Source: Minwuia sp.
GTDB taxonomy: Bacteria > Pseudomonadota > Alphaproteobacteria > Minwuiales > Minwuiaceae
Assembly (NCBI GenBank): GCA_029210175.1
Contig: JARGPL010000003.1
Location: 1-64,000 of the forward strand
Reading direction: 5' to 3'
Length of the DNA: 64,000 bases
Within the stretch, counting starts at the first letter, position 1, and each line of letters begins with the position of its first letter. Both the position numbers and the translations under genes were made by a program. The notes under the pieces are model-generated. The model made no database searches. It had not been told where the DNA came from and worked only from the letters and a program-made list of their open reading frames with translations. Shown in pieces: positions 1-64,000 of the stretch.

Positions 1-1664
1 GCGCGATAAACTGTGTTACCCTGGTCTTCACGCGCCAGACCTTCGGCGATCAGCCATTGACGGCGGCGGGATTGGGCTTCGCGCAGGTCTCGGCCAAAAC
101 CGGAATCGCGGGTCGTTTCCGGCTGGCTGGAGACGAGTTCGCGGTCGAGCCAGGTCGCGCCGTCGGCGCCGATCTGCTGATCGAGTGTGAGGTGCGATAG
201 CTTTTCGACAATGACTGGCGCTGCCTTGGCCCGCCCGCGTTCATATTCCGTCACGCGATCAAGATGGTCAGGCGCAATGTTCCATGTGCCGTCCGGCTCA
301 CGCTCGATTTTGCCAATGGCGCGGCGGATGGCTTCGAGCCGCCGGATATGGGTTTCGGCAAAATTTTCGGTGGCGCGGGGATCGTGTTTCAGGTGAATGT
401 CGATGTTGTAGCGGCCACCATTGGCGGCGGCAATTTCGGCGACGGTGCGATCCACCTTTCGGGGATCAAGGCTTTTGGGTGCGACGCGGATGATGCTGCC
501 CTCAGGCATCGGCTCGGTCGCCTCGCCCTTGCCGATGTCAATATAGTGGGCGCGGCCATCCAACCCATCAACGATGAGGTAATGTCGGTCGTTGATCTCG
601 TCGGACAGCCCGCGCGCCATCACGCGCCCGGTGATGGATTGTGGATCGGCGGGGTCGTGGATGGCAAAATCCGCAGGGCTACGGGCGATGTCTTTTGTCG
701 CCATTTCGCGGTGCAGGGTCTTGATGATGTCGCCGCGCTCGCCCATGCGCCGCAGCGTATCCTCCAGCCCCGCTTCCAATCGCCACTGACCGGGGCGGAG
801 TTCCTCGGCGAGGCCAAGGCGTGTGAGCTTCTTCAGACGACCCGCACGCAGGCTCTGCTGGAAAACGTTGCGGTCGATAGCGGAAACGCTGCCGTTCTCG
901 TCCATCTCGCGCATGAGGCGGCGGTCGATGCTGGTCAGGCGCTCCTGCTCAACCTCATGGCGCAGCCGGTTCTCGATTTCCCGATCCGTGCGTGGGCCTA
1001 GATCGAGACTGACCAGTTCCGCAGCGCGCTCGCGCATGCCGGTGGTGATATAGTCCCGGGCGATAATCAGATCATGCCCTTTGTCATCACGCCCGCGCAG
1101 CATGATATGCGTGTGCGGATGGCCGGTGTTGAAATGGTCGACCGCCACCCAATCGAGCTTCGTGCCAAGGTCTTCTTCCATCTGCGTCATCAAGCGGCGG
1201 GTCAGCGGTTTCAGGTCTTCATAATCCGCGCCATCCTCTGGCGCGACAATGAAGCGGAACTGGTGGCGGTCGCCGTCAGCCCGATCGAGGAATGTCTTGC
1301 CATCGACTTCGTTCTCCAACGCATTATAAAGGTCGCCGCGCTCCCCTTCGCGGGTGACGCCGTCGCGTTGGATATAACGCAGATGCGCCTTTGCCCCACC
1401 CATCCCCTTGCCGGCCAACCTGACGATGCGAGATTTGATAATGACGCGGCGCTGACGGAATGCAGCATGGCGGTCACGGCTCGCAAGCACACGGCCAACG
1501 CCCGCACCACGCCCGATACGGCTGCCGCTGAAGTTTGATTTTCCCACACCGCCACGAGCGAGATTTGAAGCCGCCAGAACCTGATGCAGGAACTTGCGCC
1601 CACCCTTCGATCCACGTGAACGGGGTTTACCGAGCTTTGGTTTGAAATCGTCATCATCCGACAT
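1..1664 (-). CDS. Relaxase/mobilization nuclease with DUF3363 domain (3' end outside window)
   Basis: The minus strand is open from an ATG at 1664 to the window edge, giving 554 visible codons. The protein begins MSDDDDFKPKLGKPRSRGSK, typical of DUF3363 relaxases. A histidine cluster, HFNTGHPHTHIMLRG, lies near residues 174-188 and matches the metal-binding HxH motif of VirD2/TraI-like relaxases, which nick oriT and lead the strand into the recipient. The rest (visible piece ending in LAREDQGNTVYR) belongs to the DUF3363 part. A GGGAGAAGG ribosome binding site precedes the ATG. An in-frame GTG further upstream behind AGGAGG, near 1767, is an alternative start. The gene closes the run HTH-traF-transglycosylase-relaxase. 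Confidence 0.92.
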   Translation of the reverse strand, partial: MSDDDDFKPKLGKPRSRGSKGGRKFLHQVLAASNLARGGVGKSNFSGSRIGRGAGVGRVLASRDRHAAFRQRRVIIKSRIVRLAGKGMGGAKAHLRYIQRDGVTREGERGDLYNALENEVDGKTFLDRADGDRHQFRFIVAPEDGADYEDLKPLTRRLMTQMEEDLGTKLDWVAVDHFNTGHPHTHIMLRGRDDKGHDLIIARDYITTGMRERAAELVSLDLGPRTDREIENRLRHEVEQERLTSIDRRLMREMDENGSVSAIDRNVFQQSLRAGRLKKLTRLGLAEELRPGQWRLEAGLEDTLRRMGERGDIIKTLHREMATKDIARSPADFAIHDPADPQSITGRVMARGLSDEINDRHYLIVDGLDGRAHYIDIGKGEATEPMPEGSIIRVAPKSLDPRKVDRTVAEIAAANGGRYNIDIHLKHDPRATENFAETHIRRLEAIRRAIGKIEREPDGTWNIAPDHLDRVTEYERGRAKAAPVIVEKLSHLTLDQQIGADGATWLDRELVSSQPETTRDSGFGRDLREAQSRRRQWLIAEGLAREDQGNTVYR

Positions 1665-1989
1665 GGGCACCTTCTCCCTGGTCTGGGGATTGGTGCCAAA
1701 GAACATCAGGAATATCAGGGTGTTGCCGGCGATCTGGCACCATGGCAGGGCGCTTGGCACTATTCACCCTCCTGAAAAAACGATGTGCAGACAAAGGCTT
1801 ACCATCCGCACCACGGGCGGATGGTGCCGGAGCTTTATCTTGCCTTACGCGGCTTTGATCATCCTCCCTGCGACCATCCACGATCACCTGCGACCGATCC
1901 TCCGCCGGGGCATAAATCCCGGCAGCAGCAAGATCGCGCTGCCGGGGGTAAAAACGCGCAGAAATCGCGATGGGAAACGGCGTCTTCAT
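1654..1989 (-). CDS. Possible small hypothetical protein before the relaxase gene
   Basis: An ATG two bases past the transglycosylase stop codon opens a 111-codon frame that ends 11 bases inside the relaxase gene. The product would start MKTPFPIAISARFYPR and is basic and proline/arginine-rich, with no domain I recognise. Tight spacing on both sides argues for translation. The low-complexity composition and the inverted repeat inside it (1801-1825) argue for a non-coding or transfer-origin segment instead. I lean slightly towards non-coding. Confidence 0.25.
   Translation of the reverse strand: MKTPFPIAISARFYPRQRDLAAAGIYAPAEDRSQVIVDGRREDDQSRVRQDKAPAPSARGADGKPLSAHRFFRRVNSAKRPAMVPDRRQHPDIPDVLWHQSPDQGEGAHVG
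1801..1825. repeat. Perfect 9-bp inverted repeat upstream of relaxase gene
   Basis: ACCATCCGC at 1801-1809 and GCGGATGGT at 1817-1825 are perfect inverted copies separated by seven bases. There is no T-run on either side, so it does not look like an intrinsic terminator. Its place about 140 bases in front of the relaxase start suits an oriT arm or an operator, but that is inference. Confidence 0.5.
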
Positions 1990-1990
1990 C

Positions 1991-2626
1991 TCATTTTTCT
2001 CCCGATTTTTGGGTGGAAAGCGGCACGAAAAGCTCGCCATTTCGCGCGGGATTGTCGCTGTTTTCACCCGTCGAAATCGGGAAAAATAGCCGCGCATCGA
2101 AGGCGATTTGCGGCGAATTTTGTGCGGGCGACGGGCTGGCTTTTGCATTTGTGACGGCGGTTTCCGGCGCGTCCGCAAGCGCCGCCTCTAAGCCAGCGAC
2201 ATAGGCGCGGGTCTCGGCAGGAAGCGGCTTCCCAGTACGCAAATGCTCCGCGTAACGTCCCGGCCCGGCATTGTACGCGGCGAAGAGACCGGGGGTACCG
2301 AAGCGCTCATACATGGCTTTGAGATAGGCGGTTCCAGCGAGAATATTGGTGCGCGGATCGTAAGCGTAAGCGCCCAAACCATGCTGCTCGCGCAACTCCT
2401 CCCAGGTGCCGGGCATGAGCTGCATCAGGCCCATCGCGCCCTTGGGCGAGATTGCTTTGGGATCGCCATTGCTCTCGGCCATGATGACGGCCTCGATCCA
2501 TTTCGCGGGAATGGCGAAACGCTGTGACGCTTCTTTTATATGCGCCTGAAACTGGTCGAGAGGTGCGGAATGGGCGGGGGCGATGATGGCGGCGGCCGCG
2601 ATGATGAGGGGCGTTATTCTGTCCAT
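1991..2626 (-). CDS. Lytic transglycosylase (SLT family), conjugation-associated
   Basis: This is a 211-residue exported muramidase. The N-terminus MDRITPLIIAAAAIIAPAHS is a signal peptide likely cleaved before APLDQ. The SLT core follows: catalytic Glu in VIMAESNGDP near residue 51, then GAMGLMQLMPGTW and AAYNAGPGRY. Such enzymes open peptidoglycan locally for the transfer apparatus (VirB1-like role). The start overlaps the end of the S26 peptidase gene by 13 bases, so the two are co-translated. The tail after about residue 150 is poorly conserved and may be a linker. Confidence 0.9.
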   Translation of the reverse strand: MDRITPLIIAAAAIIAPAHSAPLDQFQAHIKEASQRFAIPAKWIEAVIMAESNGDPKAISPKGAMGLMQLMPGTWEELREQHGLGAYAYDPRTNILAGTAYLKAMYERFGTPGLFAAYNAGPGRYAEHLRTGKPLPAETRAYVAGLEAALADAPETAVTNAKASPSPAQNSPQIAFDARLFFPISTGENSDNPARNGELFVPLSTQKSGEK

Positions 2627-3117
2627 AGCGGTGCGAGCCTCCCGATGATCTGCGCGCGCGGGACCGGTCCGAAATAGCGGCTGTCGAAGGAATCGGCGGG
2701 AGTGAGGAGCAGGAAGAATTCGTCACCGACGAGTGCGCGGCACTCGTACCAGCGCGGCATGGGGCGGCCTGCGCGGTCACGTTCAAGCTGGTGGGCGACA
2801 ATTTTGCCGTTGATGATGATCGCGCCGTCAAAGGCGCAGACATCATCACCACCCATAGCCGCGATGCGTTTGATCAGCGGTACGCCAGCGGGCAGATATC
2901 GGCGCTCGGCGGCCAGTTTGGCGATGGATTTTGGCGGGGAGATAAGCACCAGATCGCCACGTTCCGGCGCACCGGATGTGACGCGATAGAGGCCAATCGG
3001 CGCGCTGGCAGAGGCGTTCCAGACCAACAAGGGCGCGTGGACGATGGCGGAAATGCCGATCAGTGTCACACCGGAGATGGCGACAACAAGGGGAAGGAGG
3101 ACGGCTTTTTTCATCAC
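2614..3117 (-). CDS. traF: S26 family signal peptidase, TraF-like
   Basis: The 167-residue protein has one N-terminal membrane segment (residues about 5-28), then the S26 catalytic serine in SASAPIGLY (Ser38) and the general-base lysine in PLIKRIAAMGGD (Lys83). TraF-type peptidases of conjugative systems mature and cyclise pilin subunits. Its ATG overlaps the stop of the upstream HTH gene (ATGA) and its end overlaps the transglycosylase start, so it lies inside one transfer operon. The symbol is by family resemblance. Confidence 0.85.
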   Translation of the reverse strand: MMKKAVLLPLVVAISGVTLIGISAIVHAPLLVWNASASAPIGLYRVTSGAPERGDLVLISPPKSIAKLAAERRYLPAGVPLIKRIAAMGGDDVCAFDGAIIINGKIVAHQLERDRAGRPMPRWYECRALVGDEFFLLLTPADSFDSRYFGPVPRAQIIGRLAPLWTE

Positions 3118-3347
3118 CGCGCCCCATCCGATGTGGAGCTTTGCCGCCGCCCTTCCGACCAGGCGTCGAGGTCAGCGATGTGGTAGCGCACATAGCGGCC
3201 ATGCTTGCGAAAGCGCGGGCCATTGCCGGTGAGGCGCATCTTCTCAAGGGTGCGATAGGAGAGGCTGAGGTAATGCGCGGCCTCTCGGGTGGTGAGAAAC
3301 GGGCTGCCCTTTTTGGCCTCGCTCGCCCGTGATTGATCGTCTTGCAT
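3114..3347 (-). CDS. Helix-turn-helix protein, AlpA/excisionase-like
   Basis: A 77-residue DNA-binding protein with the MerR/excisionase-type HTH: FLTTREAAHYLSLSYRTLE followed by a wing containing RFRKHGRYVRY and DLDAW. Proteins of this kind regulate or direct excision of integrated elements. It is the first gene of the traF operon and overlaps traF by four bases, suggesting it controls that operon. Confidence 0.85.
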   Translation of the reverse strand: MQDDQSRASEAKKGSPFLTTREAAHYLSLSYRTLEKMRLTGNGPRFRKHGRYVRYHIADLDAWSEGRRQSSTSDGAR

Positions 3348-3525
3348 CGTTAGCTCCTTTCGGCGTGAATGGGCTAAGGATGGCGAGCAAGGGCGCGTCC
3401 CGGGACGCTCGAAAAACGGGGGGCGCGAAAATCGAGCCCCCTCTTTCGTTGCCCTTTTCGCTCACGCGAAAGTGGCGGCGCGCGACACGGCTTTCGTCGA
3501 AGAAAACAAAAGAGAAAAAGGGGCG

Positions 3526-3675
3526 CTATGCCCCTTCTCCGGTATCCATCGCATTGAGCTGGGCCTGCAATTCGGCGATCTTGGCGCGGTTCCATGCGCT
3601 CTCATCTGCGGGCAGTCCCCCGCGCAATTCGATGTCCAAGAGTTCGATCCAGATGGCGATATCGATGTGTGACAT
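3526..3675 (-). CDS. Small conserved-type hypothetical protein
   Basis: A 49-residue acidic protein beginning MSHIDIAIWIELLDIELRGG and ending NAMDTGEGA. The ATG at 3675 has an AGGAG site upstream and a perfect stem-loop (3703-3721) before that, as other backbone genes here do. I recognise no domain; it looks like a small helical protein. It sits between DUF736 and the HTH/traF operon. Confidence 0.6.
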   Translation of the reverse strand: MSHIDIAIWIELLDIELRGGLPADESAWNRAKIAELQAQLNAMDTGEGA

Positions 3676-3702
3676 GGGTAGAAAATCTCCTGATGATTGA
3701 GC

Positions 3703-3721
3703 CGTTCTCCCGTCGAGAACG
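3703..3721 (-). promoter_or_regulatory. Leader stem-loop of the gene at 3526-3675
   Basis: CGTTCTC (3703-3709) and GAGAACG (3715-3721) form a perfect 7-bp stem with a 5-base loop, just upstream of the AGGAG ribosome binding site. It belongs to a series of similar leaders in the backbone. Confidence 0.5.
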
Positions 3722-3940
3722 CGCCCAGCGGTCATCCGGTGAGCCGAGGGTCAAGGCCGCGAAGCGCCGCCGAAGGCGGGGCGTGGGGGAGCCGAAATGC
3801 GCAGCATTTTGGGGGTACCGCGCAGCCTTGAGGCTCGCGTTTGGCCGGGTGGCATACTGAAGAAATCGAGACGGAAAGCCCGTCGGCGACAGCCGACTCC
3901 GCATCAATTCCGGCGGCCCAGCTCGCGCGAAAGCATGAGA

Positions 3941-3975
3941 AAAGCCCCGCCACGGTCGATCCGCAGCGGGGCTTT
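3941..3975 (-). terminator. Intrinsic terminator after DUF736 gene
   Basis: AAAGCCCCGC at 3941-3950 and GCGGGGCTTT at 3966-3975 pair perfectly over 10 bp with a 15-base loop. On the minus strand the stem ends in a T-run. It lies 13 bases beyond the DUF736 stop codon. Confidence 0.75.
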
Positions 3976-3987
3976 GAGGGGCAGGAT

Positions 3988-4329
3988 TTAGCGGTCGCGC
4001 GGCTCCCAGAGGGCGATATGGGTGGTGCCGTCTTCGCCGGGCTGTTCCAGCTTGACCAGGCGGGCGCGCACCCAGTTGGGGCCGAATTCTGGCGCGCCGA
4101 TCTTGAGGTTGAGGTAGGTCTCGCCGCTGGTTTTGGCGACCTGCGACCAGCCGGCGCCGACTTCGTAGCGGTTGCCATTACCGGCATAGACGCGATGATC
4201 GGGGGCGTTCTCGCTCATCTTGTCGACCGGGACGATGACGAGGCTGGCGGTGACGTTGAGGGTTTTGAGCGTGCCGGTGAAGCTGTTGTCAGTGGCGTTT
4301 TTGGTGAAGGCGCCAAGGGTGATAGCCAT
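3988..4329 (-). CDS. DUF736 domain-containing protein
   Basis: The 113-residue protein starts MAITLGAFTKNATDNSFTGT, the hallmark of DUF736, and ends with THIALWEPRDR. DUF736 proteins are small, all-beta, and nearly always found on alphaproteobacterial plasmids and integrative elements; their function is not established. A GGAGA site precedes the ATG, with an inverted repeat (4352-4373) upstream. A strong terminator follows, so it is probably monocistronic. Confidence 0.92.
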   Translation of the reverse strand: MAITLGAFTKNATDNSFTGTLKTLNVTASLVIVPVDKMSENAPDHRVYAGNGNRYEVGAGWSQVAKTSGETYLNLKIGAPEFGPNWVRARLVKLEQPGEDGTTHIALWEPRDR

Positions 4330-4351
4330 TTGAAAGTCTCCTATGCTGTTG

Positions 4352-4373
4352 ATCGCGGGATCATCCCTGCGAT
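4352..4373 (-). promoter_or_regulatory. Inverted repeat in DUF736 leader
   Basis: ATCGCGGGAT and ATCCCTGCGAT form an imperfect inverted repeat with one bulge immediately before the GGAGA ribosome binding site. It may be an RNA hairpin or an operator; the sequence alone cannot decide. Confidence 0.4.
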
Positions 4374-5171
4374 GTCACCAGCGAAAAGACCGCAAAGGCG
4401 GGCGGTTCACCTGAAAGGGCGAAGTGCAACGGAGCACCCGCCGGGCGGGGAAATTTGCCTCGCGAGGAATGGCCGTAGGCCAGGGGAAATTTTTCCGACC
4501 GAAGGGTTGAACGGACCGGCGCGGGATTTAAGCGACAAAGACATGCAGGGATTGGTCCTCGATGAATGGCGCGACAGGGAGACGAATGGCCTCATCACCC
4601 GCCGCTTTCACAGCCGAGAATGACGGCGTTACCGGTCCCACGGACGCCCATCACCCAGCCGGATCGGCATTCTTCCGTGCAAAGATGAGCCCCAAAACGC
4701 CCCTTCATCGCATCGCTATGCTGGCCGCGCGATACGAAGAACGGAGCCAGGCAGCCACGCCAAAACGAGCGGCGAAGCGGCAACCAATCCTCATAAGCCG
4801 CGCCATTTCTGCCCCGATGCGCTGACCCAGCCCAAGCTGAGACCACCCGCAAGACGGCCCGCTGCACTGCTGGTAGGAGGCATAACCCACCTTTCCCGCC
4901 CTCCCGGCCACGCCTGATCGCACGAGGAATGGGGCTTTTCATGCGGGAAACGCCAGCCATCCACCGCCCACGAATGCGGGCAAAAGCGCCATGGGATGGA
5001 AGCCCGCAGGGCAGAAACCGCGAAGCGGGTTCGGTTCACGACAGCCCGGCGCGCGGGGCTTGCCCCGTGCGGGCGCCCATACTGTAAATGTAATCCGCTA
5101 TTTTCATCTGTCAGAAGATTGGATATCATGAAGTTAGGAGATTCTGAATTACATTGGGTAATCCTGAGGCG
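4374..5171. other. Roughly 800-base stretch without a convincing gene
   Basis: No open frame here has convincing protein character: the candidates are arginine/serine-rich and lack ribosome binding sites. It holds a GC-rich hairpin at 5051-5070 and, nearer the RHH gene, ATGTAAT (5088-5094) and its inverted copy ATTACAT (5148-5154). AT content rises sharply from about 5081, as in a promoter region. A transfer or replication origin could lie here, but I see no iteron array. Confidence 0.5.
5051..5070. repeat. GC-rich hairpin upstream of RHH gene
   Basis: GCGCGGGGC and GCCCCGTGC are adjacent inverted arms (one G-T pair) forming a tight stem. No T-run follows on either strand. Confidence 0.4.
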
Positions 5172-5384
5172 ATGGCGCGATCGAAGAAAATCACGAATGA
5201 ACAGCGTGGCGGAAAGAAGGATGTGGCCTTGCAGGTCATGGTTCCTCCTGACGTCAAACGGGCGGTTAATATGCAAGCGGCAAAGGAAGATACAACACAG
5301 CGGACCATTGTGTTGAAGGCACTACAGGCGCTGGGCATTCCAGTTTCTGACGACGATCTTCATGATCGCCGCAGGGATCGATAG
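5172..5384 (+). CDS. Ribbon-helix-helix DNA-binding protein
   Basis: A 70-residue basic protein (MARSKKITNEQRGGKKDVAL...). The segment VALQVMVPPDVKRAVNMQAA, followed by a second helix ending KALQALGIP, is a ribbon-helix-helix fold of the CopG/ParG kind. In related elements such genes follow parA; no parA is seen here, and instead the methyltransferase gene starts 18 bases downstream. It may be a partition accessory protein or the autoregulator of the methyltransferase-nuclease module. The inverted ATGTAAT/ATTACAT pair upstream is a candidate operator. Confidence 0.7.
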   Translation: MARSKKITNEQRGGKKDVALQVMVPPDVKRAVNMQAAKEDTTQRTIVLKALQALGIPVSDDDLHDRRRDR

Positions 5385-5402
5385 GAGCAACTTCATGAAA
5401 GG

Positions 5403-8400
5403 ATGGGGAAGGTAACGGTGGCCCAGGCTCTTCCATCAAAGTGGGTGGACGCACTTTCCCTCGGACGCCGAAAGGCGCCCGAGCTTTATAGCGCGGGTGA
5501 TGCCATCAAGCTCGGCCCTCATGCCGAATCAATTCGCTTTGCTCTAGACGAATTGGGGCTTGCCGCTGTTTTTTGCATCGAAGGTGCACCAACAATCGGC
5601 TTCCTGAACGAGCCGAACGTAACGCTCGACCGCATTGATGCGGTTCATAGAGTTCTCTGGAATCAGGGCTTGATGAGCCTACTGCTTGTCATCGGTGATG
5701 ACGAGCTAACGGCCTATTCCTTGGTGCAGCGGCCGTTCAAGCGTGAAGAAGGGACGTCCAAGCAAGATCCGCGGCTGATCACCACGCTTTCCCTGCTTGG
5801 TCATGCCCTGACGCTGCGCGAGTTGATAGATTCCACCGAGTCAGGACGCTTCTGGTTCGAGAACGACAGCTTCTTCGACCTGTCGCAACGGGTCGATAGC
5901 GTTTTGTTGGATAACCTTCTCCACGCCTTCCGCAAATTGAAGGACGATCTAGGCAGTGATGGCGCACAAGCGCTGCTCATGCAGACAATGTTCATTGCTT
6001 ATCTAGAAGATCGGAAAATCATCACCCCCGACGTATTTCAGGATGCTTCAAACGGTTCTCATTCAAAGTTCGAGGAGATCCTCGCCGCCAAATCGGCTAA
6101 ACCCTTCGAAAAGCTGTTTGTATGGCTAAAGGAAGCGTTCAATGGCGATGTTTTCAACGCGCCATGCGCATTTGATCTTGGGTCGAAGCTTCCGCCAAAG
6201 CTGAAGACAGAGCATCTTCGTGTGCTGGGGCCATTTCGTCACGGACGGGAAGAGATCGGATCGGGTCAGCTACGCTTTTTCGGTTATGACTTTCAACATA
6301 TGCCGATCGCCCTGATTAGTGCGGTATATGATCGCTTTCTAAAGGAGGAGGCAGAGAAGAAGAACTCAGATGGCGCTTTCTACACGCCGATGTTCCTAGC
6401 CGATGTGGTCGTTAATCAGGTTTGGGACGAACTGAATGATGAGCAGAGATCGAAGGGCATCTTCTACGATCCGGCGTGTGGCTCCGGGATTTTTCTTGTT
6501 AGAGTTTTTCAACGGCTCGTTGCCCATCATTGCAGAACCAGAAAAAAGCGCTATGCGACATGGAATGAACTGACGTCTATCGCACTTCGATTACATGGTG
6601 GAGACGTCAATACTGCTGCGGTGCGCGTTGCGACCTTCTCGCTTTACATAGCTTTGTTGGAGCAATCGAACCCGCCTGACCTCCCCGCGCTGATCAAAAA
6701 GGGCAAGCTCCTTCCCTCACTTTATCGGGTTACGCTGCGGGTGGAGGATTTCTTTACCACGGCTGACGAGGCGCGTTACGACGCGATCATCGGCAATCCG
6801 CCGTGGAAGGGCCGCGCAGGCGTCGTCACGACAGCACAGCAATGGGCCAAGGCACAGAACCTTCCCGACCCTGGGAAGGATATCGCGTGGGGATTTGTCT
6901 GGAAGTCTCTCAACTCAGTGAAACCAGATGGCCTCATTGGCCTGCTTCTTCCGGCGATGGGTGTGCTTCACAATACATCAGGCGAGGCGGCTCGGAAGCT
7001 ACTGCTTCGCAAAGCGAGCGTTAGGCGCATCATCAATCTCTCCGATCTGTGCTTCCAATTGTTCGATGGCGCACAGCGGCCCACGGCTTTCGTTCTTTAT
7101 CAGAACGGTCAAGACGACGGCACGCCCTATCGCTTTGAATATTGGGTTCCGAAGGCGGACCTCAATCTGCGTCTTAAGCGCATAATGACATTATCGCGGT
7201 CTGATCGCTTACGACTGCGTTCCGATCAAGTGGAAAGTGATCCGTCCATCTTCAAGCGGCGCTTATGGACTAGGAGTCCAGACGAAAGGTTGCTGCAATA
7301 CCTACGTAGCGTGCCAGCTTTGAATATATTCATATGCGAATACAAAACGCTCCGAAAAGGAGAGTTCGATCGCGCTTTCACTTGGGCTATCGGTCAAGGA
7401 TTTCAACCTGCGAACCCAGAAAAGACAGGGCAGCCAGAATATCGAACCACCACATCCGACTTTGTGACGGGCTACCCGTATCTTGCAGCGGAATCATTCT
7501 CGGCGATAGCACTTCCGGCAATCGAGGAAAAGCCTTGGCATACAAAATCGGTAAGACGCGCTGGATTTTCAGAGGGGTTTATTGGTCCTCATATCCTTGT
7601 ACCGCAAGGGGTAGAGCGTTCTATCGGTCGAGTTCGCGCTGCATATACCGAGCAGAGTCTGGCATTTGAGCACTCACTTCAGGCAATTGCATTTCCTGCA
7701 TCTGAAAGTCGAACTGCCAAACTGCTTACTGCTGTTCTGAACAGTAGCCTTGCTGCCTGGTTCTATTTCCATGATTCCGCAAATTTTGGCGCAGACCGAG
7801 CAAAGGTTCACCAGAACGAACTGCTAAAGCTGCCGTTTTCGGCGCCGGAGAGCATGCCCGATCCAGAGCGCGCGACAGCGGCGGCGGAAAAGATCGTTCG
7901 TCTCGTCGACCGCGAAATCAAACAGGCAAATGATCTGCTGCGTCAGCATGGCAATGTCCTAGAAGAGATCGACGGCTTGGTCTACGAATATTACGCACTC
8001 GACGAGCACGACATTGCTCTGATCGATGACACGTTCAAACATATTATTCCCGCCATGCAACCGCGCCGGAGTGCCGGTATGCAAAAAATCTGGGACAGCA
8101 GCCGTTTAGAACACCGTAGTGCTTACGCGGCGACGCTTTGCGACGCATTGAAGCCCTGGTTTCGGAAGCCGGTAGGTGCTTCCTTAACTGCAATATCTGC
8201 GGATATCGCTGTGTTGCGCCTGACTCTCGACAGCTCCGATCAAACCGATGAGGCTTACAGCGAGAACGCCTCAACAGATTTCGAGATCTTCCTTCAAACG
8301 ATTCACGCAAACCTGCCTGCTCCGCTACCAGGCAATGTGCAACTCGTACCTGATCTTCGTTTCGTGATCGGCCATGACATGTATCTGATCAAGCCGATAC

Positions 8401-8516
8401 AACTTCGACATTGGTTGCGTTCAACGGCATTAGCTGATGCCGAGCAGATTGCCGCCGAATTTAGTGCTGTTGTGGCGCGAAATTCCAAGTTGGATGCCCA
8501 AAATGCTGGCCGGTGA
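5403..8516 (+). CDS. Eco57I-like N6-adenine DNA methyltransferase, R-M type
   Basis: This 1037-residue protein has an N-terminal domain (1-190) of the sort found in type IIG-like methylases (WNQGLMSLLLVIGDDELTAY), then GAFYTPMFLADVV, SAM motif I YDPACGSGIFLV near residue 355, GGDVNTAAVRVATFSLYIAL, and catalytic motif IV IIGNPPW near 464. The C-terminal half would hold the target recognition region. It should methylate adenine in a specific site. No PD-ExK nuclease motif is evident in the N-terminus, so cleavage probably depends on the downstream protein, whose start overlaps this gene's end. A GTG at 5418 behind GGGGAAGG is an alternative start with a better ribosome binding site. Confidence 0.85.
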   Translation: MGKVTVAQALPSKWVDALSLGRRKAPELYSAGDAIKLGPHAESIRFALDELGLAAVFCIEGAPTIGFLNEPNVTLDRIDAVHRVLWNQGLMSLLLVIGDDELTAYSLVQRPFKREEGTSKQDPRLITTLSLLGHALTLRELIDSTESGRFWFENDSFFDLSQRVDSVLLDNLLHAFRKLKDDLGSDGAQALLMQTMFIAYLEDRKIITPDVFQDASNGSHSKFEEILAAKSAKPFEKLFVWLKEAFNGDVFNAPCAFDLGSKLPPKLKTEHLRVLGPFRHGREEIGSGQLRFFGYDFQHMPIALISAVYDRFLKEEAEKKNSDGAFYTPMFLADVVVNQVWDELNDEQRSKGIFYDPACGSGIFLVRVFQRLVAHHCRTRKKRYATWNELTSIALRLHGGDVNTAAVRVATFSLYIALLEQSNPPDLPALIKKGKLLPSLYRVTLRVEDFFTTADEARYDAIIGNPPWKGRAGVVTTAQQWAKAQNLPDPGKDIAWGFVWKSLNSVKPDGLIGLLLPAMGVLHNTSGEAARKLLLRKASVRRIINLSDLCFQLFDGAQRPTAFVLYQNGQDDGTPYRFEYWVPKADLNLRLKRIMTLSRSDRLRLRSDQVESDPSIFKRRLWTRSPDERLLQYLRSVPALNIFICEYKTLRKGEFDRAFTWAIGQGFQPANPEKTGQPEYRTTTSDFVTGYPYLAAESFSAIALPAIEEKPWHTKSVRRAGFSEGFIGPHILVPQGVERSIGRVRAAYTEQSLAFEHSLQAIAFPASESRTAKLLTAVLNSSLAAWFYFHDSANFGADRAKVHQNELLKLPFSAPESMPDPERATAAAEKIVRLVDREIKQANDLLRQHGNVLEEIDGLVYEYYALDEHDIALIDDTFKHIIPAMQPRRSAGMQKIWDSSRLEHRSAYAATLCDALKPWFRKPVGASLTAISADIAVLRLTLDSSDQTDEAYSENASTDFEIFLQTIHANLPAPLPGNVQLVPDLRFVIGHDMYLIKPIQLRHWLRSTALADAEQIAAEFSAVVARNSKLDAQNAGR

Positions 8517-9141
8517 TACTGGGGACTGGCTAGCGCAATTCCGAACGCTTGAGGAGCGGATGGCGGATGCCGTCGAAGCCGCGTGGCCTGTTTGTATCGC
8601 GCCGCTTCAGCTCAAGAAGGGCTGTATGACCCATGAAGACCACATCACTAATCATCTGGTTGAAGCCCTCATCCGAACAAAAGGGGTCCCAGGGCGAATT
8701 ATTCCACAACATAGCCTTCTCACAGTCGCGGCCGACAAGACTGTTACGCTATCCAGCTATATCGATTTCGTTTTGACCATTGGCGATGACGAGGATGCCT
8801 ATCTGGCATGCGAGTGCAAACGTCTCAACGTGCCTTACAAGTCGGGTACGAGGGGGCTCGTGGGTGAATATGTCGACGACGGCCTAATGCGCTTTATCTC
8901 CGGTCAATACTCAAACGGCCTCCCTCTGGCGATGATGCTCGGCTATGTAATGAATGCCCACACTGACCGCGCGCGTCGTGGATTGCGTCGAGCGATGACG
9001 GTTCGCGCATCGGCAGTCCGGCTTAAATCCGAGAGGGACGCACCCGTTGTCGATGGTCGCCCCCTTCGGTTCTTTACGACCCATATCTGCGCATCCGGCC
9101 AAGACATCGAAATCGCCCATACGTTGCTGGGTTGGCCATAA
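8494..9141 (+). CDS. Putative PD-(D/E)XK-type nuclease partner of the methyltransferase
   Basis: A 215-residue protein whose start (ATG 8494, or 8503) lies inside the end of the methyltransferase gene, implying coupled translation. The central segment SSYIDFVLTIGDDEDAYLACECKRLN contains a D followed by ExK (ECK), the arrangement of PD-(D/E)XK nucleases. I do not recognise the family beyond that. Its fixed place behind an Eco57I-like methylase suggests the restriction half of a two-gene system. It could also be a specificity or accessory subunit. Confidence 0.6.
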   Translation: MPKMLAGDTGDWLAQFRTLEERMADAVEAAWPVCIAPLQLKKGCMTHEDHITNHLVEALIRTKGVPGRIIPQHSLLTVAADKTVTLSSYIDFVLTIGDDEDAYLACECKRLNVPYKSGTRGLVGEYVDDGLMRFISGQYSNGLPLAMMLGYVMNAHTDRARRGLRRAMTVRASAVRLKSERDAPVVDGRPLRFFTTHICASGQDIEIAHTLLGWP

Positions 9142-9300
9142 AGTGATTGCTCAAAGTACTTTTCGGGCCACAATCGAGTGCATATAGATCGTCGATGAGT
9201 CACGATTTGTTGTAGGAAGATTTGACGTAGGCTGGAACGAGGGAACGAGTCGCTTCATCACAAAATAGACCCATGCTCTTGTATCTGGCCGTAAGTAAGA

Positions 9301-9329
9301 GTTTTCGCGAAAACGGCGCATCATGCGCC
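9301..9329 (-). terminator. Two adjacent palindromes between convergent genes
   Basis: GTTTTCGCGAAAAC (9301-9314) is a perfect palindrome and is followed directly by GGCGCATCATGCGCC (9315-9329), a perfect 7-bp inverted repeat with a one-base centre. Read on the minus strand the second hairpin is followed by GTTTTCG, a weak T-run. It spans the stop codon of the DUF2493 gene and could terminate both convergent units. Confidence 0.4.
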
Positions 9330-10265
9330 GCCCTCGCATTGCCAGACCTTAATGCCCATCTTGCGGGCTTTATCGGCGAGGTTTTGGCTGATGCCGGATC
9401 CCGGAAAAGCGATGACGCCGATGGGTAGCGCGTCGAGCATTGCGTCGTTGCGCTTGAAGGGGGCGGCGTTCTTAAAGCGGGTCCAGTCGGGCTTGAAGAC
9501 GATCTGCGGAACTTTGCGATTATCGGCCCAGCAGGCAGCGATTTTCTCGGCGCCCTTCGGCGATCCGCCATGGATCAGTACCATGTCGGAATGCTTGGCG
9601 TGGGCCTTGTCGAGGGCGTCCCAGATGCGGGCGTGGTCGTTGCAATCCATGCCGCCGGTGAAGGCGATGCGCGGGCCGGTGGGCAGCAGCGGCTCAATCT
9701 CGGCCTTGCGTTTGGCGGCGATAAAATCGCGGCTGTCGATCATGCTCGCCGTCATCGTCTGGCGATTGGCCATCGAGCCGGAACGCGGTTTCCAGGCGGA
9801 GAAGGTGTATTTCTCGAACCATGATGCGCCTATTTCACGGAAGGCTTCGAACGCGTTACGACGCTCGATGATCGAGATGCCCTGCGCGGTCATTCGTTCC
9901 AGTTCGACGGATTTGACCTCCGAGCCGTCCTGTTCACGCTGCATCCGGCGCTGCGCCTGTTCGTTGTCGTCGAGCGCACGGTCGAGATTGGCGATCTTGC
10001 GGTGGAAGATGTTGACGAGGTTCCAGAGCACATCATCGAGATCGTCTTCCAGCCGCGTGTCGGCCATCAGGGCAGTGAGGGATTCGAATGCGTTTTCAAT
10101 CTCCTGTTCGGCGCGGGCGGCTTCGGGCAGCGGGCGCGGATCGGGCTCGTCGCCATGGGGGCGATAGCCATACATCTGCAACTCATCGAGCAGATGGGCG
10201 GTTGGCGATGATGTGTGATGCGGCTCGTCGTCGAAGGGTTCGAGGAAGGGGTTATGAAGCGTCAT
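9321..10265 (-). CDS. DUF2493 domain-containing protein (SLOG-like)
   Basis: A 314-residue protein starting MTLHNPFLEPFDDEPHH. Residues about 60-190 are helical and charged; the C-terminal part RIAFTGGMDCNDHARIWDAL, then VLIHGGSPKGAE and IAFPGSG is the DUF2493/YpsA-related Rossmann-like SLOG fold, which binds nucleotides or nucleotide derivatives. It is common on plasmids and integrative elements, with no proven function. The ATG at 10265 has a GGGAGA site upstream. Confidence 0.88.
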   Translation of the reverse strand: MTLHNPFLEPFDDEPHHTSSPTAHLLDELQMYGYRPHGDEPDPRPLPEAARAEQEIENAFESLTALMADTRLEDDLDDVLWNLVNIFHRKIANLDRALDDNEQAQRRMQREQDGSEVKSVELERMTAQGISIIERRNAFEAFREIGASWFEKYTFSAWKPRSGSMANRQTMTASMIDSRDFIAAKRKAEIEPLLPTGPRIAFTGGMDCNDHARIWDALDKAHAKHSDMVLIHGGSPKGAEKIAACWADNRKVPQIVFKPDWTRFKNAAPFKRNDAMLDALPIGVIAFPGSGISQNLADKARKMGIKVWQCEGGA

Positions 10266-10287
10266 GGCGGGGTCTCCCGTTTTGCGA

Positions 10288-10306
10288 GGCCGCGCCACCC
10301 GCGGCC
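10288..10306 (-). promoter_or_regulatory. Leader stem-loop of the DUF2493 gene
   Basis: GGCCGCG and CGCGGCC form a perfect 7-bp stem with a CCACC loop. An outer pairing (CCCG/CGGG and TTTGCG/CGCAAA, 10276-10341) encloses it. It lies in front of the GGGAGA ribosome binding site of the DUF2493 gene. Confidence 0.5.
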
Positions 10307-10503
10307 TTTCCGGGGATCGTCCGCCAGCGCCGCAAAGCGGGTTTGCACCCTTCAGGGCCGCAACGCAGTGGAGGACGGCGCAGCCGTTGCAAAGCCGATT
10401 GGCGCTGGCAGATACCCCTTTTGGAAAGGCCGTGGCGCGGCCCCTTTGCAAACGGTGAGACCTGCCGTGTGCGCACTCCTTTCAGCGACCCGATGGCGGA
10501 CCA

Positions 10504-11496
10504 TCACGCGCATTGCCGCCCATCGCGGACGAGGAAACGATGCCGATCATCCGAGGCGAGTTGTTCCCCGATCCAGCCTCGCAGACGATCCGGGCCGAGG
10601 GTAAGGAGGTCGGCGTTGAAGTCCTCCGCTCTCGGGACAAGCGGACGGATATCGATCTCGGTGGCTCTGGATCGCAGCTTTTCCAGCGCAAACCGCCCGG
10701 CCTGATCATTATCGCGCGCAACATAGAGCCGGCGGAGTTTCGGCGGCCAGATCAGGGCGGCGAGATGGGCGGCCGAGAGCGCGGCAATGACCCGCATGGC
10801 GGGCATGACCATCTTGAGCGCCAGGGCGGTCTCCAAGCCTTCCGCCGCGATCATGGTGTCGGTGACGGCGCCAAAGCGCACCCCGTTCCCGGTAAGATGC
10901 CCCAGCGCGCGGCGCGGCTGATCGACGGGAGCTTTACCGCCATCCGGTGAAAGCCATGTGCGATGCACACCGGTCACGTTGCCTTTGCCATCGGTGACGG
11001 CGGCAATCAGCGCGGGCCAAATCTGGCGACCCTCCGGCGCACGATAATAGCATCGCGGATGAAACCGCAGGGCGGAAGCATCCGCTGGCAGAGCTATGCC
11101 GCGCTGCCGGAGATAGGCTTCCGCCAACGTGCCCCGGATCGAACCCGACGCGGCATAGAGCCGCCGCGCCGCTTCCGAAGTGCCCGGCGGCGCGGGAGCA
11201 GGCCGCTGCATTGGCAGACGCAGGAATGCCCGCGCCTCGTCACAAGCGGTACGGAAGTCAAGGTTGCGATTGGCGGCAATGAGGTCGAGCAGATCGCCAT
11301 GTTCTGACGTTGCAGAATCGCACCACTTACCGGCGCGATCACCGAAAAGCTGGACATAGAGGCTGCCTCCCGGCGTTCCATGCACATCGCCGCAGAGCCA
11401 GTATCGGCCTTGACGGCGACCTTTGGGCAGATAGGTTCGGCACACGGCCTCGGCATTTTGCCCGAGACCGCGCGCCAGATCGGAAGCGCTGGACAT
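10504..11496 (-). CDS. Toprim domain-containing primase-like protein
   Basis: A 330-residue protein. The N-terminal third (CRTYLPKGRRQGRYWLCGD) resembles the zinc-binding region of plasmid and phage primase-like proteins. The Toprim domain shows the glutamate in MIAAEGLETALAL and the acidic cluster VARDNDQAGRFAL. Such proteins probably make primers or act in replication restart of the transferred strand. It follows the strawberry-notch gene with a three-base gap, so the two form an operon. Confidence 0.85.
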   Translation of the reverse strand: MSSASDLARGLGQNAEAVCRTYLPKGRRQGRYWLCGDVHGTPGGSLYVQLFGDRAGKWCDSATSEHGDLLDLIAANRNLDFRTACDEARAFLRLPMQRPAPAPPGTSEAARRLYAASGSIRGTLAEAYLRQRGIALPADASALRFHPRCYYRAPEGRQIWPALIAAVTDGKGNVTGVHRTWLSPDGGKAPVDQPRRALGHLTGNGVRFGAVTDTMIAAEGLETALALKMVMPAMRVIAALSAAHLAALIWPPKLRRLYVARDNDQAGRFALEKLRSRATEIDIRPLVPRAEDFNADLLTLGPDRLRGWIGEQLASDDRHRFLVRDGRQCA

Positions 11497-11499
11497 GGC

Positions 11500-14400
11500 T
11501 CATCCCCTCTCCGCGATCTGGGTCAGCGCCCAGCGGTCGAGCAGGCTTTCGAAAATCATTTGCCCCCGATCACCGACCGGCACGAACACCCGCAGCTTCC
11601 AATTGATGATCTCCGACATCAGCCCGCGCGCCTTCAGCGCCTCGACCAAGCCAGAGGTGAAGCCGCTCAGCTCAACGCGGTTCTCATTCATCACCCGCAC
11701 GCGGCGCAGTGACAGGCCATCGGCGAGATGGGCCGTGACCTTGCCGTCCATGATGAGCCCCCAGGCGTCGGTGTTTGAGATTTTTGGCGCGTCGATGCCG
11801 AGATTGCGGCAGACGGCCTCCATCTCGATTTGCGAGAGCATGCGCCCGATCACTCGCTCGCCCCCGGATACTGGCCCTTGGCCAGTTCCGGGGCAGGCGC
11901 TATCGGTCTGAAGCCGATAAACACGGGCGTTGCTTTCGGGCAGACGCCGCCAGATCGGCAATAACAATCCCGTCACCAGATGGAAGGTGCTGGTCGAAAA
12001 CTCCGGAATGTCGACGACTTCCTTCTGCCAAGCGGCGGTGAACTCGGCTTCCTCCGTCTCCTTCCAATGCGTGGTTGCGAAACCCTCGACACTCATGATG
12101 TCGCGCTGCATCGGGCGAATGAGCCGCACGCGCCGCTGCATGCTGCCATCATCAAGCATCAGGCTGGTGGCGGACGTTCGGACCGCCGCGCGATGTGAAC
12201 GCTCATTGATCAAGAGCTTGCCATCGCGGACCGCCAGCGCCTGATCCGCCGTCATCGGACGATTACGATCCTTGCGCTGGATCGTGAAGATGCGGGTTTC
12301 GGCACCGCTGTCATGTTTCCAGACGGTGCGACGGTCGGTGACAATCAGGCTCTCGGCGCGGATGGTTTCCAGTCCTGCGTCGTGCACGCCCGCCGCAATC
12401 GCCGCCTCGATGCGCGCGCTCAAGAGTTCCTCAAACGCCGCGAACAGGCTGTTCTGCATGGCGATGGGCAGCGCCAGCAGCCGATTGAGGAAGGTGGTGA
12501 TCGGCGGCAGGTCCTCCTTCAGCGTGCCGCCTTCAAAGGTCAGCGACAGGCCGGTGGCTTCCTCAAAGCGCTGGAGCGAACAGCCCTGAATACCGCCCTG
12601 TGCCAACAACATATAGAATTGCCGCAAAGCCGCGCGGGCCTGATCACCCTCAAGGTTATCTTCGGTGCGGAAGAGGCCTTGCCCGCCGGTCTGACGTTGT
12701 CCGCGCGTGATGGCGCCCAAAGTATCCAAGCGGCGGGCGATAGTGGAGAGGAAGCGCTTTTCCGCTTTCACATCGGTGGCGATGGGGCGAAAGAGCGGCG
12801 GTTGCGCCTGATTGGTGCGGTTGGAGCGGCCCAGGCCCTGAATGGCGGCATCGGCCTTCCATCCGGCTTCCAGGAGATAATGCACACGCAAGCGCTGGTT
12901 CTTCGCGCCTCGGTCGGCGTGGTAGCTGCGCCCGGTGCCGCCGGCGTCGGAGAAGATGAGAATACGTTTGTCGTCATCCATGAAGGCTTGCGTTTCCGAC
13001 AAATTCGCCGATGGTGTGCGGTTTTCGACGCATAGGCGCTCGCCCTTGCGCACAATACGCCGCGAACGCCCCGTCACCTCGGCGACCTCATCCGTCCCGA
13101 AATGCTGGATGATCTGGTCGAGGGCACCCGGCACCGGATCGAGGGTCGCGAGTTGCTCGATCATGCGATCACGGGCCGCCAACGCCGTCTTGCATTGGAT
13201 GGGGTTGCCCTCGGCGTCGAAAGCCGGGCGCGAGCGCAGATTGCCTTCATCATCCGAATAAGTCTCGAATAGCTGCGTCGGGAAGGAATGCTGCAAGTAC
13301 GAGCCAACAACTTCGCGGGGCGACAGGTCGATGGTCAGGTCATGCCATTCCTCGGCGGGGATGTCGGCGAGCTTGCGCTCCATCACCGCTTCGCCGGTAG
13401 AGACAAGCTGGATCACTGGCGCATGGCCATCGGCGATGTCGCGCTCGACGCTTTTGATCAGCGTTACGACCTTCATGCCGGTGATCAGGCCATTGAAGAA
13501 GCGCTGCTTCGCGCCTTCGAAGGCCGATTTTGCTGCCGCCCTGGCCTGGCCGTTGCGGGTTTGGTTCTGGCAGGTGACGTTGGTGGCTTCCAGCGCCTCG
13601 TTGAGATTGTTGTGAATGACCTGAAACGCGGCGGCATAAGCATCATAAATGGCGATCTGCTCCGGCGTCAGAGCGTGTTCGACGATCTCGACCTCCACAC
13701 CGTCATAGGAAAGTGAGCGCGCCGTATAGAGGCCAAGCGCTTTGACATCGCGCGACATGACTTCCATAGCCGCAACACCGCCCGCCTCGACGGCCTGCAC
13801 GAACTCGCCACGGTTGGCGAAGGGGAAATCCTCGCCGCCCCACAGGCCGAGCCGTTCAGCATAGGCAAGATTGCGCACGTCGGTCGCGCCGGTCGCCGAC
13901 ACATAGACCACGCGGGCATCCGGCACAGCGCGCTGCAATCGCAGCCCGGCGCGGCCCTGCTGCGAGGGCGCGACATCGCCACGCTCGCCCTTGCCGCCGG
14001 CGGCATTGGCCATGGCATGGGCTTCGTCGAAAATGATCACCCCATTGAAGTCACTACCAAGCCATTCGATCACCTGCTGCAAGCGGGAGGCTTTTCCTTC
14101 GCGTTCGGCGGAGCGCAAAGTGGCATAGGTGACGAACAGGATGCCTTCCGACAGGCGGATCGGCGTGCCCTGCTTGAAGCGCGACAAAGGCTGGACCAGT
14201 AGCTTTTCCATGCCGAGCGCCGACCAGTCGCGCTGTGCGTCTTCCAAGAGCTTGTCGGACCGGCTGAGCCAGACCGCCTTGCGGCGGCCCTTGATCCAGT
14301 TGTCGAGGATGATGCCCGCGACTTGCCGCCCCTTGCCGCAACCGGTGCCATCGCCAAGGAACCAGCCGCGCCGGAAGCGTACGGCATTCTCGGCATCGTC

Positions 14401-15807
14401 AGCGGCGGCATGAATATTGTCGAACGTATCGTCGAGCGTCCATAATCCGGCGAGATGCCTGGCATGCGCTTCACCGGCATAGATCACGCTTTCGAGCTGG
14501 GCGTCGGAAAGAATGCCACTCTTTATAATATGGGCGGGCAAGCGCGGACGGTAGGAGGGCTGCGGCGGCGCCACCGAGGCCATAGCGGCGGACTGCACCA
14601 GCTTGGTCGGGTGCGGCTGCGCGCCTTCGATACGGATTGATTGCAGCGCATAGCCCTCATAGAGCGTGTCGGCGAGATCGGCGCCTTCGCTGGCTTTCCA
14701 TTCGGTCGGCTCATAGGCAATCTCAGTGGCGTCGGGAGCGGAAGATATCGTCGTCGGCCTGGGCGCAGTCGGAACGGAGCGGATCGTTACAAGGGGCTTC
14801 GCCGCCACGCCAAGACCGATTTCGCCCTCCACCTTCATGCGCGGCGGCACATGCTCGATGACATTGGCGAGCAGTTCGGCAGCGCTTTGCGCAGTCGGCA
14901 TGATCGGAGAGGCGCCAGTATCCGGAACCTTGTCGATCACGGTGAGGCGCGTCTCGAACGTCGTGCCATGCTTGGCATAGGCACTGCCATCGATGACGCA
15001 GGAAAAGCGAATTGCGCCGTTCAGTCGCTCATAGGGGAAATTATGGCCGGTGATCGTCACCAGCCGCCCGCCATCCGGCAAACGCGCCAGAGCCGAACGC
15101 ACATGATGAAAATCGGCATCAGACACGCGCCCCTGCACGTGGAGCGCGGCGGAGAAAGGTGGGTTCATGATGACAACCGACGGCGAGACATCGTCCGTCA
15201 ACCGATCATCAATGCTGGCCGCGTCATGGGTGGAGGTGACGGCGTCGGGAAACAGCCGCCGCAATAACGCCACGCGCGTCTCGGCGATCTCGTTGAGCGC
15301 CAGACGGGCGCCCATGATCTCGGCGAAAATGGCCATTAGGCCGGTCCCGGCAGACGGCTCCAGCACCACGTCATCGGGCGTGATGCCGGCAGCGATGGCC
15401 ACCACCAGCGCCAGGGGCGCCGGGGTCGAGAATTGTTGCAGAACCTGAGATTCTTCCGACCGGCGCGTATGGGTGGGGAGCAGCCCAGCGATGCGGCTGA
15501 TCATCGATAGAAGTGCTGTGGGCGATGCCGCCTTTTCCTGCATGGCGCGGCCATATTTGCGCAGAAACAGCACCTGCGCCGCCTCGCAAGCTTCATAGGC
15601 GTCTTTCCAGGACCAGAAGCCCTCGGCGTCCGAGCCACCGAAAGATTCCTCCATCGCCTGACGCAGGATGCGGGTTTCAATGGTGGTGCCGCGCTCCAGA
15701 CCGGCAAGGATGCGGTTGGCGGCGGTGAAGATGCAGCTTGCAGTATTCTCAGGCGTGCGGAATGGCGCGGCAGTTTGCGCCGCCGCTGCGGGTAGAGCAT
15801 AATTCAT
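11500..15807 (-). CDS. Methyltransferase/strawberry-notch helicase fusion protein
   Basis: This very large protein (1435 residues) has two parts. The first is a SAM methyltransferase: motif I VLEPSAGTGLMAIFAE near 147 and the N6-adenine-type motif MNPPFSAAL near 211. The second is a superfamily 2 helicase of the strawberry-notch class: GDGTGCGKGRQVAG near 484 as Walker A, IIFDEAHAMA near 590, YVSATGATDV, and C-terminally LGRSNRTNQAQPP. Homologues are widespread on alphaproteobacterial plasmids and integrative elements. Protection or processing of incoming element DNA is a reasonable guess but unproven. The leader carries a perfect 8-bp stem (15839-15874). Confidence 0.9.
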   Translation of the reverse strand: MNYALPAAAAQTAAPFRTPENTASCIFTAANRILAGLERGTTIETRILRQAMEESFGGSDAEGFWSWKDAYEACEAAQVLFLRKYGRAMQEKAASPTALLSMISRIAGLLPTHTRRSEESQVLQQFSTPAPLALVVAIAAGITPDDVVLEPSAGTGLMAIFAEIMGARLALNEIAETRVALLRRLFPDAVTSTHDAASIDDRLTDDVSPSVVIMNPPFSAALHVQGRVSDADFHHVRSALARLPDGGRLVTITGHNFPYERLNGAIRFSCVIDGSAYAKHGTTFETRLTVIDKVPDTGASPIMPTAQSAAELLANVIEHVPPRMKVEGEIGLGVAAKPLVTIRSVPTAPRPTTISSAPDATEIAYEPTEWKASEGADLADTLYEGYALQSIRIEGAQPHPTKLVQSAAMASVAPPQPSYRPRLPAHIIKSGILSDAQLESVIYAGEAHARHLAGLWTLDDTFDNIHAAADDAENAVRFRRGWFLGDGTGCGKGRQVAGIILDNWIKGRRKAVWLSRSDKLLEDAQRDWSALGMEKLLVQPLSRFKQGTPIRLSEGILFVTYATLRSAEREGKASRLQQVIEWLGSDFNGVIIFDEAHAMANAAGGKGERGDVAPSQQGRAGLRLQRAVPDARVVYVSATGATDVRNLAYAERLGLWGGEDFPFANRGEFVQAVEAGGVAAMEVMSRDVKALGLYTARSLSYDGVEVEIVEHALTPEQIAIYDAYAAAFQVIHNNLNEALEATNVTCQNQTRNGQARAAAKSAFEGAKQRFFNGLITGMKVVTLIKSVERDIADGHAPVIQLVSTGEAVMERKLADIPAEEWHDLTIDLSPREVVGSYLQHSFPTQLFETYSDDEGNLRSRPAFDAEGNPIQCKTALAARDRMIEQLATLDPVPGALDQIIQHFGTDEVAEVTGRSRRIVRKGERLCVENRTPSANLSETQAFMDDDKRILIFSDAGGTGRSYHADRGAKNQRLRVHYLLEAGWKADAAIQGLGRSNRTNQAQPPLFRPIATDVKAEKRFLSTIARRLDTLGAITRGQRQTGGQGLFRTEDNLEGDQARAALRQFYMLLAQGGIQGCSLQRFEEATGLSLTFEGGTLKEDLPPITTFLNRLLALPIAMQNSLFAAFEELLSARIEAAIAAGVHDAGLETIRAESLIVTDRRTVWKHDSGAETRIFTIQRKDRNRPMTADQALAVRDGKLLINERSHRAAVRTSATSLMLDDGSMQRRVRLIRPMQRDIMSVEGFATTHWKETEEAEFTAAWQKEVVDIPEFSTSTFHLVTGLLLPIWRRLPESNARVYRLQTDSACPGTGQGPVSGGERVIGRMLSQIEMEAVCRNLGIDAPKISNTDAWGLIMDGKVTAHLADGLSLRRVRVMNENRVELSGFTSGLVEALKARGLMSEIINWKLRVFVPVGDRGQMIFESLLDRWALTQIAERG

Positions 15808-15838
15808 GGGATGTCTCCGGGTTGAGAGTTTGAAAACC

Positions 15839-15874
15839 GAACCGGAACAGGCTTTCTCTCACCCGCTCCGGTTC
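15839..15874 (-). promoter_or_regulatory. Leader stem-loop of the strawberry-notch gene
   Basis: GAACCGGA (15839-15846) and TCCGGTTC (15867-15874) are perfect inverted arms around a 20-base purine-rich loop. A GGAGA ribosome binding site follows before the ATG at 15807. Confidence 0.5.
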
Positions 15875-15900
15875 ACCCTTCCCGGAAACTCCTCTTACTT

Positions 15901-16536
15901 TCACCCAAACCGCCCGCCGTTACAGGTGAACGTGTAGGCATTGGCAGTGATGCTTTCCTCGACCACCCCGTCGGAGTTGAGGAACTCGTATTCCGTCTCC
16001 AGCCGCGCATAGAGCCAGCGGGCAAGATCACGCATGGCATCAGTGATGATGTCCTCGGCATTGGCGGTCATCTCCGCGTCGTCGCGGCGCACATCGAATT
16101 GCATCGTGTTCTCGTGGCAATAGTGGCCGCGCTGGGTGATGATGGCGTAGAGCTGATAGAAATTGCGCCGCTGAATCGCGTTCAGACGCACGGCGATATC
16201 ATGCAATTCGGCATCCTTGGGCGCATAAGCTTTGATCCTGGCGACGCTGCCCTTGGCGTAAGTCAGCCTGCCTTCGAAGCTCGCGCCATCCCCTTGCGAC
16301 CAGAAACCTCGGAATTGAATGCAGGGCTTTTGACGTGTGCCGCCGCCCATCAGCCGGACGGGGTGGGCTTTCAGTTCGACGCCGAGGATTTTGCAGATGG
16401 TGGAAAAATCATCGTAGGTGCAATCCCACCATTCATAATCGAGGTTCCCTTCGCGATACCATTCACGGGCGCGTTCCTTGGCGGCGCCTGACAGCTCATC
16501 GAAGGTGAAGACAGTGGTTTCAATGACGGTCGGCAT
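15901..16536 (-). CDS. Conserved mobile-element protein of unknown function
   Basis: A 211-residue protein starting MPTVIETTVFTFDELSGAAK, with EWYREGNLDYEWWD shortly after. Similar N-termini occur in phage and plasmid proteins, some loosely labelled antitoxin-like; I would not assign that function. It is aromatic-rich and acidic towards the C-terminus, with no membrane segment. GGAGG five bases before the ATG fixes the start. It lies between ParB and the helicase fusion and is probably transcribed with them. Confidence 0.75.
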   Translation of the reverse strand: MPTVIETTVFTFDELSGAAKERAREWYREGNLDYEWWDCTYDDFSTICKILGVELKAHPVRLMGGGTRQKPCIQFRGFWSQGDGASFEGRLTYAKGSVARIKAYAPKDAELHDIAVRLNAIQRRNFYQLYAIITQRGHYCHENTMQFDVRRDDAEMTANAEDIITDAMRDLARWLYARLETEYEFLNSDGVVEESITANAYTFTCNGGRFG

Positions 16537-16556
16537 ATGAGCCTCCATAAATGAAA

Positions 16557-16606
16557 GGCCCGGCGCCCCGCGCGACATGGCGCGCAAAACAGGGGCAATC
16601 CGGGCC
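16557..16606 (-). promoter_or_regulatory. Strong leader stem-loop of the gene at 15901-16536
   Basis: Three nested pairings are visible: GGCCCGG/CCGGGCC (16557-16563 with 16600-16606), GCCCC/GGGGC (16565-16569 with 16592-16596) and GCGCG/CGCGC (16570-16574 with 16581-16585). This is the most stable-looking hairpin of the leader series. It sits about 20 bases before the start codon. Confidence 0.55.
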
Positions 16607-16633
16607 ATGATAGATGAGAAGTGAAGGAACCGC

Positions 16634-18694
16634 TTACTCGGCGGCGGTGAGGAATTCCGGAAGCTCGGCGTCGGACGCCACCTCCGGTTCGTCCGTATTC
16701 GGCGCGCTCATGGGATCGACACCGGACGTCCTCAGCGGTTCAGGCAGCCAGCCGGTGTCGGAAAGCAGCCGCTCGGCCTGTTCGGCCATGTCGCCCTTTT
16801 TGAGGTGGTCGATAAGCTCGGCCGCGGCATCACCCTTGGCCTCGGTCACCGCCTCCAGGATGCGCGCTTTTGGCACCCGGTTCAGGTAATTCTCAGCGGT
16901 CGGCTTCCACCCGGCAGTGGCCATGTCGAGCGACACGGCGCAGGCAAGCTGGTCGGCATGATGCCGGCGGCCCTGTGCCCGGTTCCAGGGCTCATGCAGG
17001 GCGTTGACGGTGAGCGAGGCGCAATGGGCGAAGAGCGCCATGCGGCTGTCATGATCGAAGTCGCAGAGGAACTCCCAGAGCAGTTCGGGTTCATCCGGCA
17101 ACTGCTTTTCCCAATTGGTCTGACGATCGTCAATAGCCTTGGCAGACGGGCAATCCTTCAGGTCCGGCCCCTGCACGGAAAAGCCGCTGCTTTTCCATGC
17201 GATCTCCAGGCAACTATCGGTGGCGTAGCGATAGAAGGTCTGGAGCGCCAACCCATGCAGCACGGCGATGAAGGCGATGTCCGGGTCGCCCGCCAGCGCA
17301 TCGCGCAAGGCCAGCGTCCGGTGCGCGGTGAGTTCCATTACCAGCCGGTCCGAGAGTGGCTTGATGCCTTCGTCCTCCTCGTCTGGAGATGCATTACCAG
17401 ATAGCACGGCGGGATCGACCTGCCGGGTCTCGCCGTCTGCACCGACATGGACGATTTCGACATGATCGCGGACGAAGCCATCGGCGTCGGCCTCGCCTTC
17501 ATCGCTTTCATTCTGCACCTCGTCCTCGGGCCGGACATAGCCGCGCTCGACCTTGAGCCTGCCGTCGCTGTCGATGCTGACGAAAACACCCGAGCGGGCA
17601 ATCTCAGCGGGATCGTAGATGACGGGTTGGCTCTCGAAGGCATCGAGTGCGGCCTCGATTTCACCCAGCCGCTGGTCGACCTCTTCGGGAAGCTCCTCTT
17701 CGGTGTCTGAGTAGCGCTCCTCGATCTCCGCCATCTCCTCGCGCAGGGCTTCACGCTTTGCTTGCTCCTCATCCGACAGAGGCTGCATTTCACCCATGAC
17801 GCGGCGCAAACCGCCAGTATGCCCATAGGGAAATTCCTGGGCGATTTGAATCCAGCGCCAGCCTTCCGCCTTGATCGTCTCAGCTTCACTGGTCAGCTTC
17901 GCGGCGACCAAGCGTTCCAGGAGCGCCACGTCCTGCAACCAGCCCTCGTCATTTTGCGAAAACAGATCGCGTAGGACGCTGCCCCCTTCGGCTTCATAGG
18001 TATCGAGGCCAATGAGGCGAACCCGCTTGTCCGATGCCCGAACGGCGTCTTCCGTCAGCAACTTGCGAATATAGTATGGTTCCTGGTTGTAGCCGCGCTG
18101 CACAGCCTCCCACACTTGCTCCTGCCGCTCATGGTTGGTTGCGATGCTGAAGGCCATGAGCTGTTCCAGCGTCATCTCGTCGGCAGCATAGATTTCAAGT
18201 AGTTTGGGCGACACACTGGCCAGCTTCAGCCGCTGCCTGACAATCTGCGGGGTGACAAAGAAGCGGGCAGCGATGTCCGCCTCAAAGAGGCCCTGATCTT
18301 TCAGAGACTGGAACGCGCGGAACTGATCGAGCGGATGGAGCGCCTGCCGCTGGACATTCTCGGCGAGGCTATCCTCTTCGAGAATGCCGTCTTCGCGGAT
18401 GACGCAGGGGATCGGCGCGGTTTTATTGAGGCGCTTCTGCTTGACCAGCAGCTCCAGCGCCCGGTATCGGCGCCCACCAGCTTGCACCTCGTAGCTGTCC
18501 GTGGGTTGACCATCTTCACCAAGCACCTGACGAACGCTCAGGCTCTGCAACAGCGTGCGCCGGGCGATATCCTCGGCCAGATCCTCGATCGACACGCCCG
18601 CCTGCACGCGGCGGACGTTGCGGTTTGAGAGCACCAGCTTGTTGAAGGGAATGTCCCGGGACTGGGACAGGGTGATTTTCTTGAGGGTTGCCAT
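16634..18694 (-). CDS. parB: ParB/RepB/Spo0J family partition protein
   Basis: A 686-residue protein. The N-terminal ParB nuclease-like CTP-binding fold shows VQAGGRRYRALELL, then EDSLAENVQRQALHPLDQ; the HTH region is IAARFFVTPQIVRQRLKLAS. The long C-terminal half with acidic stretches (residues about 330-470) is typical of ParB-like proteins of alphaproteobacterial plasmids and integrative elements, roughly twice the length of chromosomal ParB. No parA is in the window, so the partner is outside it or absent. A GGAGAAACC ribosome binding region precedes the ATG. Confidence 0.9.
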   Translation of the reverse strand: MATLKKITLSQSRDIPFNKLVLSNRNVRRVQAGVSIEDLAEDIARRTLLQSLSVRQVLGEDGQPTDSYEVQAGGRRYRALELLVKQKRLNKTAPIPCVIREDGILEEDSLAENVQRQALHPLDQFRAFQSLKDQGLFEADIAARFFVTPQIVRQRLKLASVSPKLLEIYAADEMTLEQLMAFSIATNHERQEQVWEAVQRGYNQEPYYIRKLLTEDAVRASDKRVRLIGLDTYEAEGGSVLRDLFSQNDEGWLQDVALLERLVAAKLTSEAETIKAEGWRWIQIAQEFPYGHTGGLRRVMGEMQPLSDEEQAKREALREEMAEIEERYSDTEEELPEEVDQRLGEIEAALDAFESQPVIYDPAEIARSGVFVSIDSDGRLKVERGYVRPEDEVQNESDEGEADADGFVRDHVEIVHVGADGETRQVDPAVLSGNASPDEEDEGIKPLSDRLVMELTAHRTLALRDALAGDPDIAFIAVLHGLALQTFYRYATDSCLEIAWKSSGFSVQGPDLKDCPSAKAIDDRQTNWEKQLPDEPELLWEFLCDFDHDSRMALFAHCASLTVNALHEPWNRAQGRRHHADQLACAVSLDMATAGWKPTAENYLNRVPKARILEAVTEAKGDAAAELIDHLKKGDMAEQAERLLSDTGWLPEPLRTSGVDPMSAPNTDEPEVASDAELPEFLTAAE

Positions 18695-18709
18695 GTCGGT
18701 TTCTCCAGA

Positions 18710-18746
18710 ACGGGCGAGGAAAGCCTTCTTTCCCCTTCCAACCCGT
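18710..18746 (-). promoter_or_regulatory. Leader stem-loop of parB
   Basis: An outer ACGGG/CCCGT pair (18710-18714 with 18742-18746) encloses a perfect GGAAAG-CCTT-CTTTCC hairpin (18718-18733). It lies in front of the GGAGA ribosome binding site of parB. Confidence 0.5.
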
Positions 18747-18775
18747 CACGAAAAACCCGAACTTCCCTCTCACTT

Positions 18776-19138
18776 TCAGGCCGCTGCCTGGTTCAGGTCG
18801 AGATTGTAAACCTCCGCCCCCGCCGCCGCGTAGGACCGCGCCACCACGATCAGCGGGGCGTAGGAAAAGGCGTGCCGAGGTTCCGGATCGGGGTTTCTTC
18901 CGACCGCGATCATCGGACCGCTGATGGCGAGCTTCACTACCCGGTCGAACTCGACGCAGCGACTATCGATCACCGGCAGCCCGGCGGCAATGGCCTGGGC
19001 CTTGACCGCTTCGACGTCATAGCCAGAGAGGCTTCCGTTCAGATAGTGCAGCGAAAAGCCGCCGCGGCCGACCGTCAGATGACCGCCCGACGTGGCGAGC
19101 GCCCTGGCGATATCGGCGCTGTAATCACGATCATGCAT
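18776..19138 (-). CDS. Hypothetical protein
   Basis: A 120-residue protein starting MHDRDYSADIARALATSGGH and ending VYNLDLNQAAA. It appears to be a single small alpha/beta domain with no membrane segment or recognised motif. GGGAGAA lies just upstream of the ATG. It is between parB and the PAPS-reductase-like gene, all in the same direction. Confidence 0.65.
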   Translation of the reverse strand: MHDRDYSADIARALATSGGHLTVGRGGFSLHYLNGSLSGYDVEAVKAQAIAAGLPVIDSRCVEFDRVVKLAISGPMIAVGRNPDPEPRHAFSYAPLIVVARSYAAAGAEVYNLDLNQAAA

Positions 19139-19152
19139 GAATGTTCTCCCGC

Positions 19153-19192
19153 GACGGGCGGCGCGGACCCGTTCCATGCCTGTCGACCCGTC
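19153..19192 (-). promoter_or_regulatory. Leader stem-loop of the gene at 18776-19138
   Basis: GACGGG (19153-19158) and CCCGTC (19187-19192) are perfect inverted arms before the GGGAGAA ribosome binding site. Confidence 0.45.
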
Positions 19193-19260
19193 ATTGGGAA
19201 ATGGCCGCCCCCGGACTTCGGGAGCGACCAGCATCTGAAACAATGAAAGGGGAAACGGCG

Positions 19261-20106
19261 CTATACGCCGCACATGCCGTCGCATTCGTCAGCGAAGAGA
19301 TCAAGCTGCCCTTTGTCCGCCAGTGTGTCGAGGTCGGCCTCGTCGAGCGGCAGGCAGGAACGGTGCAGGAAGACCTCGCCGCGCAGATTGCGAAAACCGG
19401 TGCGGATCATTCGGTCGATGACGACGGCATCGTCCCAGGCATCGGGATCCTCCTCGCGCATCTGCCGCCATAGACTGTCGCTATGATAAGGGCAGCCGAT
19501 GCAGGAACTTTTCGGCGGCGTGGGATAGCCGTGCCGCTCCAGCCATCGCAGGCAGTCGCGGCGCGTCATACCCATCTCAATGAGCGGAAAACGGTTCACC
19601 TGCCACGGCTCCATCGACATTTTCATGCGCACGACCTCGTCGAAGGATATGCCGATCCACTGCTCGACGACCGGACGATTTGGCGAACGTTTCCCTGCGA
19701 TGCCGACAAGTTCGCGCACCTTGCGGCGGATCGGGGCGATTTTGAGTTCCTTTGTGCATTGCCGCCGGATCATGCCGACCTTGCCCGACGCGGATTTGGT
19801 GAAGGCGGGGATCGAGGCCCAGCGTTCGCCCCGCGCGCCATTCACGAGCCCCTCGCGGATATTGCCGTCCGAGACGATATGTACGGGAAAGGGCAGCACG
19901 TTTGGTGATCTCAGCCAGGCGAGATGCTTATAGACCGCCCGCGGCTCCCAGCCAGTATCGGCGAAGATGGCGCAATCGGGCATCGGCCCGATCTCACCAT
20001 GGGCGGCCATCAGCGCCAGCGTGGTGGACTGCACCCCGGCGCCGAGCGACAGCACGCGCAGCTTAACGGTGGATGTATCGGCCGGCGGCGGGAACAGCGC
20101 GTTCAT
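19261..20106 (-). CDS. Phosphoadenosine phosphosulfate reductase-like PP-loop protein
   Basis: A 281-residue PP-loop ATPase. The loop is SLGAGVQSTTLALM near residue 16, followed by IFADTGWEP, the substrate-side CTKELKIAP and a C-terminal CIGCPYHSDSLW cysteine pair. The architecture is that of CysH/DndC-like enzymes, which activate sulfate or transfer sulfur. On mobile elements such proteins are usually annotated only as PAPS-reductase-like. The ATG at 20106 overlaps the TGA of the thermonuclease gene (ATGA), so the two are translated together. Confidence 0.85.
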   Translation of the reverse strand: MNALFPPPADTSTVKLRVLSLGAGVQSTTLALMAAHGEIGPMPDCAIFADTGWEPRAVYKHLAWLRSPNVLPFPVHIVSDGNIREGLVNGARGERWASIPAFTKSASGKVGMIRRQCTKELKIAPIRRKVRELVGIAGKRSPNRPVVEQWIGISFDEVVRMKMSMEPWQVNRFPLIEMGMTRRDCLRWLERHGYPTPPKSSCIGCPYHSDSLWRQMREEDPDAWDDAVVIDRMIRTGFRNLRGEVFLHRSCLPLDEADLDTLADKGQLDLFADECDGMCGV

Positions 20107-20624
20107 GGCCGCTCTCCCGCCTGCTGTCCGCGTCGCCATTCGGCGGGTGGGTCGAATGTGCCATTCCAGATCCCCTTGCGCAGGAACTTCGCCATGCTTT
20201 CCTGGCTGGTGTAATTATAGAGGCGGTTGGCATCGCGATCGGCGATGGCCCAGCCCTCATTGGCGACCCAGGCTGAAAGATTGTCGCTGCCCGCGTAGCA
20301 GATCGAGATCAAGCGGCCATAGGCGTCGCGTGTCGTCTTTTGCCAGATATCGCAGTTGACCGTCCGGTCTTCTAGGAATTTGGCGAGAGCAGCCGCAGCA
20401 TCTCTGCCACAGGACCACGCGGCACCATCGCGGCGGTGGCAGATCTGGTCCATCTCCATGGCATCAACGCCATAGAGGCGGTGTCTTTTTCCATCGATCT
20501 CGATCGTATCCGCATCGATAACGCGGGCTGGACCTTTGTGGTCACTATCGAGCGCGGGCCAGAAGGACACGAAGGCGAAAAACACCATGCCGATGACGGC
20601 GCTGCCTTTGACAAGTTGAAACAT
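20103..20624 (-). CDS. Thermonuclease (SNase-like) family protein
   Basis: A 173-residue protein with an N-terminal signal anchor (MFQLVKGSAVIGMVFFAFVS). It then shows the SNase core: VIDADTIEIDGKRHRLYGVD, DRTVNCDIWQKTTRDAYGRL and WVANEGWAI. These are calcium-dependent nucleases or nuclease-fold proteins acting outside the cytoplasm. A role in DNA transfer or entry is possible but unproven. GGAGA precedes the ATG. Confidence 0.85.
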   Translation of the reverse strand: MFQLVKGSAVIGMVFFAFVSFWPALDSDHKGPARVIDADTIEIDGKRHRLYGVDAMEMDQICHRRDGAAWSCGRDAAAALAKFLEDRTVNCDIWQKTTRDAYGRLISICYAGSDNLSAWVANEGWAIADRDANRLYNYTSQESMAKFLRKGIWNGTFDPPAEWRRGQQAGERP

Positions 20625-20637
20625 CGGGAGTCTCCTT

Positions 20638-20694
20638 TTCGGGTTACGGGCAGACAGGCTCTCTCTTGGCCCTCAGCCCTTCACCCGCCCCGAA
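20638..20694 (-). promoter_or_regulatory. Leader stem-loop of the thermonuclease gene
   Basis: TTCGGG (20638-20643) pairs with CCCGAA (20689-20694), closing a longer GC-rich structure. It sits immediately before the AAGGAGA ribosome binding site. Confidence 0.45.
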
Positions 20695-21494
20695 CGCTCC
20701 TTTTCCTCTGGGTCCAGCAGCCGTCGGTAGCCGCCCCGCACCATGGTCCTCGCGCCGGAGAGCAGGCGCTGAACGCGGGTACGCAGGAAACCTGCCTCCC
20801 AATCCTCCCGGACCGCCCGATCCCCGAACAGCACCGCCGCAATCTCGCGCTGGCTAGCCCCGGTGGCCGACCCGTCAAAGGCGCGGAGCATCAGGGTCCA
20901 GCGGCGGGCGCGGCGTTCAGGTGGGTAAAGGGATTTGAGCAATCGTCCGCTGCGCGCCAGGCGGCAAAGGCGCTGTAGGGTCAGCGGCTTGATCTCGAAC
21001 TCCTTGAGGCCGCAAAGCGTGCAACTCAGCAGGGCCGGACCGATGAGCGCATCGCCCTCTGTCACCGCGAGTTGCAGATGCCGCGCTCCATCACTGAATA
21101 ACAAATGCTGGCCGTCATCACCATGCACGACGGTTTTGAATAAAGGGCATTGGCGACAATCGAATGTATTGCCTGTGTCGACGTGCGGTTTGGCTTCCAC
21201 CTGCAAGACCAGGGGATTGCATTCCGGCAGCCAGAAGAACGTCATCTCTTCGTCGATCCGGCAACAGCGAACGCCCCAGCGGGAAAGGCGGTAATCCTGA
21301 TCGCAAAGGATGTGTCCGGATTCATCAGGCGGGCTGCATCGGGCTTCCCGCAGGTCGGCAAGGAACGCAGGGTTCCTGCGCAGCCACTCGCCCGCCCAGC
21401 AATGCCGGTCGCAGTTGAGCAACGGATTATAGTGTATGGGTTCGCGCCAATCGGCGCTTGGACATATGCCCGGTTCGGGTTTCTCCTCAGACAT
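20673..21494 (-). CDS. DUF6499/DUF2285 domain-containing protein
   Basis: A 273-residue protein starting MSEEKPEPGICPSADWREPI. The N-terminal part matches the transcriptional-regulator-like DUF6499 domain (LSRWGVRCCRIDEEMTFFWL). The middle has Cys pairs CRQCP and CTLCG. The C-terminal DUF2285 portion contains ASQREIAAVLFGDRAV and RVQRLLSGARTMVRGGYRRL, which looks like a DNA-binding HTH. The family is common on plasmids and integrative elements. It is divergent from the araC gene. Confidence 0.85.
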   Translation of the reverse strand: MSEEKPEPGICPSADWREPIHYNPLLNCDRHCWAGEWLRRNPAFLADLREARCSPPDESGHILCDQDYRLSRWGVRCCRIDEEMTFFWLPECNPLVLQVEAKPHVDTGNTFDCRQCPLFKTVVHGDDGQHLLFSDGARHLQLAVTEGDALIGPALLSCTLCGLKEFEIKPLTLQRLCRLARSGRLLKSLYPPERRARRWTLMLRAFDGSATGASQREIAAVLFGDRAVREDWEAGFLRTRVQRLLSGARTMVRGGYRRLLDPEEKERSGRVKG

Positions 21495-21529
21495 GGCAGC
21501 ATTCCTCCTTGCCGTGATCATCATCAGCA

Positions 21530-21568
21530 GACGGAAGAATGCTTGTTGGCGATGAGGTGTTTTCCGTC
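21530..21568 (-). promoter_or_regulatory. Leader inverted repeat of the DUF2285 gene
   Basis: GACGGAA (21530-21536) and TTCCGTC (21562-21568) are perfect 7-bp inverted arms upstream of the AAGGAGGA ribosome binding site. Confidence 0.45.
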
Positions 21569-21572
21569 CGCT

Positions 21573-21592
21573 CTATCGATGATTATCGATAG
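21573..21592. promoter_or_regulatory. Palindromic candidate operator between divergent genes
   Basis: CTATCGAT (21573-21580) and ATCGATAG (21585-21592) are perfect inverted copies with a GATT centre. The site lies between the DUF2285 gene (minus) and the araC-family gene (plus). It has the form of a dimer-binding operator. Confidence 0.5.
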
Positions 21593-21815
21593 GGAACGGC
21601 GGGCGCGCTTTTGCGAAAGGGTCGCAGCTTTTGAATTTGCGCCACGAAGTATTCAAAGATTTTTAAGTAAATCCGACAGTTTTTGTCAAACATTGCCCCA
21701 TAATTGCCGTATTCGCGCCATGATTGCATAAGTAGACTTTGATCTTGGAAGTCAGGTGGCCTGTCATATTACGGGCGACCTGCCCCAAGTGGATTTATGC
21801 ATTCATGGGGGTGAT

Positions 21816-22700
21816 ATGTCAGATGTTTTTATGATCGATTTTTCCGCAGACGCGCCATTGCCCTTCGCAGAGCTTCTCGGGCGTTTTGTCAATCCGGCCG
21901 CAGTGATCAACCGCTACCTGTTCCATCCCAATCCGCAAGGCGCGCGGCTGGTCTCACCGCAAGTCACCCTGATCATGCATGAGGATGACCCCTTCGAGAT
22001 CGATTGGCGCGGGCCGTATGAACTGCAGCCCGCCCGCCATCGCGTCGAAGCAGGTCAGTTTCATATCGTGCCCGCACATACGCCGATGGAAGTGGCGTGG
22101 GAGGGGGAGCAGCGGGCGGCGATCATTACGTTCACGCCAGACTTTGTGGATCGCGTCGTTCGCGAGCAGTTCAAAGGCGATGCGCCGCGCTTGCAACCCC
22201 AAGCCGCGCTCAGCGACGCGCTCGTGCAAAGTCTCTGCACGGCGCTTTGCGGTAAAATCGGCGCAAAAGGGCATCACCTCCGGGCATGCGCCGAGGCCAT
22301 CGCCACTCAGCTTGTCATTCACCTGCTGGCGTGTTTCGGCGCAGGCGGAACGGTGCAGCCTTCGATTTCGGGCGGACTGACCAGTGCCCAGCAACGCCTC
22401 ACGCTCGACTATATCGGCACGCATGGGCGGCAGGAATTCAACGTCGACGAACTGGCGGCAGCGGCGGGCCTGTCCAGACGCCATTTCCAGCGCGCATTCA
22501 AACAGAGCTTTGGCGAGACGCCCTGCCGGTTTGCCCACAATACGGTGATGGCCGCAGCGGTGGAACTGGTGCTGGGCACCCGGAAATCGATCACCGAAAT
22601 TGCGCTCGATCTCGGCTTCGAGAATTTCGGCAATTTTTCAACGGCGTTCAAAAGACATACCGGCATGAGCCCCGAAGCATTTAGAAGGCGGAATGGGTAG
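21816..22700 (+). CDS. AraC family transcriptional regulator
   Basis: A 294-residue regulator starting MSDVFMIDFSADAPLPF. The first 190 residues are a cupin-like effector domain. Residues about 190-294 hold the twin HTH: FNVDELAAAAGLSRRHFQRA, ITEIALDLGFENFGNFS and the ending TGMSPEAFRRRNG. GGGGGTG is the ribosome binding site. It is the only plus-strand backbone gene here and lies upstream of the BREX operon; it could control the element or its divergent neighbour. Confidence 0.88.
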   Translation: MSDVFMIDFSADAPLPFAELLGRFVNPAAVINRYLFHPNPQGARLVSPQVTLIMHEDDPFEIDWRGPYELQPARHRVEAGQFHIVPAHTPMEVAWEGEQRAAIITFTPDFVDRVVREQFKGDAPRLQPQAALSDALVQSLCTALCGKIGAKGHHLRACAEAIATQLVIHLLACFGAGGTVQPSISGGLTSAQQRLTLDYIGTHGRQEFNVDELAAAAGLSRRHFQRAFKQSFGETPCRFAHNTVMAAAVELVLGTRKSITEIALDLGFENFGNFSTAFKRHTGMSPEAFRRRNG

Positions 22701-22871
22701 GGCGGTCTACACTACCCCCAACCCGCATCGTATTACGCTACTGAACAATCAAACATACTTGCTCGCTCGACTGAGAACGACGCAGGTCAACGCTATCGAC
22801 ATCCCCCCATCTTCCTGCTAAACAGGTTCTAATCGGCTTCATTCGGCTGATTTTGGTAGAACTTCGCGCTT

Positions 22872-22901
22872 CCCCGATTCTCTACGATCGGGGTGTTTTT
22901 T
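22872..22901 (+). terminator. Intrinsic terminator/possible attenuator in front of BREX operon
   Basis: CCCCGAT (22872-22878) and ATCGGGG (22887-22893) form a perfect 7-bp stem with an 8-base loop, followed by TGTTTTTT. It lies 171 bases after the araC stop and 49 bases before the first BREX start codon. It may simply end the araC transcript. If the BREX promoter lies between 22701 and 22870 it would instead act as an attenuator. Confidence 0.7.
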
Positions 22902-22906
22902 GGCTG

Positions 22907-22928
22907 TTTGCCTAGGGCATGGGGCAAA
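22907..22928. promoter_or_regulatory. Inverted repeat before the BREX HTH gene
   Basis: TTTGCC (22907-22912) and GGCAAA (22923-22928) are perfect inverted copies 10 bases apart, ending 21 bases before the HTH gene. A candidate operator for that HTH protein. Confidence 0.4.
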
Positions 22929-22949
22929 TCGAAATATGAGGCAAAGGCG

Positions 22950-23162
22950 ATGGATGAACGCTGGCTGACGGTCGAGGACATATGCCTGTACCTGAACGTG
23001 AGCAATGAAACGGTCTACAAGTGGATCGAGCAGCGTGACATGCCTGCTCACCGCGTGGGACGACGCTGGATGTTCAAGCAGAATGAGGTGGACGATTGGG
23101 TGCGCTCCGGTGGCGCGTCGGATAAGCCCGACAACAATGACAGTGATGAGAAGCGGGGGTGA
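22950..23162 (+). CDS. Helix-turn-helix protein at the head of the BREX operon
   Basis: A 70-residue protein: MDERWLTVEDICLYLNVSNE starts an excisionase/MerR-type HTH, with a wing (DMPAHRVGRRWMFKQNEVDD) and an acidic tail. It is clearly different from the AlpA-like protein at 3114-3347. Its stop codon overlaps the GTG alternative start of brxF, so it is the first gene of the operon and its likely regulator. Confidence 0.8.
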   Translation: MDERWLTVEDICLYLNVSNETVYKWIEQRDMPAHRVGRRWMFKQNEVDDWVRSGGASDKPDNNDSDEKRG

Positions 23163-23164
23163 TC

Positions 23165-23671
23165 ATGCCAGAGCCGATCCAAGACAAAATCAGAGACGCA
23201 ATCAAACAGTCGGAGGGACTCTACCACCGGCTGGTTCTGCTGGTTGGCGAAACTGGATCAGGCAAGACAACGGCCATCCGCGATGCGGCGCACGAGCTTG
23301 ATGCTGACGTCATCAATGTCAATCTGGCGCTTTCCGCCAAGCTGCTCGAATTGACGGCAAGGCAACGCGCCGTGCACCTGTCCAAGCTGCTGGGCGAGGC
23401 GGTCGAGAACGCCGCGCCCGTCGCGCTTCTCGACAACACCGAGATTCTCTTTGACCACGATTTGCAACAAGATCCCCTTCGACTCCTCCAAAGCATGTCG
23501 CGCAATCGCTGCGTGGTGGCTTCCTGGAACGGAACAATTAGGGACAATAAACTGACATATGCCGAAGCCGGGCATCCAGAATACCGGAGCTACGACCTGA
23601 CTGAGACGTTGGTTGTGGACATGAAACAATCAGTTGCAACCGATCCAGCCGGTCGAGTGAGGTCAGCATGA
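23165..23671 (+). CDS. brxF: BREX-3 system P-loop protein BrxF
   Basis: A 168-residue ATPase-like protein. Walker [11 protein letters not shown] lies at residues 29-38 and a Walker B-like [12 protein letters not shown] further on. Size and position directly upstream of brxC match BrxF, a marker of type 3 BREX. ATG 23165 is chosen; an in-frame GTG at 23159 overlaps the HTH stop. Its end overlaps the brxC start by four bases. Confidence 0.85.
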
Positions 23672-26600
23672 AATACGCAGACCTGATCAAATTCGACCCT
23701 ATCGAATCGGTTGTCCAGTTACGCGACGCCAATAAGGTCGATGCTGCGCGGCAACTCGTGAAATCCTATGTCATCTCCGAAGAGATGGCGGATAGGCTGA
23801 TCAATCTCGTCATCCCGCAATTGCAGTTTGATATGCCTGCCGACAATAAGGGTCTACTGGTCGTCGGCAACTATGGCACCGGTAAATCACATTTGATGTC
23901 GGTGATATCCAGCCTTGCGGCTGATGTGTCTTTGCATGACGCCATTCACCATGTCGGTGTTCGAGAAGCGGGTTCCCGCATAGCCGGGCGCTTCAAGGTG
24001 ATCCGCACCGAGATCGGCGCGACCACCATGTCCTTGCGTGACATCCTGATCGCCGAGTTGGAAGAAAATCTCGACAAGCTCGGCGTGGATTACGTCTTCC
24101 CGGACCCGGACTCGATCTCCAGCCACAAGCGCGCCTTTGAGGACATGATGGAGAAGTTCGGTCAGGTCTATCCTGACCAAGGGCTGCTTATCGTCGTGGA
24201 CGAATTGCTGGACTACCTGCGCACCCGCAAGGATCAGGAACTGATCCTTGACTTGAACTTTCTGCGTGAAATTGGCGAGAGCGCCAAGGATTTGCGCTTC
24301 CGTTTCATCGCCGGCGTTCAGGAAGCCATCTTTGATAGCCACCGCTTCAATTTCGTGGCCGACAGCATCCGGCGCGTGAAGGACCGCTTCGAGCAGGTTC
24401 TCATTGCCCGAAACGACGTAAAATTCGTCGTGGCCGAGCGCCTGCTCAAGAAGACCGCCGAACAGCAGGCGCGCATTCGCGAGCATCTTTCGCCTTTCGC
24501 CAAATACTACGGCAACCTCAACGAACGGATGGACGAATTCGTCCGGCTTTTCCCGGTGCATCCGGATTACATCGATACCTTCGAGCGGGTGACCGTCGTC
24601 GAAAAGCGCGAGGTGCTCAAGACGCTCTCGCTCGCCATGAAGGAGCGTCTCGACCGGCAAGTCCCTCAGGACGAACCTGGGCTGATCGCCTTTGACAGCT
24701 ATTGGAACAATCTGAAGGCCAACGCGGCCTTCCGCGCCATCCCCGAAATCAGGGCGGTGATCGATTGCAGCCAGGTTCTGGAGTCGCGGATCGAGAACGC
24801 CATCGGTCGCAAGCAGTACAAGCCGATGGCGCTGCGACTCGTTCACGGCTTGTCGGTGCACCGCCTGACAACGGGTGATATTTACGCGCCGATGGGCGCA
24901 ACGCCTGAGGAACTGCGTGATCGCCTCTGCCTGTTCGAACCAATGATTGCCGATATGGGCAGCGGCGAGCCGGACAAGGATTTGCAGACCCACGTCGAAA
25001 CGGTGCTGCGCGAGATCCACAGGACGGTCAGCGGCCAGTTCCTCACCGAGAACAAGGAAAACCGGCAATATTATCTCGATCTGAAAAAGACCGATGATTT
25101 CGACGCGCTTATAGAAAGGAAGGCCGAAACATTTTCGGACTCCCAGCTCGACCGCTACTATTACGAGGCGCTGCGCCGCGTCATGGAATGCCAGGATGTC
25201 ACCTATGTGACCGGCTACAAGATCTGGCAGCACGAACTCGTCTGGCAGGAACGCAAAGCGGCGCGGACGGGTTATCTCTTCTTCGGCGCGCCGAACGAAC
25301 GTTCCACGGCAGTGCCGCAACGGGATTTCTATATCTACTTCCTTCAGCCCTATGATGCGCCAGGTTTCAAAAAAGAGAAAAGAAGCGACGAGGTCTTCTT
25401 CCACCTGGTAGGTGCAGATGGCGCCTTCCTCACGGCGCTCAGATCCTATGCGGCGGCGCTCGATCTTGGCCAGACCGCCTCCGGTCCGGCGAAGGCCACC
25501 TATGAAGCGAAGGCCAATGGTTTCCTGAAGAGCCTGGTGCAATGGCTCCAGAAGAACATGAGCACGGCCTTCGAGGTGACGTGGCAAGGCCGCACCAAGC
25601 CCCTTGCTGAATGGGCCAAAGGCAAATCCATCCGCGATCTTTCCGGTCTGGCGCCGCATGAAACCGTCAATTTCCGCGATCTGGTCAACACCATTTCCGG
25701 CGTATGCCTCGCGCCCCATTTTGCCGATCACGCGCCGGATTATCCGGCCTTCTCGGTTCTGATCACAGGTACGAGCCGCGCGCAGGCGGCGCAGGATGCG
25801 TTGCGTGCTATTGCGGGCCAGAACCGCACCAAACAGGCAAATGCCATCCTCGACGCGCTTGGCCTGCTCGATGGGGAACGCCTCGATCCGGCCAAATCCC
25901 GTTATGTCCGCAGCATCCTGGATGTGGTCAAAGCCAAGGGGCATGGGCAGGTCATCAACCGCGACGAAATCATCAAGGATGATCTCGGGCTGGAATATAT
26001 GGACCCGGCAGCCGCGAGGCTGGAGCCCGAATGGGCGGTTGTCCTGCTGGCAAGCCTTGTCTGGTCCGGGGATATCGTACTGGCCATTCCGGGCAAGAAG
26101 TTCGAGGCGACCGATCTCGGCCTTTTGGCGGCGACAAGCGTCGATGAGTTGATCCGCTTCAAGCACCTCGAACAGCCGAAGGAATGGAACCTCGCCGCGC
26201 TCAAGGAGCTGTTCACGCTCATGGGGCTCTCTCCAGGCATGGCGCAGCTCGTGACCCAGGGCCAGGACGAACCGGTCCGAACCCTTCAGGACGCGATCGG
26301 CAAGCACGTCCGGCGGATCGTCGAAGCCCAGCAAATGTTGCGGGAGGGCATTTCCCTATGGGGGATTGATCTGAGCAATATCGGCGATCTGATGGTGCGA
26401 GCGGAAAGATTGGGCGCGGCAAAAGAGTTCCTTGAAACAGCTCAAGCCTATTCCTCGCCGGGCAAGCTGAAGAACCTAAAATTTTCCGCCAGCGACATCG
26501 ACATCCACGGGGAGGCGATCCGCACCCTTGGGCTGATGGAAACTCTCCGGGATTTTGTCGCCCGAAACGGGGCAACAACCAATTGGCTCAGCATCGCAGA

Positions 26601-27438
26601 AACGGTGCTTCCCGCCGATCATGAGTGGACAAAGCGCGTGCGCGCAGCAAAGGCGGAGCTGGAAAGCACCATCCGGGGTGCCGATCTCCCTCAGGTGCCG
26701 GGAGAACTGGATCGCATGGGTGGCGTATTGCGCCCCTTCAAGCGCGAATTTATCACGCTGTATATGGATCTGCACACACGCGCGCGTTTGGGTGTGAATG
26801 ACGACAAGCGCAAGGGCACGCTTGCTTCCGATCCGCGTTTGCAGACGCTGCAAAAACTCGCTGGCATCGAACTGATGCCTCGATCCCAACTGACCGATTT
26901 CCAGAACCGTCTGGCCGGGCTTAAGAGCTGCTTTGCGTTGACCGAGCGCGATCTCGATGCTTCCCCGGTCTGCCCGCATTGCGGCTTCCGCCCGCAACAA
27001 ACGAGCACGATCAGTGGCGCCAACCTGCTGGCGCAGATGGACAAGACGCTTGATGACATGCTGACAAGCTGGACATCCGCGCTGCTCGCCAATCTCGAAG
27101 ACCCGATCACGCGGCATAATCTCGATCTCTTGCCGCCAGCGGAACGGCAAGCCATCACAGATTTTGTCACAGTAAAGGCGCTGCCTGAACCGCTCAATGC
27201 CGATTTTGTCGCGGCAATGCGCGAGGCGTTCTCCGGCCTGGTGCGGGTGACAGCGAGCCTTAGGCAACTGGGTGACGAATTGCTCGGCGATCAGGGCGCG
27301 GTAACCGTCGATGATTTGCGCGCGCGGTTTGAAGCTTGGATCGATAAGCTTCTCAAAGGCAAAGATCGCCAGAAAGCACGCATCGTTCTGGAGCTTGACC
27401 AGCACCAGATCGATGAGGGTCAGGGGGACGGGGTATGA
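23668..27438 (+). CDS. brxC: BREX system ATPase BrxC (DUF6079 family)
   Basis: A 1256-residue ATPase starting [20 protein letters not shown]. Walker [12 protein letters not shown] is near residue 68 and Walker [13 protein letters not shown] near 172; the length is normal for BrxC/PglY. A CPHCGF motif near residue 1100 is half of a possible zinc site. BrxC is a core BREX component needed for blocking phage replication and for host methylation. Gene overlaps with brxF (ATGA) and pglXI on either side show translational coupling. Confidence 0.92.
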
Positions 27439-30227
27439 AGGCCGATCTTTTCGAGAATATTGACGAGGGAAACCGCACGGCCAAGGCGGCCGGGCCGGTC
27501 ACCTGCCTTGGCATGGACTTTGCCAATGACGCCGAACGGCGCACCTGGTTTACCGAAAAGCTCCGGGAAAAGTTGAAGGATCCCGAGTTCCGCAAAATCG
27601 AGGGTTTTCCCATCGGCAGCGACGAGGACATCCTGAATCTGAGCGATCCGCCCTATTATACAGCCTGCCCAAATCCGTGGATTGCTGACTTCATCGCCGA
27701 ATGGGAGGCGCAGAAGCCTGAGCAGCCTGAGGGCTACCTCTATCACCGGGAGCCTTTTGCGGCCGACGTGAGTGAGGGGAAGCAAGACCCGGTATGCATG
27801 GCACATACCTATCACACTAAAGTCCCGTACAGAGCTATTGTCCGATACATTTTGAATTACACCTCTCCTGGCGATGTCGTTTTAGATTGTTTCGCTGGCA
27901 CCGGAATGACAGGAGTTGCAGCACAAGCGTGCACTGAACCGCCATTAGACCTGAAAAGTGCAATTGAAGACTATTGGCGAGAGACCGGACGAGAAACGCC
28001 CTCATGGGGAACACGTCATGCGATCATGGTCGACTTATCGCCATTCGCAACTTTTTTGCAAAGGAACTTCAATTCCAGTCTTAGTTCTCGATCCTTCCAA
28101 AGCTGCGCAGAGAAGCTCCTGGATGAAGCGGAAAAGAAATTGGGCTGGATGTACGAGACTGATATCCCCGGCAGTAAATCGATGGGAAGCTTCGAATACG
28201 GCTTATGGTCGGATGTGATTTTTTGTGAATGTGGTGAGGAGGTAATTCTTTGGAATCCAGAGATTGATGAGGAATCTCAAGGTTTCAATGCGGACATGAA
28301 ATGCCCAAAATGTGGCAGGGAAATTAAAAAAACAGCTTCTGGGAGGGCGCACACAACATTTTGGGACGATGAGTTAAAATCTTCCATAAAACAAAACCGA
28401 CAAGATTTGGTTCTTATCCAAACTCGCGCGGGAAATAAAACGTTTTCGAAGCATCCATCGCAATTTGATCGCGAGCTAATGTCTCGCATCAATAACTTGA
28501 AACCTACTTCATTTTCACCTTCCTTTCCCATGATGTTCAATGGTGAAAAATGGGGCGATATGTTTAGGTCTGGAATCCATTTTGGAATCACCCATGTCCA
28601 TCATTTCTGGACTAAACGAAACTTAATTGTACTATCTGAACTATTCGCCGCAGCACAGAATAGTTCGTTCCCTCATGAAATGACCTTCTTGTGTACATCG
28701 TTCGCGGTAAAAACCGGAAGTAGAATGCACAATGTAGGCTTCAAGGGAGGCAGAATAAATCTAGCTGGTCAAACATATAACACTTTGCAGTTTCCAAGTG
28801 TCTCCGCAGAACGAAATTTATTTGTGTTGGCAAAAGGAAAAGTCAAGGACGTTTCCAATGTCTTCGAGTTGCATAAACAGCCTGGCAGGACAATTTCAAG
28901 CACCCAATCAGGAACAAATCTTCAGCACATCTCCTCAAGCAGTGTTGACTATATATTTATTGATCCACCATTCGGAGATAACATCATCTATTCTGAGTTG
29001 AGCTTTTTATATGAGGCGTGGCTCAAGGTTTTCACCAAGCAAGACTACGAGGCAATAATTTCAGGCAAACAGAGTAAGGGACTCAATGAATACAAAGAAT
29101 TAATGACAAGATCATTTGGCGAACTTTTCCGGGTCCTAAAACCGGGAAGATGGATAACCATTGCATTCCATAACAGCAAGAATGCTGTTTGGAATGTTAT
29201 TCAAGAATCTCTAGGGGTAGCGGGCTTTGTGATAGCTGACGTGCGGATTCTGGATAAAGGACAAGGAACTTACAAGCAGATGACAACGGCCGGTGCCGTT
29301 AAGCAGGACCTAGTTATATCTGCCTACAGACCAAATGGTGGTCTTGAGGAACGCTTTGAACTTGAGGCCGGAACCGAAGACGGTGTTTGGGATTTTATAC
29401 GCACGCATCTTGGTCAACTACCGGTTTTTGTCGCAAAGGACAGTCAAGTCGAGATTGTTGCTGAAAGGCAAAATTACCTTCTGTTCGACCGAATGGTCGC
29501 ATTTCATGTCCAACGAGGCGTAGCTGTACCTCTGTCTGCCTCGGAGTTCTATTCTGGCCTTGATCAACGCTTTTCGTTGAGAGACGGAATGTACTTTTTG
29601 CCGGATCAAGCGGCAATGTATGACAAAAAACGAATGACTGTTAAAGAAGTGCTGCAGCTACAGTTGTTTGTAACCGACGAATCCTCTGCCATTCAGTGGC
29701 TTAAGCAGCAATTATTGAGAAAGCCACAATCATTCCAAGATCTTCACCCTTTGTTCCTCAAGGAGACCGCTGGTTGGAGCAAGAATGAAATCCCACTCGA
29801 ACTATTGACATTGCTACAACAGAATTTCCTTCCCTACGACGGCAACGATCCAGTTCCAGAACAAATCCACGCCTACCTCTCCTCCAACTGGAAGGACCTG
29901 CGCAATCTGGCGAAGGACGACCCCGGCTTGTGCGCCAAGGCGCGCGACCGCTGGTATGTGCCTGATCCCAACAAGGCGGGCGATCTCGAAAAGCTCCGCG
30001 AAAAGGCGCTGCTCAAGGAATTCGAGGCGTACCGCCAAGAGAAAAAGAAGCTCAAGGTTTTCCGCCTTGAAGCCGTCCGCGCTGGCTTCAAAAAGGCCTG
30101 GATGGACCGCGATTACGCCACCATCGTGGCCGTGGCGGACAAGATCCCCACCAGCGTCCTCGAAGAGGATCCAAAACTGCTCATGTGGTACGACCAGGCG
30201 ACCACGCGGATGGGAGGTGGCGCATGA
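27435..30227 (+). CDS. pglXI: BREX-3 DNA methyltransferase PglXI
   Basis: A 930-residue adenine/cytosine-N4-type methyltransferase. SAM motif [15 protein letters not shown] is near residue 145; CECG and [10 protein letters not shown] near 264-295 form a zinc ribbon; the catalytic [20 protein letters not shown] is near 508. In BREX it marks the host site so that foreign DNA is recognised as unmodified. The middle of the gene (about 27,800-29,850) is visibly AT-richer than its two ends and than brxC and brxHII, suggesting replacement of the specificity-bearing core by recombination. Confidence 0.87.
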
Positions 30228-32161
30228 TCACCAGTTGGAAGGTTTCCAACTTCAAATCCATTCGGGATGGCGACGAGCTACCTCTTGGACCGCTGACGAT
30301 CTTCGCCGGTGCGAATAGCAGCGGCAAGAGCACTTTCATTCAGTCCATATTGCTCGTCGCGCAAACCCTGTCGAACAAGGTCAGCTCCCGTTCCGTGGTT
30401 CTCAACGGAGCACTCACCAGCCTTGGGCAGTTCGATGATCTGAAATCCACCGGCAGCGAAGCGGACCAGATCGTCATCGAATGCACCTGTCGACCGCTAT
30501 CGGACGCAGATGGCCCACCCTTGTGGGGAGGACCATCCCTCCCGGCACGAAGGGGATTTTACTACGGCCGTAGATCGATGGGGCTTCGTGAAGTTTCCTT
30601 TGAAATTGCTTTTGACGCTGATCCGTCGAACCCGGAACGCGACGTTTTCCAAATTCAACCGAGGCTTTTTTCCAGCGCATTGGAATGCGTTTTACGTGAC
30701 GAAGACAATGTTGATCAGAGACACTCTGTTGTCGTTCGCCATGCGGACACAGAGAAATTAGCAAGCAAAATTGACCTTCTAGGAGACAACTCTGATGCGG
30801 ACGACTACGTCCGCGCAGGCTTGGCATATGACGTTAGTCTTGATGACGTGTCTTTGACTGAAGTGAGAGAGGAAACACACTCTGCTCAGCCTATCGGGTG
30901 CGTGTTGAGGCATTTCCTGCCGGCTCGCATTCTCTACGCCATCGATCCCGTTCAGGAGGACGCACGAGCGATCACTGCCGTATTGCAGAGCAGTCGTTTT
31001 ACCCGCTCCACCATTTTGGCGGCACAGCCTTGGCAGACGAGAGACGTGCTCTTGAGCAATGGCATTTTGAAGATTCTGAAGGATATCCTCAACAAAGAAG
31101 GTATCGACCTGGGTGAGGTGATCAGTGCTCGAACACAGCAAGCATCTCTGTTCGAAACTGAGGGTGAAGCCCTTCCCCTGGAACTTTGGCAAGAGATTCT
31201 GCGGTCTATGCCAAGAGAACAGCGCATCAAGGCCCAACAAGCACTTCAGGAGTCTGAAGACTTGTTTGAGAGAATCGCGGACACCCTGAAACAATCCACT
31301 TCTTCAACGAAGTCTCCGACACTTGTTATGCCCCTGGGGCCGCGAAAAATTGCAGAGTCTGCGAGGTATCTGGACGAATTTTTTGCCTCGTCCGTGAAGT
31401 ATCTTGGTCCCTTGCGAGACGCGCCAAAGCCTCTTTACCCATTGGCGCCAGCGGCGGATCCTTACGACGTTGGCCTGCGGGGCGAGCATACGGCATCTGT
31501 TCTGGACCTTCATAAGAACAGGCAGGTTCGATACATACCGTCATCACACTTCAAGCTGCCTACGGTAGAACGGCGGACCATCACCCGAACCTTGGAAACG
31601 GCGGTTATTGACTGGCTTCAATACCTGGGCGTCGCAAACTCCGTCGAGAGCAAGGACATGGGCAAGCTGGGGCACGAACTCAAGGTGGCCTTGGCGAACT
31701 CTGATGGAAAGCACGACTTAACCCACGTTGGTGTCGGCGTTAGCCAAGTGCTTCCGATCTTGGTCATGTGCCTGTTGGCTGAAGCGGACTCTACATTGGT
31801 GTTCGAGCAACCAGAGTTGCATCTGCATCCAAAAGTTCAAACGCTGCTCGGCGATTTTTTCCTTTCTATGGCTCTGTGTAACAAGCAATGCATTGTCGAG
31901 ACACATAGCGAGTATCTCATTGATCGCCTCCGATTCCGGATCGCCGCTGCGGAAGGGGACATCCTGACGGATCGCGCGAAGATATATTTCGTTGAAAAGC
32001 CCGGACCGGCTTCAACTTTCCGAGAGGTCACGATCAATGAGTATGGAGCCATTGTCGACTGGCCCGAAGGCTTCTTTGATCAATCGCAGCACCAGGCGGA
32101 GGAAATACTCAAGGCTGCCGCAATGAAACGGAAAGCCCGTCGGAACAAGGGTGATGCCTGA
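30224..32161 (+). CDS. AAA ATPase with DUF3696-type C-terminus, extra gene in BREX operon
   Basis: A 645-residue ABC/SMC-like AAA ATPase. N-terminally TSWKVSNFKSIRDG and Walker A AGANSSGKSTF (residues 29-39); C-terminally the signature VGVSQVLPILV, Walker B TLVFEQPELHLHP and ETHSEYLIDRL. The end EYGAIVDWPEGFFDQ is characteristic of DUF3696. Such OLD-like ATPases often pair with a nuclease or toxin in defence systems. It is not part of canonical type 3 BREX. The ATG overlaps the pglXI stop (ATGA), and its end overlaps the next gene, so it is integrated in the operon. Base composition is AT-richer than brxHII. Confidence 0.85.
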   Translation: MITSWKVSNFKSIRDGDELPLGPLTIFAGANSSGKSTFIQSILLVAQTLSNKVSSRSVVLNGALTSLGQFDDLKSTGSEADQIVIECTCRPLSDADGPPLWGGPSLPARRGFYYGRRSMGLREVSFEIAFDADPSNPERDVFQIQPRLFSSALECVLRDEDNVDQRHSVVVRHADTEKLASKIDLLGDNSDADDYVRAGLAYDVSLDDVSLTEVREETHSAQPIGCVLRHFLPARILYAIDPVQEDARAITAVLQSSRFTRSTILAAQPWQTRDVLLSNGILKILKDILNKEGIDLGEVISARTQQASLFETEGEALPLELWQEILRSMPREQRIKAQQALQESEDLFERIADTLKQSTSSTKSPTLVMPLGPRKIAESARYLDEFFASSVKYLGPLRDAPKPLYPLAPAADPYDVGLRGEHTASVLDLHKNRQVRYIPSSHFKLPTVERRTITRTLETAVIDWLQYLGVANSVESKDMGKLGHELKVALANSDGKHDLTHVGVGVSQVLPILVMCLLAEADSTLVFEQPELHLHPKVQTLLGDFFLSMALCNKQCIVETHSEYLIDRLRFRIAAAEGDILTDRAKIYFVEKPGPASTFREVTINEYGAIVDWPEGFFDQSQHQAEEILKAAAMKRKARRNKGDA

Positions 32162-33203
32162 CATGCTCAACGTAACCATTGACGCCGGTGTTATCGCTGT
32201 TCCTCATCCCGTCTGTTCCGCTGACGAATTGCACAAGTACGTGGATACATTGCTCGACTGGAGTAAGCTTCTTGATGAGCCATGGGTGGCTATTCACCTC
32301 AGTGAGGGAGCTGCGGCAGCGCTTTTTGCAGATGAGTTATATCCATTGCGTGATCAACTTAGATCGCTCTTCAACGATTACGGAATAGTCGAATATGACA
32401 TCAATACAGTTGCGACGGTTGTAGACAAGTTACTTACTTTGACGCCGTCATTCGAAACATATTATCGAGTGAAGGAAGTGCTGGCGAACCCGATCAACAC
32501 AGCTCCTGACATCATAAAGCTGACGACACATGATGGTTTACAATCAGATTTGGCGCGTTGCGTAGTATTGATCGCAATCCTGCGCAAGCATTGTCAGCAG
32601 CCGCTGGCGGGGCACTCACTCGTTCTTCGTTCGGCACCGAAACCAATCGTCAATGTTCGGGCACAGATTCACGCCATTGAACACGAACGTGATGATCTCC
32701 CCGAGTTACCCGCGCCCCCCGAATTTTTCGATGGCGAAGTCCTCGTATGCGACGACTTCAAAGGGCTTGTGGAATGTCTTGATGATAGCGCAATTCTCAC
32801 CGGCGCATCTGATGCACTGGGTATTGAGTTGGCCATCAAAATCGCTTTGTTCAAAGACGATCTGGAAAAGGGCAACGAGCCTGATTGGGCTGGAGCGAAA
32901 GTTCCAAAAATAGGACACGGCTTCCTAGAAACATGTCAGCAATGCTGTCGTGATCAAGGCGGAACTCTCTCTCCAAAAATATTACGCGCAGTTGTCGAAA
33001 CCATGCTGAACCAGAACATGGCTGCGGTTCATCCTTTGAGAGTTGGCAAGGGAGGTGATGACCCTCAGCGCATGAGAGGAAGCGACAAAGCGCAAAGAAG
33101 GGATATCGATTACGAATTTCATCTGCACTACTGGGAATGTGCGGCCGGCGCCGTCGAATTAGGGTCTGTCGTTCACCATAATGATTTTTCGATACCAGAG
33201 TGA
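32154..33203 (+). CDS. Unknown partner protein of the AAA ATPase
   Basis: A 349-residue protein starting MPDMLNVTIDAGVIAVPHPV. I do not recognise the family. The first half is acidic and helical. The C-terminal 60 residues hold a basic patch and a striking block (HPLRVGKGGDDPQRMRGSDK, then RRDIDYEFHLHYWE and HHNDFSIPE) rich in Asp, Glu and His, compatible with a metal-dependent nuclease but unproven. Its start lies inside the ATPase gene and its TGA overlaps the brxHII start. The pair may correspond to ATPase/partner genes known from other methylation-linked defence systems, which a profile search could test. Confidence 0.7.
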   Translation: MPDMLNVTIDAGVIAVPHPVCSADELHKYVDTLLDWSKLLDEPWVAIHLSEGAAAALFADELYPLRDQLRSLFNDYGIVEYDINTVATVVDKLLTLTPSFETYYRVKEVLANPINTAPDIIKLTTHDGLQSDLARCVVLIAILRKHCQQPLAGHSLVLRSAPKPIVNVRAQIHAIEHERDDLPELPAPPEFFDGEVLVCDDFKGLVECLDDSAILTGASDALGIELAIKIALFKDDLEKGNEPDWAGAKVPKIGHGFLETCQQCCRDQGGTLSPKILRAVVETMLNQNMAAVHPLRVGKGGDDPQRMRGSDKAQRRDIDYEFHLHYWECAAGAVELGSVVHHNDFSIPE

Positions 33204-36091
33204 TGGCAGTGGTGGATCAATGGCTCTTCAGCACCACCCACAACTGTGCCTGCTTGTGTCTAGAGGAACAGACATTGTGGGGGCAGTCGGTGTGCCGTGT
33301 GTGGCTGCCGAACCAGGATGCCGTTGTCCGGATTCCACGCTCCGCGTTGCGGCCGTTGGGAGCCGATCTGCGGCCTGACATTGAGGCGCACCGCATCGCC
33401 TATGTCGCGGCGGCGGCCAAGGTTGCCGAAGTTCTGGATGGTGGAACCAGCGATGGGGATGGCCCGGTGTTGTTGGCACCGATGGAATCCAATGTCATTC
33501 CGCTGCCGCACCAGCTTCACGCACTCTCACGCGCCATTTCCGGCGATCGTGTTCGCTACCTCCTGGCTGATGAGGTCGGTCTCGGCAAGACCATCGAGGC
33601 CGGTCTGGTCATGCGCGAATTGAAGCTGCGCGGTCTTGTGCGGCGTATATTGGTCGTGGTGCCCAAGGGGCTGGCCACCCAATGGGTGGCGGAGATGCAG
33701 AGCCATTTCAACGAGCGGTTCCAGCTTATCCTAGGCGAGGACATCGGGGCGATGCAGCGCCTCTCATCTGGGAACAGTACCGCCATCTCCCCATGGACGA
33801 CGTTTGATCAAGTGATCGTGTCGCTGGATTCGGTCAAACCACTCGACAGGCGGCGCGGCTGGTCGCCGGCCCGGATCGCCGAATATAACCGCGGCCGCTT
33901 CGAGGATCTCATTACGGCGGGCTGGGATCTCGTCGTGGTGGACGAGGCGCACCGTCTGGGCGGCAGCACCGATGCCGTTGCCCGCTACAAGCTGGGCCGG
34001 GGTCTCGCCGAGGCCGCGCCCTATGTCCTGCTGCTCACAGCAACACCGCATCAGGGCAAGAGCGATGCCTTTCATCGCCTAATAAATCTGCTCGACAATG
34101 ACGCCTTCCCGGACGCGGAAAGCGTGACACGGGAGCGGGTTGCGCCCTTCGTCATCCGCACGGAAAAGCGCAAGGCCATCGACGCGGAAGGCAAACCGCT
34201 GTTCAAGCCACGGCACACGCACATGGCCTGCGTTTCCTGGGAAGAGCGGCACCGTCCGCAACAACAGCTCTATGATGCGGTCACGGACTATGTGCGAGAT
34301 GGCTATAACCAGGCTTTGCGGGAAAAGAAGCGCCACATCGGCTTTCTGATGATCCTGATGCAACGGCTGGTCACCTCCAGCACCCGCGCAATCCTCACCA
34401 CGCTGGAGCGCCGGGAAGCTGTTCTCAAGGGTGTTGAGACACGCGACCGGCAATTGAGTTTGCGGCTAGATGCGGCCAATGGCACCGATGCCGAAATCCA
34501 AGAGCTTTACGACATGGACGGGCAGGAATTGCTCGACGAGCTTCTATCCCGTGTATCGGCGCATCAGTTCGAACGCAACCATGTCGGAACACTGCTGGAA
34601 GCCGCCCGCGTCTGTGAGCAGGCTGGCCCCGACGCCAAGACGGAAGCGCTGATCGACTGGATCTACCAGCTTCAGGCCGAGGAGAACGAGTCCGATCTGA
34701 AAGTGCTCATCTTCACCGAGTTCGTCCCCACGCAGGAGATGTTGAAGGAGTTTCTGGAAGCGCGGGGCATTTCGGTGGTGACGCTCAATGGCTCGATGGA
34801 CATGGACGCCCGCAAGCGGGTCCAAGATGCCTTCCGGCATGAAGCCCGCGTGCTCATTTCAACGGATGCCGGCGGCGAGGGCCTGAACCTTCAATTCTGC
34901 CACGTCATCATCAACTACGACATTCCTTGGAACCCGATGCGTCTGGAGCAGCGGATCGGCCGGGTGGATCGCATCGGCCAGACTCGAACGGTGCGCGCCA
35001 TCAACTTCGCGATTGAAGATTCCGTGGAACTCCGGGTTCGCGAAGTGCTGGAACAAAAGCTCGCCGTCATTTTCGAGGAATTCGGCATCGACAAGACCGG
35101 CGATGTGCTTGATTCGGCTGAGGCCGGTGAACTGTTCGAGGAAGCCTTTGCCGCTGCAATACTCGATCCCGAAAGCATCGAGCGCACCACCGATCATACG
35201 GCCATGCGGATCCGGGATGAAATCCGCATGGCGCGGGAATCCTCGTCGCCGCTTGGCGCTTCCGCGGAGCCGGACACGCAATCCGCCGAGCAGCTTCGCC
35301 TGCATCCGCTGCCAACTTGGCTGGAACGGATGACCGTCAGCTATCTTGGCGGTCATGGGGGCAAAGCGGAGAGAAGACGCTCCGCTTGGGAGTTGACTTG
35401 GCCCGATGGCGAGCGGTTAGCGAATTGCGTATTCAGCACGCAGGATGCCGAGGGCATGCCCGATGCGGACCTGCTCACGCTGGAGAACAGCCGGATTCGT
35501 GGATTGGCGCTTAACTTGCCCTTGATGGCAAGGGGGCAGCCCATCCCGGTCGTCTCGATCGGTGGCCTGCCACCCGGCATCGATGGCGCATTCGGCTTGT
35601 TCGAAATCCGCATGCAAAGCGGCCTGACCGCAGGCGGCCGGTTCATCCGTGTTCCTCTCGTGCGGCGGCGAATGTTGAGCGTGTTCGTGGATGGGCAGGA
35701 CAGGCTCTTCCTGCCCACTGCGCGCCACATCTGGGATGCGCTCCAGACGGCGGAGATCAGGATTGAGAATATCCTGGAACCTACGACAAGCGAGGCTCTC
35801 CATAGCCGGCTGACGGACGCCGCGAAACAGTCCGGAGAAGCGATCTTCACTGCCTTACATCAGGAGCACCAGGACGCCATTGAAAGGGAAATGGAGCGTG
35901 GTGGCACGAGTTTGCGGGCGCGCCGTCGCGCCATAGAACGAGTGGGGCTACCGGAGGTGCGTCAGCACCGCCTGAAGCGATGCGATGCCGATGAAGCGGA
36001 ATGGCAACTGGAAATGGCGCAAGCACGGGAAATCATGCCCGAAATCCGGCCACTCCTCCTGATGCAGGTCGCAGACATGGGGGCGCCATGA
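33203..36091 (+). CDS. brxHII: BREX-3 helicase BrxHII (SNF2-like)
   Basis: A 962-residue superfamily 2 helicase. Motif I LADEVGLGKTIEAGLV is near residue 120, DEAH box VVVDEAHRLGG near 244, motif III LLTATPHQGK near 275, and the C-terminal lobe shows STDAGGEGLNLQF and EQRIGRVDRIGQTR. DISARM DrmD helicases are similar, but the brxF, brxC and pglZ neighbours identify BREX. It starts at the ATG overlapping the previous stop, and its own stop overlaps the pglZ ATG. Confidence 0.88.
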   Translation: MAVVDQWLFSTTHNCACLCLEEQTLWGQSVCRVWLPNQDAVVRIPRSALRPLGADLRPDIEAHRIAYVAAAAKVAEVLDGGTSDGDGPVLLAPMESNVIPLPHQLHALSRAISGDRVRYLLADEVGLGKTIEAGLVMRELKLRGLVRRILVVVPKGLATQWVAEMQSHFNERFQLILGEDIGAMQRLSSGNSTAISPWTTFDQVIVSLDSVKPLDRRRGWSPARIAEYNRGRFEDLITAGWDLVVVDEAHRLGGSTDAVARYKLGRGLAEAAPYVLLLTATPHQGKSDAFHRLINLLDNDAFPDAESVTRERVAPFVIRTEKRKAIDAEGKPLFKPRHTHMACVSWEERHRPQQQLYDAVTDYVRDGYNQALREKKRHIGFLMILMQRLVTSSTRAILTTLERREAVLKGVETRDRQLSLRLDAANGTDAEIQELYDMDGQELLDELLSRVSAHQFERNHVGTLLEAARVCEQAGPDAKTEALIDWIYQLQAEENESDLKVLIFTEFVPTQEMLKEFLEARGISVVTLNGSMDMDARKRVQDAFRHEARVLISTDAGGEGLNLQFCHVIINYDIPWNPMRLEQRIGRVDRIGQTRTVRAINFAIEDSVELRVREVLEQKLAVIFEEFGIDKTGDVLDSAEAGELFEEAFAAAILDPESIERTTDHTAMRIRDEIRMARESSSPLGASAEPDTQSAEQLRLHPLPTWLERMTVSYLGGHGGKAERRRSAWELTWPDGERLANCVFSTQDAEGMPDADLLTLENSRIRGLALNLPLMARGQPIPVVSIGGLPPGIDGAFGLFEIRMQSGLTAGGRFIRVPLVRRRMLSVFVDGQDRLFLPTARHIWDALQTAEIRIENILEPTTSEALHSRLTDAAKQSGEAIFTALHQEHQDAIEREMERGGTSLRARRRAIERVGLPEVRQHRLKRCDADEAEWQLEMAQAREIMPEIRPLLLMQVADMGAP

Positions 36092-38091
36092 CGAGTTGGC
36101 GCGACACGATACTTGCCGCTTTCGTGCCACAGGTCAGTCGGCTGACGCTTGTGGCCGATCCGGACGCGCTCCTTACCGAAGAGCGCTTGAGGCTGGAATT
36201 GCGGCAGCGGGGTTTCGACCTGATCGAATTCAGCGACCCGGTCGAGTTCCGCTACGCTTATGAATCGCAGTATCGATCGATTTGGGATCGAGGAGACACT
36301 ACCTCCCTTGTCGTCGCGCTGCGTCTGCCTGATTCCGCAATTGACACGCTTCCCTATGACCTGTTGCGCGCGGGCAAGCGGCTCTCGTTCAACATGGGAA
36401 GCCTGTTTCCCAATTTCAGCTACCCGGTTCTGCAATCGCTTGATAGCAGCCTTCTGGATGCCTTGTTCGATGCCCAGACCAAGGTCTCGCCCGACCGCAT
36501 GGGGGACAATGCGACCAAGGACTTCGTCCTACGACACATTTTCGGCATTGCCGCCGAACTGATCACCACCGATGTCGATTTACTTCGAGTACTTCTGCGT
36601 CTGCACTACCGAAACACAAATCTGCCGCCAACACTGAGTGCCCGCCTCGTGCAAGTCATCAAGGCGCAGACTGCATTCCGCGACTGGCCGCTGGAAGCAA
36701 TCGTACCTGATGAAGCCGCTTTCTACGCTTTCCTCCAGGAGCGCTGGCCAACCTATTTGCGAAACCATGACAGTTCCGGTTTCCGAGAGGATGGCACGGA
36801 ATATGGCCTTATCTATCCCGGCCCTGACCATCTCCCCTTCGGTCACCACGATATTCGCGTCTATATCGACAACCTCTTCGTCGAGGGAAAGTTGACGCCT
36901 ATCCATCTGCCTTCGAGCGCGCCCGAGCCGCAAGACTGGATGCGCAGCGGCATCGTGACGGAGACAGAGGACAGCAACGCATCGCGGATCGCCCGCCTGT
37001 TTGAGCTGGTAGACGCGGAACGTCCGAATGAGAACAGCCGGCACACAGACTGGATTGCCTTCGCTCACAGGTGGGCGGAACTGAGTGCGCTAGTGCATTC
37101 AACTGAGAGGAATGAGTCCAGGGATCGTTTTCGGCAGGCATGTGCGGAGATAAACGGCGCCTTCGCTTGCTGGTTGGACGGGCACTATGCGAGCCTGATC
37201 AACCTGCCGCCTAATAAGCCCGCGATGGTGCATCATGTCGCAAGGCTCATGGCGCGGGGAATGGAGCAGTCAAAAAACACCCGCACGGCGCTCATCGTCA
37301 TGGACGGGCTGGCCCTCGATCAGTGGATCACGGTCCGGCATTCCCTCCAGAAGCATGACCGAACGCTTCTCATGCGGGAGTCCGCAGTCTTCGCTTGGAT
37401 TCCGACGCTCACTTCCATATCCCGGCAAGCCATCTTCGCCGGAAAACCGCCCCTTTATTTTCCATCAACGCTCCATTCGACCCATGCCGAAGGCAATCTC
37501 TGGAGAAAATTCTGGGAAGATACCGGCTTTACGAAAGCCGAGATCGCTTATCAGAAAAGCTTGGGCGACATGCCCGCCAGCGGCGACATCAATGAGACGC
37601 TGGACACCGTTCTGACGTCACCTAAACATAAGATTGTCGGTCTGGTTGTCGATAAGGTCGACAAGATCATGCACGGTATGCAGCTAGGCAGCCCGGGCAT
37701 GCACAATCAGATTGCTCAATGGTGCCAGGGCGGCTTCCTCAGCGCACTGATCGGACGACTACTTGATCGGGGCTATGACGTATGGCTGACGGCCGATCAC
37801 GGCAACATCGAATGTTGTGGCAACGGGCGGCCAAGCGAAGGCGTGATCGCAGAAGTGCGCGGAGAACGGGTCCGGATCTACCCTACGCCAGAATTACGCG
37901 ATCAGACTGCCGCAGCCTTCGAGTTCGCTCGGCCATGGCATCCGGTCGGTCTGCCGCCTGAGACATTCCCCCTTGTTGCACAAGGCAATGACGCCTTTGG
38001 CACGCCGGGCGAAACGCTCGTCGGGCATGGCGGCATCGCTATTGAGGAAGTCATTGTGCCCCTTATCAAGTTCGAACGGCGGGAGGCATAA
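36088..38091 (+). CDS. pglZ: BREX-3 PglZ, alkaline-phosphatase-fold protein
   Basis: A 667-residue protein starting MTSWRDTILAAFVPQVSRLT. The PglZ metal-binding elements of the alkaline phosphatase superfamily are seen as LIVMDGLALDQW near residue 405 and WLTADHGNIECCG near 566. PglZ is the common component of all BREX and Pgl systems. The N-terminal 350 residues match the size of type 3 PglZ. Start (ATGA) and end (TAATG) overlap the neighbours. Confidence 0.9.
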   Translation: MTSWRDTILAAFVPQVSRLTLVADPDALLTEERLRLELRQRGFDLIEFSDPVEFRYAYESQYRSIWDRGDTTSLVVALRLPDSAIDTLPYDLLRAGKRLSFNMGSLFPNFSYPVLQSLDSSLLDALFDAQTKVSPDRMGDNATKDFVLRHIFGIAAELITTDVDLLRVLLRLHYRNTNLPPTLSARLVQVIKAQTAFRDWPLEAIVPDEAAFYAFLQERWPTYLRNHDSSGFREDGTEYGLIYPGPDHLPFGHHDIRVYIDNLFVEGKLTPIHLPSSAPEPQDWMRSGIVTETEDSNASRIARLFELVDAERPNENSRHTDWIAFAHRWAELSALVHSTERNESRDRFRQACAEINGAFACWLDGHYASLINLPPNKPAMVHHVARLMARGMEQSKNTRTALIVMDGLALDQWITVRHSLQKHDRTLLMRESAVFAWIPTLTSISRQAIFAGKPPLYFPSTLHSTHAEGNLWRKFWEDTGFTKAEIAYQKSLGDMPASGDINETLDTVLTSPKHKIVGLVVDKVDKIMHGMQLGSPGMHNQIAQWCQGGFLSALIGRLLDRGYDVWLTADHGNIECCGNGRPSEGVIAEVRGERVRIYPTPELRDQTAAAFEFARPWHPVGLPPETFPLVAQGNDAFGTPGETLVGHGGIAIEEVIVPLIKFERREA

Positions 38092-38843
38092 TGGGCACCC
38101 GCCACGATTCCATCGGTATCAAGCAGGTTATTCCGTATGAATGGATGCGGAAAGCGGCAAGTCTGGTGCTCGCCGGACTGCCGCCCAAGGAAATTCGCCA
38201 GGAATTGCACGCGGCCCTAACTCTAGAGGGGAAACAGGTTCAGTCGGGCGAGCGCAGCGCCTGGACCAGAACGTTTCTCGTCAACAATCTGATGGCGATC
38301 TGGTCATCGCCAGGTACTGAGTTGTCCTCATTTCGGGGTATAGCGCTGGATCTTCTTCGCGCCTATCCAGACCAGGCAATAGCCATCCACTGGGCAATGA
38401 TCTCGGCCGCCTATCCCTTCTGGTTCAACACGGCGAGACAAACAGGGCGTTTGCTCAACCTGCAAACTCAGGTAACCCAAGCGCAGATCGTCAGTCGCCT
38501 CAAGGAACAATACGGCGACCGTCAGACCGTCAGCCGCTATGCGCGCTTCGTGGTTCGCTCCTTTGTCGATTGGGGGGCGCTCAAGGATGCGACGACGACA
38601 GGCTGCTACGAGAAGGCCAATCCTCTCACAGTCGCCGACCACGAAGTCGCCGCCCTGCTGCTCCATGCGGCACTGTTGGCGAGCCCGGATGGCAAAGCGC
38701 CACTTGGCGTGCTGCTGGGCAGTCCGGCGTTCTTCCCCTTTCACCTTCCGGCCTTGCGTGGAGAGAATCTTCTCGGACGCGCGGGCTGCCTCAAGATCGT
38801 TCGCTATGGCTTGGATGATGAGCTTCTGACGATCACAGGGTGA
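38091..38843 (+). CDS. brxA: BrxA-like protein, last BREX gene
   Basis: A 250-residue basic protein. The segment SLVLAGLPPKEIRQELHAAL resembles the N-terminal DUF1819/BrxA signature, and the rest contains a winged-helix-like region (QIVSRLKEQYGDRQTVSRYA). BrxA binds DNA in studied systems and closes the operon in type 3 BREX. The similarity is modest by eye; position and size carry much of the call. The ATG overlaps the pglZ stop (TAATG). Confidence 0.65.
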   Translation: MGTRHDSIGIKQVIPYEWMRKAASLVLAGLPPKEIRQELHAALTLEGKQVQSGERSAWTRTFLVNNLMAIWSSPGTELSSFRGIALDLLRAYPDQAIAIHWAMISAAYPFWFNTARQTGRLLNLQTQVTQAQIVSRLKEQYGDRQTVSRYARFVVRSFVDWGALKDATTTGCYEKANPLTVADHEVAALLLHAALLASPDGKAPLGVLLGSPAFFPFHLPALRGENLLGRAGCLKIVRYGLDDELLTITG

Positions 38844-38996
38844 AGATATGTTTGAGAAAATGTGGGCTGATCTTCTGATTCAGTGTGTGAGCGCATTGCA
38901 TCGTACATAAAGGATATAAGCGTTTTTCGTGCCTTGCGGCATTCTCGTCCTTGTCAGACGGAAGCTTATTCCGTGCTTATTCAAGGACTGGACGAG

Positions 38997-39254
38997 ATGA
39001 AGAATCGACGGCGAAATCGAGGTAACAGGACAAACGGCCATGCGAATGCCGTTTCTGTTCTGCCGCCCGGTCGCGCCATCGATGAGGCGTTTCTGGATGA
39101 GACCATCGAACTTTTTCAGAAGCGCACGGATCGCAACCTCACCAGAGAAGATGCGCGGGAGATGATCGAGAATGTGACGGGGTTCTTTCGCATTCTCGGT
39201 GAATGGAACCGGGCGGAGCAGGAATTGCGGAATTCTGAATCGTCCGGGAAATGA
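38997..39254 (+). CDS. Small recombinase-associated protein
   Basis: An 85-residue protein starting MKNRRRNRGNRTNGHANAVS, with a conserved-looking helical core (DETIELFQKRTDRNLTREDA, then FFRILGEWNRAEQEL). Proteins of this type commonly precede serine recombinases in alphaproteobacterial elements; a directionality or accessory role is conceivable but untested. The ribosome binding site is weak. It lies 200 bases before the recombinase gene. Confidence 0.7.
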   Translation: MKNRRRNRGNRTNGHANAVSVLPPGRAIDEAFLDETIELFQKRTDRNLTREDAREMIENVTGFFRILGEWNRAEQELRNSESSGK

Positions 39255-39323
39255 GGCTTTCGTTTTGGCGACAAATATCATGGGCACGGAGGTCATTGTC
39301 GGATTTGAAGTTGCCGTTTCCTC

Positions 39324-39351
39324 TTGAAATAGGGGCAATTGCGCTTATGCT
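39324..39351 (+). promoter_or_regulatory. Candidate sigma-70-type promoter of the recombinase gene
   Basis: TTGAAA (39324-39329) and TATGCT (39346-39351) are separated by 16 bases and lie about 105 bases before the recombinase start. Predicted from consensus only. Confidence 0.35.
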
Positions 39352-39457
39352 ATGGAAATCGGTGAAGTAAACAAACAAAATAGATGATGAGCGACGCAGC
39401 CGTGATCCGGGGACACATGCCCCACTCACGTAATATGGCTGTAAAAGGAGCTCATCC

Positions 39458-41131
39458 ATGGCACGACGCCTCAACAATGCCGCGGTCAAGGCCGCGCTGA
39501 CTTCACCCGAACAGGGCCAGACCGTCAAGGCGCTGCTTTATGCGCGGGTATCCTCCAAGGAACAGGAGAGAGAAGGCTTCTCCATTCCGGCGCAATGCAA
39601 ATTGCTGCGCGATTATGCAGCGCAGAATGGCTTCAGAATCGCCCAAGAATATATCGATATTGAGACCGCCAAGAGCACCGGCCGCACCAATTTCGATGAG
39701 ATGGTCCGATATCTGCGCAAGCATCCCGGCGTGCGGGTAATTCTGGTGGAAAAGACCGACAGGCTTTATCGCAATCTCAAGGATTGGGTGACGCTCGACG
39801 AGTTGGATATAGAAATCCACCTCGCCAAGGAGGGCGCAGTACTCTCGGGCGATTCGCGCTCGTCGGAAAAGTTCATGCACGGCATCAAGGTGCTGATGGC
39901 CAAGAACTATATCGACAACCTCTCCGAAGAGGCGCGCAAGGGGCAGATGGAGAAGGCCGAGCAAGGCATCTGGCCATCGAAGGCGCCGATGGGCTATCTC
40001 AATGTCACGGCCAAGGACGGCAAGAAAATCATCGAACCGGACACGGCCATGGCGCCCATGGTCACCAAGCTGTTCGAGCGCTATGCGACTGGCCACTATT
40101 CGCTGAAATTACTCACCAAAGAGGCCCATGCCGACGGCTTCGTCTACCCGAAGAGCGGCAACAAGGTGCCGGTCAGTACCATCCATGCCATCCTGCGCAA
40201 CCGGCTCTATTCCGGGCTGTTCGAGTGGAACGGCAAGCTCCACCAGGGCAAGCATGAGCCGTTGGTTTCCATCGAGCTATGGGAGCGGGTGCAGGGTGTG
40301 CTGACGGGGCGGAACACAACGCCGATCCATTCCTATGGCCGCGAATTCGCCTTCTCAGGCCTCATGAAATGCGCCGATTGCGGCTGCGCCGTGGTGGCGG
40401 AGATCAAGAAGGGCAAATACATCTATTATCACTGCACCGGTCACGCCGATGGCAATCGCGGCAACCCGTCCGATTGTCGGCGCAAATATGTGCGTGAAGA
40501 GGCGTTGGAGGCGCAGTTCGCGGCGCTGCTGGATCAGCTCTATTTCGATAAGGAAGTGCTGGAATGGGTGCGTGAGGCGCTGAAATCCAGCCATAGCGAC
40601 GAGCGGCGCGAGCATGAGGATGCTGTTCTGCGCTGCCAAGGCGAATATAAGCGGCTGGAAGACCGACTGAACGCTATGTATCTAGACAAGCTCGACGGGC
40701 GGATCGACGCGGACTTCCATGATCGCACGGCGAAGGCATGGAAGACGGAGCAAATTCGGCTGTTGCGCGAGATCGAGCGGCATACAGATGCCGAACATTC
40801 CTATATGGACGATGGGATCAGGCTCTTGGAACTCGCCCAAAATGCCCGTGATCTCTTCGCCAAACAGGAGGCCCACGAGAAAAAACGACTTCTCAATCTG
40901 GTGATATCGAACTCGGTCTGGCACCAGGGCGAGGTCGCCGCGATTTTTCGGCAACCCTTTGATTTACTGGCGAAAACAAATGCCGAAATCGCCGCGCAAA
41001 ATGGCTCCGGTGGAGACTTATCCACAGGTCATACAGTTTGGCTGGGGCGCCAGGATTCGAACCTGGGAATGACGGGATCAAAACCCGCTGCCTTACCGCT
41101 TGGCGACGCCCCAGCAAGGCCGCTGTTCTAA
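39458..41131 (+). CDS. Large serine recombinase (site-specific integrase)
   Basis: A 557-residue recombinase. The resolvase domain has catalytic Ser32 in LLYARVSSKEQEREGFSIPA. A recombinase domain follows (APMGYLNVTAKDGKKI, RNRLYSGLFEWNG), then a zinc ribbon starting CADCGCAVVAE near residue 303, and a coiled coil (residues about 400-470). These enzymes integrate and excise elements between attP and attB. AAAGGAG precedes the ATG. The last ~30 residues (VWLGRQDSNLGMTGSKPAAL and beyond) are encoded by the complement of tRNA-Gln, so the C-terminus is formed by the insertion site and would change on excision. Confidence 0.93.
   Translation: MARRLNNAAVKAALTSPEQGQTVKALLYARVSSKEQEREGFSIPAQCKLLRDYAAQNGFRIAQEYIDIETAKSTGRTNFDEMVRYLRKHPGVRVILVEKTDRLYRNLKDWVTLDELDIEIHLAKEGAVLSGDSRSSEKFMHGIKVLMAKNYIDNLSEEARKGQMEKAEQGIWPSKAPMGYLNVTAKDGKKIIEPDTAMAPMVTKLFERYATGHYSLKLLTKEAHADGFVYPKSGNKVPVSTIHAILRNRLYSGLFEWNGKLHQGKHEPLVSIELWERVQGVLTGRNTTPIHSYGREFAFSGLMKCADCGCAVVAEIKKGKYIYYHCTGHADGNRGNPSDCRRKYVREEALEAQFAALLDQLYFDKEVLEWVREALKSSHSDERREHEDAVLRCQGEYKRLEDRLNAMYLDKLDGRIDADFHDRTAKAWKTEQIRLLREIERHTDAEHSYMDDGIRLLELAQNARDLFAKQEAHEKKRLLNLVISNSVWHQGEVAAIFRQPFDLLAKTNAEIAAQNGSGGDLSTGHTVWLGRQDSNLGMTGSKPAALPLGDAPARPLF
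41039..41113 (-). tRNA. tRNA-Gln (UUG)
   Basis: On the minus strand TGGGGCG pairs with CGCCCCA to close the acceptor stem, followed by G and an encoded CCA. The anticodon arm GCGGG-TTTTGAT-CCCGT has anticodon TTG (glutamine, CAA codons), and the T arm carries GGTTCGAATCC. All arms are intact. The 3' end faces the mobile element, and the recombinase reading frame runs through it antisense, so this is the integration target. Confidence 0.95.
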
Positions 41132-41217
41132 CCCTGCCAGGGGCCGCTGGGCAATACAGATACAGCCACGAAGGGGACGACAAGATGGCTCAGGTGGTTT
41201 CGGGTCGCCTGCGACGC

Positions 41218-41721
41218 TCAGTCCGGTTCCGCCGCCATCAGGTGATCCACGTGATCATTTGCCCGCTGCAGGTATCCCAGCAACTGCGAGAACTCATCGT
41301 CGGAGAATATCTCGCGAATGGAATTCGCAATCTCGGTGACCTGAGGCAACACGATACGCGCCAGTTCGGTGCCTTCACTGGTCAGGTCAACGATGATCTG
41401 GCGCTTGTCGTCCGGGTTCTCGTGAAACGTGACGATGCCGCGCCGCTTCAGCTGATGCAGCGTGCGGCTGACATGCGCCGGATCAAGCGCCGTATGTTCG
41501 GATATCTGCCGCGCCATGCTGGGGCCAAAGACGAACATGACGCAGATGACGCGCCATTCGCGGATCGAGAGGTTGTTGGGTGCAAGGGCGCGCCGCAGAA
41601 TCGACAATCCGAGCTTGTTGCCCAGCGTCACGACCTGAAACTGCAGCAGGTCATCAATCCCGAAATCCTGGCGATTGTCACTTGCAGTCCGGTCCTGAAC
41701 CACAGCAGCTGTGTCAGCCAT
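41218..41721 (-). CDS. MarR family transcriptional regulator
   Basis: A 167-residue winged-helix regulator. The core shows LSIREWRVICVMFVFGPSMA, then HVSRTLHQLKRRGIV and the wing ENPDDKRQIIVDLTSEG. The first chromosomal gene beyond the tRNA. It lies 100 bases beyond the end of the nitronate monooxygenase gene, same direction, and may respond to a small aromatic ligand, which I cannot specify. The start is the ATG at 41721 behind a G-rich site. Confidence 0.88.
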   Translation of the reverse strand: MADTAAVVQDRTASDNRQDFGIDDLLQFQVVTLGNKLGLSILRRALAPNNLSIREWRVICVMFVFGPSMARQISEHTALDPAHVSRTLHQLKRRGIVTFHENPDDKRQIIVDLTSEGTELARIVLPQVTEIANSIREIFSDDEFSQLLGYLQRANDHVDHLMAAEPD

Positions 41722-41821
41722 GAAATCCCCCCACCCTGAATTCGTGCTGATTGGCGCATAATTGCCCAGGCAAGGGAAGCAGCTTTCTCGGATACCCTCT
41801 CCCGCGATGACGGAAACGTGA

Positions 41822-42757
41822 TCAGCCCCGCAGCGCGTCGCGTACGGTGTGGTATTGGGCTGCAACGGCCTCAACCATGGCGGCAACAGGTTGCACGGCA
41901 TGCACACCCTCGACGGAATGACCGCCCGACCAGATGTCCTTCCATCGGCGTGGCGTGTCCGGGTTGATGTCCTTCGAGATGGCGATGCTGCCCCGTTCCG
42001 GCAGGTTCTCGGGGTCCAGCCCCGCCGCCACCAGGGACGGTCGCAGGATGCTGGTTTCCAGCCCGGTGATCGCCTTGGTCAGTTGCACATCATCCAGCCC
42101 CGATGCGACCAGCATGTCCTTGTAGCGCTGATCGGCCATGCTTTCCGCCGTGGCGATGAAATGCGTGCCCATGTAGCAGAGGTCGAAACCCAGAACCTCC
42201 GCCGCTGCGATGGCCTGCCCGTCCGACACTCCACCGGCCAGAACCATGGGTCCTTCATAGATCGTCCTGACGCCCCGTGCGAACGCGAAGGGGTTGGCCC
42301 AGCCTGTCTGTCCACCTGCGCCGCCCGTCAGCAGGATCAGGCCGTCGACGCCGGTGGCAATCGCCTTCTCGGCATGACGCATGGATGCGACATCGGCCCA
42401 GACCTGCCCCCCATAGGCCTTGATGCGATCCATGATCGGCGCCGGGCTGCCAACACTGGCGATGACGATCTCGGGCTTGTGGCGGCAGATCACCTCAAGA
42501 TCATCCGCCAGCCGGCTGTTTGTCTTGTGGACGATCAGGTTTGGCGCGACCGGCGCCGTTTCCGGCCCCGACGCGGCCATCATTTCCGTCATCCAGGCGT
42601 CCAGTTGCTCCACGGTGCGGCAGTTGGCCGTCGGGAAGGAGCCGATCACCCCCGCCCGAATTGCGGCTTGCACCAGTTCCGGCCCTGAAACCAGGAACAT
42701 GGGTGCCGCAATGACGGGTACGCTCAGGCGTTCACGCAGATCGTTCGGCAGGCTCAT
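41822..42757 (-). CDS. Nitronate monooxygenase/2-nitropropane dioxygenase-like flavoprotein
   Basis: A 311-residue TIM-barrel FMN enzyme starting MSLPNDLRERLSVPVIAAPM. Flavin-binding elements LLTGGAGGQTGW and VLAGGVSDGQAIAAAEVLGF are present. The family oxidises alkyl nitronates to carbonyls; FabK enoyl-ACP reductases share the fold, but chromosomal context gives no support for that. GGGAGGG precedes the ATG. Divergent from the transglycosylase gene. Confidence 0.87.
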   Translation of the reverse strand: MSLPNDLRERLSVPVIAAPMFLVSGPELVQAAIRAGVIGSFPTANCRTVEQLDAWMTEMMAASGPETAPVAPNLIVHKTNSRLADDLEVICRHKPEIVIASVGSPAPIMDRIKAYGGQVWADVASMRHAEKAIATGVDGLILLTGGAGGQTGWANPFAFARGVRTIYEGPMVLAGGVSDGQAIAAAEVLGFDLCYMGTHFIATAESMADQRYKDMLVASGLDDVQLTKAITGLETSILRPSLVAAGLDPENLPERGSIAISKDINPDTPRRWKDIWSGGHSVEGVHAVQPVAAMVEAVAAQYHTVRDALRG

Positions 42758-42841
42758 TTCCGTCCCTCCCCAGTGGTTCATTTGCGCGGGTGACCTAGCG
42801 GCAGGCTTGCCCCGGACCCTCAGTATGACTTGAATGCGCCG

Positions 42842-44620
42842 ATGAGCAGAACGCGCCAGATTTTCCGTCCCGTCAATTGGGGCCTTTGGCTTGTGGTGAT
42901 CATGGCTGTTCTGGTCATGGCGCATGGCCTGCCGACCCGCGTGTTGTCGGCACCCGCTGTCGAATCGGCGCTGCCACGGATCCTGAGCCACACCGATCAG
43001 GCGCGATATCGCCAGATCTTCGATTTGCAGCAGGCCGGTCGATGGAAACAGGCACGGCGCCTGATTGCGGAAATCGAGGACCCGGTCTTGCTGGGCCATG
43101 TCGATTACCAGCGCCTGATGCATCCCACGGCCTGGCGGTCCAGCTATCGCGAACTGCATGAATGGCTGGCGCGCCATGCCGACCACCCCCTGTCGGAAAA
43201 GATCTACGACCTGGCAGAGCGGCGGCGACCGGCCAGCGGCTGGAAAGCCCTGACGCGGCCCCGCGCGGTTTCACTGCAGATCACCGGAACGGTCGCGGCA
43301 CCGGGCACGGAAAGGCTTGCGAAGCCGGAACAGCCGCAGCTTTCGCGCCATGATCGCACCATGTTGCGCAGCATCCGTCGGCTGGTCTATCGCAACGCCC
43401 CGACCCGCGCCCTGAAGAACATGAGCCTGCAGGACGGGCAGCGGATGGGATCGGATGCCCGGGCGCTGGCGCACGCGCTGATTGCCCGGGGCTATCTGAC
43501 TGCCGGGTATGTGGACAAGGCCATCAAGGCGGCGGAACTGGCGGTCGGCGGCACGGGTCCGGGCCGCATGAAGGGCGCATTCCTTGCCGGGATTTCCTAT
43601 TGGGCAGAGGACAGGAAGGAAGAGGCGCATGCCGCATTCGGCATTGCCCTTGGTCCTGAAAGCGGCCCGCTGACCGGTCAGGAGTCAGCCGCAGGTATCT
43701 GGCGTGCACGATCGGCCCTGGCCACCGGCGATTTCCTGCAGGTGCTGCCTGCGTTGCGACGCGCCAGCCTGACCCCACGCGACATGTATGGTCAGATTGC
43801 CCGCCGTCTGCTCGCCCGGGAGTCGGGCTTCGACTGGCAACCCCCGACGCTGACAGAACAGCAATTGGCCGCCGTGCTGCAGTTTTCCGGCGTTCGACGT
43901 GCCCTTGCCCTGGCGGAAGTGGGGCAGATCGGGCGCGCTGACATGGAACTGCGACTGATGGCGACCCGCGCCAATCGGGCGGGCCTGGACGCATTGCTGC
44001 GCCTCGCCGCGCATATCGATGCGCCCGCAACCGCGCTGCGTTTCGCCCGCCGCCGCCTCAACAGCCACGGCGAAAGACATGACCCCGCGCTCTATCCCGC
44101 ACCGGAATGGCCGCTGTCGCCGGAAGTGCATGTGGACCGCGCACTGGTCTATGCGATCGCGCGGCGCGAATCCGGCTTCGACCCCCTGGCGCGATCCAGC
44201 GCTGGCGCACGCGGTGTCATGCAGCTGATGCCCACGACCGCACGCTACGTGGCCCGCATTGCGGGGCAGCCGCGCCCGACGAACAGTTCCCTGCACGACC
44301 CCCGCCAGAACATCCGGCTGGGTCAGGCCTATATCCGCTACGTACTCAAGGCCGTGCGCCCCCAGGACAATCTCGTCCTGACCATCGCGGCCTACAATGC
44401 CGGCCCGGGTAATGCCGCAAAGTGGGCTGCAAAGCAGGGCGTTGCGCAGGATCCGTTGCTGTTTCTGGAACTCATGGGGTCGGCGGAGACCCGCACATTC
44501 GCCCGGGACGTGCTGTCGTCCCTGTGGATCTATCGCGACCGGCTGGGGCAGCCTGCGCCATCACTCGATGCGCTGGCCGCAGGCCGCTGGCCGCTCTACC
44601 AGTCGCTGGACCCCCATTGA
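42842..44620 (+). CDS. Soluble-type lytic murein transglycosylase (Slt-like)
   Basis: A 592-residue exported enzyme. An N-terminal signal segment (GLWLVVIMAVLVMAHG) is followed by a long helical superhelix (residues about 40-420). The C-terminal SLT domain shows catalytic Glu in AIARRESGFDPLARS, GARGVMQLMPTTA and IAAYNAGPGNAAKW. It cleaves peptidoglycan glycan strands to 1,6-anhydromuropeptides. TGATG overlap joins it to the next gene. An upstream in-frame TTG is an alternative start. Confidence 0.9.
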   Translation: MSRTRQIFRPVNWGLWLVVIMAVLVMAHGLPTRVLSAPAVESALPRILSHTDQARYRQIFDLQQAGRWKQARRLIAEIEDPVLLGHVDYQRLMHPTAWRSSYRELHEWLARHADHPLSEKIYDLAERRRPASGWKALTRPRAVSLQITGTVAAPGTERLAKPEQPQLSRHDRTMLRSIRRLVYRNAPTRALKNMSLQDGQRMGSDARALAHALIARGYLTAGYVDKAIKAAELAVGGTGPGRMKGAFLAGISYWAEDRKEEAHAAFGIALGPESGPLTGQESAAGIWRARSALATGDFLQVLPALRRASLTPRDMYGQIARRLLARESGFDWQPPTLTEQQLAAVLQFSGVRRALALAEVGQIGRADMELRLMATRANRAGLDALLRLAAHIDAPATALRFARRRLNSHGERHDPALYPAPEWPLSPEVHVDRALVYAIARRESGFDPLARSSAGARGVMQLMPTTARYVARIAGQPRPTNSSLHDPRQNIRLGQAYIRYVLKAVRPQDNLVLTIAAYNAGPGNAAKWAAKQGVAQDPLLFLELMGSAETRTFARDVLSSLWIYRDRLGQPAPSLDALAAGRWPLYQSLDPH

Positions 44621-45063
44621 TGCACCGGCTTGCAGGCTTGATCGCGGCGCTGATCGTTCTGGCAAGCATCCAGACTGCACAGGCTGGCTGGCGCTATGCC
44701 CAGTGGGGCATGTCGCCTGACGAGCTGGTGGCGGCAGCCGGCGGCGGCGCGGTACGGCACTACGAACCGGCCCCCGAACGCTGGGGTGAATATCCGTCGG
44801 CCAAGGGCAAGGTGCGGGAGATGGGTCAGGATTTCGAGGTCTGGTTCTACACCGACCCCTACGACGGGCTGTACATGATCCGTCTGGTCCCGACCGGCCT
44901 CTACTGGTGCATCGACGTGCGCGAAAGTGCGATGGCGCGCTGGGGCTACGACGTGCGGTTCAATGATGGTGACCCGTACTGGAACGACCGGCGCAACGAA
45001 CTGCGGGCATCCGTGATCGGCTTCAGGGGTTGCACGGTGAAACTGGAACCACTGTTCGAATAG
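44620..45063 (+). CDS. Small secreted protein of unknown function
   Basis: A 147-residue protein with a signal peptide (MHRLAGLIAALIVLASIQTA, cleavage after AQA). The mature part contains WRYAQWGMSPDELVAAAGGG and WGYDVRFNDGDPYWNDRR, a small beta-rich domain seen in uncharacterised exported proteins. Translationally coupled to the transglycosylase (TGATG), so probably a periplasmic partner. Confidence 0.75.
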   Translation: MHRLAGLIAALIVLASIQTAQAGWRYAQWGMSPDELVAAAGGGAVRHYEPAPERWGEYPSAKGKVREMGQDFEVWFYTDPYDGLYMIRLVPTGLYWCIDVRESAMARWGYDVRFNDGDPYWNDRRNELRASVIGFRGCTVKLEPLFE

Positions 45064-45068
45064 GCCAA

Positions 45069-45707
45069 TCAGGCGTCGCCGCGAAAGACCCGGTTGAAGG
45101 CCGCAACCGCTGCTGCCGGGCCGTCAGGATGATTCCAGACGCCATTGACCACGGCCAGAAAGTCGGCCCCCGCTTCCACCAGCGGCGGACAGTTTTCCAC
45201 CGTGATGCCGCCAATGGCGACACAGGGCACCGTTGTCATGCCGCTCCAGACCTCCAGCATGTCCACTGTCGCCTGTGACCGGGGCACCTTTGTCGTGGTT
45301 GGAAAGAACGCACCGAACGCCACATAATCCGCACCGGCATCCGCCACTTCCATCGCCGCCTGCCGCGAATCGTAGCAGCTGACGCCGACAATGGCGTTGC
45401 TGCCCACTGTGGCGCGCGCTGTCTCATACGGCGAATCCTCACCACCGACATGCACGCCGTCGGCGCCCGATTCCGCCGCCAGGTCGGGGCGGTCGTTGAC
45501 GATGAAGGCAACGTCGCGGTCCTGCGCAACGGGCATCAGGGCATCGATGGCACGGCGGACCGCATCATCATCCACGTCCTTCAGGCGAAGCTGCAGGCAG
45601 GCGACATCGCCCCCGTCCAGCGCAGCGGCAAGGGTATCCCGAAAGGCAGCCGGATCCAGCTGCGGCGGGGTAATCAGGTACAGGCGGCAAGGTGTGTCAT
45701 CAGTCAT
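45069..45707 (-). CDS. thiE: Thiamine phosphate synthase
   Basis: A 212-residue TIM-barrel enzyme. It joins the pyrimidine and thiazole phosphates to thiamine monophosphate. Family features visible: [60 protein letters not shown], and [20 protein letters not shown]. Converges on the secreted-protein gene with five bases between the two stop codons and is divergent from folB. Confidence 0.92.
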
Positions 45708-45811
45708 GCCAGACCTGTACTGCCCGTCACGCCTTCGGGCAAGTGCTGCTTGACCGCAAGGCAGTGCGGTGGCTACCTCTCCGTCGCATTGCTGATGGCG
45801 GGGGACATGCC

Positions 45812-46171
45812 GTGTCGGACAGTTACCGGATATTCGTGCGTGACCTGGTTCTCTCGATGGAGATCGGCATCCACGACCATGAGCGCGGTCATGCCCAGCG
45901 GGTTCGGCTGAACCTGGATGTGGAGACGCTGCGCGACCCTGACATGCCCGGAATCGAGGGCGTGGTGTCCTATGAGGACCTGATCAACGGCATCAAGGAC
46001 ATCATCGGTCGGGGCCATATCGATCTGGTGGAAACCCTGGGTGATGCGGTGCTGGAGATGGTGGTGGAAGACCCGCGCGTGGTCGAAGCGACAGTTCGTA
46101 TCGAAAAGCTGGACGTGTTCGGCGATACGGAAAGCGTCGGTGCCGAAATGACGCGCCGCCGCTCCGACTGA
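45812..46171 (+). CDS. folB: Dihydroneopterin aldolase
   Basis: A 119-residue Fol[21 protein letters not shown], the RVRLNLDVE strand, and [14 protein letters not shown] with the C-terminal [20 protein letters not shown]. It converts dihydroneopterin to hydroxymethyldihydropterin for folate synthesis. GTG at 45812 behind GGGGGAC is chosen; a longer frame upstream lacks family sequence. Nineteen bases separate it from ccmA. Confidence 0.88.
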
Positions 46172-46189
46172 TGCCGGGCCAGACGCCCC

Positions 46190-46879
46190 ATGGCTGAAAC
46201 ACCCGCAATGCAGGGACAGGTCAGCACCGCGGCGGCCGTTCTGGAGGGGCGGGATCTGGCCGCTCTCAGGGGCGAACGCCTGATATTCGCAAATCTGGAT
46301 TTCACTGTCTCAGCGGGGGAACTACTGAAGCTGGTGGGTCGGAACGGCGCAGGCAAATCAACCCTGATGCGGATGATCGCCGGGCTGGTAACGCCCTTCG
46401 CCGGCCAGATCAGCTGGCACGGCAGCCCCGTGCGCGATGACCCGGATGGCTTCTGTGCGGACATGATCTACGCCGGACACCAGGACGGACTGAAGACCGC
46501 CCTGTCCGCGGCCGAAAATCTCGACCTTTTCGCGCGTCTGCGCGGGATCCGCAGCCAGCCCGCCGACCAGGCTCTCGCTGCCTTCGGTATCGCCGACCTG
46601 GCCGACCTGCCGGTGCGGTACATGTCCGCCGGGCAGCGCCGCCGCGTTTCGCTCGCACGACTGCTCGTCGCACCTGCATCACTCTGGCTGCTGGACGAAC
46701 CGCTTACCGCCCTCGACACCAGCGCCATCGAACAGCTCGGGTCGGTCGTCGATGCCCACCGCGATGGCGGGGGCATGGTGATCGCCGCGACCCATGCCGA
46801 CCTGCCAGGATCGCCGGGCAAGGTGCTGGAGATCGTACCCCCCGACCCGTTCGAGGACGACGCGGAGCCGAGCGCATGA
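46190..46879 (+). CDS. ccmA: Heme ABC exporter ATP-binding protein CcmA
   Basis: A 229-residue ABC ATPase with Walker A GRNGAGKSTLMRM, signature MSAGQRRRVSLARLL and Walker B LWLLDEPLTAL. With CcmB it powers release of holo-CcmE in cytochrome c maturation. First gene of the ccm operon; its end overlaps ccmB by four bases. Confidence 0.93.
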   Translation: MAETPAMQGQVSTAAAVLEGRDLAALRGERLIFANLDFTVSAGELLKLVGRNGAGKSTLMRMIAGLVTPFAGQISWHGSPVRDDPDGFCADMIYAGHQDGLKTALSAAENLDLFARLRGIRSQPADQALAAFGIADLADLPVRYMSAGQRRRVSLARLLVAPASLWLLDEPLTALDTSAIEQLGSVVDAHRDGGGMVIAATHADLPGSPGKVLEIVPPDPFEDDAEPSA

Positions 46880-47544
46880 GCCGCACGTTCCTGATGCTGA
46901 TTCGTCGCGACCTGTTGCTGGCCCACCGCCAGGGGGGTGGCAGCCTGCTGGCCATCGCGTTCTTCGTGCTGGTGGTCAGTCTGTTTCCACTGGGTGTTGG
47001 CCCGGCACCGGAGATGCTGGAACGCATTGCCGCTGGTACCATATGGGTTGCCGCGCTGCTGTCGGTGCTGCTGTCGCTGGACAGGATGTTTCAGGCGGAT
47101 CTGGAAGACGGCAGCCTGGATCAGCTGGCGCTGCTACCCATTCCGCTGGCGCTGGTGGTGCTGGCCAAGACCATTGCGCACTGGCTGACCACAGGGCTGC
47201 CGCTGACCCTGACAGCCCCCCTGCTGGGGCTGTTGATGCAGCTTTCACCAGACGCCTATGGCGCGCTGGTCGCCGGCATGTTGCTCGGCACGCCCATCCT
47301 CAGCCTGATCGGTGCCATCGGTGCCGCCCTGACCGTCGGTGTCCGGCGCGGTGGTGTGCTGCTCACCCTGATCGTGACGCCGCTGTATATTCCGATCCTG
47401 ATCTTCGGGGTGAGTGCCGTGGAAGCCGCAGCGCAAGGTTTTGCCATATCTGCCCATATGCTTTTTCTATCGGCCCTGCTGTCTGGCACGATTGTGATCG
47501 CGCCGATCGCCGCAGCGTGGTCTCTGAAACTTGCACTCGACTAG
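46876..47544 (+). CDS. ccmB: Heme exporter protein CcmB
   Basis: A 222-residue membrane protein with about six hydrophobic segments, starting MSRTFLMLIRRDLLLAHRQG. The family motif region DGSLDQLALLPIPLALVVLA is present. Permease of the CcmAB complex. ATGA overlap with ccmA. Confidence 0.92.
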   Translation: MSRTFLMLIRRDLLLAHRQGGGSLLAIAFFVLVVSLFPLGVGPAPEMLERIAAGTIWVAALLSVLLSLDRMFQADLEDGSLDQLALLPIPLALVVLAKTIAHWLTTGLPLTLTAPLLGLLMQLSPDAYGALVAGMLLGTPILSLIGAIGAALTVGVRRGGVLLTLIVTPLYIPILIFGVSAVEAAAQGFAISAHMLFLSALLSGTIVIAPIAAAWSLKLALD

Positions 47545-47624
47545 GATCATGTGAGAAATCAGCGGGGTACTGCGACGACCGTCACCTTGGATTTCGCGGT
47601 TTTCGCCCCAGCTTGAGGAGCGAC

Positions 47625-48368
47625 ATGCACAGATTTGCCAACCCGACCCGATTCCTGCGCCTTGCCGCTGCCGTGCTGCCGTTCAGCGCAGCGGTTGCAG
47701 CGCTGTGTCTGGGTGCCGGTCTGGTCTGGGGCCTGTTCTTTGCGCCGCCGGACTATCAGCAGGGTGACACGGTCCGGATCATGTTCATCCACGTGCCGTC
47801 CGCAATGATGGCAATGGGCGTCTATGCGGGCATGGCAATATCCAGCGCCATTGCGCTGATCTGGCGCCATGCCATTGCCGACCTGATCGCAAAGGCCAGC
47901 GCCCCCATCGGTGCCACGTTCACCTTCATCTGCCTGCTGACCGGCTCCCTCTGGGGGAAGCCGATGTGGGGCACCTGGTGGGTCTGGGACGCGCGCCTGA
48001 CCTCCATGCTGATCATGCTGTTCATCTATCTGGGCTACATGGCGCTTTGGCAGGCGTTCGACGATCAGACCAAGGCGGCGCGGGCGGCGGCCATACTGGC
48101 GCTGGTAGGTGCCATCAATCTTCCGGTCATCAAGTTCTCGGTGGAGTGGTGGAACACGCTGCACCAGCCCGCCAGCCTGATCACCATGGAAGGCCCGAAG
48201 ATTCACGAATCCCTGCTCTGGCCGCTGCTGCTGATGATCGTCGGCTTCGGTGCCTACTATCTGACCGTGCTGATCTTCCGTGTACGGGCGGAGATCCATC
48301 AGCGCCGGACCCGGATGCTGCGCATGGCGCAGGCCGACCGCCACAATGCCATGCAGGCGGCCGATTGA
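47625..48368 (+). CDS. ccmC: Heme exporter protein CcmC
   Basis: A 247-residue inner-membrane protein with six segments and the tryptophan-rich heme-handling motif WGTWWVWDARLTSMLI. CcmC loads heme onto CcmE. The start is the ATG at 47625 behind TTGAGGAG; longer frames upstream overlap ccmB out of phase and are not real. Confidence 0.93.
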   Translation: MHRFANPTRFLRLAAAVLPFSAAVAALCLGAGLVWGLFFAPPDYQQGDTVRIMFIHVPSAMMAMGVYAGMAISSAIALIWRHAIADLIAKASAPIGATFTFICLLTGSLWGKPMWGTWWVWDARLTSMLIMLFIYLGYMALWQAFDDQTKAARAAAILALVGAINLPVIKFSVEWWNTLHQPASLITMEGPKIHESLLWPLLLMIVGFGAYYLTVLIFRVRAEIHQRRTRMLRMAQADRHNAMQAAD

Positions 48369-48383
48369 TGGGGGACACAGCGC

Positions 48384-48569
48384 ATGAGTGAATTCCTGTC
48401 CATGGGCGGTTACGGCCTGTACGTCTGGACATCCTGGGGGGTTGGTATCGCACTGATGATCGCGCTGCTGATCCAGAGCGTCTCCGCCGCGCGTTCAGCG
48501 GCGCGGGAAGCAGAGGCGACCGAACAACTCAGTCCCCGACGCCGCCGCAGAAAGGCTGAAGTCGAATGA
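48384..48569 (+). CDS. ccmD: Heme exporter protein CcmD
   Basis: A 61-residue single-pass protein: MSEFLSMGGYGLYVWTSWGV leads into the membrane segment, followed by a basic cytoplasmic tail (RRRRRK). It stabilises the CcmABCE complex. Overlaps ccmE by four bases. Confidence 0.9.
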   Translation: MSEFLSMGGYGLYVWTSWGVGIALMIALLIQSVSAARSAAREAEATEQLSPRRRRRKAEVE

Positions 48570-49009
48570 AACCCAAACGCCAGCGGCTTGTCATCGTCGT
48601 CACCGGACTCGTCTTCATCGGTGCCGCGATCGGCTTTGCCCTCTTCGCACTGAACGAGGAACTCGATGTGTTCCGCAGCCCGACGCAGGTGGCCGAAGAC
48701 GGCTTCCCTGCCGACAAGCGATTCCGGGTCGGCGGGCTGGTCGAAGACGGATCGGTCAGCAGTAAAGGCATCGTGACCACGTTCCGGGTGACGGACGGCG
48801 CACACTCCCTGACCATTTCGTATGACAAGATCCTGCCGGATCTGTTCCGCGAAGGGCAGGGCATTGTCGCCATGGGCGTCCTCAATACAGGGGGCACGTT
48901 CGAGGCACAGGAAGTTCTGGCCAAGCATGACGAGAACTACATGCCGCCGGAAGTTGCTGACGCGCTGAAGAAATCCGGTCACTTCAAACCTCAAGGTGGG
49001 GATAGCTGA
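48566..49009 (+). CDS. ccmE: Cytochrome c maturation protein CcmE (heme chaperone)
   Basis: A 147-residue membrane-anchored periplasmic protein. N-terminal anchor (LVIVVTGLVFIGAAIGFALF), OB-fold domain, and the heme-binding motif LAKHDENYMPPEV with the covalent histidine and tyrosine ligand. Stop and next start overlap (TGATG). Confidence 0.94.
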   Translation: MKPKRQRLVIVVTGLVFIGAAIGFALFALNEELDVFRSPTQVAEDGFPADKRFRVGGLVEDGSVSSKGIVTTFRVTDGAHSLTISYDKILPDLFREGQGIVAMGVLNTGGTFEAQEVLAKHDENYMPPEVADALKKSGHFKPQGGDS

Positions 49010-51027
49010 TGGCTCCCGAACTCGGCCAGTACGCCCTGGTTCTTGCGATCATCGTGGCGACGGTGCAGGCAATCGTGCCACAGGTTGGTGCCTATCGCCG
49101 GGACGCCGCGTGGATGGGTGTGGCTCCGGCCGCCGCCCGGGTGCAGTTCCTGCTTGTCCTGTTCGCCTTCGGCTGCCTCATGGTCAGCTTCATTTCATCC
49201 GACTTCTCGGTCGTGAATGTGTTCGAGAACAGCCATTCGCTGAAACCCCTGATCTACAAGATCAGCGGTGTCTGGGGTAACCACGAAGGCTCGCTGCTGC
49301 TCTGGATCCTGATCCTGACGCTGTTCGGTGCTGCCGTGGCCCAGTTCGGTCAGAACCTGCCGCCGACCCTGCAGGCACGCGTGCTGTCAGTGCAGGCGAT
49401 GATCGGCGTCGGCTTCCTGGCCTTCATCCTGTTCACGTCGAACCCCTTCAGCCGCCTCGACCCGGCACCGTTTGAAGGCAATGGCCTGAACCCGCTGCTG
49501 CAGGACCCGGCACTGGCCATCCATCCGCCGTTCCTCTACCTCGGCTACGTCGGCCTTTCCGTGGCCTTTTCCTTCGCCGTTGCGGCCCTGATCGAAGGCC
49601 GGGTCGATCCGGCCTGGGCCCGCTGGGTGCGCCCCTGGACCCTGGCCGCCTGGTGCTGCCTGACCGCCGGTATCGCGCTCGGCAGTTACTGGGCCTATTA
49701 CGAACTTGGCTGGGGCGGCTGGTGGTTCTGGGACCCGGTCGAGAACGCATCCTTCATGCCCTGGCTTGCTGCAACCGCGCTGCTGCATTCCTCCATCGTG
49801 GTGGAGAAACGGGATGCGCTGAAAAGCTGGACCGTGCTGCTGGCGATCCTCGCCTTCTCGCTGTCGCTGCTCGGCACCTTCATCGTACGCTCCGGCGTGC
49901 TGAATTCGGTGCATGCCTTCGCATCCGACCCGACACGCGGTGTGTTCATCCTGGCGTTCCTGGTGTTCGTCGTTGGCGGATCCCTGACGCTCTACGCCAT
50001 CCGTGCGCCTTCACTGAAGGGCGGCGGTCTGTTCAGGCCCGTCAGTCGCGAAGGCACGCTGGTGCTCAACAACCTGCTGCTGTCCACTGCCTGTTTCACG
50101 GTTCTGCTGGGGACGCTGTACCCGCTGTTCCTGGACGCGGTGGCAAGTGAGAAGGTCTCTGTCGGCCCGCCGTACTTCAATGCCGTCTTCGTGCCCCTGA
50201 TGACGCCGCTGGTTGCGGCACTCGCCATCGGGCCGATGCTGGCGTGGAAACGCGGTGATCTGGCCGGTGTCCTGGGGCGGCTGAAATTCGTGGCGGCCCT
50301 GGCTTTCCTGACGGCACTGGCCGTGGCCTGGTACGCCTGGGACATCATGCCCCTGGCCGTTCTCGGTCTGGCGCTGGTCGTCTGGCTGGGTCTGGGTGTG
50401 TTCCGCGAATGGGCGGAACGTGTACGGCTGTTCCGCTGGGACATCGTTGACAGCTGGCGGCGTGCCCGGGGTTTGCCCCGCGCGTCCTACGGCATGTCGA
50501 TAGCGCATCTGGGCGTTGCCCTGATGGTGCTCGGCATCACAGCGTCAGAGACCTGGCAGGACGAAAAGCAGCTGATCATGCGCCCCGGTGACGTGGAAAC
50601 GATCAGCGATTTCGAACTGACCTTCATCGGCGCGGAGAAGGTGCCGGGTCCGAACTATTCGGCCACGGCGGCCACCTTCGTGGTTACCCGCAACGGCCAG
50701 CCGGTCACCATCCTGCAGCCGGAATCGCGCATCTTCCCGAACCCGCCGATGGAAACAACCGAGGCCGCGATTCGTTCCACCCTGGCCGGAGACCTCTATA
50801 CGGTCGTCGGTGAAGGTGACGGGCTGGGTGGCCATGCCGTACGGCTGTACTACAAGCCGCTGGTGATCTGGATCTGGCTTGGCTCCCTCGCGATGATGGT
50901 GGGTGGCATGATCTCGCTCAGTGACCGACGGCATCGGATTGGTGCGCCATCACGCAAGCAGGCAGCTGAACCGGGTACGAAGAACCGCGACCCGGGTGCC
51001 CTTGCAGCCGCTGGCGCAGGCGATTGA
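49009..51027 (+). CDS. ccmF: Cytochrome c heme lyase subunit CcmF
   Basis: A 672-residue multi-pass protein with the WWD motif WGGWWFWDPVENASFMPWL near residue 240, and the early HEGSLLLWILIL. CcmF attaches heme to apocytochrome c with CcmH/CcmI. A periplasmic beta-rich domain precedes the last membrane segment (residues about 520-630). Confidence 0.94.
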   Translation: MAPELGQYALVLAIIVATVQAIVPQVGAYRRDAAWMGVAPAAARVQFLLVLFAFGCLMVSFISSDFSVVNVFENSHSLKPLIYKISGVWGNHEGSLLLWILILTLFGAAVAQFGQNLPPTLQARVLSVQAMIGVGFLAFILFTSNPFSRLDPAPFEGNGLNPLLQDPALAIHPPFLYLGYVGLSVAFSFAVAALIEGRVDPAWARWVRPWTLAAWCCLTAGIALGSYWAYYELGWGGWWFWDPVENASFMPWLAATALLHSSIVVEKRDALKSWTVLLAILAFSLSLLGTFIVRSGVLNSVHAFASDPTRGVFILAFLVFVVGGSLTLYAIRAPSLKGGGLFRPVSREGTLVLNNLLLSTACFTVLLGTLYPLFLDAVASEKVSVGPPYFNAVFVPLMTPLVAALAIGPMLAWKRGDLAGVLGRLKFVAALAFLTALAVAWYAWDIMPLAVLGLALVVWLGLGVFREWAERVRLFRWDIVDSWRRARGLPRASYGMSIAHLGVALMVLGITASETWQDEKQLIMRPGDVETISDFELTFIGAEKVPGPNYSATAATFVVTRNGQPVTILQPESRIFPNPPMETTEAAIRSTLAGDLYTVVGEGDGLGGHAVRLYYKPLVIWIWLGSLAMMVGGMISLSDRRHRIGAPSRKQAAEPGTKNRDPGALAAAGAGD

Positions 51028-51042
51028 AGCTGAGGACCGGAA

Positions 51043-51648
51043 ATGTCTGATTCTGCCAAGACCGATGGCACGGCTGATACCGCTGCTGAGGCGGCTGCCG
51101 GCAAGCGACGTACCCGCTACGGGTTGCTGCTGGCGGCGCTGCCCATTGCTGCCTTCGTGGTGATCGGCGTGTTCCTGTTCCGGGGCCTGTCGCTTGATCC
51201 GTCGGATATCTACTCGGTCATGATCGACAAGCCTGCGCCTGCGTTCGACCTGCCCGCCCTGCCCGGCAAGGCCAATGGATTGAGCAACACCGACCTGACC
51301 CATCCGGTCCAGCTGGTGAACGTGTTCGCATCCTGGTGCGTGGCCTGTCGTGTGGAACATCCGATCCTGATGGAACTGAAGCGCAATGGCACGGTTCCGA
51401 TCTATGGACTGAACTACAAGGACCAGCCAACCGCCGCCATCAACTGGCTACAGAACTTCGGCGACCCCTACGACCGTATCGGATCCGACCTGAACGGCCG
51501 CGTCGGCATCGATTTCGGTGTCTATGGCGTGCCTGAGACCTTCATCGTCGATGGCAATGGCGTCATCGTCCGCAAGATCACCGGGCCGATCACGCCCGTG
51601 ATCCTGCAGAAGGAACTGTTGCCCCTGATTGCGGAGATGCAGAAGTGA
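51043..51648 (+). CDS. ccmG: Thiol:disulfide interchange protein CcmG/DsbE
   Basis: A 201-residue membrane-anchored thioredoxin-fold protein. Anchor at residues about 28-48; active site FASWCVACRVEHP; the family's GVYGVPETFIVDG loop with cis-proline. It keeps apocytochrome thiols reduced. Its end overlaps ccmH by four bases. Confidence 0.92.
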   Translation: MSDSAKTDGTADTAAEAAAGKRRTRYGLLLAALPIAAFVVIGVFLFRGLSLDPSDIYSVMIDKPAPAFDLPALPGKANGLSNTDLTHPVQLVNVFASWCVACRVEHPILMELKRNGTVPIYGLNYKDQPTAAINWLQNFGDPYDRIGSDLNGRVGIDFGVYGVPETFIVDGNGVIVRKITGPITPVILQKELLPLIAEMQK

Positions 51649-52118
51649 CACGCACGCCCGCCACCCCCCTGATTGCCCTGATGCTGGTGCTGTTCAGCCT
51701 GCCTGCGCTTGCGATATTCACCGAAAAGCTGTTGCCGGATACGGAACAGGAAGCCCGCGCGCAGGAGCTGATGCGGGATTTCCGCTGCCTCGTCTGTCAG
51801 AATCAGGCGATTTCCGAAAGTCACGCCGATCTGGCCCGCGACATGCGCGTCATCGTGCGGGAACGGATCATCGCCGGTGATGATGATGACGCGGTGCGCC
51901 AGTATTTCGTTACCCGTTATGGGGATTGGGTCCTGCTGGACCCGCCGTTGAACAGCAAGACGATCTTTCTCTGGGCCGGGGGTGGGCTGATCCTGTTGAT
52001 CGGAGCTGCACTGGTCTATTTCCGCATGCGTCGTGCGCCGAAGGTTACGGCGGGCCACCTCAGCCTTTCGGCGACGGAGAAAGACGAACTTGAACGACTG
52101 ATGCGAGAGCAGGGCTGA
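51645..52118 (+). CDS. ccmH: Cytochrome c-type biogenesis protein CcmH
   Basis: A 157-residue protein: signal segment, redox motif FRCLVCQNQAISESHADLAR, RYGDWVLLDPP, then a membrane helix (WAGGGLILLIGAALVYF) and short cytoplasmic tail. It reduces apocytochrome cysteines as part of the CcmFHI ligation complex. Confidence 0.93.
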   Translation: MTRTPATPLIALMLVLFSLPALAIFTEKLLPDTEQEARAQELMRDFRCLVCQNQAISESHADLARDMRVIVRERIIAGDDDDAVRQYFVTRYGDWVLLDPPLNSKTIFLWAGGGLILLIGAALVYFRMRRAPKVTAGHLSLSATEKDELERLMREQG

Positions 52119-52124
52119 CGCGAC

Positions 52125-53642
52125 ATGGAACTCTGGATTGCCGTCGGGCTGATCACGCTTGCCGTTTCCGCCTATCTTCTGCGCCCGCTGATCCGCAACA
52201 GTGAAGAGGGTGTCAGGCGAGGTGACTTTGACCTGACCGTCTATCGCCGTCAGCTGAATGAGCTGGATGCCGATGCCGACCGGGGCGTGATCTCCGGCCA
52301 GGAAGCCGAGGCCGCACGTGTCGAGATTCAGCGACGGATGCTGCAGACCGCCAAGGATGGGGAAGAAGCCGCCAGGACAGGGGACAACAGCCGCCTGATC
52401 GTGGGCGCGATACTTGCCGTGATCCTGCCGATCTCCGGTCTGGCAATCTACATGTATCTCGGGTCCCCGCATCTGCCCGCACAACCGCTGGCCGACCGGG
52501 GCATCTCGACACCAGCCGGGTCGCAGGTCGCACAGGCCGGCAGCGGCCAAGCCACCGCCGCATCGCAGGAGGGCCTCGAATCCATCGAGAAGATGGTGGA
52601 GAGCCTGTCGGCACGGCTGGCTGATGATCCGACTGATTTCGATGGCTGGATGCTGCTCGGCCGTTCCTTTGGCGTCATGGAAGCCTATGACCGTGCGGTG
52701 GAAGCCTATGCCCGCGCTGCATCCCTGCCCGAAGGCATGCGCGACGCCAATGCCCAGATGCAATTGGGCGAGACCATCATTTTTGCCAGCCAGGGTGTCG
52801 TGACGGAACGGGCTCAACTCGCCTTCCGCCGCGCGCTGCAGATCGACCCGGGCCATCCGGGGGCACAGTTCTACCTGGCCCTCGGCATGGGTCAGGCCGG
52901 TGACCTGCGTGGTGCCTACGAAGGCTGGCTGGCCCTCGCGGCGCAGAGCCCGGCTGACGCACCATGGATGCCTGCCCTGCGGTCGCGACTGGCCGAGGTC
53001 GCCCGGGACCTGGGTATCGAATTGCCTGATGTCCTGCCGTCAGCCCCGGCCTTGCCCGCCCTGCCCCCACTGGAGGCACCGAACGCCGCCCCCCCTGTGG
53101 CCACTGCCCCGCCGTCCAGCGGTCAGGGTACTGTCGGGCCGATCGCCGGAACCCGCGGCCCGGATGCGGAGGACGTGCGTGCCGCCGCCGAGATGTCGAC
53201 CGATGACCGACAGGCGATGATCCGTGGCATGGTGCAGCGTCTGGCAGACCGCATGGTGGAAAACCCCGACGATGCGGAAGGCTGGACCAGACTTGCCCGC
53301 GCCTATGGCGTGCTGGGCGATCAGGCAAAGGCCGCTGATGCCTTCGCCAATGTGGTGCGTTTGAACCCGGGCGACATTCAGGCCCGGCTGGCCCTTGGCG
53401 AATCCATCCTCGAACAGGCCGGTGCTGGCCCGATGCCCCCGGCCGCGATCGAGCAATACAGCGCCGTACTGGCAATGGATGCCGCCAATCAGGACGCACT
53501 CTGGTTCATGGGTCGCGCGGATGCGGAAGCGGGCCGGACGGAAGAGGCACGCGAGAAGTGGCAGCGCCTGCTGGACCAGTTGCCGCCGGATTCCGGTGCG
53601 CATCAGAACGTGGCCGCCCAGATCAAGGCACTCGACGGCTGA
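52125..53642 (+). CDS. ccmI: Cytochrome c biogenesis protein CcmI-like (TPR)
   Basis: A 505-residue protein with two N-terminal membrane helices (residues about 2-20 and 90-112) flanking a CcmI-type cytoplasmic loop (DFDLTVYRRQLNELDADADR). A periplasmic TPR part follows, with repeats such as DGWMLLGRSFGVMEAYDRAV and EGWTRLARAYGVLGDQAKAA separated by a proline/alanine-rich linker. It chaperones apocytochrome c. Last gene of the operon. Confidence 0.88.
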   Translation: MELWIAVGLITLAVSAYLLRPLIRNSEEGVRRGDFDLTVYRRQLNELDADADRGVISGQEAEAARVEIQRRMLQTAKDGEEAARTGDNSRLIVGAILAVILPISGLAIYMYLGSPHLPAQPLADRGISTPAGSQVAQAGSGQATAASQEGLESIEKMVESLSARLADDPTDFDGWMLLGRSFGVMEAYDRAVEAYARAASLPEGMRDANAQMQLGETIIFASQGVVTERAQLAFRRALQIDPGHPGAQFYLALGMGQAGDLRGAYEGWLALAAQSPADAPWMPALRSRLAEVARDLGIELPDVLPSAPALPALPPLEAPNAAPPVATAPPSSGQGTVGPIAGTRGPDAEDVRAAAEMSTDDRQAMIRGMVQRLADRMVENPDDAEGWTRLARAYGVLGDQAKAADAFANVVRLNPGDIQARLALGESILEQAGAGPMPPAAIEQYSAVLAMDAANQDALWFMGRADAEAGRTEEAREKWQRLLDQLPPDSGAHQNVAAQIKALDG

Positions 53643-53648
53643 AACACG

Positions 53649-53685
53649 GCCTGCGGGTCGAAACATTGCCTGCGGGTCGAAACAT
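53649..53685. repeat. Tandem repeat, two 18-base copies, period 19
   Basis: GCCTGCGGGTCGAAACAT occurs at 53649-53666 and again at 53668-53685, exact copies one base apart, immediately after the ccmI stop codon. Confidence 0.85.
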
Positions 53686-53698
53686 GCCCCAAGAAAAA

Positions 53699-53727
53699 AC
53701 GGAGGCATCCCCAGGGGACGCCTCCGT
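53699..53727 (-). terminator. Terminator-like hairpin with T-run on the minus strand
   Basis: ACGGAGGC (53699-53706) and GCCTCCGT (53720-53727) form a perfect 8-bp stem. The T-run (GTTTTTTCTT) follows only on the minus strand. It may work in both directions and end the ccm operon. No minus-strand gene is visible to the right. Confidence 0.6.
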
Positions 53728-54043
53728 CGAGTGTCGGCCGCCGACAGTCGCGGTCGGCCGATGAGGGAATGCTGCAGCGCTAAATTCACCAGGTGACTAG
53801 CACCGAACAGGCAATCAGAAGCAAGTGCCGGTCCATACCCGTGACACGTATTTTACCAATGAAATCAGTATGGTATTATGAACCATGAGGTTGCACTGCA
53901 CCGTTTTCGTACAGACCCGCTGTTCTCATCCGGGACGGCAGCCACGACCTGTATCGCTATGAAACAGTATTCACATACCATAGCGCTTGATAGCCGGAAC
54001 CGTTCGCCGCAGACTTCGCACAGACCAGCATGAGGCCAGTATC

Positions 54044-54601
54044 TTGACCATTCCGAGCCATCTGCCAGGCGCGAGCCAGTTCGCGGCCAGGATACCGGAA
54101 GGCGACAATCGCGAGCGGCATGTCTGCGGCGACTGCGGTTGGGTGCATTACGTCAATCCCAAGATCGTCGTTGGCGCCGTCTGCCGCCTGGATGATCGCA
54201 TCCTGCTCTGTCGCAGGGCGATCGAACCCCGGCACGGGTTCTGGACGATTCCTGCCGGGTTCATGGAAGAACGGGAGAGTTCGGAACAGGGTGCAGCGCG
54301 TGAAGCGATGGAGGAGGCGCATGCCGACATCCGCATTGGCCGCCTGCTGGCGGTCTACAACATTCCGCGGATTTCGCAGGTTCAGTTGATCTACTGCGCC
54401 GAAATGAACACGCCAGAGGTGAAGGCCGGGCCGGAATCGCTGGAGGTCCGCTATTTCACCTGGGACGAGATTCCGTGGGACGAGCTGGCGTTCCCCAGCG
54501 TGACCTGGGCGTTGCAGCAGTACCGCCAGGTCTGGGATCAACCCGGGTTTGCCGCGTTCACCAACCCACCGGGCGAGACGGGTGCTTCGACACCGGGTTG
54601 A
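54044..54601 (+). CDS. NUDIX hydrolase with N-terminal zinc ribbon
   Basis: About 185 residues. A half zinc-ribbon motif RHVCGDCGWVHYVNPKIVVG precedes the Nudix fold; the Nudix box GFMEERESSEQGAAREAMEE is complete apart from His in place of the final Gly (EAHA). It is similar to NudC-like or ADP-ribose pyrophosphatase-type enzymes hydrolysing nucleoside diphosphate derivatives. No ATG is in frame; TTG at 54044 with GAGG upstream is chosen, TTG at 53987 is the alternative. Confidence 0.85.
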   Translation: MTIPSHLPGASQFAARIPEGDNRERHVCGDCGWVHYVNPKIVVGAVCRLDDRILLCRRAIEPRHGFWTIPAGFMEERESSEQGAAREAMEEAHADIRIGRLLAVYNIPRISQVQLIYCAEMNTPEVKAGPESLEVRYFTWDEIPWDELAFPSVTWALQQYRQVWDQPGFAAFTNPPGETGASTPG

Positions 54602-54631
54602 CGCCTGATCCGCCAGACCAGCCCGCAGTGC

Positions 54632-54657
54632 CTTGATCAAGGGCGCGGAACCTATAC
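54632..54657 (+). promoter_or_regulatory. Candidate heat-shock (RpoH) promoter of hslVU
   Basis: CTTG (54632-54635) and CCTATAC (54651-54657), 15 bases apart, resemble the alphaproteobacterial sigma-32 consensus, about 74 bases before hslV. Heat-shock control of hslVU is known in other bacteria; the site here is a prediction. Confidence 0.45.
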
Positions 54658-54730
54658 ATGGGGTCGAGCGGTGGCCGCGTGTGTCGTCTCGTTGATCGTT
54701 CACCACCCCTTCCACCAATCGGGAGCCATC

Positions 54731-55279
54731 ATGGATCAGGATCAGTCGGCCATCTGGCACGGCACCACCATTCTCTCCGTCCGCAAGGGCGGCAAGGTCG
54801 TCATTGCCGGTGACGGCCAGGTCACGCTGGGCCAGACGGTCATCAAGGCCAACGCGCGCAAGGTACGTCGGCTGGGCAAGGGCGATATCGTCGCCGGGTT
54901 CGCCGGGGCGACCGCCGACGCCTTCACCCTGTTCGAACGGCTGGAGGCGAAGCTGGAGCAATATCCCGGGCAGTTGACCCGCGCCGCGGTCGAACTTGCC
55001 AAGGACTGGCGCACGGACCGTTACCTGCGACGGCTGGAGGCCATGATGGCCGTCGCGGATGCGGAGGTGTCGCTGGTACTGACCGGCACAGGCGATGTCC
55101 TGGAGCCCGCTGACGGGCTGATCGGCATCGGATCCGGCGGGAACTATGCCCTTTCTGCCGCACGGGCGTTGATCGACATGGACGACCTGGACGCCGAGGC
55201 CATCGCCCGGAAGTCCATGAAGGTCGCCGCCGATATCTGCGTCTATACCAATGAAAACGTCATCATCGAGAGTGTCTGA
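54731..55279 (+). CDS. hslV: ATP-dependent protease subunit HslV
   Basis: A 182-residue proteasome-like peptidase. The mature catalytic threonine follows the propeptide in [37 protein letters not shown] and [16 protein letters not shown] are family motifs. Hexameric rings of HslV associate with HslU. ATG 54731 is chosen over longer frames because it matches the family length; hslU begins five bases after its stop. Confidence 0.95.
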
Positions 55280-55284
55280 GCCCC

Positions 55285-56601
55285 ATGAGTGATTTCAGCC
55301 CGCGCGAGATCGTCCACGAACTTGACCGCTTCATCATCGGACAGAACGACGCCAAGCGTGCCGTCGCGGTGGCGCTCCGCAACCGCTGGCGCCGCCAGCA
55401 ACTGCCCGACGACCTGCGCGACGAGGTCCTGCCGAAGAACATCCTGATGATCGGCCCGACCGGTGTCGGCAAGACAGAGATCTCGCGCCGTCTGGCGCGG
55501 CTGGCGCAGGCCCCGTTCCTGAAGGTCGAGGCGACGAAGTTCACGGAAGTCGGCTATGTCGGTCGCGATGTGGAACAGATTGTCCGCGACCTGCTGGAAG
55601 CCGCCATCACCATGGTGCGTGAACGCAAGCGCAAGGAAGTACGGACCCGCGCCGAACAGGGTGCTGAGGAGCGGGTGCTGGACGCGCTCGTGGGTGATGG
55701 TGCCAGCCGGGAAACACGCGAGAAGTTCCGCCAGAAGCTGCGCAGCGGGGAGCTGGACGACAAGGAAATCGAGCTGAACCTGCGCGATTCCGGCGGTGGC
55801 CTCAACCTGCCCACCTTCGACATTCCCGGCCAGCCTGGTGCGCAGATGGGGATGATGAATCTCAACGACATCCTCGGCAAGGCCATGGGCGGCGGCAAGG
55901 GCAAGCCCCGACGCATGACCGTGCTGGATTCGCACGAGATCCTGATCGCCGAGGAATCCGACAAGCTGCTGGATGACGAGGATGTGGTGCAGGATGCGAT
56001 CCGGCAGGTGGAAGACAATGGCATCGTCTTCCTGGATGAAATCGACAAGATCACTGTCCGTTCCGACCGCCAGGGTGCTGACGTCAGCCGCGAAGGGGTG
56101 CAGCGGGACCTGTTGCCCCTGATCGAAGGTACCACTGTTGCCACCAAGCATGGGTCGGTGAAGACCGACCACATCCTGTTCATCGCCTCCGGCGCGTTTC
56201 ACGTGGCCAAGCCGTCGGACCTGCTGCCCGAACTGCAGGGTCGCCTGCCCATCCGGGTGGAACTGCAGCCGCTGACCAAGTCGGATTTCAAGCAGATCCT
56301 GACCGAGACCGAGGCCAGCTTGATCCGCCAGTACACGGCCCTGATGGGTACGGAGAACGTGACGCTGACCTTTGGCGAGGACGCGATCGACGCCATCGCC
56401 GATCTGGCGGTACAGGTGAACGAAAGTGTCGAGAACATCGGTGCCCGCCGCCTGCACACGATCCTGGAGAAGGTGCTGGAGGAGATCAGCTTCACCGCCT
56501 CCGACCGTGCAGGGGAAGCGATCACGATCGACGATTCCTATGTGCGGGACCGGATCGGCGAACTCGCGCAGGACGCGGATCTGTCGAAATTCATTCTCTG
56601 A
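55285..56601 (+). CDS. hslU: ATP-dependent protease ATPase subunit HslU
   Basis: A 438-residue AAA+ unfoldase starting [20 protein letters not shown]. Walker [14 protein letters not shown] near residue 56, Walker [11 protein letters not shown] near 250, sensor [17 protein letters not shown], and the C-terminal DADLSKFIL tail that docks into HslV. Confidence 0.96.
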
Positions 56602-56688
56602 TCGCGAGGGCGGCGTTCACCGGAAATTAAGGCTGTTGCGGCAACCTGTGTGTCTTGAATGATCAACGACACGAACCGGTGAGTTGCC

Positions 56689-58014
56689 TTGCGCCAGTTG
56701 CTGACAGAACTCGAACAGATCACGGCACGCGAAGAATATGGTCGCGTCGTCGCCGTCCAGGGCCTGATGGTGGAGGTCGCGGGCATCGCCTGGCGCCTGT
56801 CCGTCGGTGGCCGCATCCTGCTACAGACCCGCGATGGCCGCGAAGTGGAGGCTGAGGTCGTCGGTTTTCGCGGCGATCATGCCCTCGCCATGCCGTTTGG
56901 TCAGCTGGAAGGCGTCGGCGTCGGCTGCAAGGCGGTCGTCGGCACCGAACAGCCCTGCATCCGACCGGATTCGTCTTGGCTGGGCCGGGTGGTGGACGCC
57001 ATGGGACGCCCGGTCGATGGCGGCCCGCCGCTGAAACAGGGCCGTGAGAACTATTTCCTCCGCGCGCGCCCGCCGTCGGCCCACCTGCGCGACCGGGTGG
57101 GCGCGCCAATGGACCTCGGCATCCGCGCCATGAACACGTTCCTGACCACCTGTCGTGGCCAGCGCATGGGCATCTTCGCCGGTTCAGGTGTCGGCAAGTC
57201 GGTCATGCTGTCTATGCTGGCACGGTACACCGAAAGCGATGTCGCCGTGGTTGGCCTGGTTGGCGAACGGGGCCGCGAGGTAAAGGAATTCATCGAGGAC
57301 AATCTGGGACCGGAGGGCATGGCACGCACCGTCGTCGTGGTCTCCACATCTGACGAACCGGCGCTGATGCGCCGTCAGGCGGCCCATCTGACCCTTACCC
57401 TGTCGGAGTATTTCCGCGACCAGGGGCAGGAAGTGCTGTGCATGATCGACAGCATTACCCGGTTTGCCATGGCCCAGCGGGAGATCGGCCTGTCGGCGGG
57501 CGAACCCCCGGCATCCAAGGGTTACACCCCTTCCGTCTTTGCCGAACTGCCGCAGCTGCTGGAACGTGCCGGCCCCGGGATCGGCGGTGCAGCCATCACC
57601 GCCCTGTTCACCGTGCTGGTGGAAGGCGGTGACCATGATGAACCGATTGCTGACGCTGTCCGCGGCATTCTGGACGGGCACATCGTGCTGGAACGGCAGA
57701 TCGCGGAACGCGGCCGCTATCCGGCAATCAACATCCTGAAATCGATTTCCCGAACGATGCCCGCCTGCCAGACACCGGAACAGCGGCAGGTCGTGTCCAA
57801 GGCAAGGGATCTGCTGGCCGCGTACGAGGAAATGGGGGAGATGATCCGCATTGGTGCTTACCGCCGCGGCTCCGATCCGCGCATCGATCAGGCGATTGCC
57901 TACAATCCGGCGCTGGAAGCTTTCCTGTCGCAACGGCAGGAAGACCGCGCCGACCTGCACGACGGTTTCCAGCAACTCGCCGGACTGCTTGAAGAGGGAG
58001 GCATCGCCGCATGA
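56689..58014 (+). CDS. fliI: Flagellum-specific export ATPase FliI
   Basis: A 441-residue F1-beta-like ATPase. Walker [17 protein letters not shown] near residue 165, [31 protein letters not shown], and [18 protein letters not shown]. It energises export of flagellar proteins. Virulence-type homologues exist, but the FliJ-like gene directly behind supports a flagellar role. The start is a TTG, unusual but the only one in frame that gives the full N-terminus. Ends overlap fliJ. Confidence 0.92.
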
Positions 58015-58421
58015 GCACGCTCGACAAGCTGTTGCAGGTTTCGCAACTGGAACTGGACCGACGCCGCCATGAGATCGGGGAGTTGCATGCGATGCGCGAC
58101 GATATGCAGGCACGGTCTGATCGCATCGATGGCCAGATCAATGCCGAGAAGGCCGCCACGATCAGCGATCCGATGGCCGGCAGCACGATTGGCGCATTCA
58201 TCAACGCCGCCCGCCACCAGCAGCAGACGCTGGCCGCGTCCATGGCGGAGGTCGATACCCAGATTGATGCGCTGCGCGACGTGGTCGCCGAAGCCTTTCG
58301 CGAGACCAAGCGCTACGAGAAACTGATCGAGCGCAAGCGCGAGGAACGCCGCCGCGCCGCTGACCGCCGCGAACAGGTCGTGATGGACGAAATAGGCCTG
58401 CGGCAGGTGGCGGGGAGCTGA
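58011..58421 (+). CDS. fliJ: Flagellar export protein FliJ-like
   Basis: A 136-residue, almost fully helical coiled-coil protein ([20 protein letters not shown] through [20 protein letters not shown]), the size and form of FliJ. FliJ sequences diverge strongly, so the call rests on shape and on the four-base overlap with fliI. Confidence 0.75.
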
Positions 58422-58503
58422 GACCGGGCCTTCGCAACACCGACTTGACCTGATCGCACCCAGAGGGATGACTGGCGTCCACCAGAACTGATGGAGCCGT
58501 CCC

Positions 58504-59124
58504 ATGCCCCTCGACCTTTACCTCGCCTATGTCCTCGCCTCCACCCTGCTGGTGATCCTGCCTGGCCCCACGGTCATGCTGGTGGTCGCCAATGCACTGT
58601 CGCGCGGGCGCCCAGCGGCCATGCTGTCGGTGATCGGTGTTGGTCTGGGGGATGTCACGGCGATGGTGGTGTCCTTTGCCGGGCTGGGTGCCGTGCTGGC
58701 CGCATCCGCCACCCTGTTCACGCTGCTGAAGTTCGTCGGCGCGGCGTACCTGATCTGGCTCGGCATCGGCCTCCTGCGCGCGAAACCGGATCCGGATGCC
58801 CTGACCAGTGTCATGCCCTCGTCGGGTGGCCAGTTGATCCGCCAGGCCTGGATCGTCACCGCCCTGAACCCGAAGGGGATCGTCTTCTTCATCGCTTTCG
58901 TGCCGCAGTTCATGGATCCGGGCCGACCGGCCCTGCCGCAGTTCCTGATTCTGGGCAGCACCTTCCTGGCGCTCGCGATACTGAACGCTGCCGCCTACGC
59001 CTGGGTCGCCGGGTCAGTGCGCCGCCATATCACTCAGGTATCCACGTTGCGCTGGATCAACCGGGTCGGTGGCTCGGTGATGATCGGGGCCGGACTGTTG
59101 ACGGCTGCAATGCGCCGCACATGA
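58504..59124 (+). CDS. LysE family translocator
   Basis: A 206-residue membrane protein with five to six hydrophobic segments and the family start LPGPTVMLVVANALSRGRPA, then GAAYLIWLGIGLLRAKPD. LysE/RhtB exporters expel amino acids or homoserine-like compounds. GGAG precedes the ATG. Confidence 0.88.
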   Translation: MPLDLYLAYVLASTLLVILPGPTVMLVVANALSRGRPAAMLSVIGVGLGDVTAMVVSFAGLGAVLAASATLFTLLKFVGAAYLIWLGIGLLRAKPDPDALTSVMPSSGGQLIRQAWIVTALNPKGIVFFIAFVPQFMDPGRPALPQFLILGSTFLALAILNAAAYAWVAGSVRRHITQVSTLRWINRVGGSVMIGAGLLTAAMRRT

Positions 59125-59198
59125 TGGACGAAAGCGGCGCTTCATTCACGCTGCAACTGCCGCTAACCTGAACCGACAGCTAATCCGGGGAGGGACTC

Positions 59199-60818
59199 TT
59201 GGCCGTACTGCAATCTCAGATTTCGACCAACAGCGACAGATTCAAGACCAATCGTGCCGACATGCTCGGCATGATCGACGCCGTGCGGGCGCTGGAACAG
59301 AAGGTGCGTGACACATCCAATGCGAAGGCGGATGTGTTCCGGTCACGCGGGCAACTGCCGCCGCGCGCGCGTATCGACCATCTGCTGGACAAGGGGTCAC
59401 CGTTCCTGGAACTGTCGACGCTGGCAGGCCTCGGCATGCATGACGACGACGGATCGAAAAGCGTCATGGGTGGTGGCGCGATTGCCGGCATCGGCTACGT
59501 GCAGGGTATCCGGTGCATGATCTCCGCCTCCGACAGTGGCATCAAGGGCGGCACCATTGCGCCCATGGGCCTGAAGAAGAACCTGCGGGTGCAGGAGATA
59601 TGTCACGAGAACAAGCTGCCCAAGATCAACCTGATCGAATCCGGCGGCGCAAATCTGAAATACCAGTCCGACATCTTCGTCGAGGGCGGGCGCGGGTTCT
59701 ACAACCAGGCACAGATGTCGGCGATGGGCATCCCGCAGATCGCCGTCGTGCACGGGTCATCCACCGCCGGTGGGGCCTATGTGCCGGGCATGTCGGACTA
59801 CACGATCATGGTCAAGGGGCGCAGCCGGGTGTTTCTCGCCGGGCCGCCGCTGCTCTATGCCGCCACGGGTGAAGTGGCGACGGACGAGGACCTGGGCGGG
59901 GCAGAAATGCACAGTCTGGTCTCCGGCGTATCCGAATTCATGGCCGAAGACGACGCGGACGGTATCCGCCTGGCCCGCGACGTCATGGGCAAGCTGCGCT
60001 GGAACGACCGCCTGCCGCCGGAACCGCCCCGGACCTGGCGTGAGCCGCTGTATGACCCCGACGAGATCTGTGGCCTGGTACCGACCGACTATCGCCGCCC
60101 CTATGATGCGCGGGAACTGATCGCGCGTCTGGTCGACGGTTCGGACTTCGTCGATTTCAAGAGCAACTACGGCCCGGCCACTGTCTGTGGCTTCGCGGAG
60201 GTCATGGGGATGGCCGTCGGTATCGTCGGCAACAATGGCTCCATCGACAACGCCGGGGCGACGAAGGCCGCGCAGTTCATGCAACTCTGCGATCAGGCGG
60301 ACACGCCGATCGTCTTCCTGCACGACACCACCGGCTTCATCGTGGGCACGGATTCGGAGCGTGGCGGCATGGTGAAACATGGTTCGAAGATGATCCAGGC
60401 CGTTTCCAACGTGCGGGTGCCAAAGATCACGCTGATGGTCGGTGCCAGCTTTGGCGCAGGCAATTACGCCATGTGCGGCCGCGCCTACAGCCCGCGTTTC
60501 ATCTTCGGCTGGCCGAACTACCGCATGTCCGTCATGGGCGGCGAACAGGCCGCGACCGTGCTGAAGATCGTGGCGGAGCAGGGTGCCAAGCGGAAAGGCG
60601 TCGAACCGGATCACGCCATGATCCAGAAGATGTACGACGGCATCGTCAGCCAGTTCGATACGGAAAGCCAGGCGCTCTACAACACCGCCCGGCTGTTCGA
60701 TGACGGTCTGATCGATCCCCGCGACAGCCGCCGCCTGCTGGGCATGTGCCTCGACATCTGTCGCGAAGGTAACCGCCGCCCGCTGCAGCCGAACAGTTTC
60801 GGTGTCGGGCGGATGTAG
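59199..60818 (+). CDS. Acyl-CoA carboxylase carboxyltransferase (beta) subunit
   Basis: A 539-residue carboxyltransferase of the methylcrotonyl/propionyl/geranyl-CoA carboxylase type. The two crotonase-like halves show VMGGGAIAGIGYVQG, ASDSGIKGGTIAPM, HGSSTAGGAYVPGMSDYTIM, then LHDTTGFIVGTDSERGGMV and VGASFGAGNYAMCGRAYSPR. It moves carboxyl from biotin to an acyl-CoA; the exact substrate cannot be read from sequence, and no biotin carboxylase gene is adjacent. TTG start behind GGGGAGGGA. Confidence 0.87.
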   Translation: MAVLQSQISTNSDRFKTNRADMLGMIDAVRALEQKVRDTSNAKADVFRSRGQLPPRARIDHLLDKGSPFLELSTLAGLGMHDDDGSKSVMGGGAIAGIGYVQGIRCMISASDSGIKGGTIAPMGLKKNLRVQEICHENKLPKINLIESGGANLKYQSDIFVEGGRGFYNQAQMSAMGIPQIAVVHGSSTAGGAYVPGMSDYTIMVKGRSRVFLAGPPLLYAATGEVATDEDLGGAEMHSLVSGVSEFMAEDDADGIRLARDVMGKLRWNDRLPPEPPRTWREPLYDPDEICGLVPTDYRRPYDARELIARLVDGSDFVDFKSNYGPATVCGFAEVMGMAVGIVGNNGSIDNAGATKAAQFMQLCDQADTPIVFLHDTTGFIVGTDSERGGMVKHGSKMIQAVSNVRVPKITLMVGASFGAGNYAMCGRAYSPRFIFGWPNYRMSVMGGEQAATVLKIVAEQGAKRKGVEPDHAMIQKMYDGIVSQFDTESQALYNTARLFDDGLIDPRDSRRLLGMCLDICREGNRRPLQPNSFGVGRM

Positions 60819-60852
60819 GATCTGACTGCCGGTCCGGTGTCGGACCCGGCGT

Positions 60853-61239
60853 TCAGGGTTCCCGGCTGAGGCCCATCTGGTCGAGGGTCTCGCAATAGGT
60901 GTCCCAGACTTCCTCGTAGCGATCGCCGTATTCGTAGAGGAAACCCCAGGAATAGATCCCGGTGTCATGGCCATCGTCGAAGCGGATGCGGATGGCGTAG
61001 TTGCCGACGGATTCCAGGCTCTCGATACCGACATTGATCTTGCCTGGCACCCATTGGCGCTGGGTCGGGCTGTGGCCACGCACCTCCGCCGACGGGCTTT
61101 CGACCCGCAGGTATTCAGCCGGCAGGCTGAACGCCCGACCATCCTCGAAATCGATCTCCAGGATCTTCTCGGCGGTCTTCAGGCGGATTTCCGTCGGCTG
61201 CGGGCGACCGGCCTGTTCATACATTTCCAGGGATGTCAT
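60853..61239 (-). CDS. DUF971 domain-containing protein
   Basis: A 128-residue protein with the DUF971 (gamma-butyrobetaine hydroxylase N-terminal-like) fold: [56 protein letters not shown]. Possibly a metal- or cluster-binding accessory protein. Its start overlaps the Trm112 stop. Confidence 0.87.
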
Positions 61240-61436
61240 CGGGCGTTCTTCGCGTCGTCATCCAGGCTGCGCGCCTCATCCACCAGCATGATGGGTATGC
61301 CATCACGGATGGGATAGGCCAGGTTGGCCTGCTTGCTGATCAGCTCGGCTGCGGCCTTGTCATAGCGCAGCGGGCCTTTGGTCAGCGGACAAACCAGAAT
61401 TTCCAGCAGCTTGGGGTCGAGGGTATTCTGCGTCAT
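61236..61436 (-). CDS. Trm112 family protein
   Basis: A 66-residue protein with [20 protein letters not shown] and [19 protein letters not shown], the bacterial YcaR/Trm112 form. Trm112-like proteins are small activators of methyltransferases in other organisms. ATG at 61436; overlaps the DUF971 gene by four bases. Confidence 0.9.
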
Positions 61437-61494
61437 GCCAGTTCCTTGCACTAGTCTGCCGGTGCCGCACCATCTCATGATGGGCGACCATATC

Positions 61495-62160
61495 CTACTG
61501 GACCGGCGAGTCGCCGTCGCCGCTCAACAGCGACATCTCGATCAGGGTCGTCAGTATCTCTGCCCGCATCGGCACATTGTCGGCTTCCAGCAACGCCTGC
61601 TTCTCGCTCGGGTCCAGCGGCAGCATCATGGACAGGGAGTTGATCAGCGCCACATCGCTGGCGCGTTCCGCCGCTTCCCAGTCCGCTTTCAGCCCCTGCC
61701 GGTCCAGGAATGTCTGCAGACCACGGACCAGTCGCTGACGATCCACGCCGCGGCCAGGGGCATCTTCCTCGCCAAAGTCCTCAGGATAACCGGCATAGTC
61801 GGCGATCACCTGACGGTAGGCGGTGTCGCTTGCCACCTCTTCCTGCACGCGAAACCGGCAGACGCCGGAGATCGCGATCTGGTAGCGCCCGTCGCCGGTT
61901 TCGGCGAATTCGGTTATCCGCCCCAGGCACCCGACACCATAGATCGGCGGCGTATAGGTTTCCTCATCGGTTTCGCGCGGCTGGATCATGCCGATCATGC
62001 GACCGCCCGACATCGCGTCACGGGTCATGGCGAGATAGCGCGGTTCGAAGATATTCAGGGGCAGCCGTCCGCCAGGCAGCAGGATCGCGCCACGCAGGGG
62101 AAAGATCGCGATACGCTCCGGCAGGTTCTCAGGTCCGGTCGGTCGATCCGGATTGGGCAT
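61495..62160 (-). CDS. LON peptidase substrate-binding (N-terminal) domain protein
   Basis: A 221-residue protein corresponding to the Lon N-terminal domain only: [54 protein letters not shown]. No ATPase or protease part follows. It may help recognise damaged proteins; function is undefined. Same direction as the YbbN gene, 19 bases apart. Confidence 0.9.
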
Positions 62161-62179
62161 GCGTGCTGCCTCCGCCGCG

Positions 62180-63106
62180 TCAGCTGAACATCAGGGTTGA
62201 AAGCCGTCGCCGGGCCTTCAGGGTCAGGGGATCCTTGTTGCCCCAGGCTTCGAACAGCTGAACCAGTTTCTTGCGCGCGGCCTGCTCTTCCCAGTCGCTG
62301 TCGCGACGGAAGCATTCCAGCAGGGCCTCGACCGCTTCCTCGCGCTGATCGGCGGCCAGCAGGGCGTTGGCATGATCGAACCGGACCTGCATGTCATCGG
62401 GGGCAGCCGCCAGAGCGGTGGCCAGACGCTCAGCCTCTGCCATCGCAGCCGGGTCACCTGACTGTTGCGCCAGTTCCAGCGCGGCCTTGGCCCCGGCAAT
62501 CTCCGCATGGGTGGAGATGGCGACAGGCACCTGTTCGAGAATTTCCTGCGCCCCATCCAGGTCACCCAGCAGCACATAGGCACGCACCAGACCGGCGAAT
62601 GCCTGCGGGCTTTCGGGGTTGGCCTGGATCATCTGGGCAAATGCACCGGCAGCAGTCTCGCCATCGCCTGCTTCCAGCGCGGCGGTGCCAGCCTCCAGAA
62701 ACTGCTCTTCCGGGCTGGGGCCGATGTCACCGGCAACCTTGCTGATGAATTCCCGGATCTGGCTTTCAGGCAGCGCCCCCATGAAACCGTCGACCGGCTG
62801 GCCGCCCTTGAACGCGAACACGGCGGGAATTGACTGGATACGCATCTGCTGTGCGATTTCCTGATTCTCGTCGATGTTGACCTTCACCAGCCGGATCTTG
62901 CCAGCCGCTTCCGTCACGACCTTTTCCAGAACAGGTGTCAGCTGCTTGCAGGGCTCGCACCATGGTGCCCAGAAATCCACCAGTACCGGCACTTCCTGCG
63001 ACGCCTGGATCACGTCTTCCATGAAGGTGGCGATGGAGCTGTCCTTGATCAGGTCGGCTGCGGGCTGCCCCGCCGCACCTTGCGGCTGTCCAATGATGGT
63101 TTCCAT
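62180..63106 (-). CDS. Thioredoxin-domain co-chaperone YbbN-like
   Basis: A 308-residue protein: thioredoxin domain with active site WAPWCEPCKQLTP near residue 50, SIPAVFAFKGGQPVDGFMGA, then a C-terminal TPR-like half (AFAGLVRAYVLLGDLDGAQE, VEALLECFRRDSDWEEQAAR). YbbN links chaperones and holds oxidised proteins. Its promoter should lie in 63107-63219. Confidence 0.9.
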   Translation of the reverse strand: METIIGQPQGAAGQPAADLIKDSSIATFMEDVIQASQEVPVLVDFWAPWCEPCKQLTPVLEKVVTEAAGKIRLVKVNIDENQEIAQQMRIQSIPAVFAFKGGQPVDGFMGALPESQIREFISKVAGDIGPSPEEQFLEAGTAALEAGDGETAAGAFAQMIQANPESPQAFAGLVRAYVLLGDLDGAQEILEQVPVAISTHAEIAGAKAALELAQQSGDPAAMAEAERLATALAAAPDDMQVRFDHANALLAADQREEAVEALLECFRRDSDWEEQAARKKLVQLFEAWGNKDPLTLKARRRLSTLMFS

Positions 63107-63219
63107 GTTTCTTGTATCCTCAGGCGTCGTTGACGATCCCCTTCACGGGGGTGGTGCGGGCTTGTGCCCGGATGCTGGCAAAGATGTAGGGGGTTCAGCG
63201 CCTCAGGGCAATGCGCCCT

Positions 63220-63735
63220 TCAGTCCTGACGCTCGTCAATCGTGCTGATGATCGGTTCATGCCCCGTGGCGCGACAGAAACGCAGCAACGCGTCAGGCGC
63301 GATGCGGGTTGTCGCTGTATTGACCAGCGGATGGCAGTTCACCGGGTCATGGTTCAGCAATTCCTCATCCAGAACCAGCGTCACACGGGGGACGCTGTCG
63401 TCCGCCCCGTCATTGATCACCGCGAAGGGGGTGACAGACCCCGGCTCCACACCCAGCACATCCATCAGCAGTTCGGGCTTGCCGAAACTGAACCGGGGCG
63501 CGCCAAGGCGTTTGGACAGGGCATTCATGTCGACCCGGCGGTCCTCCATGCAGACCACCAGCCACAGGCCACCCTTCTTGTCCTTCAGGAACAGGTTCTT
63601 GATGTGCCCGCCGGAAAGATCGCCGCGATGGACCTTGGCCTCTTCCACCGTGAATACCGGCGCATGATCAATGGTTTCGGTCGCCAGTCCCAGATCTTCC
63701 AGTCGGGCCAGCAGGTCGGCGCGTGTTGCAGGCAT
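63220..63735 (-). CDS. Prolyl-tRNA editing (YbaK/ProX-type) deacylase
   Basis: A 171-residue protein with the Ala-Cys deacylase fold: GGHIKNLFLKDKKGGLWLVV with the catalytic lysine, FSFGKPELLMDVLGVEPGSV, TPFAVINDG, and VNCHPLVNTATTRI. It hydrolyses mischarged Ala-tRNA(Pro). Eleven bases separate it from the enoyl-CoA hydratase gene upstream. Confidence 0.88.
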   Translation of the reverse strand: MPATRADLLARLEDLGLATETIDHAPVFTVEEAKVHRGDLSGGHIKNLFLKDKKGGLWLVVCMEDRRVDMNALSKRLGAPRFSFGKPELLMDVLGVEPGSVTPFAVINDGADDSVPRVTLVLDEELLNHDPVNCHPLVNTATTRIAPDALLRFCRATGHEPIISTIDERQD

Positions 63736-63746
63736 GCGGTTTCCCC

Positions 63747-64000
63747 TTACTTGCCCTGGAATACCGGCTTGCGCTTTCCGGCGATGGCAGCACCGCCTTC
63801 AGCGAAGTCTGCCGACGTGAAACATTCCCTGACCCCCACCATGGCCCGCGCATAATCCAGATTGCCGCGTGCGCTGGCGTTCAGGACGTACTTCATGCCG
63901 CGGACCGACAGGGGTGCCATGCCGGCGAGTTCGGCCACATAGTCTGCCACGAACTGCTCGTACGCCTCCGGCGCGACGACATGATCCAGAAAGGCACAAT
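63747..64000 (-). CDS. Enoyl-CoA hydratase/isomerase, C-terminal part (5' end outside window)
   Basis: The frame is open from the right window edge. The visible 83 residues include CAFLDHVVAPEAYEQFVADY, GMKYVLNASARGNLDYARAM and ECFTSADFAEGGAAIAGKRK, ending PVFQGK, the typical C-terminal helix bundle of crotonases. The active-site oxyanion loop lies beyond the edge, so the exact reaction cannot be said. Confidence 0.85.
   Translation of the reverse strand, partial: CAFLDHVVAPEAYEQFVADYVAELAGMAPLSVRGMKYVLNASARGNLDYARAMVGVRECFTSADFAEGGAAIAGKRKPVFQGK

Follow-up and report, generated by a model that had tools for sequence, protein, structure and literature searches.

Six of the nine hairpin leaders on the minus strand of the window analysed here (64,000 nt of contig JARGPL010000003.1 of Minwuia sp.) fall into recurrent classes when 84 related loci are compared, and are not part of a set of nine unrelated stems. 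The classes are T1, found before a ParB-like gene, a 120-aa gene and, weakly, an SNase-domain gene; T2, before a strawberry-notch gene; T3, before a YAcAr gene; and T4, before a DUF736 gene. Computation demonstrates the structure, position and recurrence of T1, along with a sense-strand bias of T1 and T2. We consider it rather probable that such modular leaders gate the translation of establishment and maintenance genes in alphaproteobacterial plasmids and integrated elements via a trans-acting factor.

All nine inverted-arm leaders that a sequence-only reading of this DNA had pointed out are present, each with a GGAG-type site within about 20 nt of its stem, followed by an ATG. The genes they precede, all on the minus strand, start at 3675 (49-aa ORF), 4329 (DUF736, 3988..4329), 10265 (YAcAr, called DUF2493 in annotated relatives, 9321..10265), 15807 (strawberry notch, 11500..15807), 16536 (211-aa ORF), 18694 (ParB-like with ParB_N, 16634..18694), 19138 (120-aa gene without family, 18776..19138), 20624 (SNase domain, 20103..20624) and 21494 (RovC-type), where the DUF736, YAcAr, strawberry-notch, ParB and SNase assignments come from Pfam. 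These genes probably form the backbone of a mobile element in an alphaproteobacterium, and the modules in the window sit between closely spaced genes of the same strand. The description of the stems as differing in sequence understates their kinship, as loops and flanks share sequence and the classes recur before other gene families.

T1 modules, ca. 80-100 nt long, are built from an outer stem that usually reaches into the Shine-Dalgarno (SD) site, an inner stem and a purine loop, often AGAGG. The ParB leader (18695..18779, minus strand; R1 E=1.4e-9, and fold) shows the outer stem over the SD, the inner stem and the purine loop, and carries a purine box, AAAGTGAGAGG, at 18766-18776, beginning 82 nt before the ATG. 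The leader of the 120-aa gene (19138..19209, minus strand; R1 E=2.3e-5) holds its SD within the outer stem, more occluded than in 100/100 shuffles even though its MFE is not significant; a purine box was searched for in this leader and not found. The SNase leader (20625..20700, minus strand), which overlaps the 3' end of the upstream gene, is possibly T1/T2-like (R1 E=0.029, R3 E=0.03), its R1 match being weaker than one in the cargo (E=0.011) and its SD mostly unpaired (0.90).

The model behind these T1 assignments, R1, was trained on 56 ParB leaders only, with the window and locus L007 left out. At E<=0.001 it yielded 141 matches in 85 sources, 140 of them in sense (the single antisense match is excluded from the T1 counts), and 139/140 sense matches sit at -1 to +2 nt relative to a start codon, while 139/140 are followed by an ORF of at least 50 aa. 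The genes that follow are ParB (70), ArdC (31), a 182-aa family (20), DUF932 (15), the 120-aa gene (2) and RadC (1), Pfam having been run on one member per gene family; a model trained on ParB leaders thus gives 69 sense matches before non-ParB genes, including ArdC antirestriction, DUF932, RadC and 182-aa genes of unknown function. Of 163 purine boxes followed by a gene, 157 are 80-99 nt away from the gene start and none is antisense, by a pattern chosen after the leaders had been seen, and four members of the PF03230 family are preceded by such a box.

The T2 leader of the strawberry-notch gene (15808..15901, minus strand; R3 E=4.6e-5) is a long hairpin with a purine box, AAAGTAAGAGG, at 15891-15901, beginning 94 nt before the ATG; its MFE lies below all 100 shuffles and its SD is not unusually occluded. 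Its model, R3, built without the window, L007, L080 and L086 and searched against the window only, uses sequence alone because RNAalifold yielded no usable pairs for T2. A pseudoknot between the T2 loop and CGCUCUC was rejected, the native combination being no better than swapped ones (p=0.50); complementarity to this loop is common, 32/60 leaders reaching or exceeding the 95th percentile of shuffled sequences. The T3 leader of the YAcAr gene (10266..10334, minus strand; SD occlusion p=0.08) was matched at E=1.9e-5 by R2, which left out the window, L007, L026, L082 and L083, obtained 7 pairs only from RNAalifold, and was searched against the window and 41/84 loci, most of which have a DUF736 gene. 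In the T4 leader of the DUF736 gene (4330..4400, minus strand; identified by fold) the SD is paired (occlusion p=0.01), and by eye it looks like the leaders of L008 and L009. T3 and T4 are probably related; a CCAU...AUGG pseudoknot considered for both was discarded, as the variants, compared by eye, do not keep the pairing. DUF736 was also set aside as a candidate RNA-binding regulator: its AlphaFold model (pLDDT 84) matches no fold in the PDB at E<=0.001, and its sequence matches no PDB entry below E=0.2.

Altogether, four window leaders were recovered at E values of 1e-9 to 5e-5 by models trained without the window. The claim that cargo genes lack such leaders holds in that no R1, R2 or R3 match at E<=0.01 lies outside the backbone, and the sole weak cargo match inspected (R1, E=0.011, 60709-60777) has no start codon downstream. 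No shared class was found for the remaining three leaders (stems at 3703, 16557 and 21530). Upstream of the 211-aa gene lies a terminator-like hairpin, T5 (16537..16612, minus strand), whose stem base recurs in L007; in the other listed homologues this leader is absent or replaced by another. The hairpin of the RovC-type gene, the first of its run (21495..21572, minus strand), was seen again in L007 only, and the 49-aa ORF, preceded by an unclassified hairpin (3676..3730, minus strand; fold), has no relative at E<=1e-8 in a tblastn search of the 84 loci.

How far these leaders represent conserved RNA structure and not repeated DNA, as had been proposed, depends on the class. Covariation favours T1. 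In an alignment fitted to the stem and containing one antisense row, 96.6% of 1468 outer-stem cells are paired, and both-sided changes occur in 7/11 pairs versus 1-4 in slid controls. Under a tree-aware null (after removal of six antisense rows, two duplicate L116 rows of A8 and rows too short for the arms), inner-stem pair 24-36 was never reached in 300 simulations and is the one strictly significant pair, and pair 27-33 has E=0.08. The other covariation tests are negative: in the tree-aware test neither the outer stem by itself nor the inner-27 or the inner-28 class had any pair at E<=0.5, and in whole-leader MAFFT alignments of five families (DUF736 leaders lacking the typical loop dropped, 38 kept) the pairs at E<=0.5 were two non-structural ones, at 0.17 and 0.32, and no structural one.

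The fit between leader halves extends further. When homologues exchange their final 25 nt, with leaders above 85% identity removed, energy is lost in ParB, ArdC, 182-aa, DUF932, strawberry-notch, YAcAr and DUF736 leaders (permutation p<=0.0008 in each of the seven), and intragenic controls gave p>0.2 in 13/15 cases and below 0.05 in two. In 45/46 ParB, 13/14 ArdC and 41/49 strawberry-notch leaders the sense strand has the better fold, with a G-U share of 0.14-0.17 in sense versus 0.04-0.06 in antisense. YAcAr leaders show no such bias (sense lower in 20/42) and DUF736 leaders tend towards antisense (sense has the lower energy in 8/32, p=0.003). On both-sided changes, sense bias and fit of the halves, the proposal therefore stands for T1 and, with less evidence, for T2; for the YAcAr and DUF736 leaders the fit of the halves speaks for it, but the lack of a sense bias and the better antisense folding of DUF736 do not.

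Folding energies point the same way less sharply. Compared with 100 dinucleotide shuffles per leader, MFE was significantly low (p<=0.03) in 6/9 window leaders, i.e., ParB, strawberry notch, DUF736 (p=0.02), 211-aa (p=0.02), SNase (p=0.02) and RovC (p=0.03), and not significant for YAcAr (0.15), 49-aa (0.12) and 120-aa (0.47). Among 39 genes drawn from nine stretches elsewhere in this genome (crude ORF caller, 60 shuffles each), 5/39 leaders were more stable than shuffles, fewer than in the window (Fisher p=0.002). In the cargo the count was 2/6, which is not distinguishable from 6/9 (p=0.23), only 6/14 cargo starts being usable because the script recognised no SD at the other eight. The energies alone are therefore suggestive, and the comparative evidence decides.

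Masking of translation, another suggested role, fits T1 best, as at least two SD bases are paired in 130/140 T1 MFE folds. The mean unpaired SD fraction is 0.19 versus 0.45 shuffled for ParB (31/69 leaders individually at p<=0.05) and 0.22 versus 0.52 for ArdC (17/31). It does not extend to strawberry-notch leaders (0/63 above shuffles) or 182-aa leaders (1/19; mean unpaired 0.50 versus 0.45), and is weak for YAcAr (6/61), DUF736 (12/50) and DUF932 (4/17). The energy and swap tests kept leaders whose start site scored at least 4.4, which left 63/85 strawberry-notch leaders for the energies.

We postulate that the T1/T2 module, in which a purine box (AGAGUGAGAGG-like) is followed by a hairpin and the start codon, would act in cis as RNA. 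Given that the 3' arm of the T1 outer stem usually pairs with the SD, we propose that translation is low in the ground state. A putative trans-acting factor, which could be a protein or else an RNA exposing a CU-rich face, probably recognises the purine loop (conserved, often AGAGG), the internal loop on the 5' side and the purine box. Since the same module stands before unrelated genes, one factor could set them together. We infer that control is exerted at translation, by a factor in trans, and timed around conjugal entry. The putative regulon would comprise ParB, strawberry-notch, ArdC, KlcA/ArdB-type, RadC and DUF932 genes, whose identity suggests a role in establishment and maintenance. 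Four exact CU-rich motifs were searched within the loci as a partner RNA and none was found: 91/92 motif matches are antisense, as complements of purine tracts would be. In ribosomal-protein leaders, one RNA shape stands before several genes and one bound protein blocks ribosome access; autogenous or multi-gene leaders of this kind resemble ours in the shape shared between genes, whereas the binding protein here is only putative. More tentatively, and with appreciable doubt, these leaders may constitute an undescribed RNA regulon of alphaproteobacterial mobile elements. Its hairpins would be a single family that occludes the SD, has one purine loop in common and carries a purine box at a distance; as a cassette they would have been moved in front of genes for antirestriction (ArdC, KlcA/ArdB-type, RadC), partition and a helicase, and a putative element-borne or host factor would release them for a burst of translation after entry.

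Alternatively, the hairpins could be signal-free insulators that separate cistrons and shape expression constitutively (via mRNA stability, RNase processing or independence from upstream ribosomes), so that it is equal in any host. This is possible though rather unlikely: the close same-strand spacing around the window modules, the stop triplets (any frame) that touch the purine box in 63/163 cases and the way a module stays with its gene while upstream genes vary among elements all suit it, but insulators would need no common purine loop and box before unrelated genes, and some modules follow a divergent gene (strawberry notch in L003, ArdC in L005). Transcription attenuators or terminators ahead of each gene seem improbable, as by eye the T1-T4 hairpins reach the SD without a T tract and terminator-like sites in window positions 9000-22000 number 15 versus a shuffled mean of 9.8 (sd 3.8), even if the 211-aa leader and those of other small genes in the loci do have a GC stem and a T-rich stretch just before the SD.

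Inverted repeats might also serve as double-stranded DNA operators for an element-encoded repressor, which would suit the missing strand bias of YAcAr leaders, the better antisense folding of DUF736 leaders and the strongly conserved GC-rich hairpin that both have in common; against the G-U pairs found mainly in sense and the asymmetric internal loops of T1/T2 stems, as well as the fixed spacing to the start codon, we regard operators as unlikely. Frpo/ssi-type single-stranded DNA promoters, active on the transferred strand during entry, are likewise hairpins upstream of leading-region anti-defence genes (PMC11541004), and genes of the leading-region kind (ArdC, KlcA/ArdB-type and RadC among them) occur here too. 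We nevertheless think them very improbable in this case, because transcripts starting beyond the hairpin would lack the SD, which is located within it or next to it; the stability and G-U pairs of T1/T2 point to folding of the sense (non-template) strand, whereas such a promoter needs the template strand to fold; and in a simple scan of window positions 9000-22000 promoter-like hexamers number 2 versus a shuffled mean of 3.0, neither at a leader, leaving the window leaders without a -35/-10-like site.

Translational gating by these modules, the reading that we favour, has a partial counterpart in EGeRS1, the establishment gene regulatory sequence of the Bacillus plasmid pLS20. This inverted-repeat region, repeated and conserved, lies directly before the RBS of ardC and of further putative establishment operons; a constitutive promoter was not found in the copy tested, and the authors judged a single-stranded DNA promoter highly unlikely (PMC8708921). 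EGeRS1 resembles the leaders studied here in that it is conserved and precedes ardC as well as further genes with a likely role in establishment. It differs in spanning ca. 400-750 bp with multiple inverted repeats, one per operon, in Bacillus (PMC8708921), whereas our leaders measure ca. 80-100 nt, stand before single genes in Alphaproteobacteria and form several sequence classes. Among 4227 Rfam 15 families at the gathering cut-off, only one tRNA was matched in the window and nothing in L003-L006; permissive scans gave four sub-threshold matches in window positions 3000-23000 and none at E<=1 in L005 3100-4900, and no description of these leaders was found in the literature searched.

If this reading is true, portable RNA hairpins would control the entry and maintenance genes of these elements, and would provide a sequence tag by which establishment genes could be found, even unknown ones like the 182-aa family. 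They would also offer a concrete system for asking how plasmids confine the expression of anti-restriction genes to the times that require it.

The nine hairpins that the sequence-only reading had listed are all found in the window, each directly 5' of a GGAG-type site that is followed by ATG. The window covers the initial 64 kb of contig 39 in a genome of 4.09 Mb, whose best relatives suggest the class Alphaproteobacteria. Cargo is on the plus strand; the backbone occupies the minus strand at 1-21500 (SLT, S26 peptidase, HTH, DUF736, YAcAr/DUF2493, Toprim, strawberry notch, ParB-like, SNase and RovC-type genes). There are 553 plasmid records with a match to the backbone's strawberry-notch protein, and 302 of these are typed conjugative, from which we infer that the backbone is a mobile element. 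A protein like type IIG restriction-methylation enzymes sits between backbone DUF736 and YAcAr (5403-8516), the BREX-type cargo at 23159-30227 has consecutive BrxF, BrxC and PglX/PglXI-like proteins, and a tRNA gene occupies 41042-41113 (minus strand). Against dinucleotide shuffles with the Shine-Dalgarno (SD) held in place, folding energy minima (MFE) were unusually low in six of nine window leaders (p <= 0.03; not the 120-aa, YAcAr and 49-aa leaders) vs 5/39 host leaders at p <= 0.05 (taken from nine stretches elsewhere in this genome with a crude gene caller; Fisher p = 0.002). Two of six cargo leaders were stable, too few to tell from 6/9 (p = 0.23).

Backbone orthologues occur in four plasmid stretches and in 80 further loci, the best of 471 confirmed candidates that a strawberry-notch alignment brought up in a genome scan. 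Their leaders, placed by tblastn and start-site scoring (start sites are predicted), sort into recurrent classes, T1-T5, whose counts are not independent events since the homologues are related. T1 precedes ParB, ArdC, DUF932 (so labelled in the annotated records) and a family of 182-aa proteins that matches nothing in Pfam or NCBIfam; T2 precedes strawberry notch, T3 YAcAr, T4 DUF736, and the terminator-like T5 assorted small genes. At DUF6117- and hyp3473-type genes of several loci (e.g., L006, L052, L076, L077) such terminator-like leaders run from a GC hairpin through a T-rich stretch to SD and start, and four loci (L027, L037, L054, L073) hold an extra, more divergent DUF736 copy with a different leader.

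T1 consists of a purine box, an outer stem (CGUGACGGG...CCCGUCGCGGAG), a 5' internal loop (UUGAGG/UUGGAG), an inner stem and an AGAGG-type loop. A T1 search model (R1) trained on 56 ParB leaders, with the window and one related locus (L007) left out, gave 141 matches at E <= 0.001 across 85 sources, 140 of them sense. A start codon lies within -1 to +2 nt in 139/140 of these, and an ORF of at least 50 aa follows in 139/140; as the R1 training sequences all stop at a ParB start, only the 69 other matches are independent in position. The genes behind them are ParB (70), ArdC (31), 182-aa (20), DUF932 (15), 120-aa (2) and RadC (1). Both stems appear in all 140 folds, partly as expected because R1 itself favours sequences with the outer stem. 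Two or more SD bases are paired in 130 of the folds, and 81 have AGAGG as the apical loop. The purine-box pattern, set after leaders had been seen, occurs 193 times (176 sense), with a gene start 45-125 nt beyond it in 163, all sense and 157 of them at 80-99 nt; the reversed pattern gave 95 and 39. Behind the boxes lie ParB (51), strawberry notch (49), ArdC (23), 182-aa (18) and DUF932 (13) genes and, more rarely, the Antirestrict PF03230 family (4), the DUF6878 family (2), RadC, an unknown gene and a mis-set frame in L010 (one each). With a looser pattern, slightly divergent boxes were seen in the window 82 and 94 nt from the ParB and strawberry-notch starts, and none in the other seven leaders. 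Seven sequences (L005, L015, L022, L031, L050, L069, L073) have a further conserved block upstream of the ArdC module, GGGGAAAGCCTTCCCC ... CTGCGGGGA ... CCCGCA.

R1 recovers the window's ParB (E = 1.4e-9) and 120-aa (E = 2.3e-5) leaders; the SNase leader reached only E = 0.029, weaker than a cargo match at 60709-60777 (E = 0.011) that no start codon follows. The T3 model (R2, 40 YAcAr leaders) recovers the window's YAcAr leader at E = 1.9e-5 (runner-up 0.098). Its 47 matches in 41 loci (E <= 0.05) comprise one per locus near the YAcAr position, four stopping at a DUF736 start (E 0.004-0.03) and a remaining two, of which one is antisense; kinship between T3 and T4 is only probable, as R2 misses most DUF736 leaders of these 41 loci. 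The T2 model (R3, 47 strawberry-notch leaders, sequence only, without pairs) found the window's strawberry-notch (E = 4.6e-5) and SNase (0.03) leaders and nothing further there at E <= 5.

The earlier proposal of conserved RNA structure fared unevenly under tree-aware covariation (a purpose-written script, not R-scape): inner-stem pair 24-36 (GC 49, AT 18, CG 6) exceeded all 300 simulations in an ungapped length class of 78 T1 leaders, where pair 27-33 reached E = 0.08 and nothing else E <= 0.5, and neither two other length classes nor the outer stem alone gave a covarying pair at E <= 0.5. A smaller run yielded one outer-stem pair at E = 0.23. In a T1 outer-stem alignment fitted to that same stem (one antisense row included), pairing held in 96.6% of 1468 cells, with both sides changed in 7/11 pairs (slid controls 1-4). 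Exchanging the last 25 nt among homologues cost folding energy for ParB, ArdC, 182-aa, DUF932, strawberry notch, YAcAr and DUF736 (p <= 0.0008), RovC (0.001) and DUF6117 (0.004), and not for the 211-aa family (0.26); 13/15 intragenic controls gave p > 0.2 (one, 0.989, in the reverse direction) and two fell below 0.05 (0.044, and 0.013 for a stretch extending beyond the DUF736 end). MFE was lower in sense for ParB (45/46), ArdC (13/14), 182-aa (8/8), DUF932 (14/15) and strawberry notch (41/49), with intragenic baselines of 31/139, 64/127 and 44/137; therefore, T1 and T2 are sense-strand structures, and for T1 the structure itself, its position and its recurrence are shown as well. YAcAr leaders were lower in sense in only 20/42 and DUF736 leaders in 8/32, a significant antisense lean (p = 0.003), and for T3 and T4 either strand, as RNA or DNA, may be the acting form.

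Within the class, 28 of 385 genomes have R1 matches, one of the 28 being the genome of the window itself, and so do 24/299 of a phylum draw; all genomes listed for that draw are the window's own or from its class, so that the draw says nothing on other classes. The matches often form clusters of two or three that span a few kb. A search with one ArdC leader gave 121 plasmid records and no phage record, and no Rfam family scored above cut-off at leaders in the stretches scanned. Frpo-type promoters (PMC11541004) fit the leaders poorly; the rival explanations are not exclusive, because the classes may differ.

The SD is less often unpaired than in shuffles in T1 leaders of ParB (0.19 vs 0.45; individually significant in 31/69) and ArdC (0.22 vs 0.52; 17/31), and shows no excess occlusion at strawberry notch (0/63) or the 182-aa family (1/19), i.e., masking is not universal. 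As T1 ties up the SD, its leaders point to translation as the level at which control would act. Conservation of the loops and the box suggests that a shared factor recognises them; none was found. The ArdC, PF03230, RadC, ParB and DUF932 genes resemble establishment genes, and EGeRS1 of pLS20 (PMC8708921) is the nearest described parallel. We infer that the leaders may set, through a trans-acting factor, the timing of translation of these genes.
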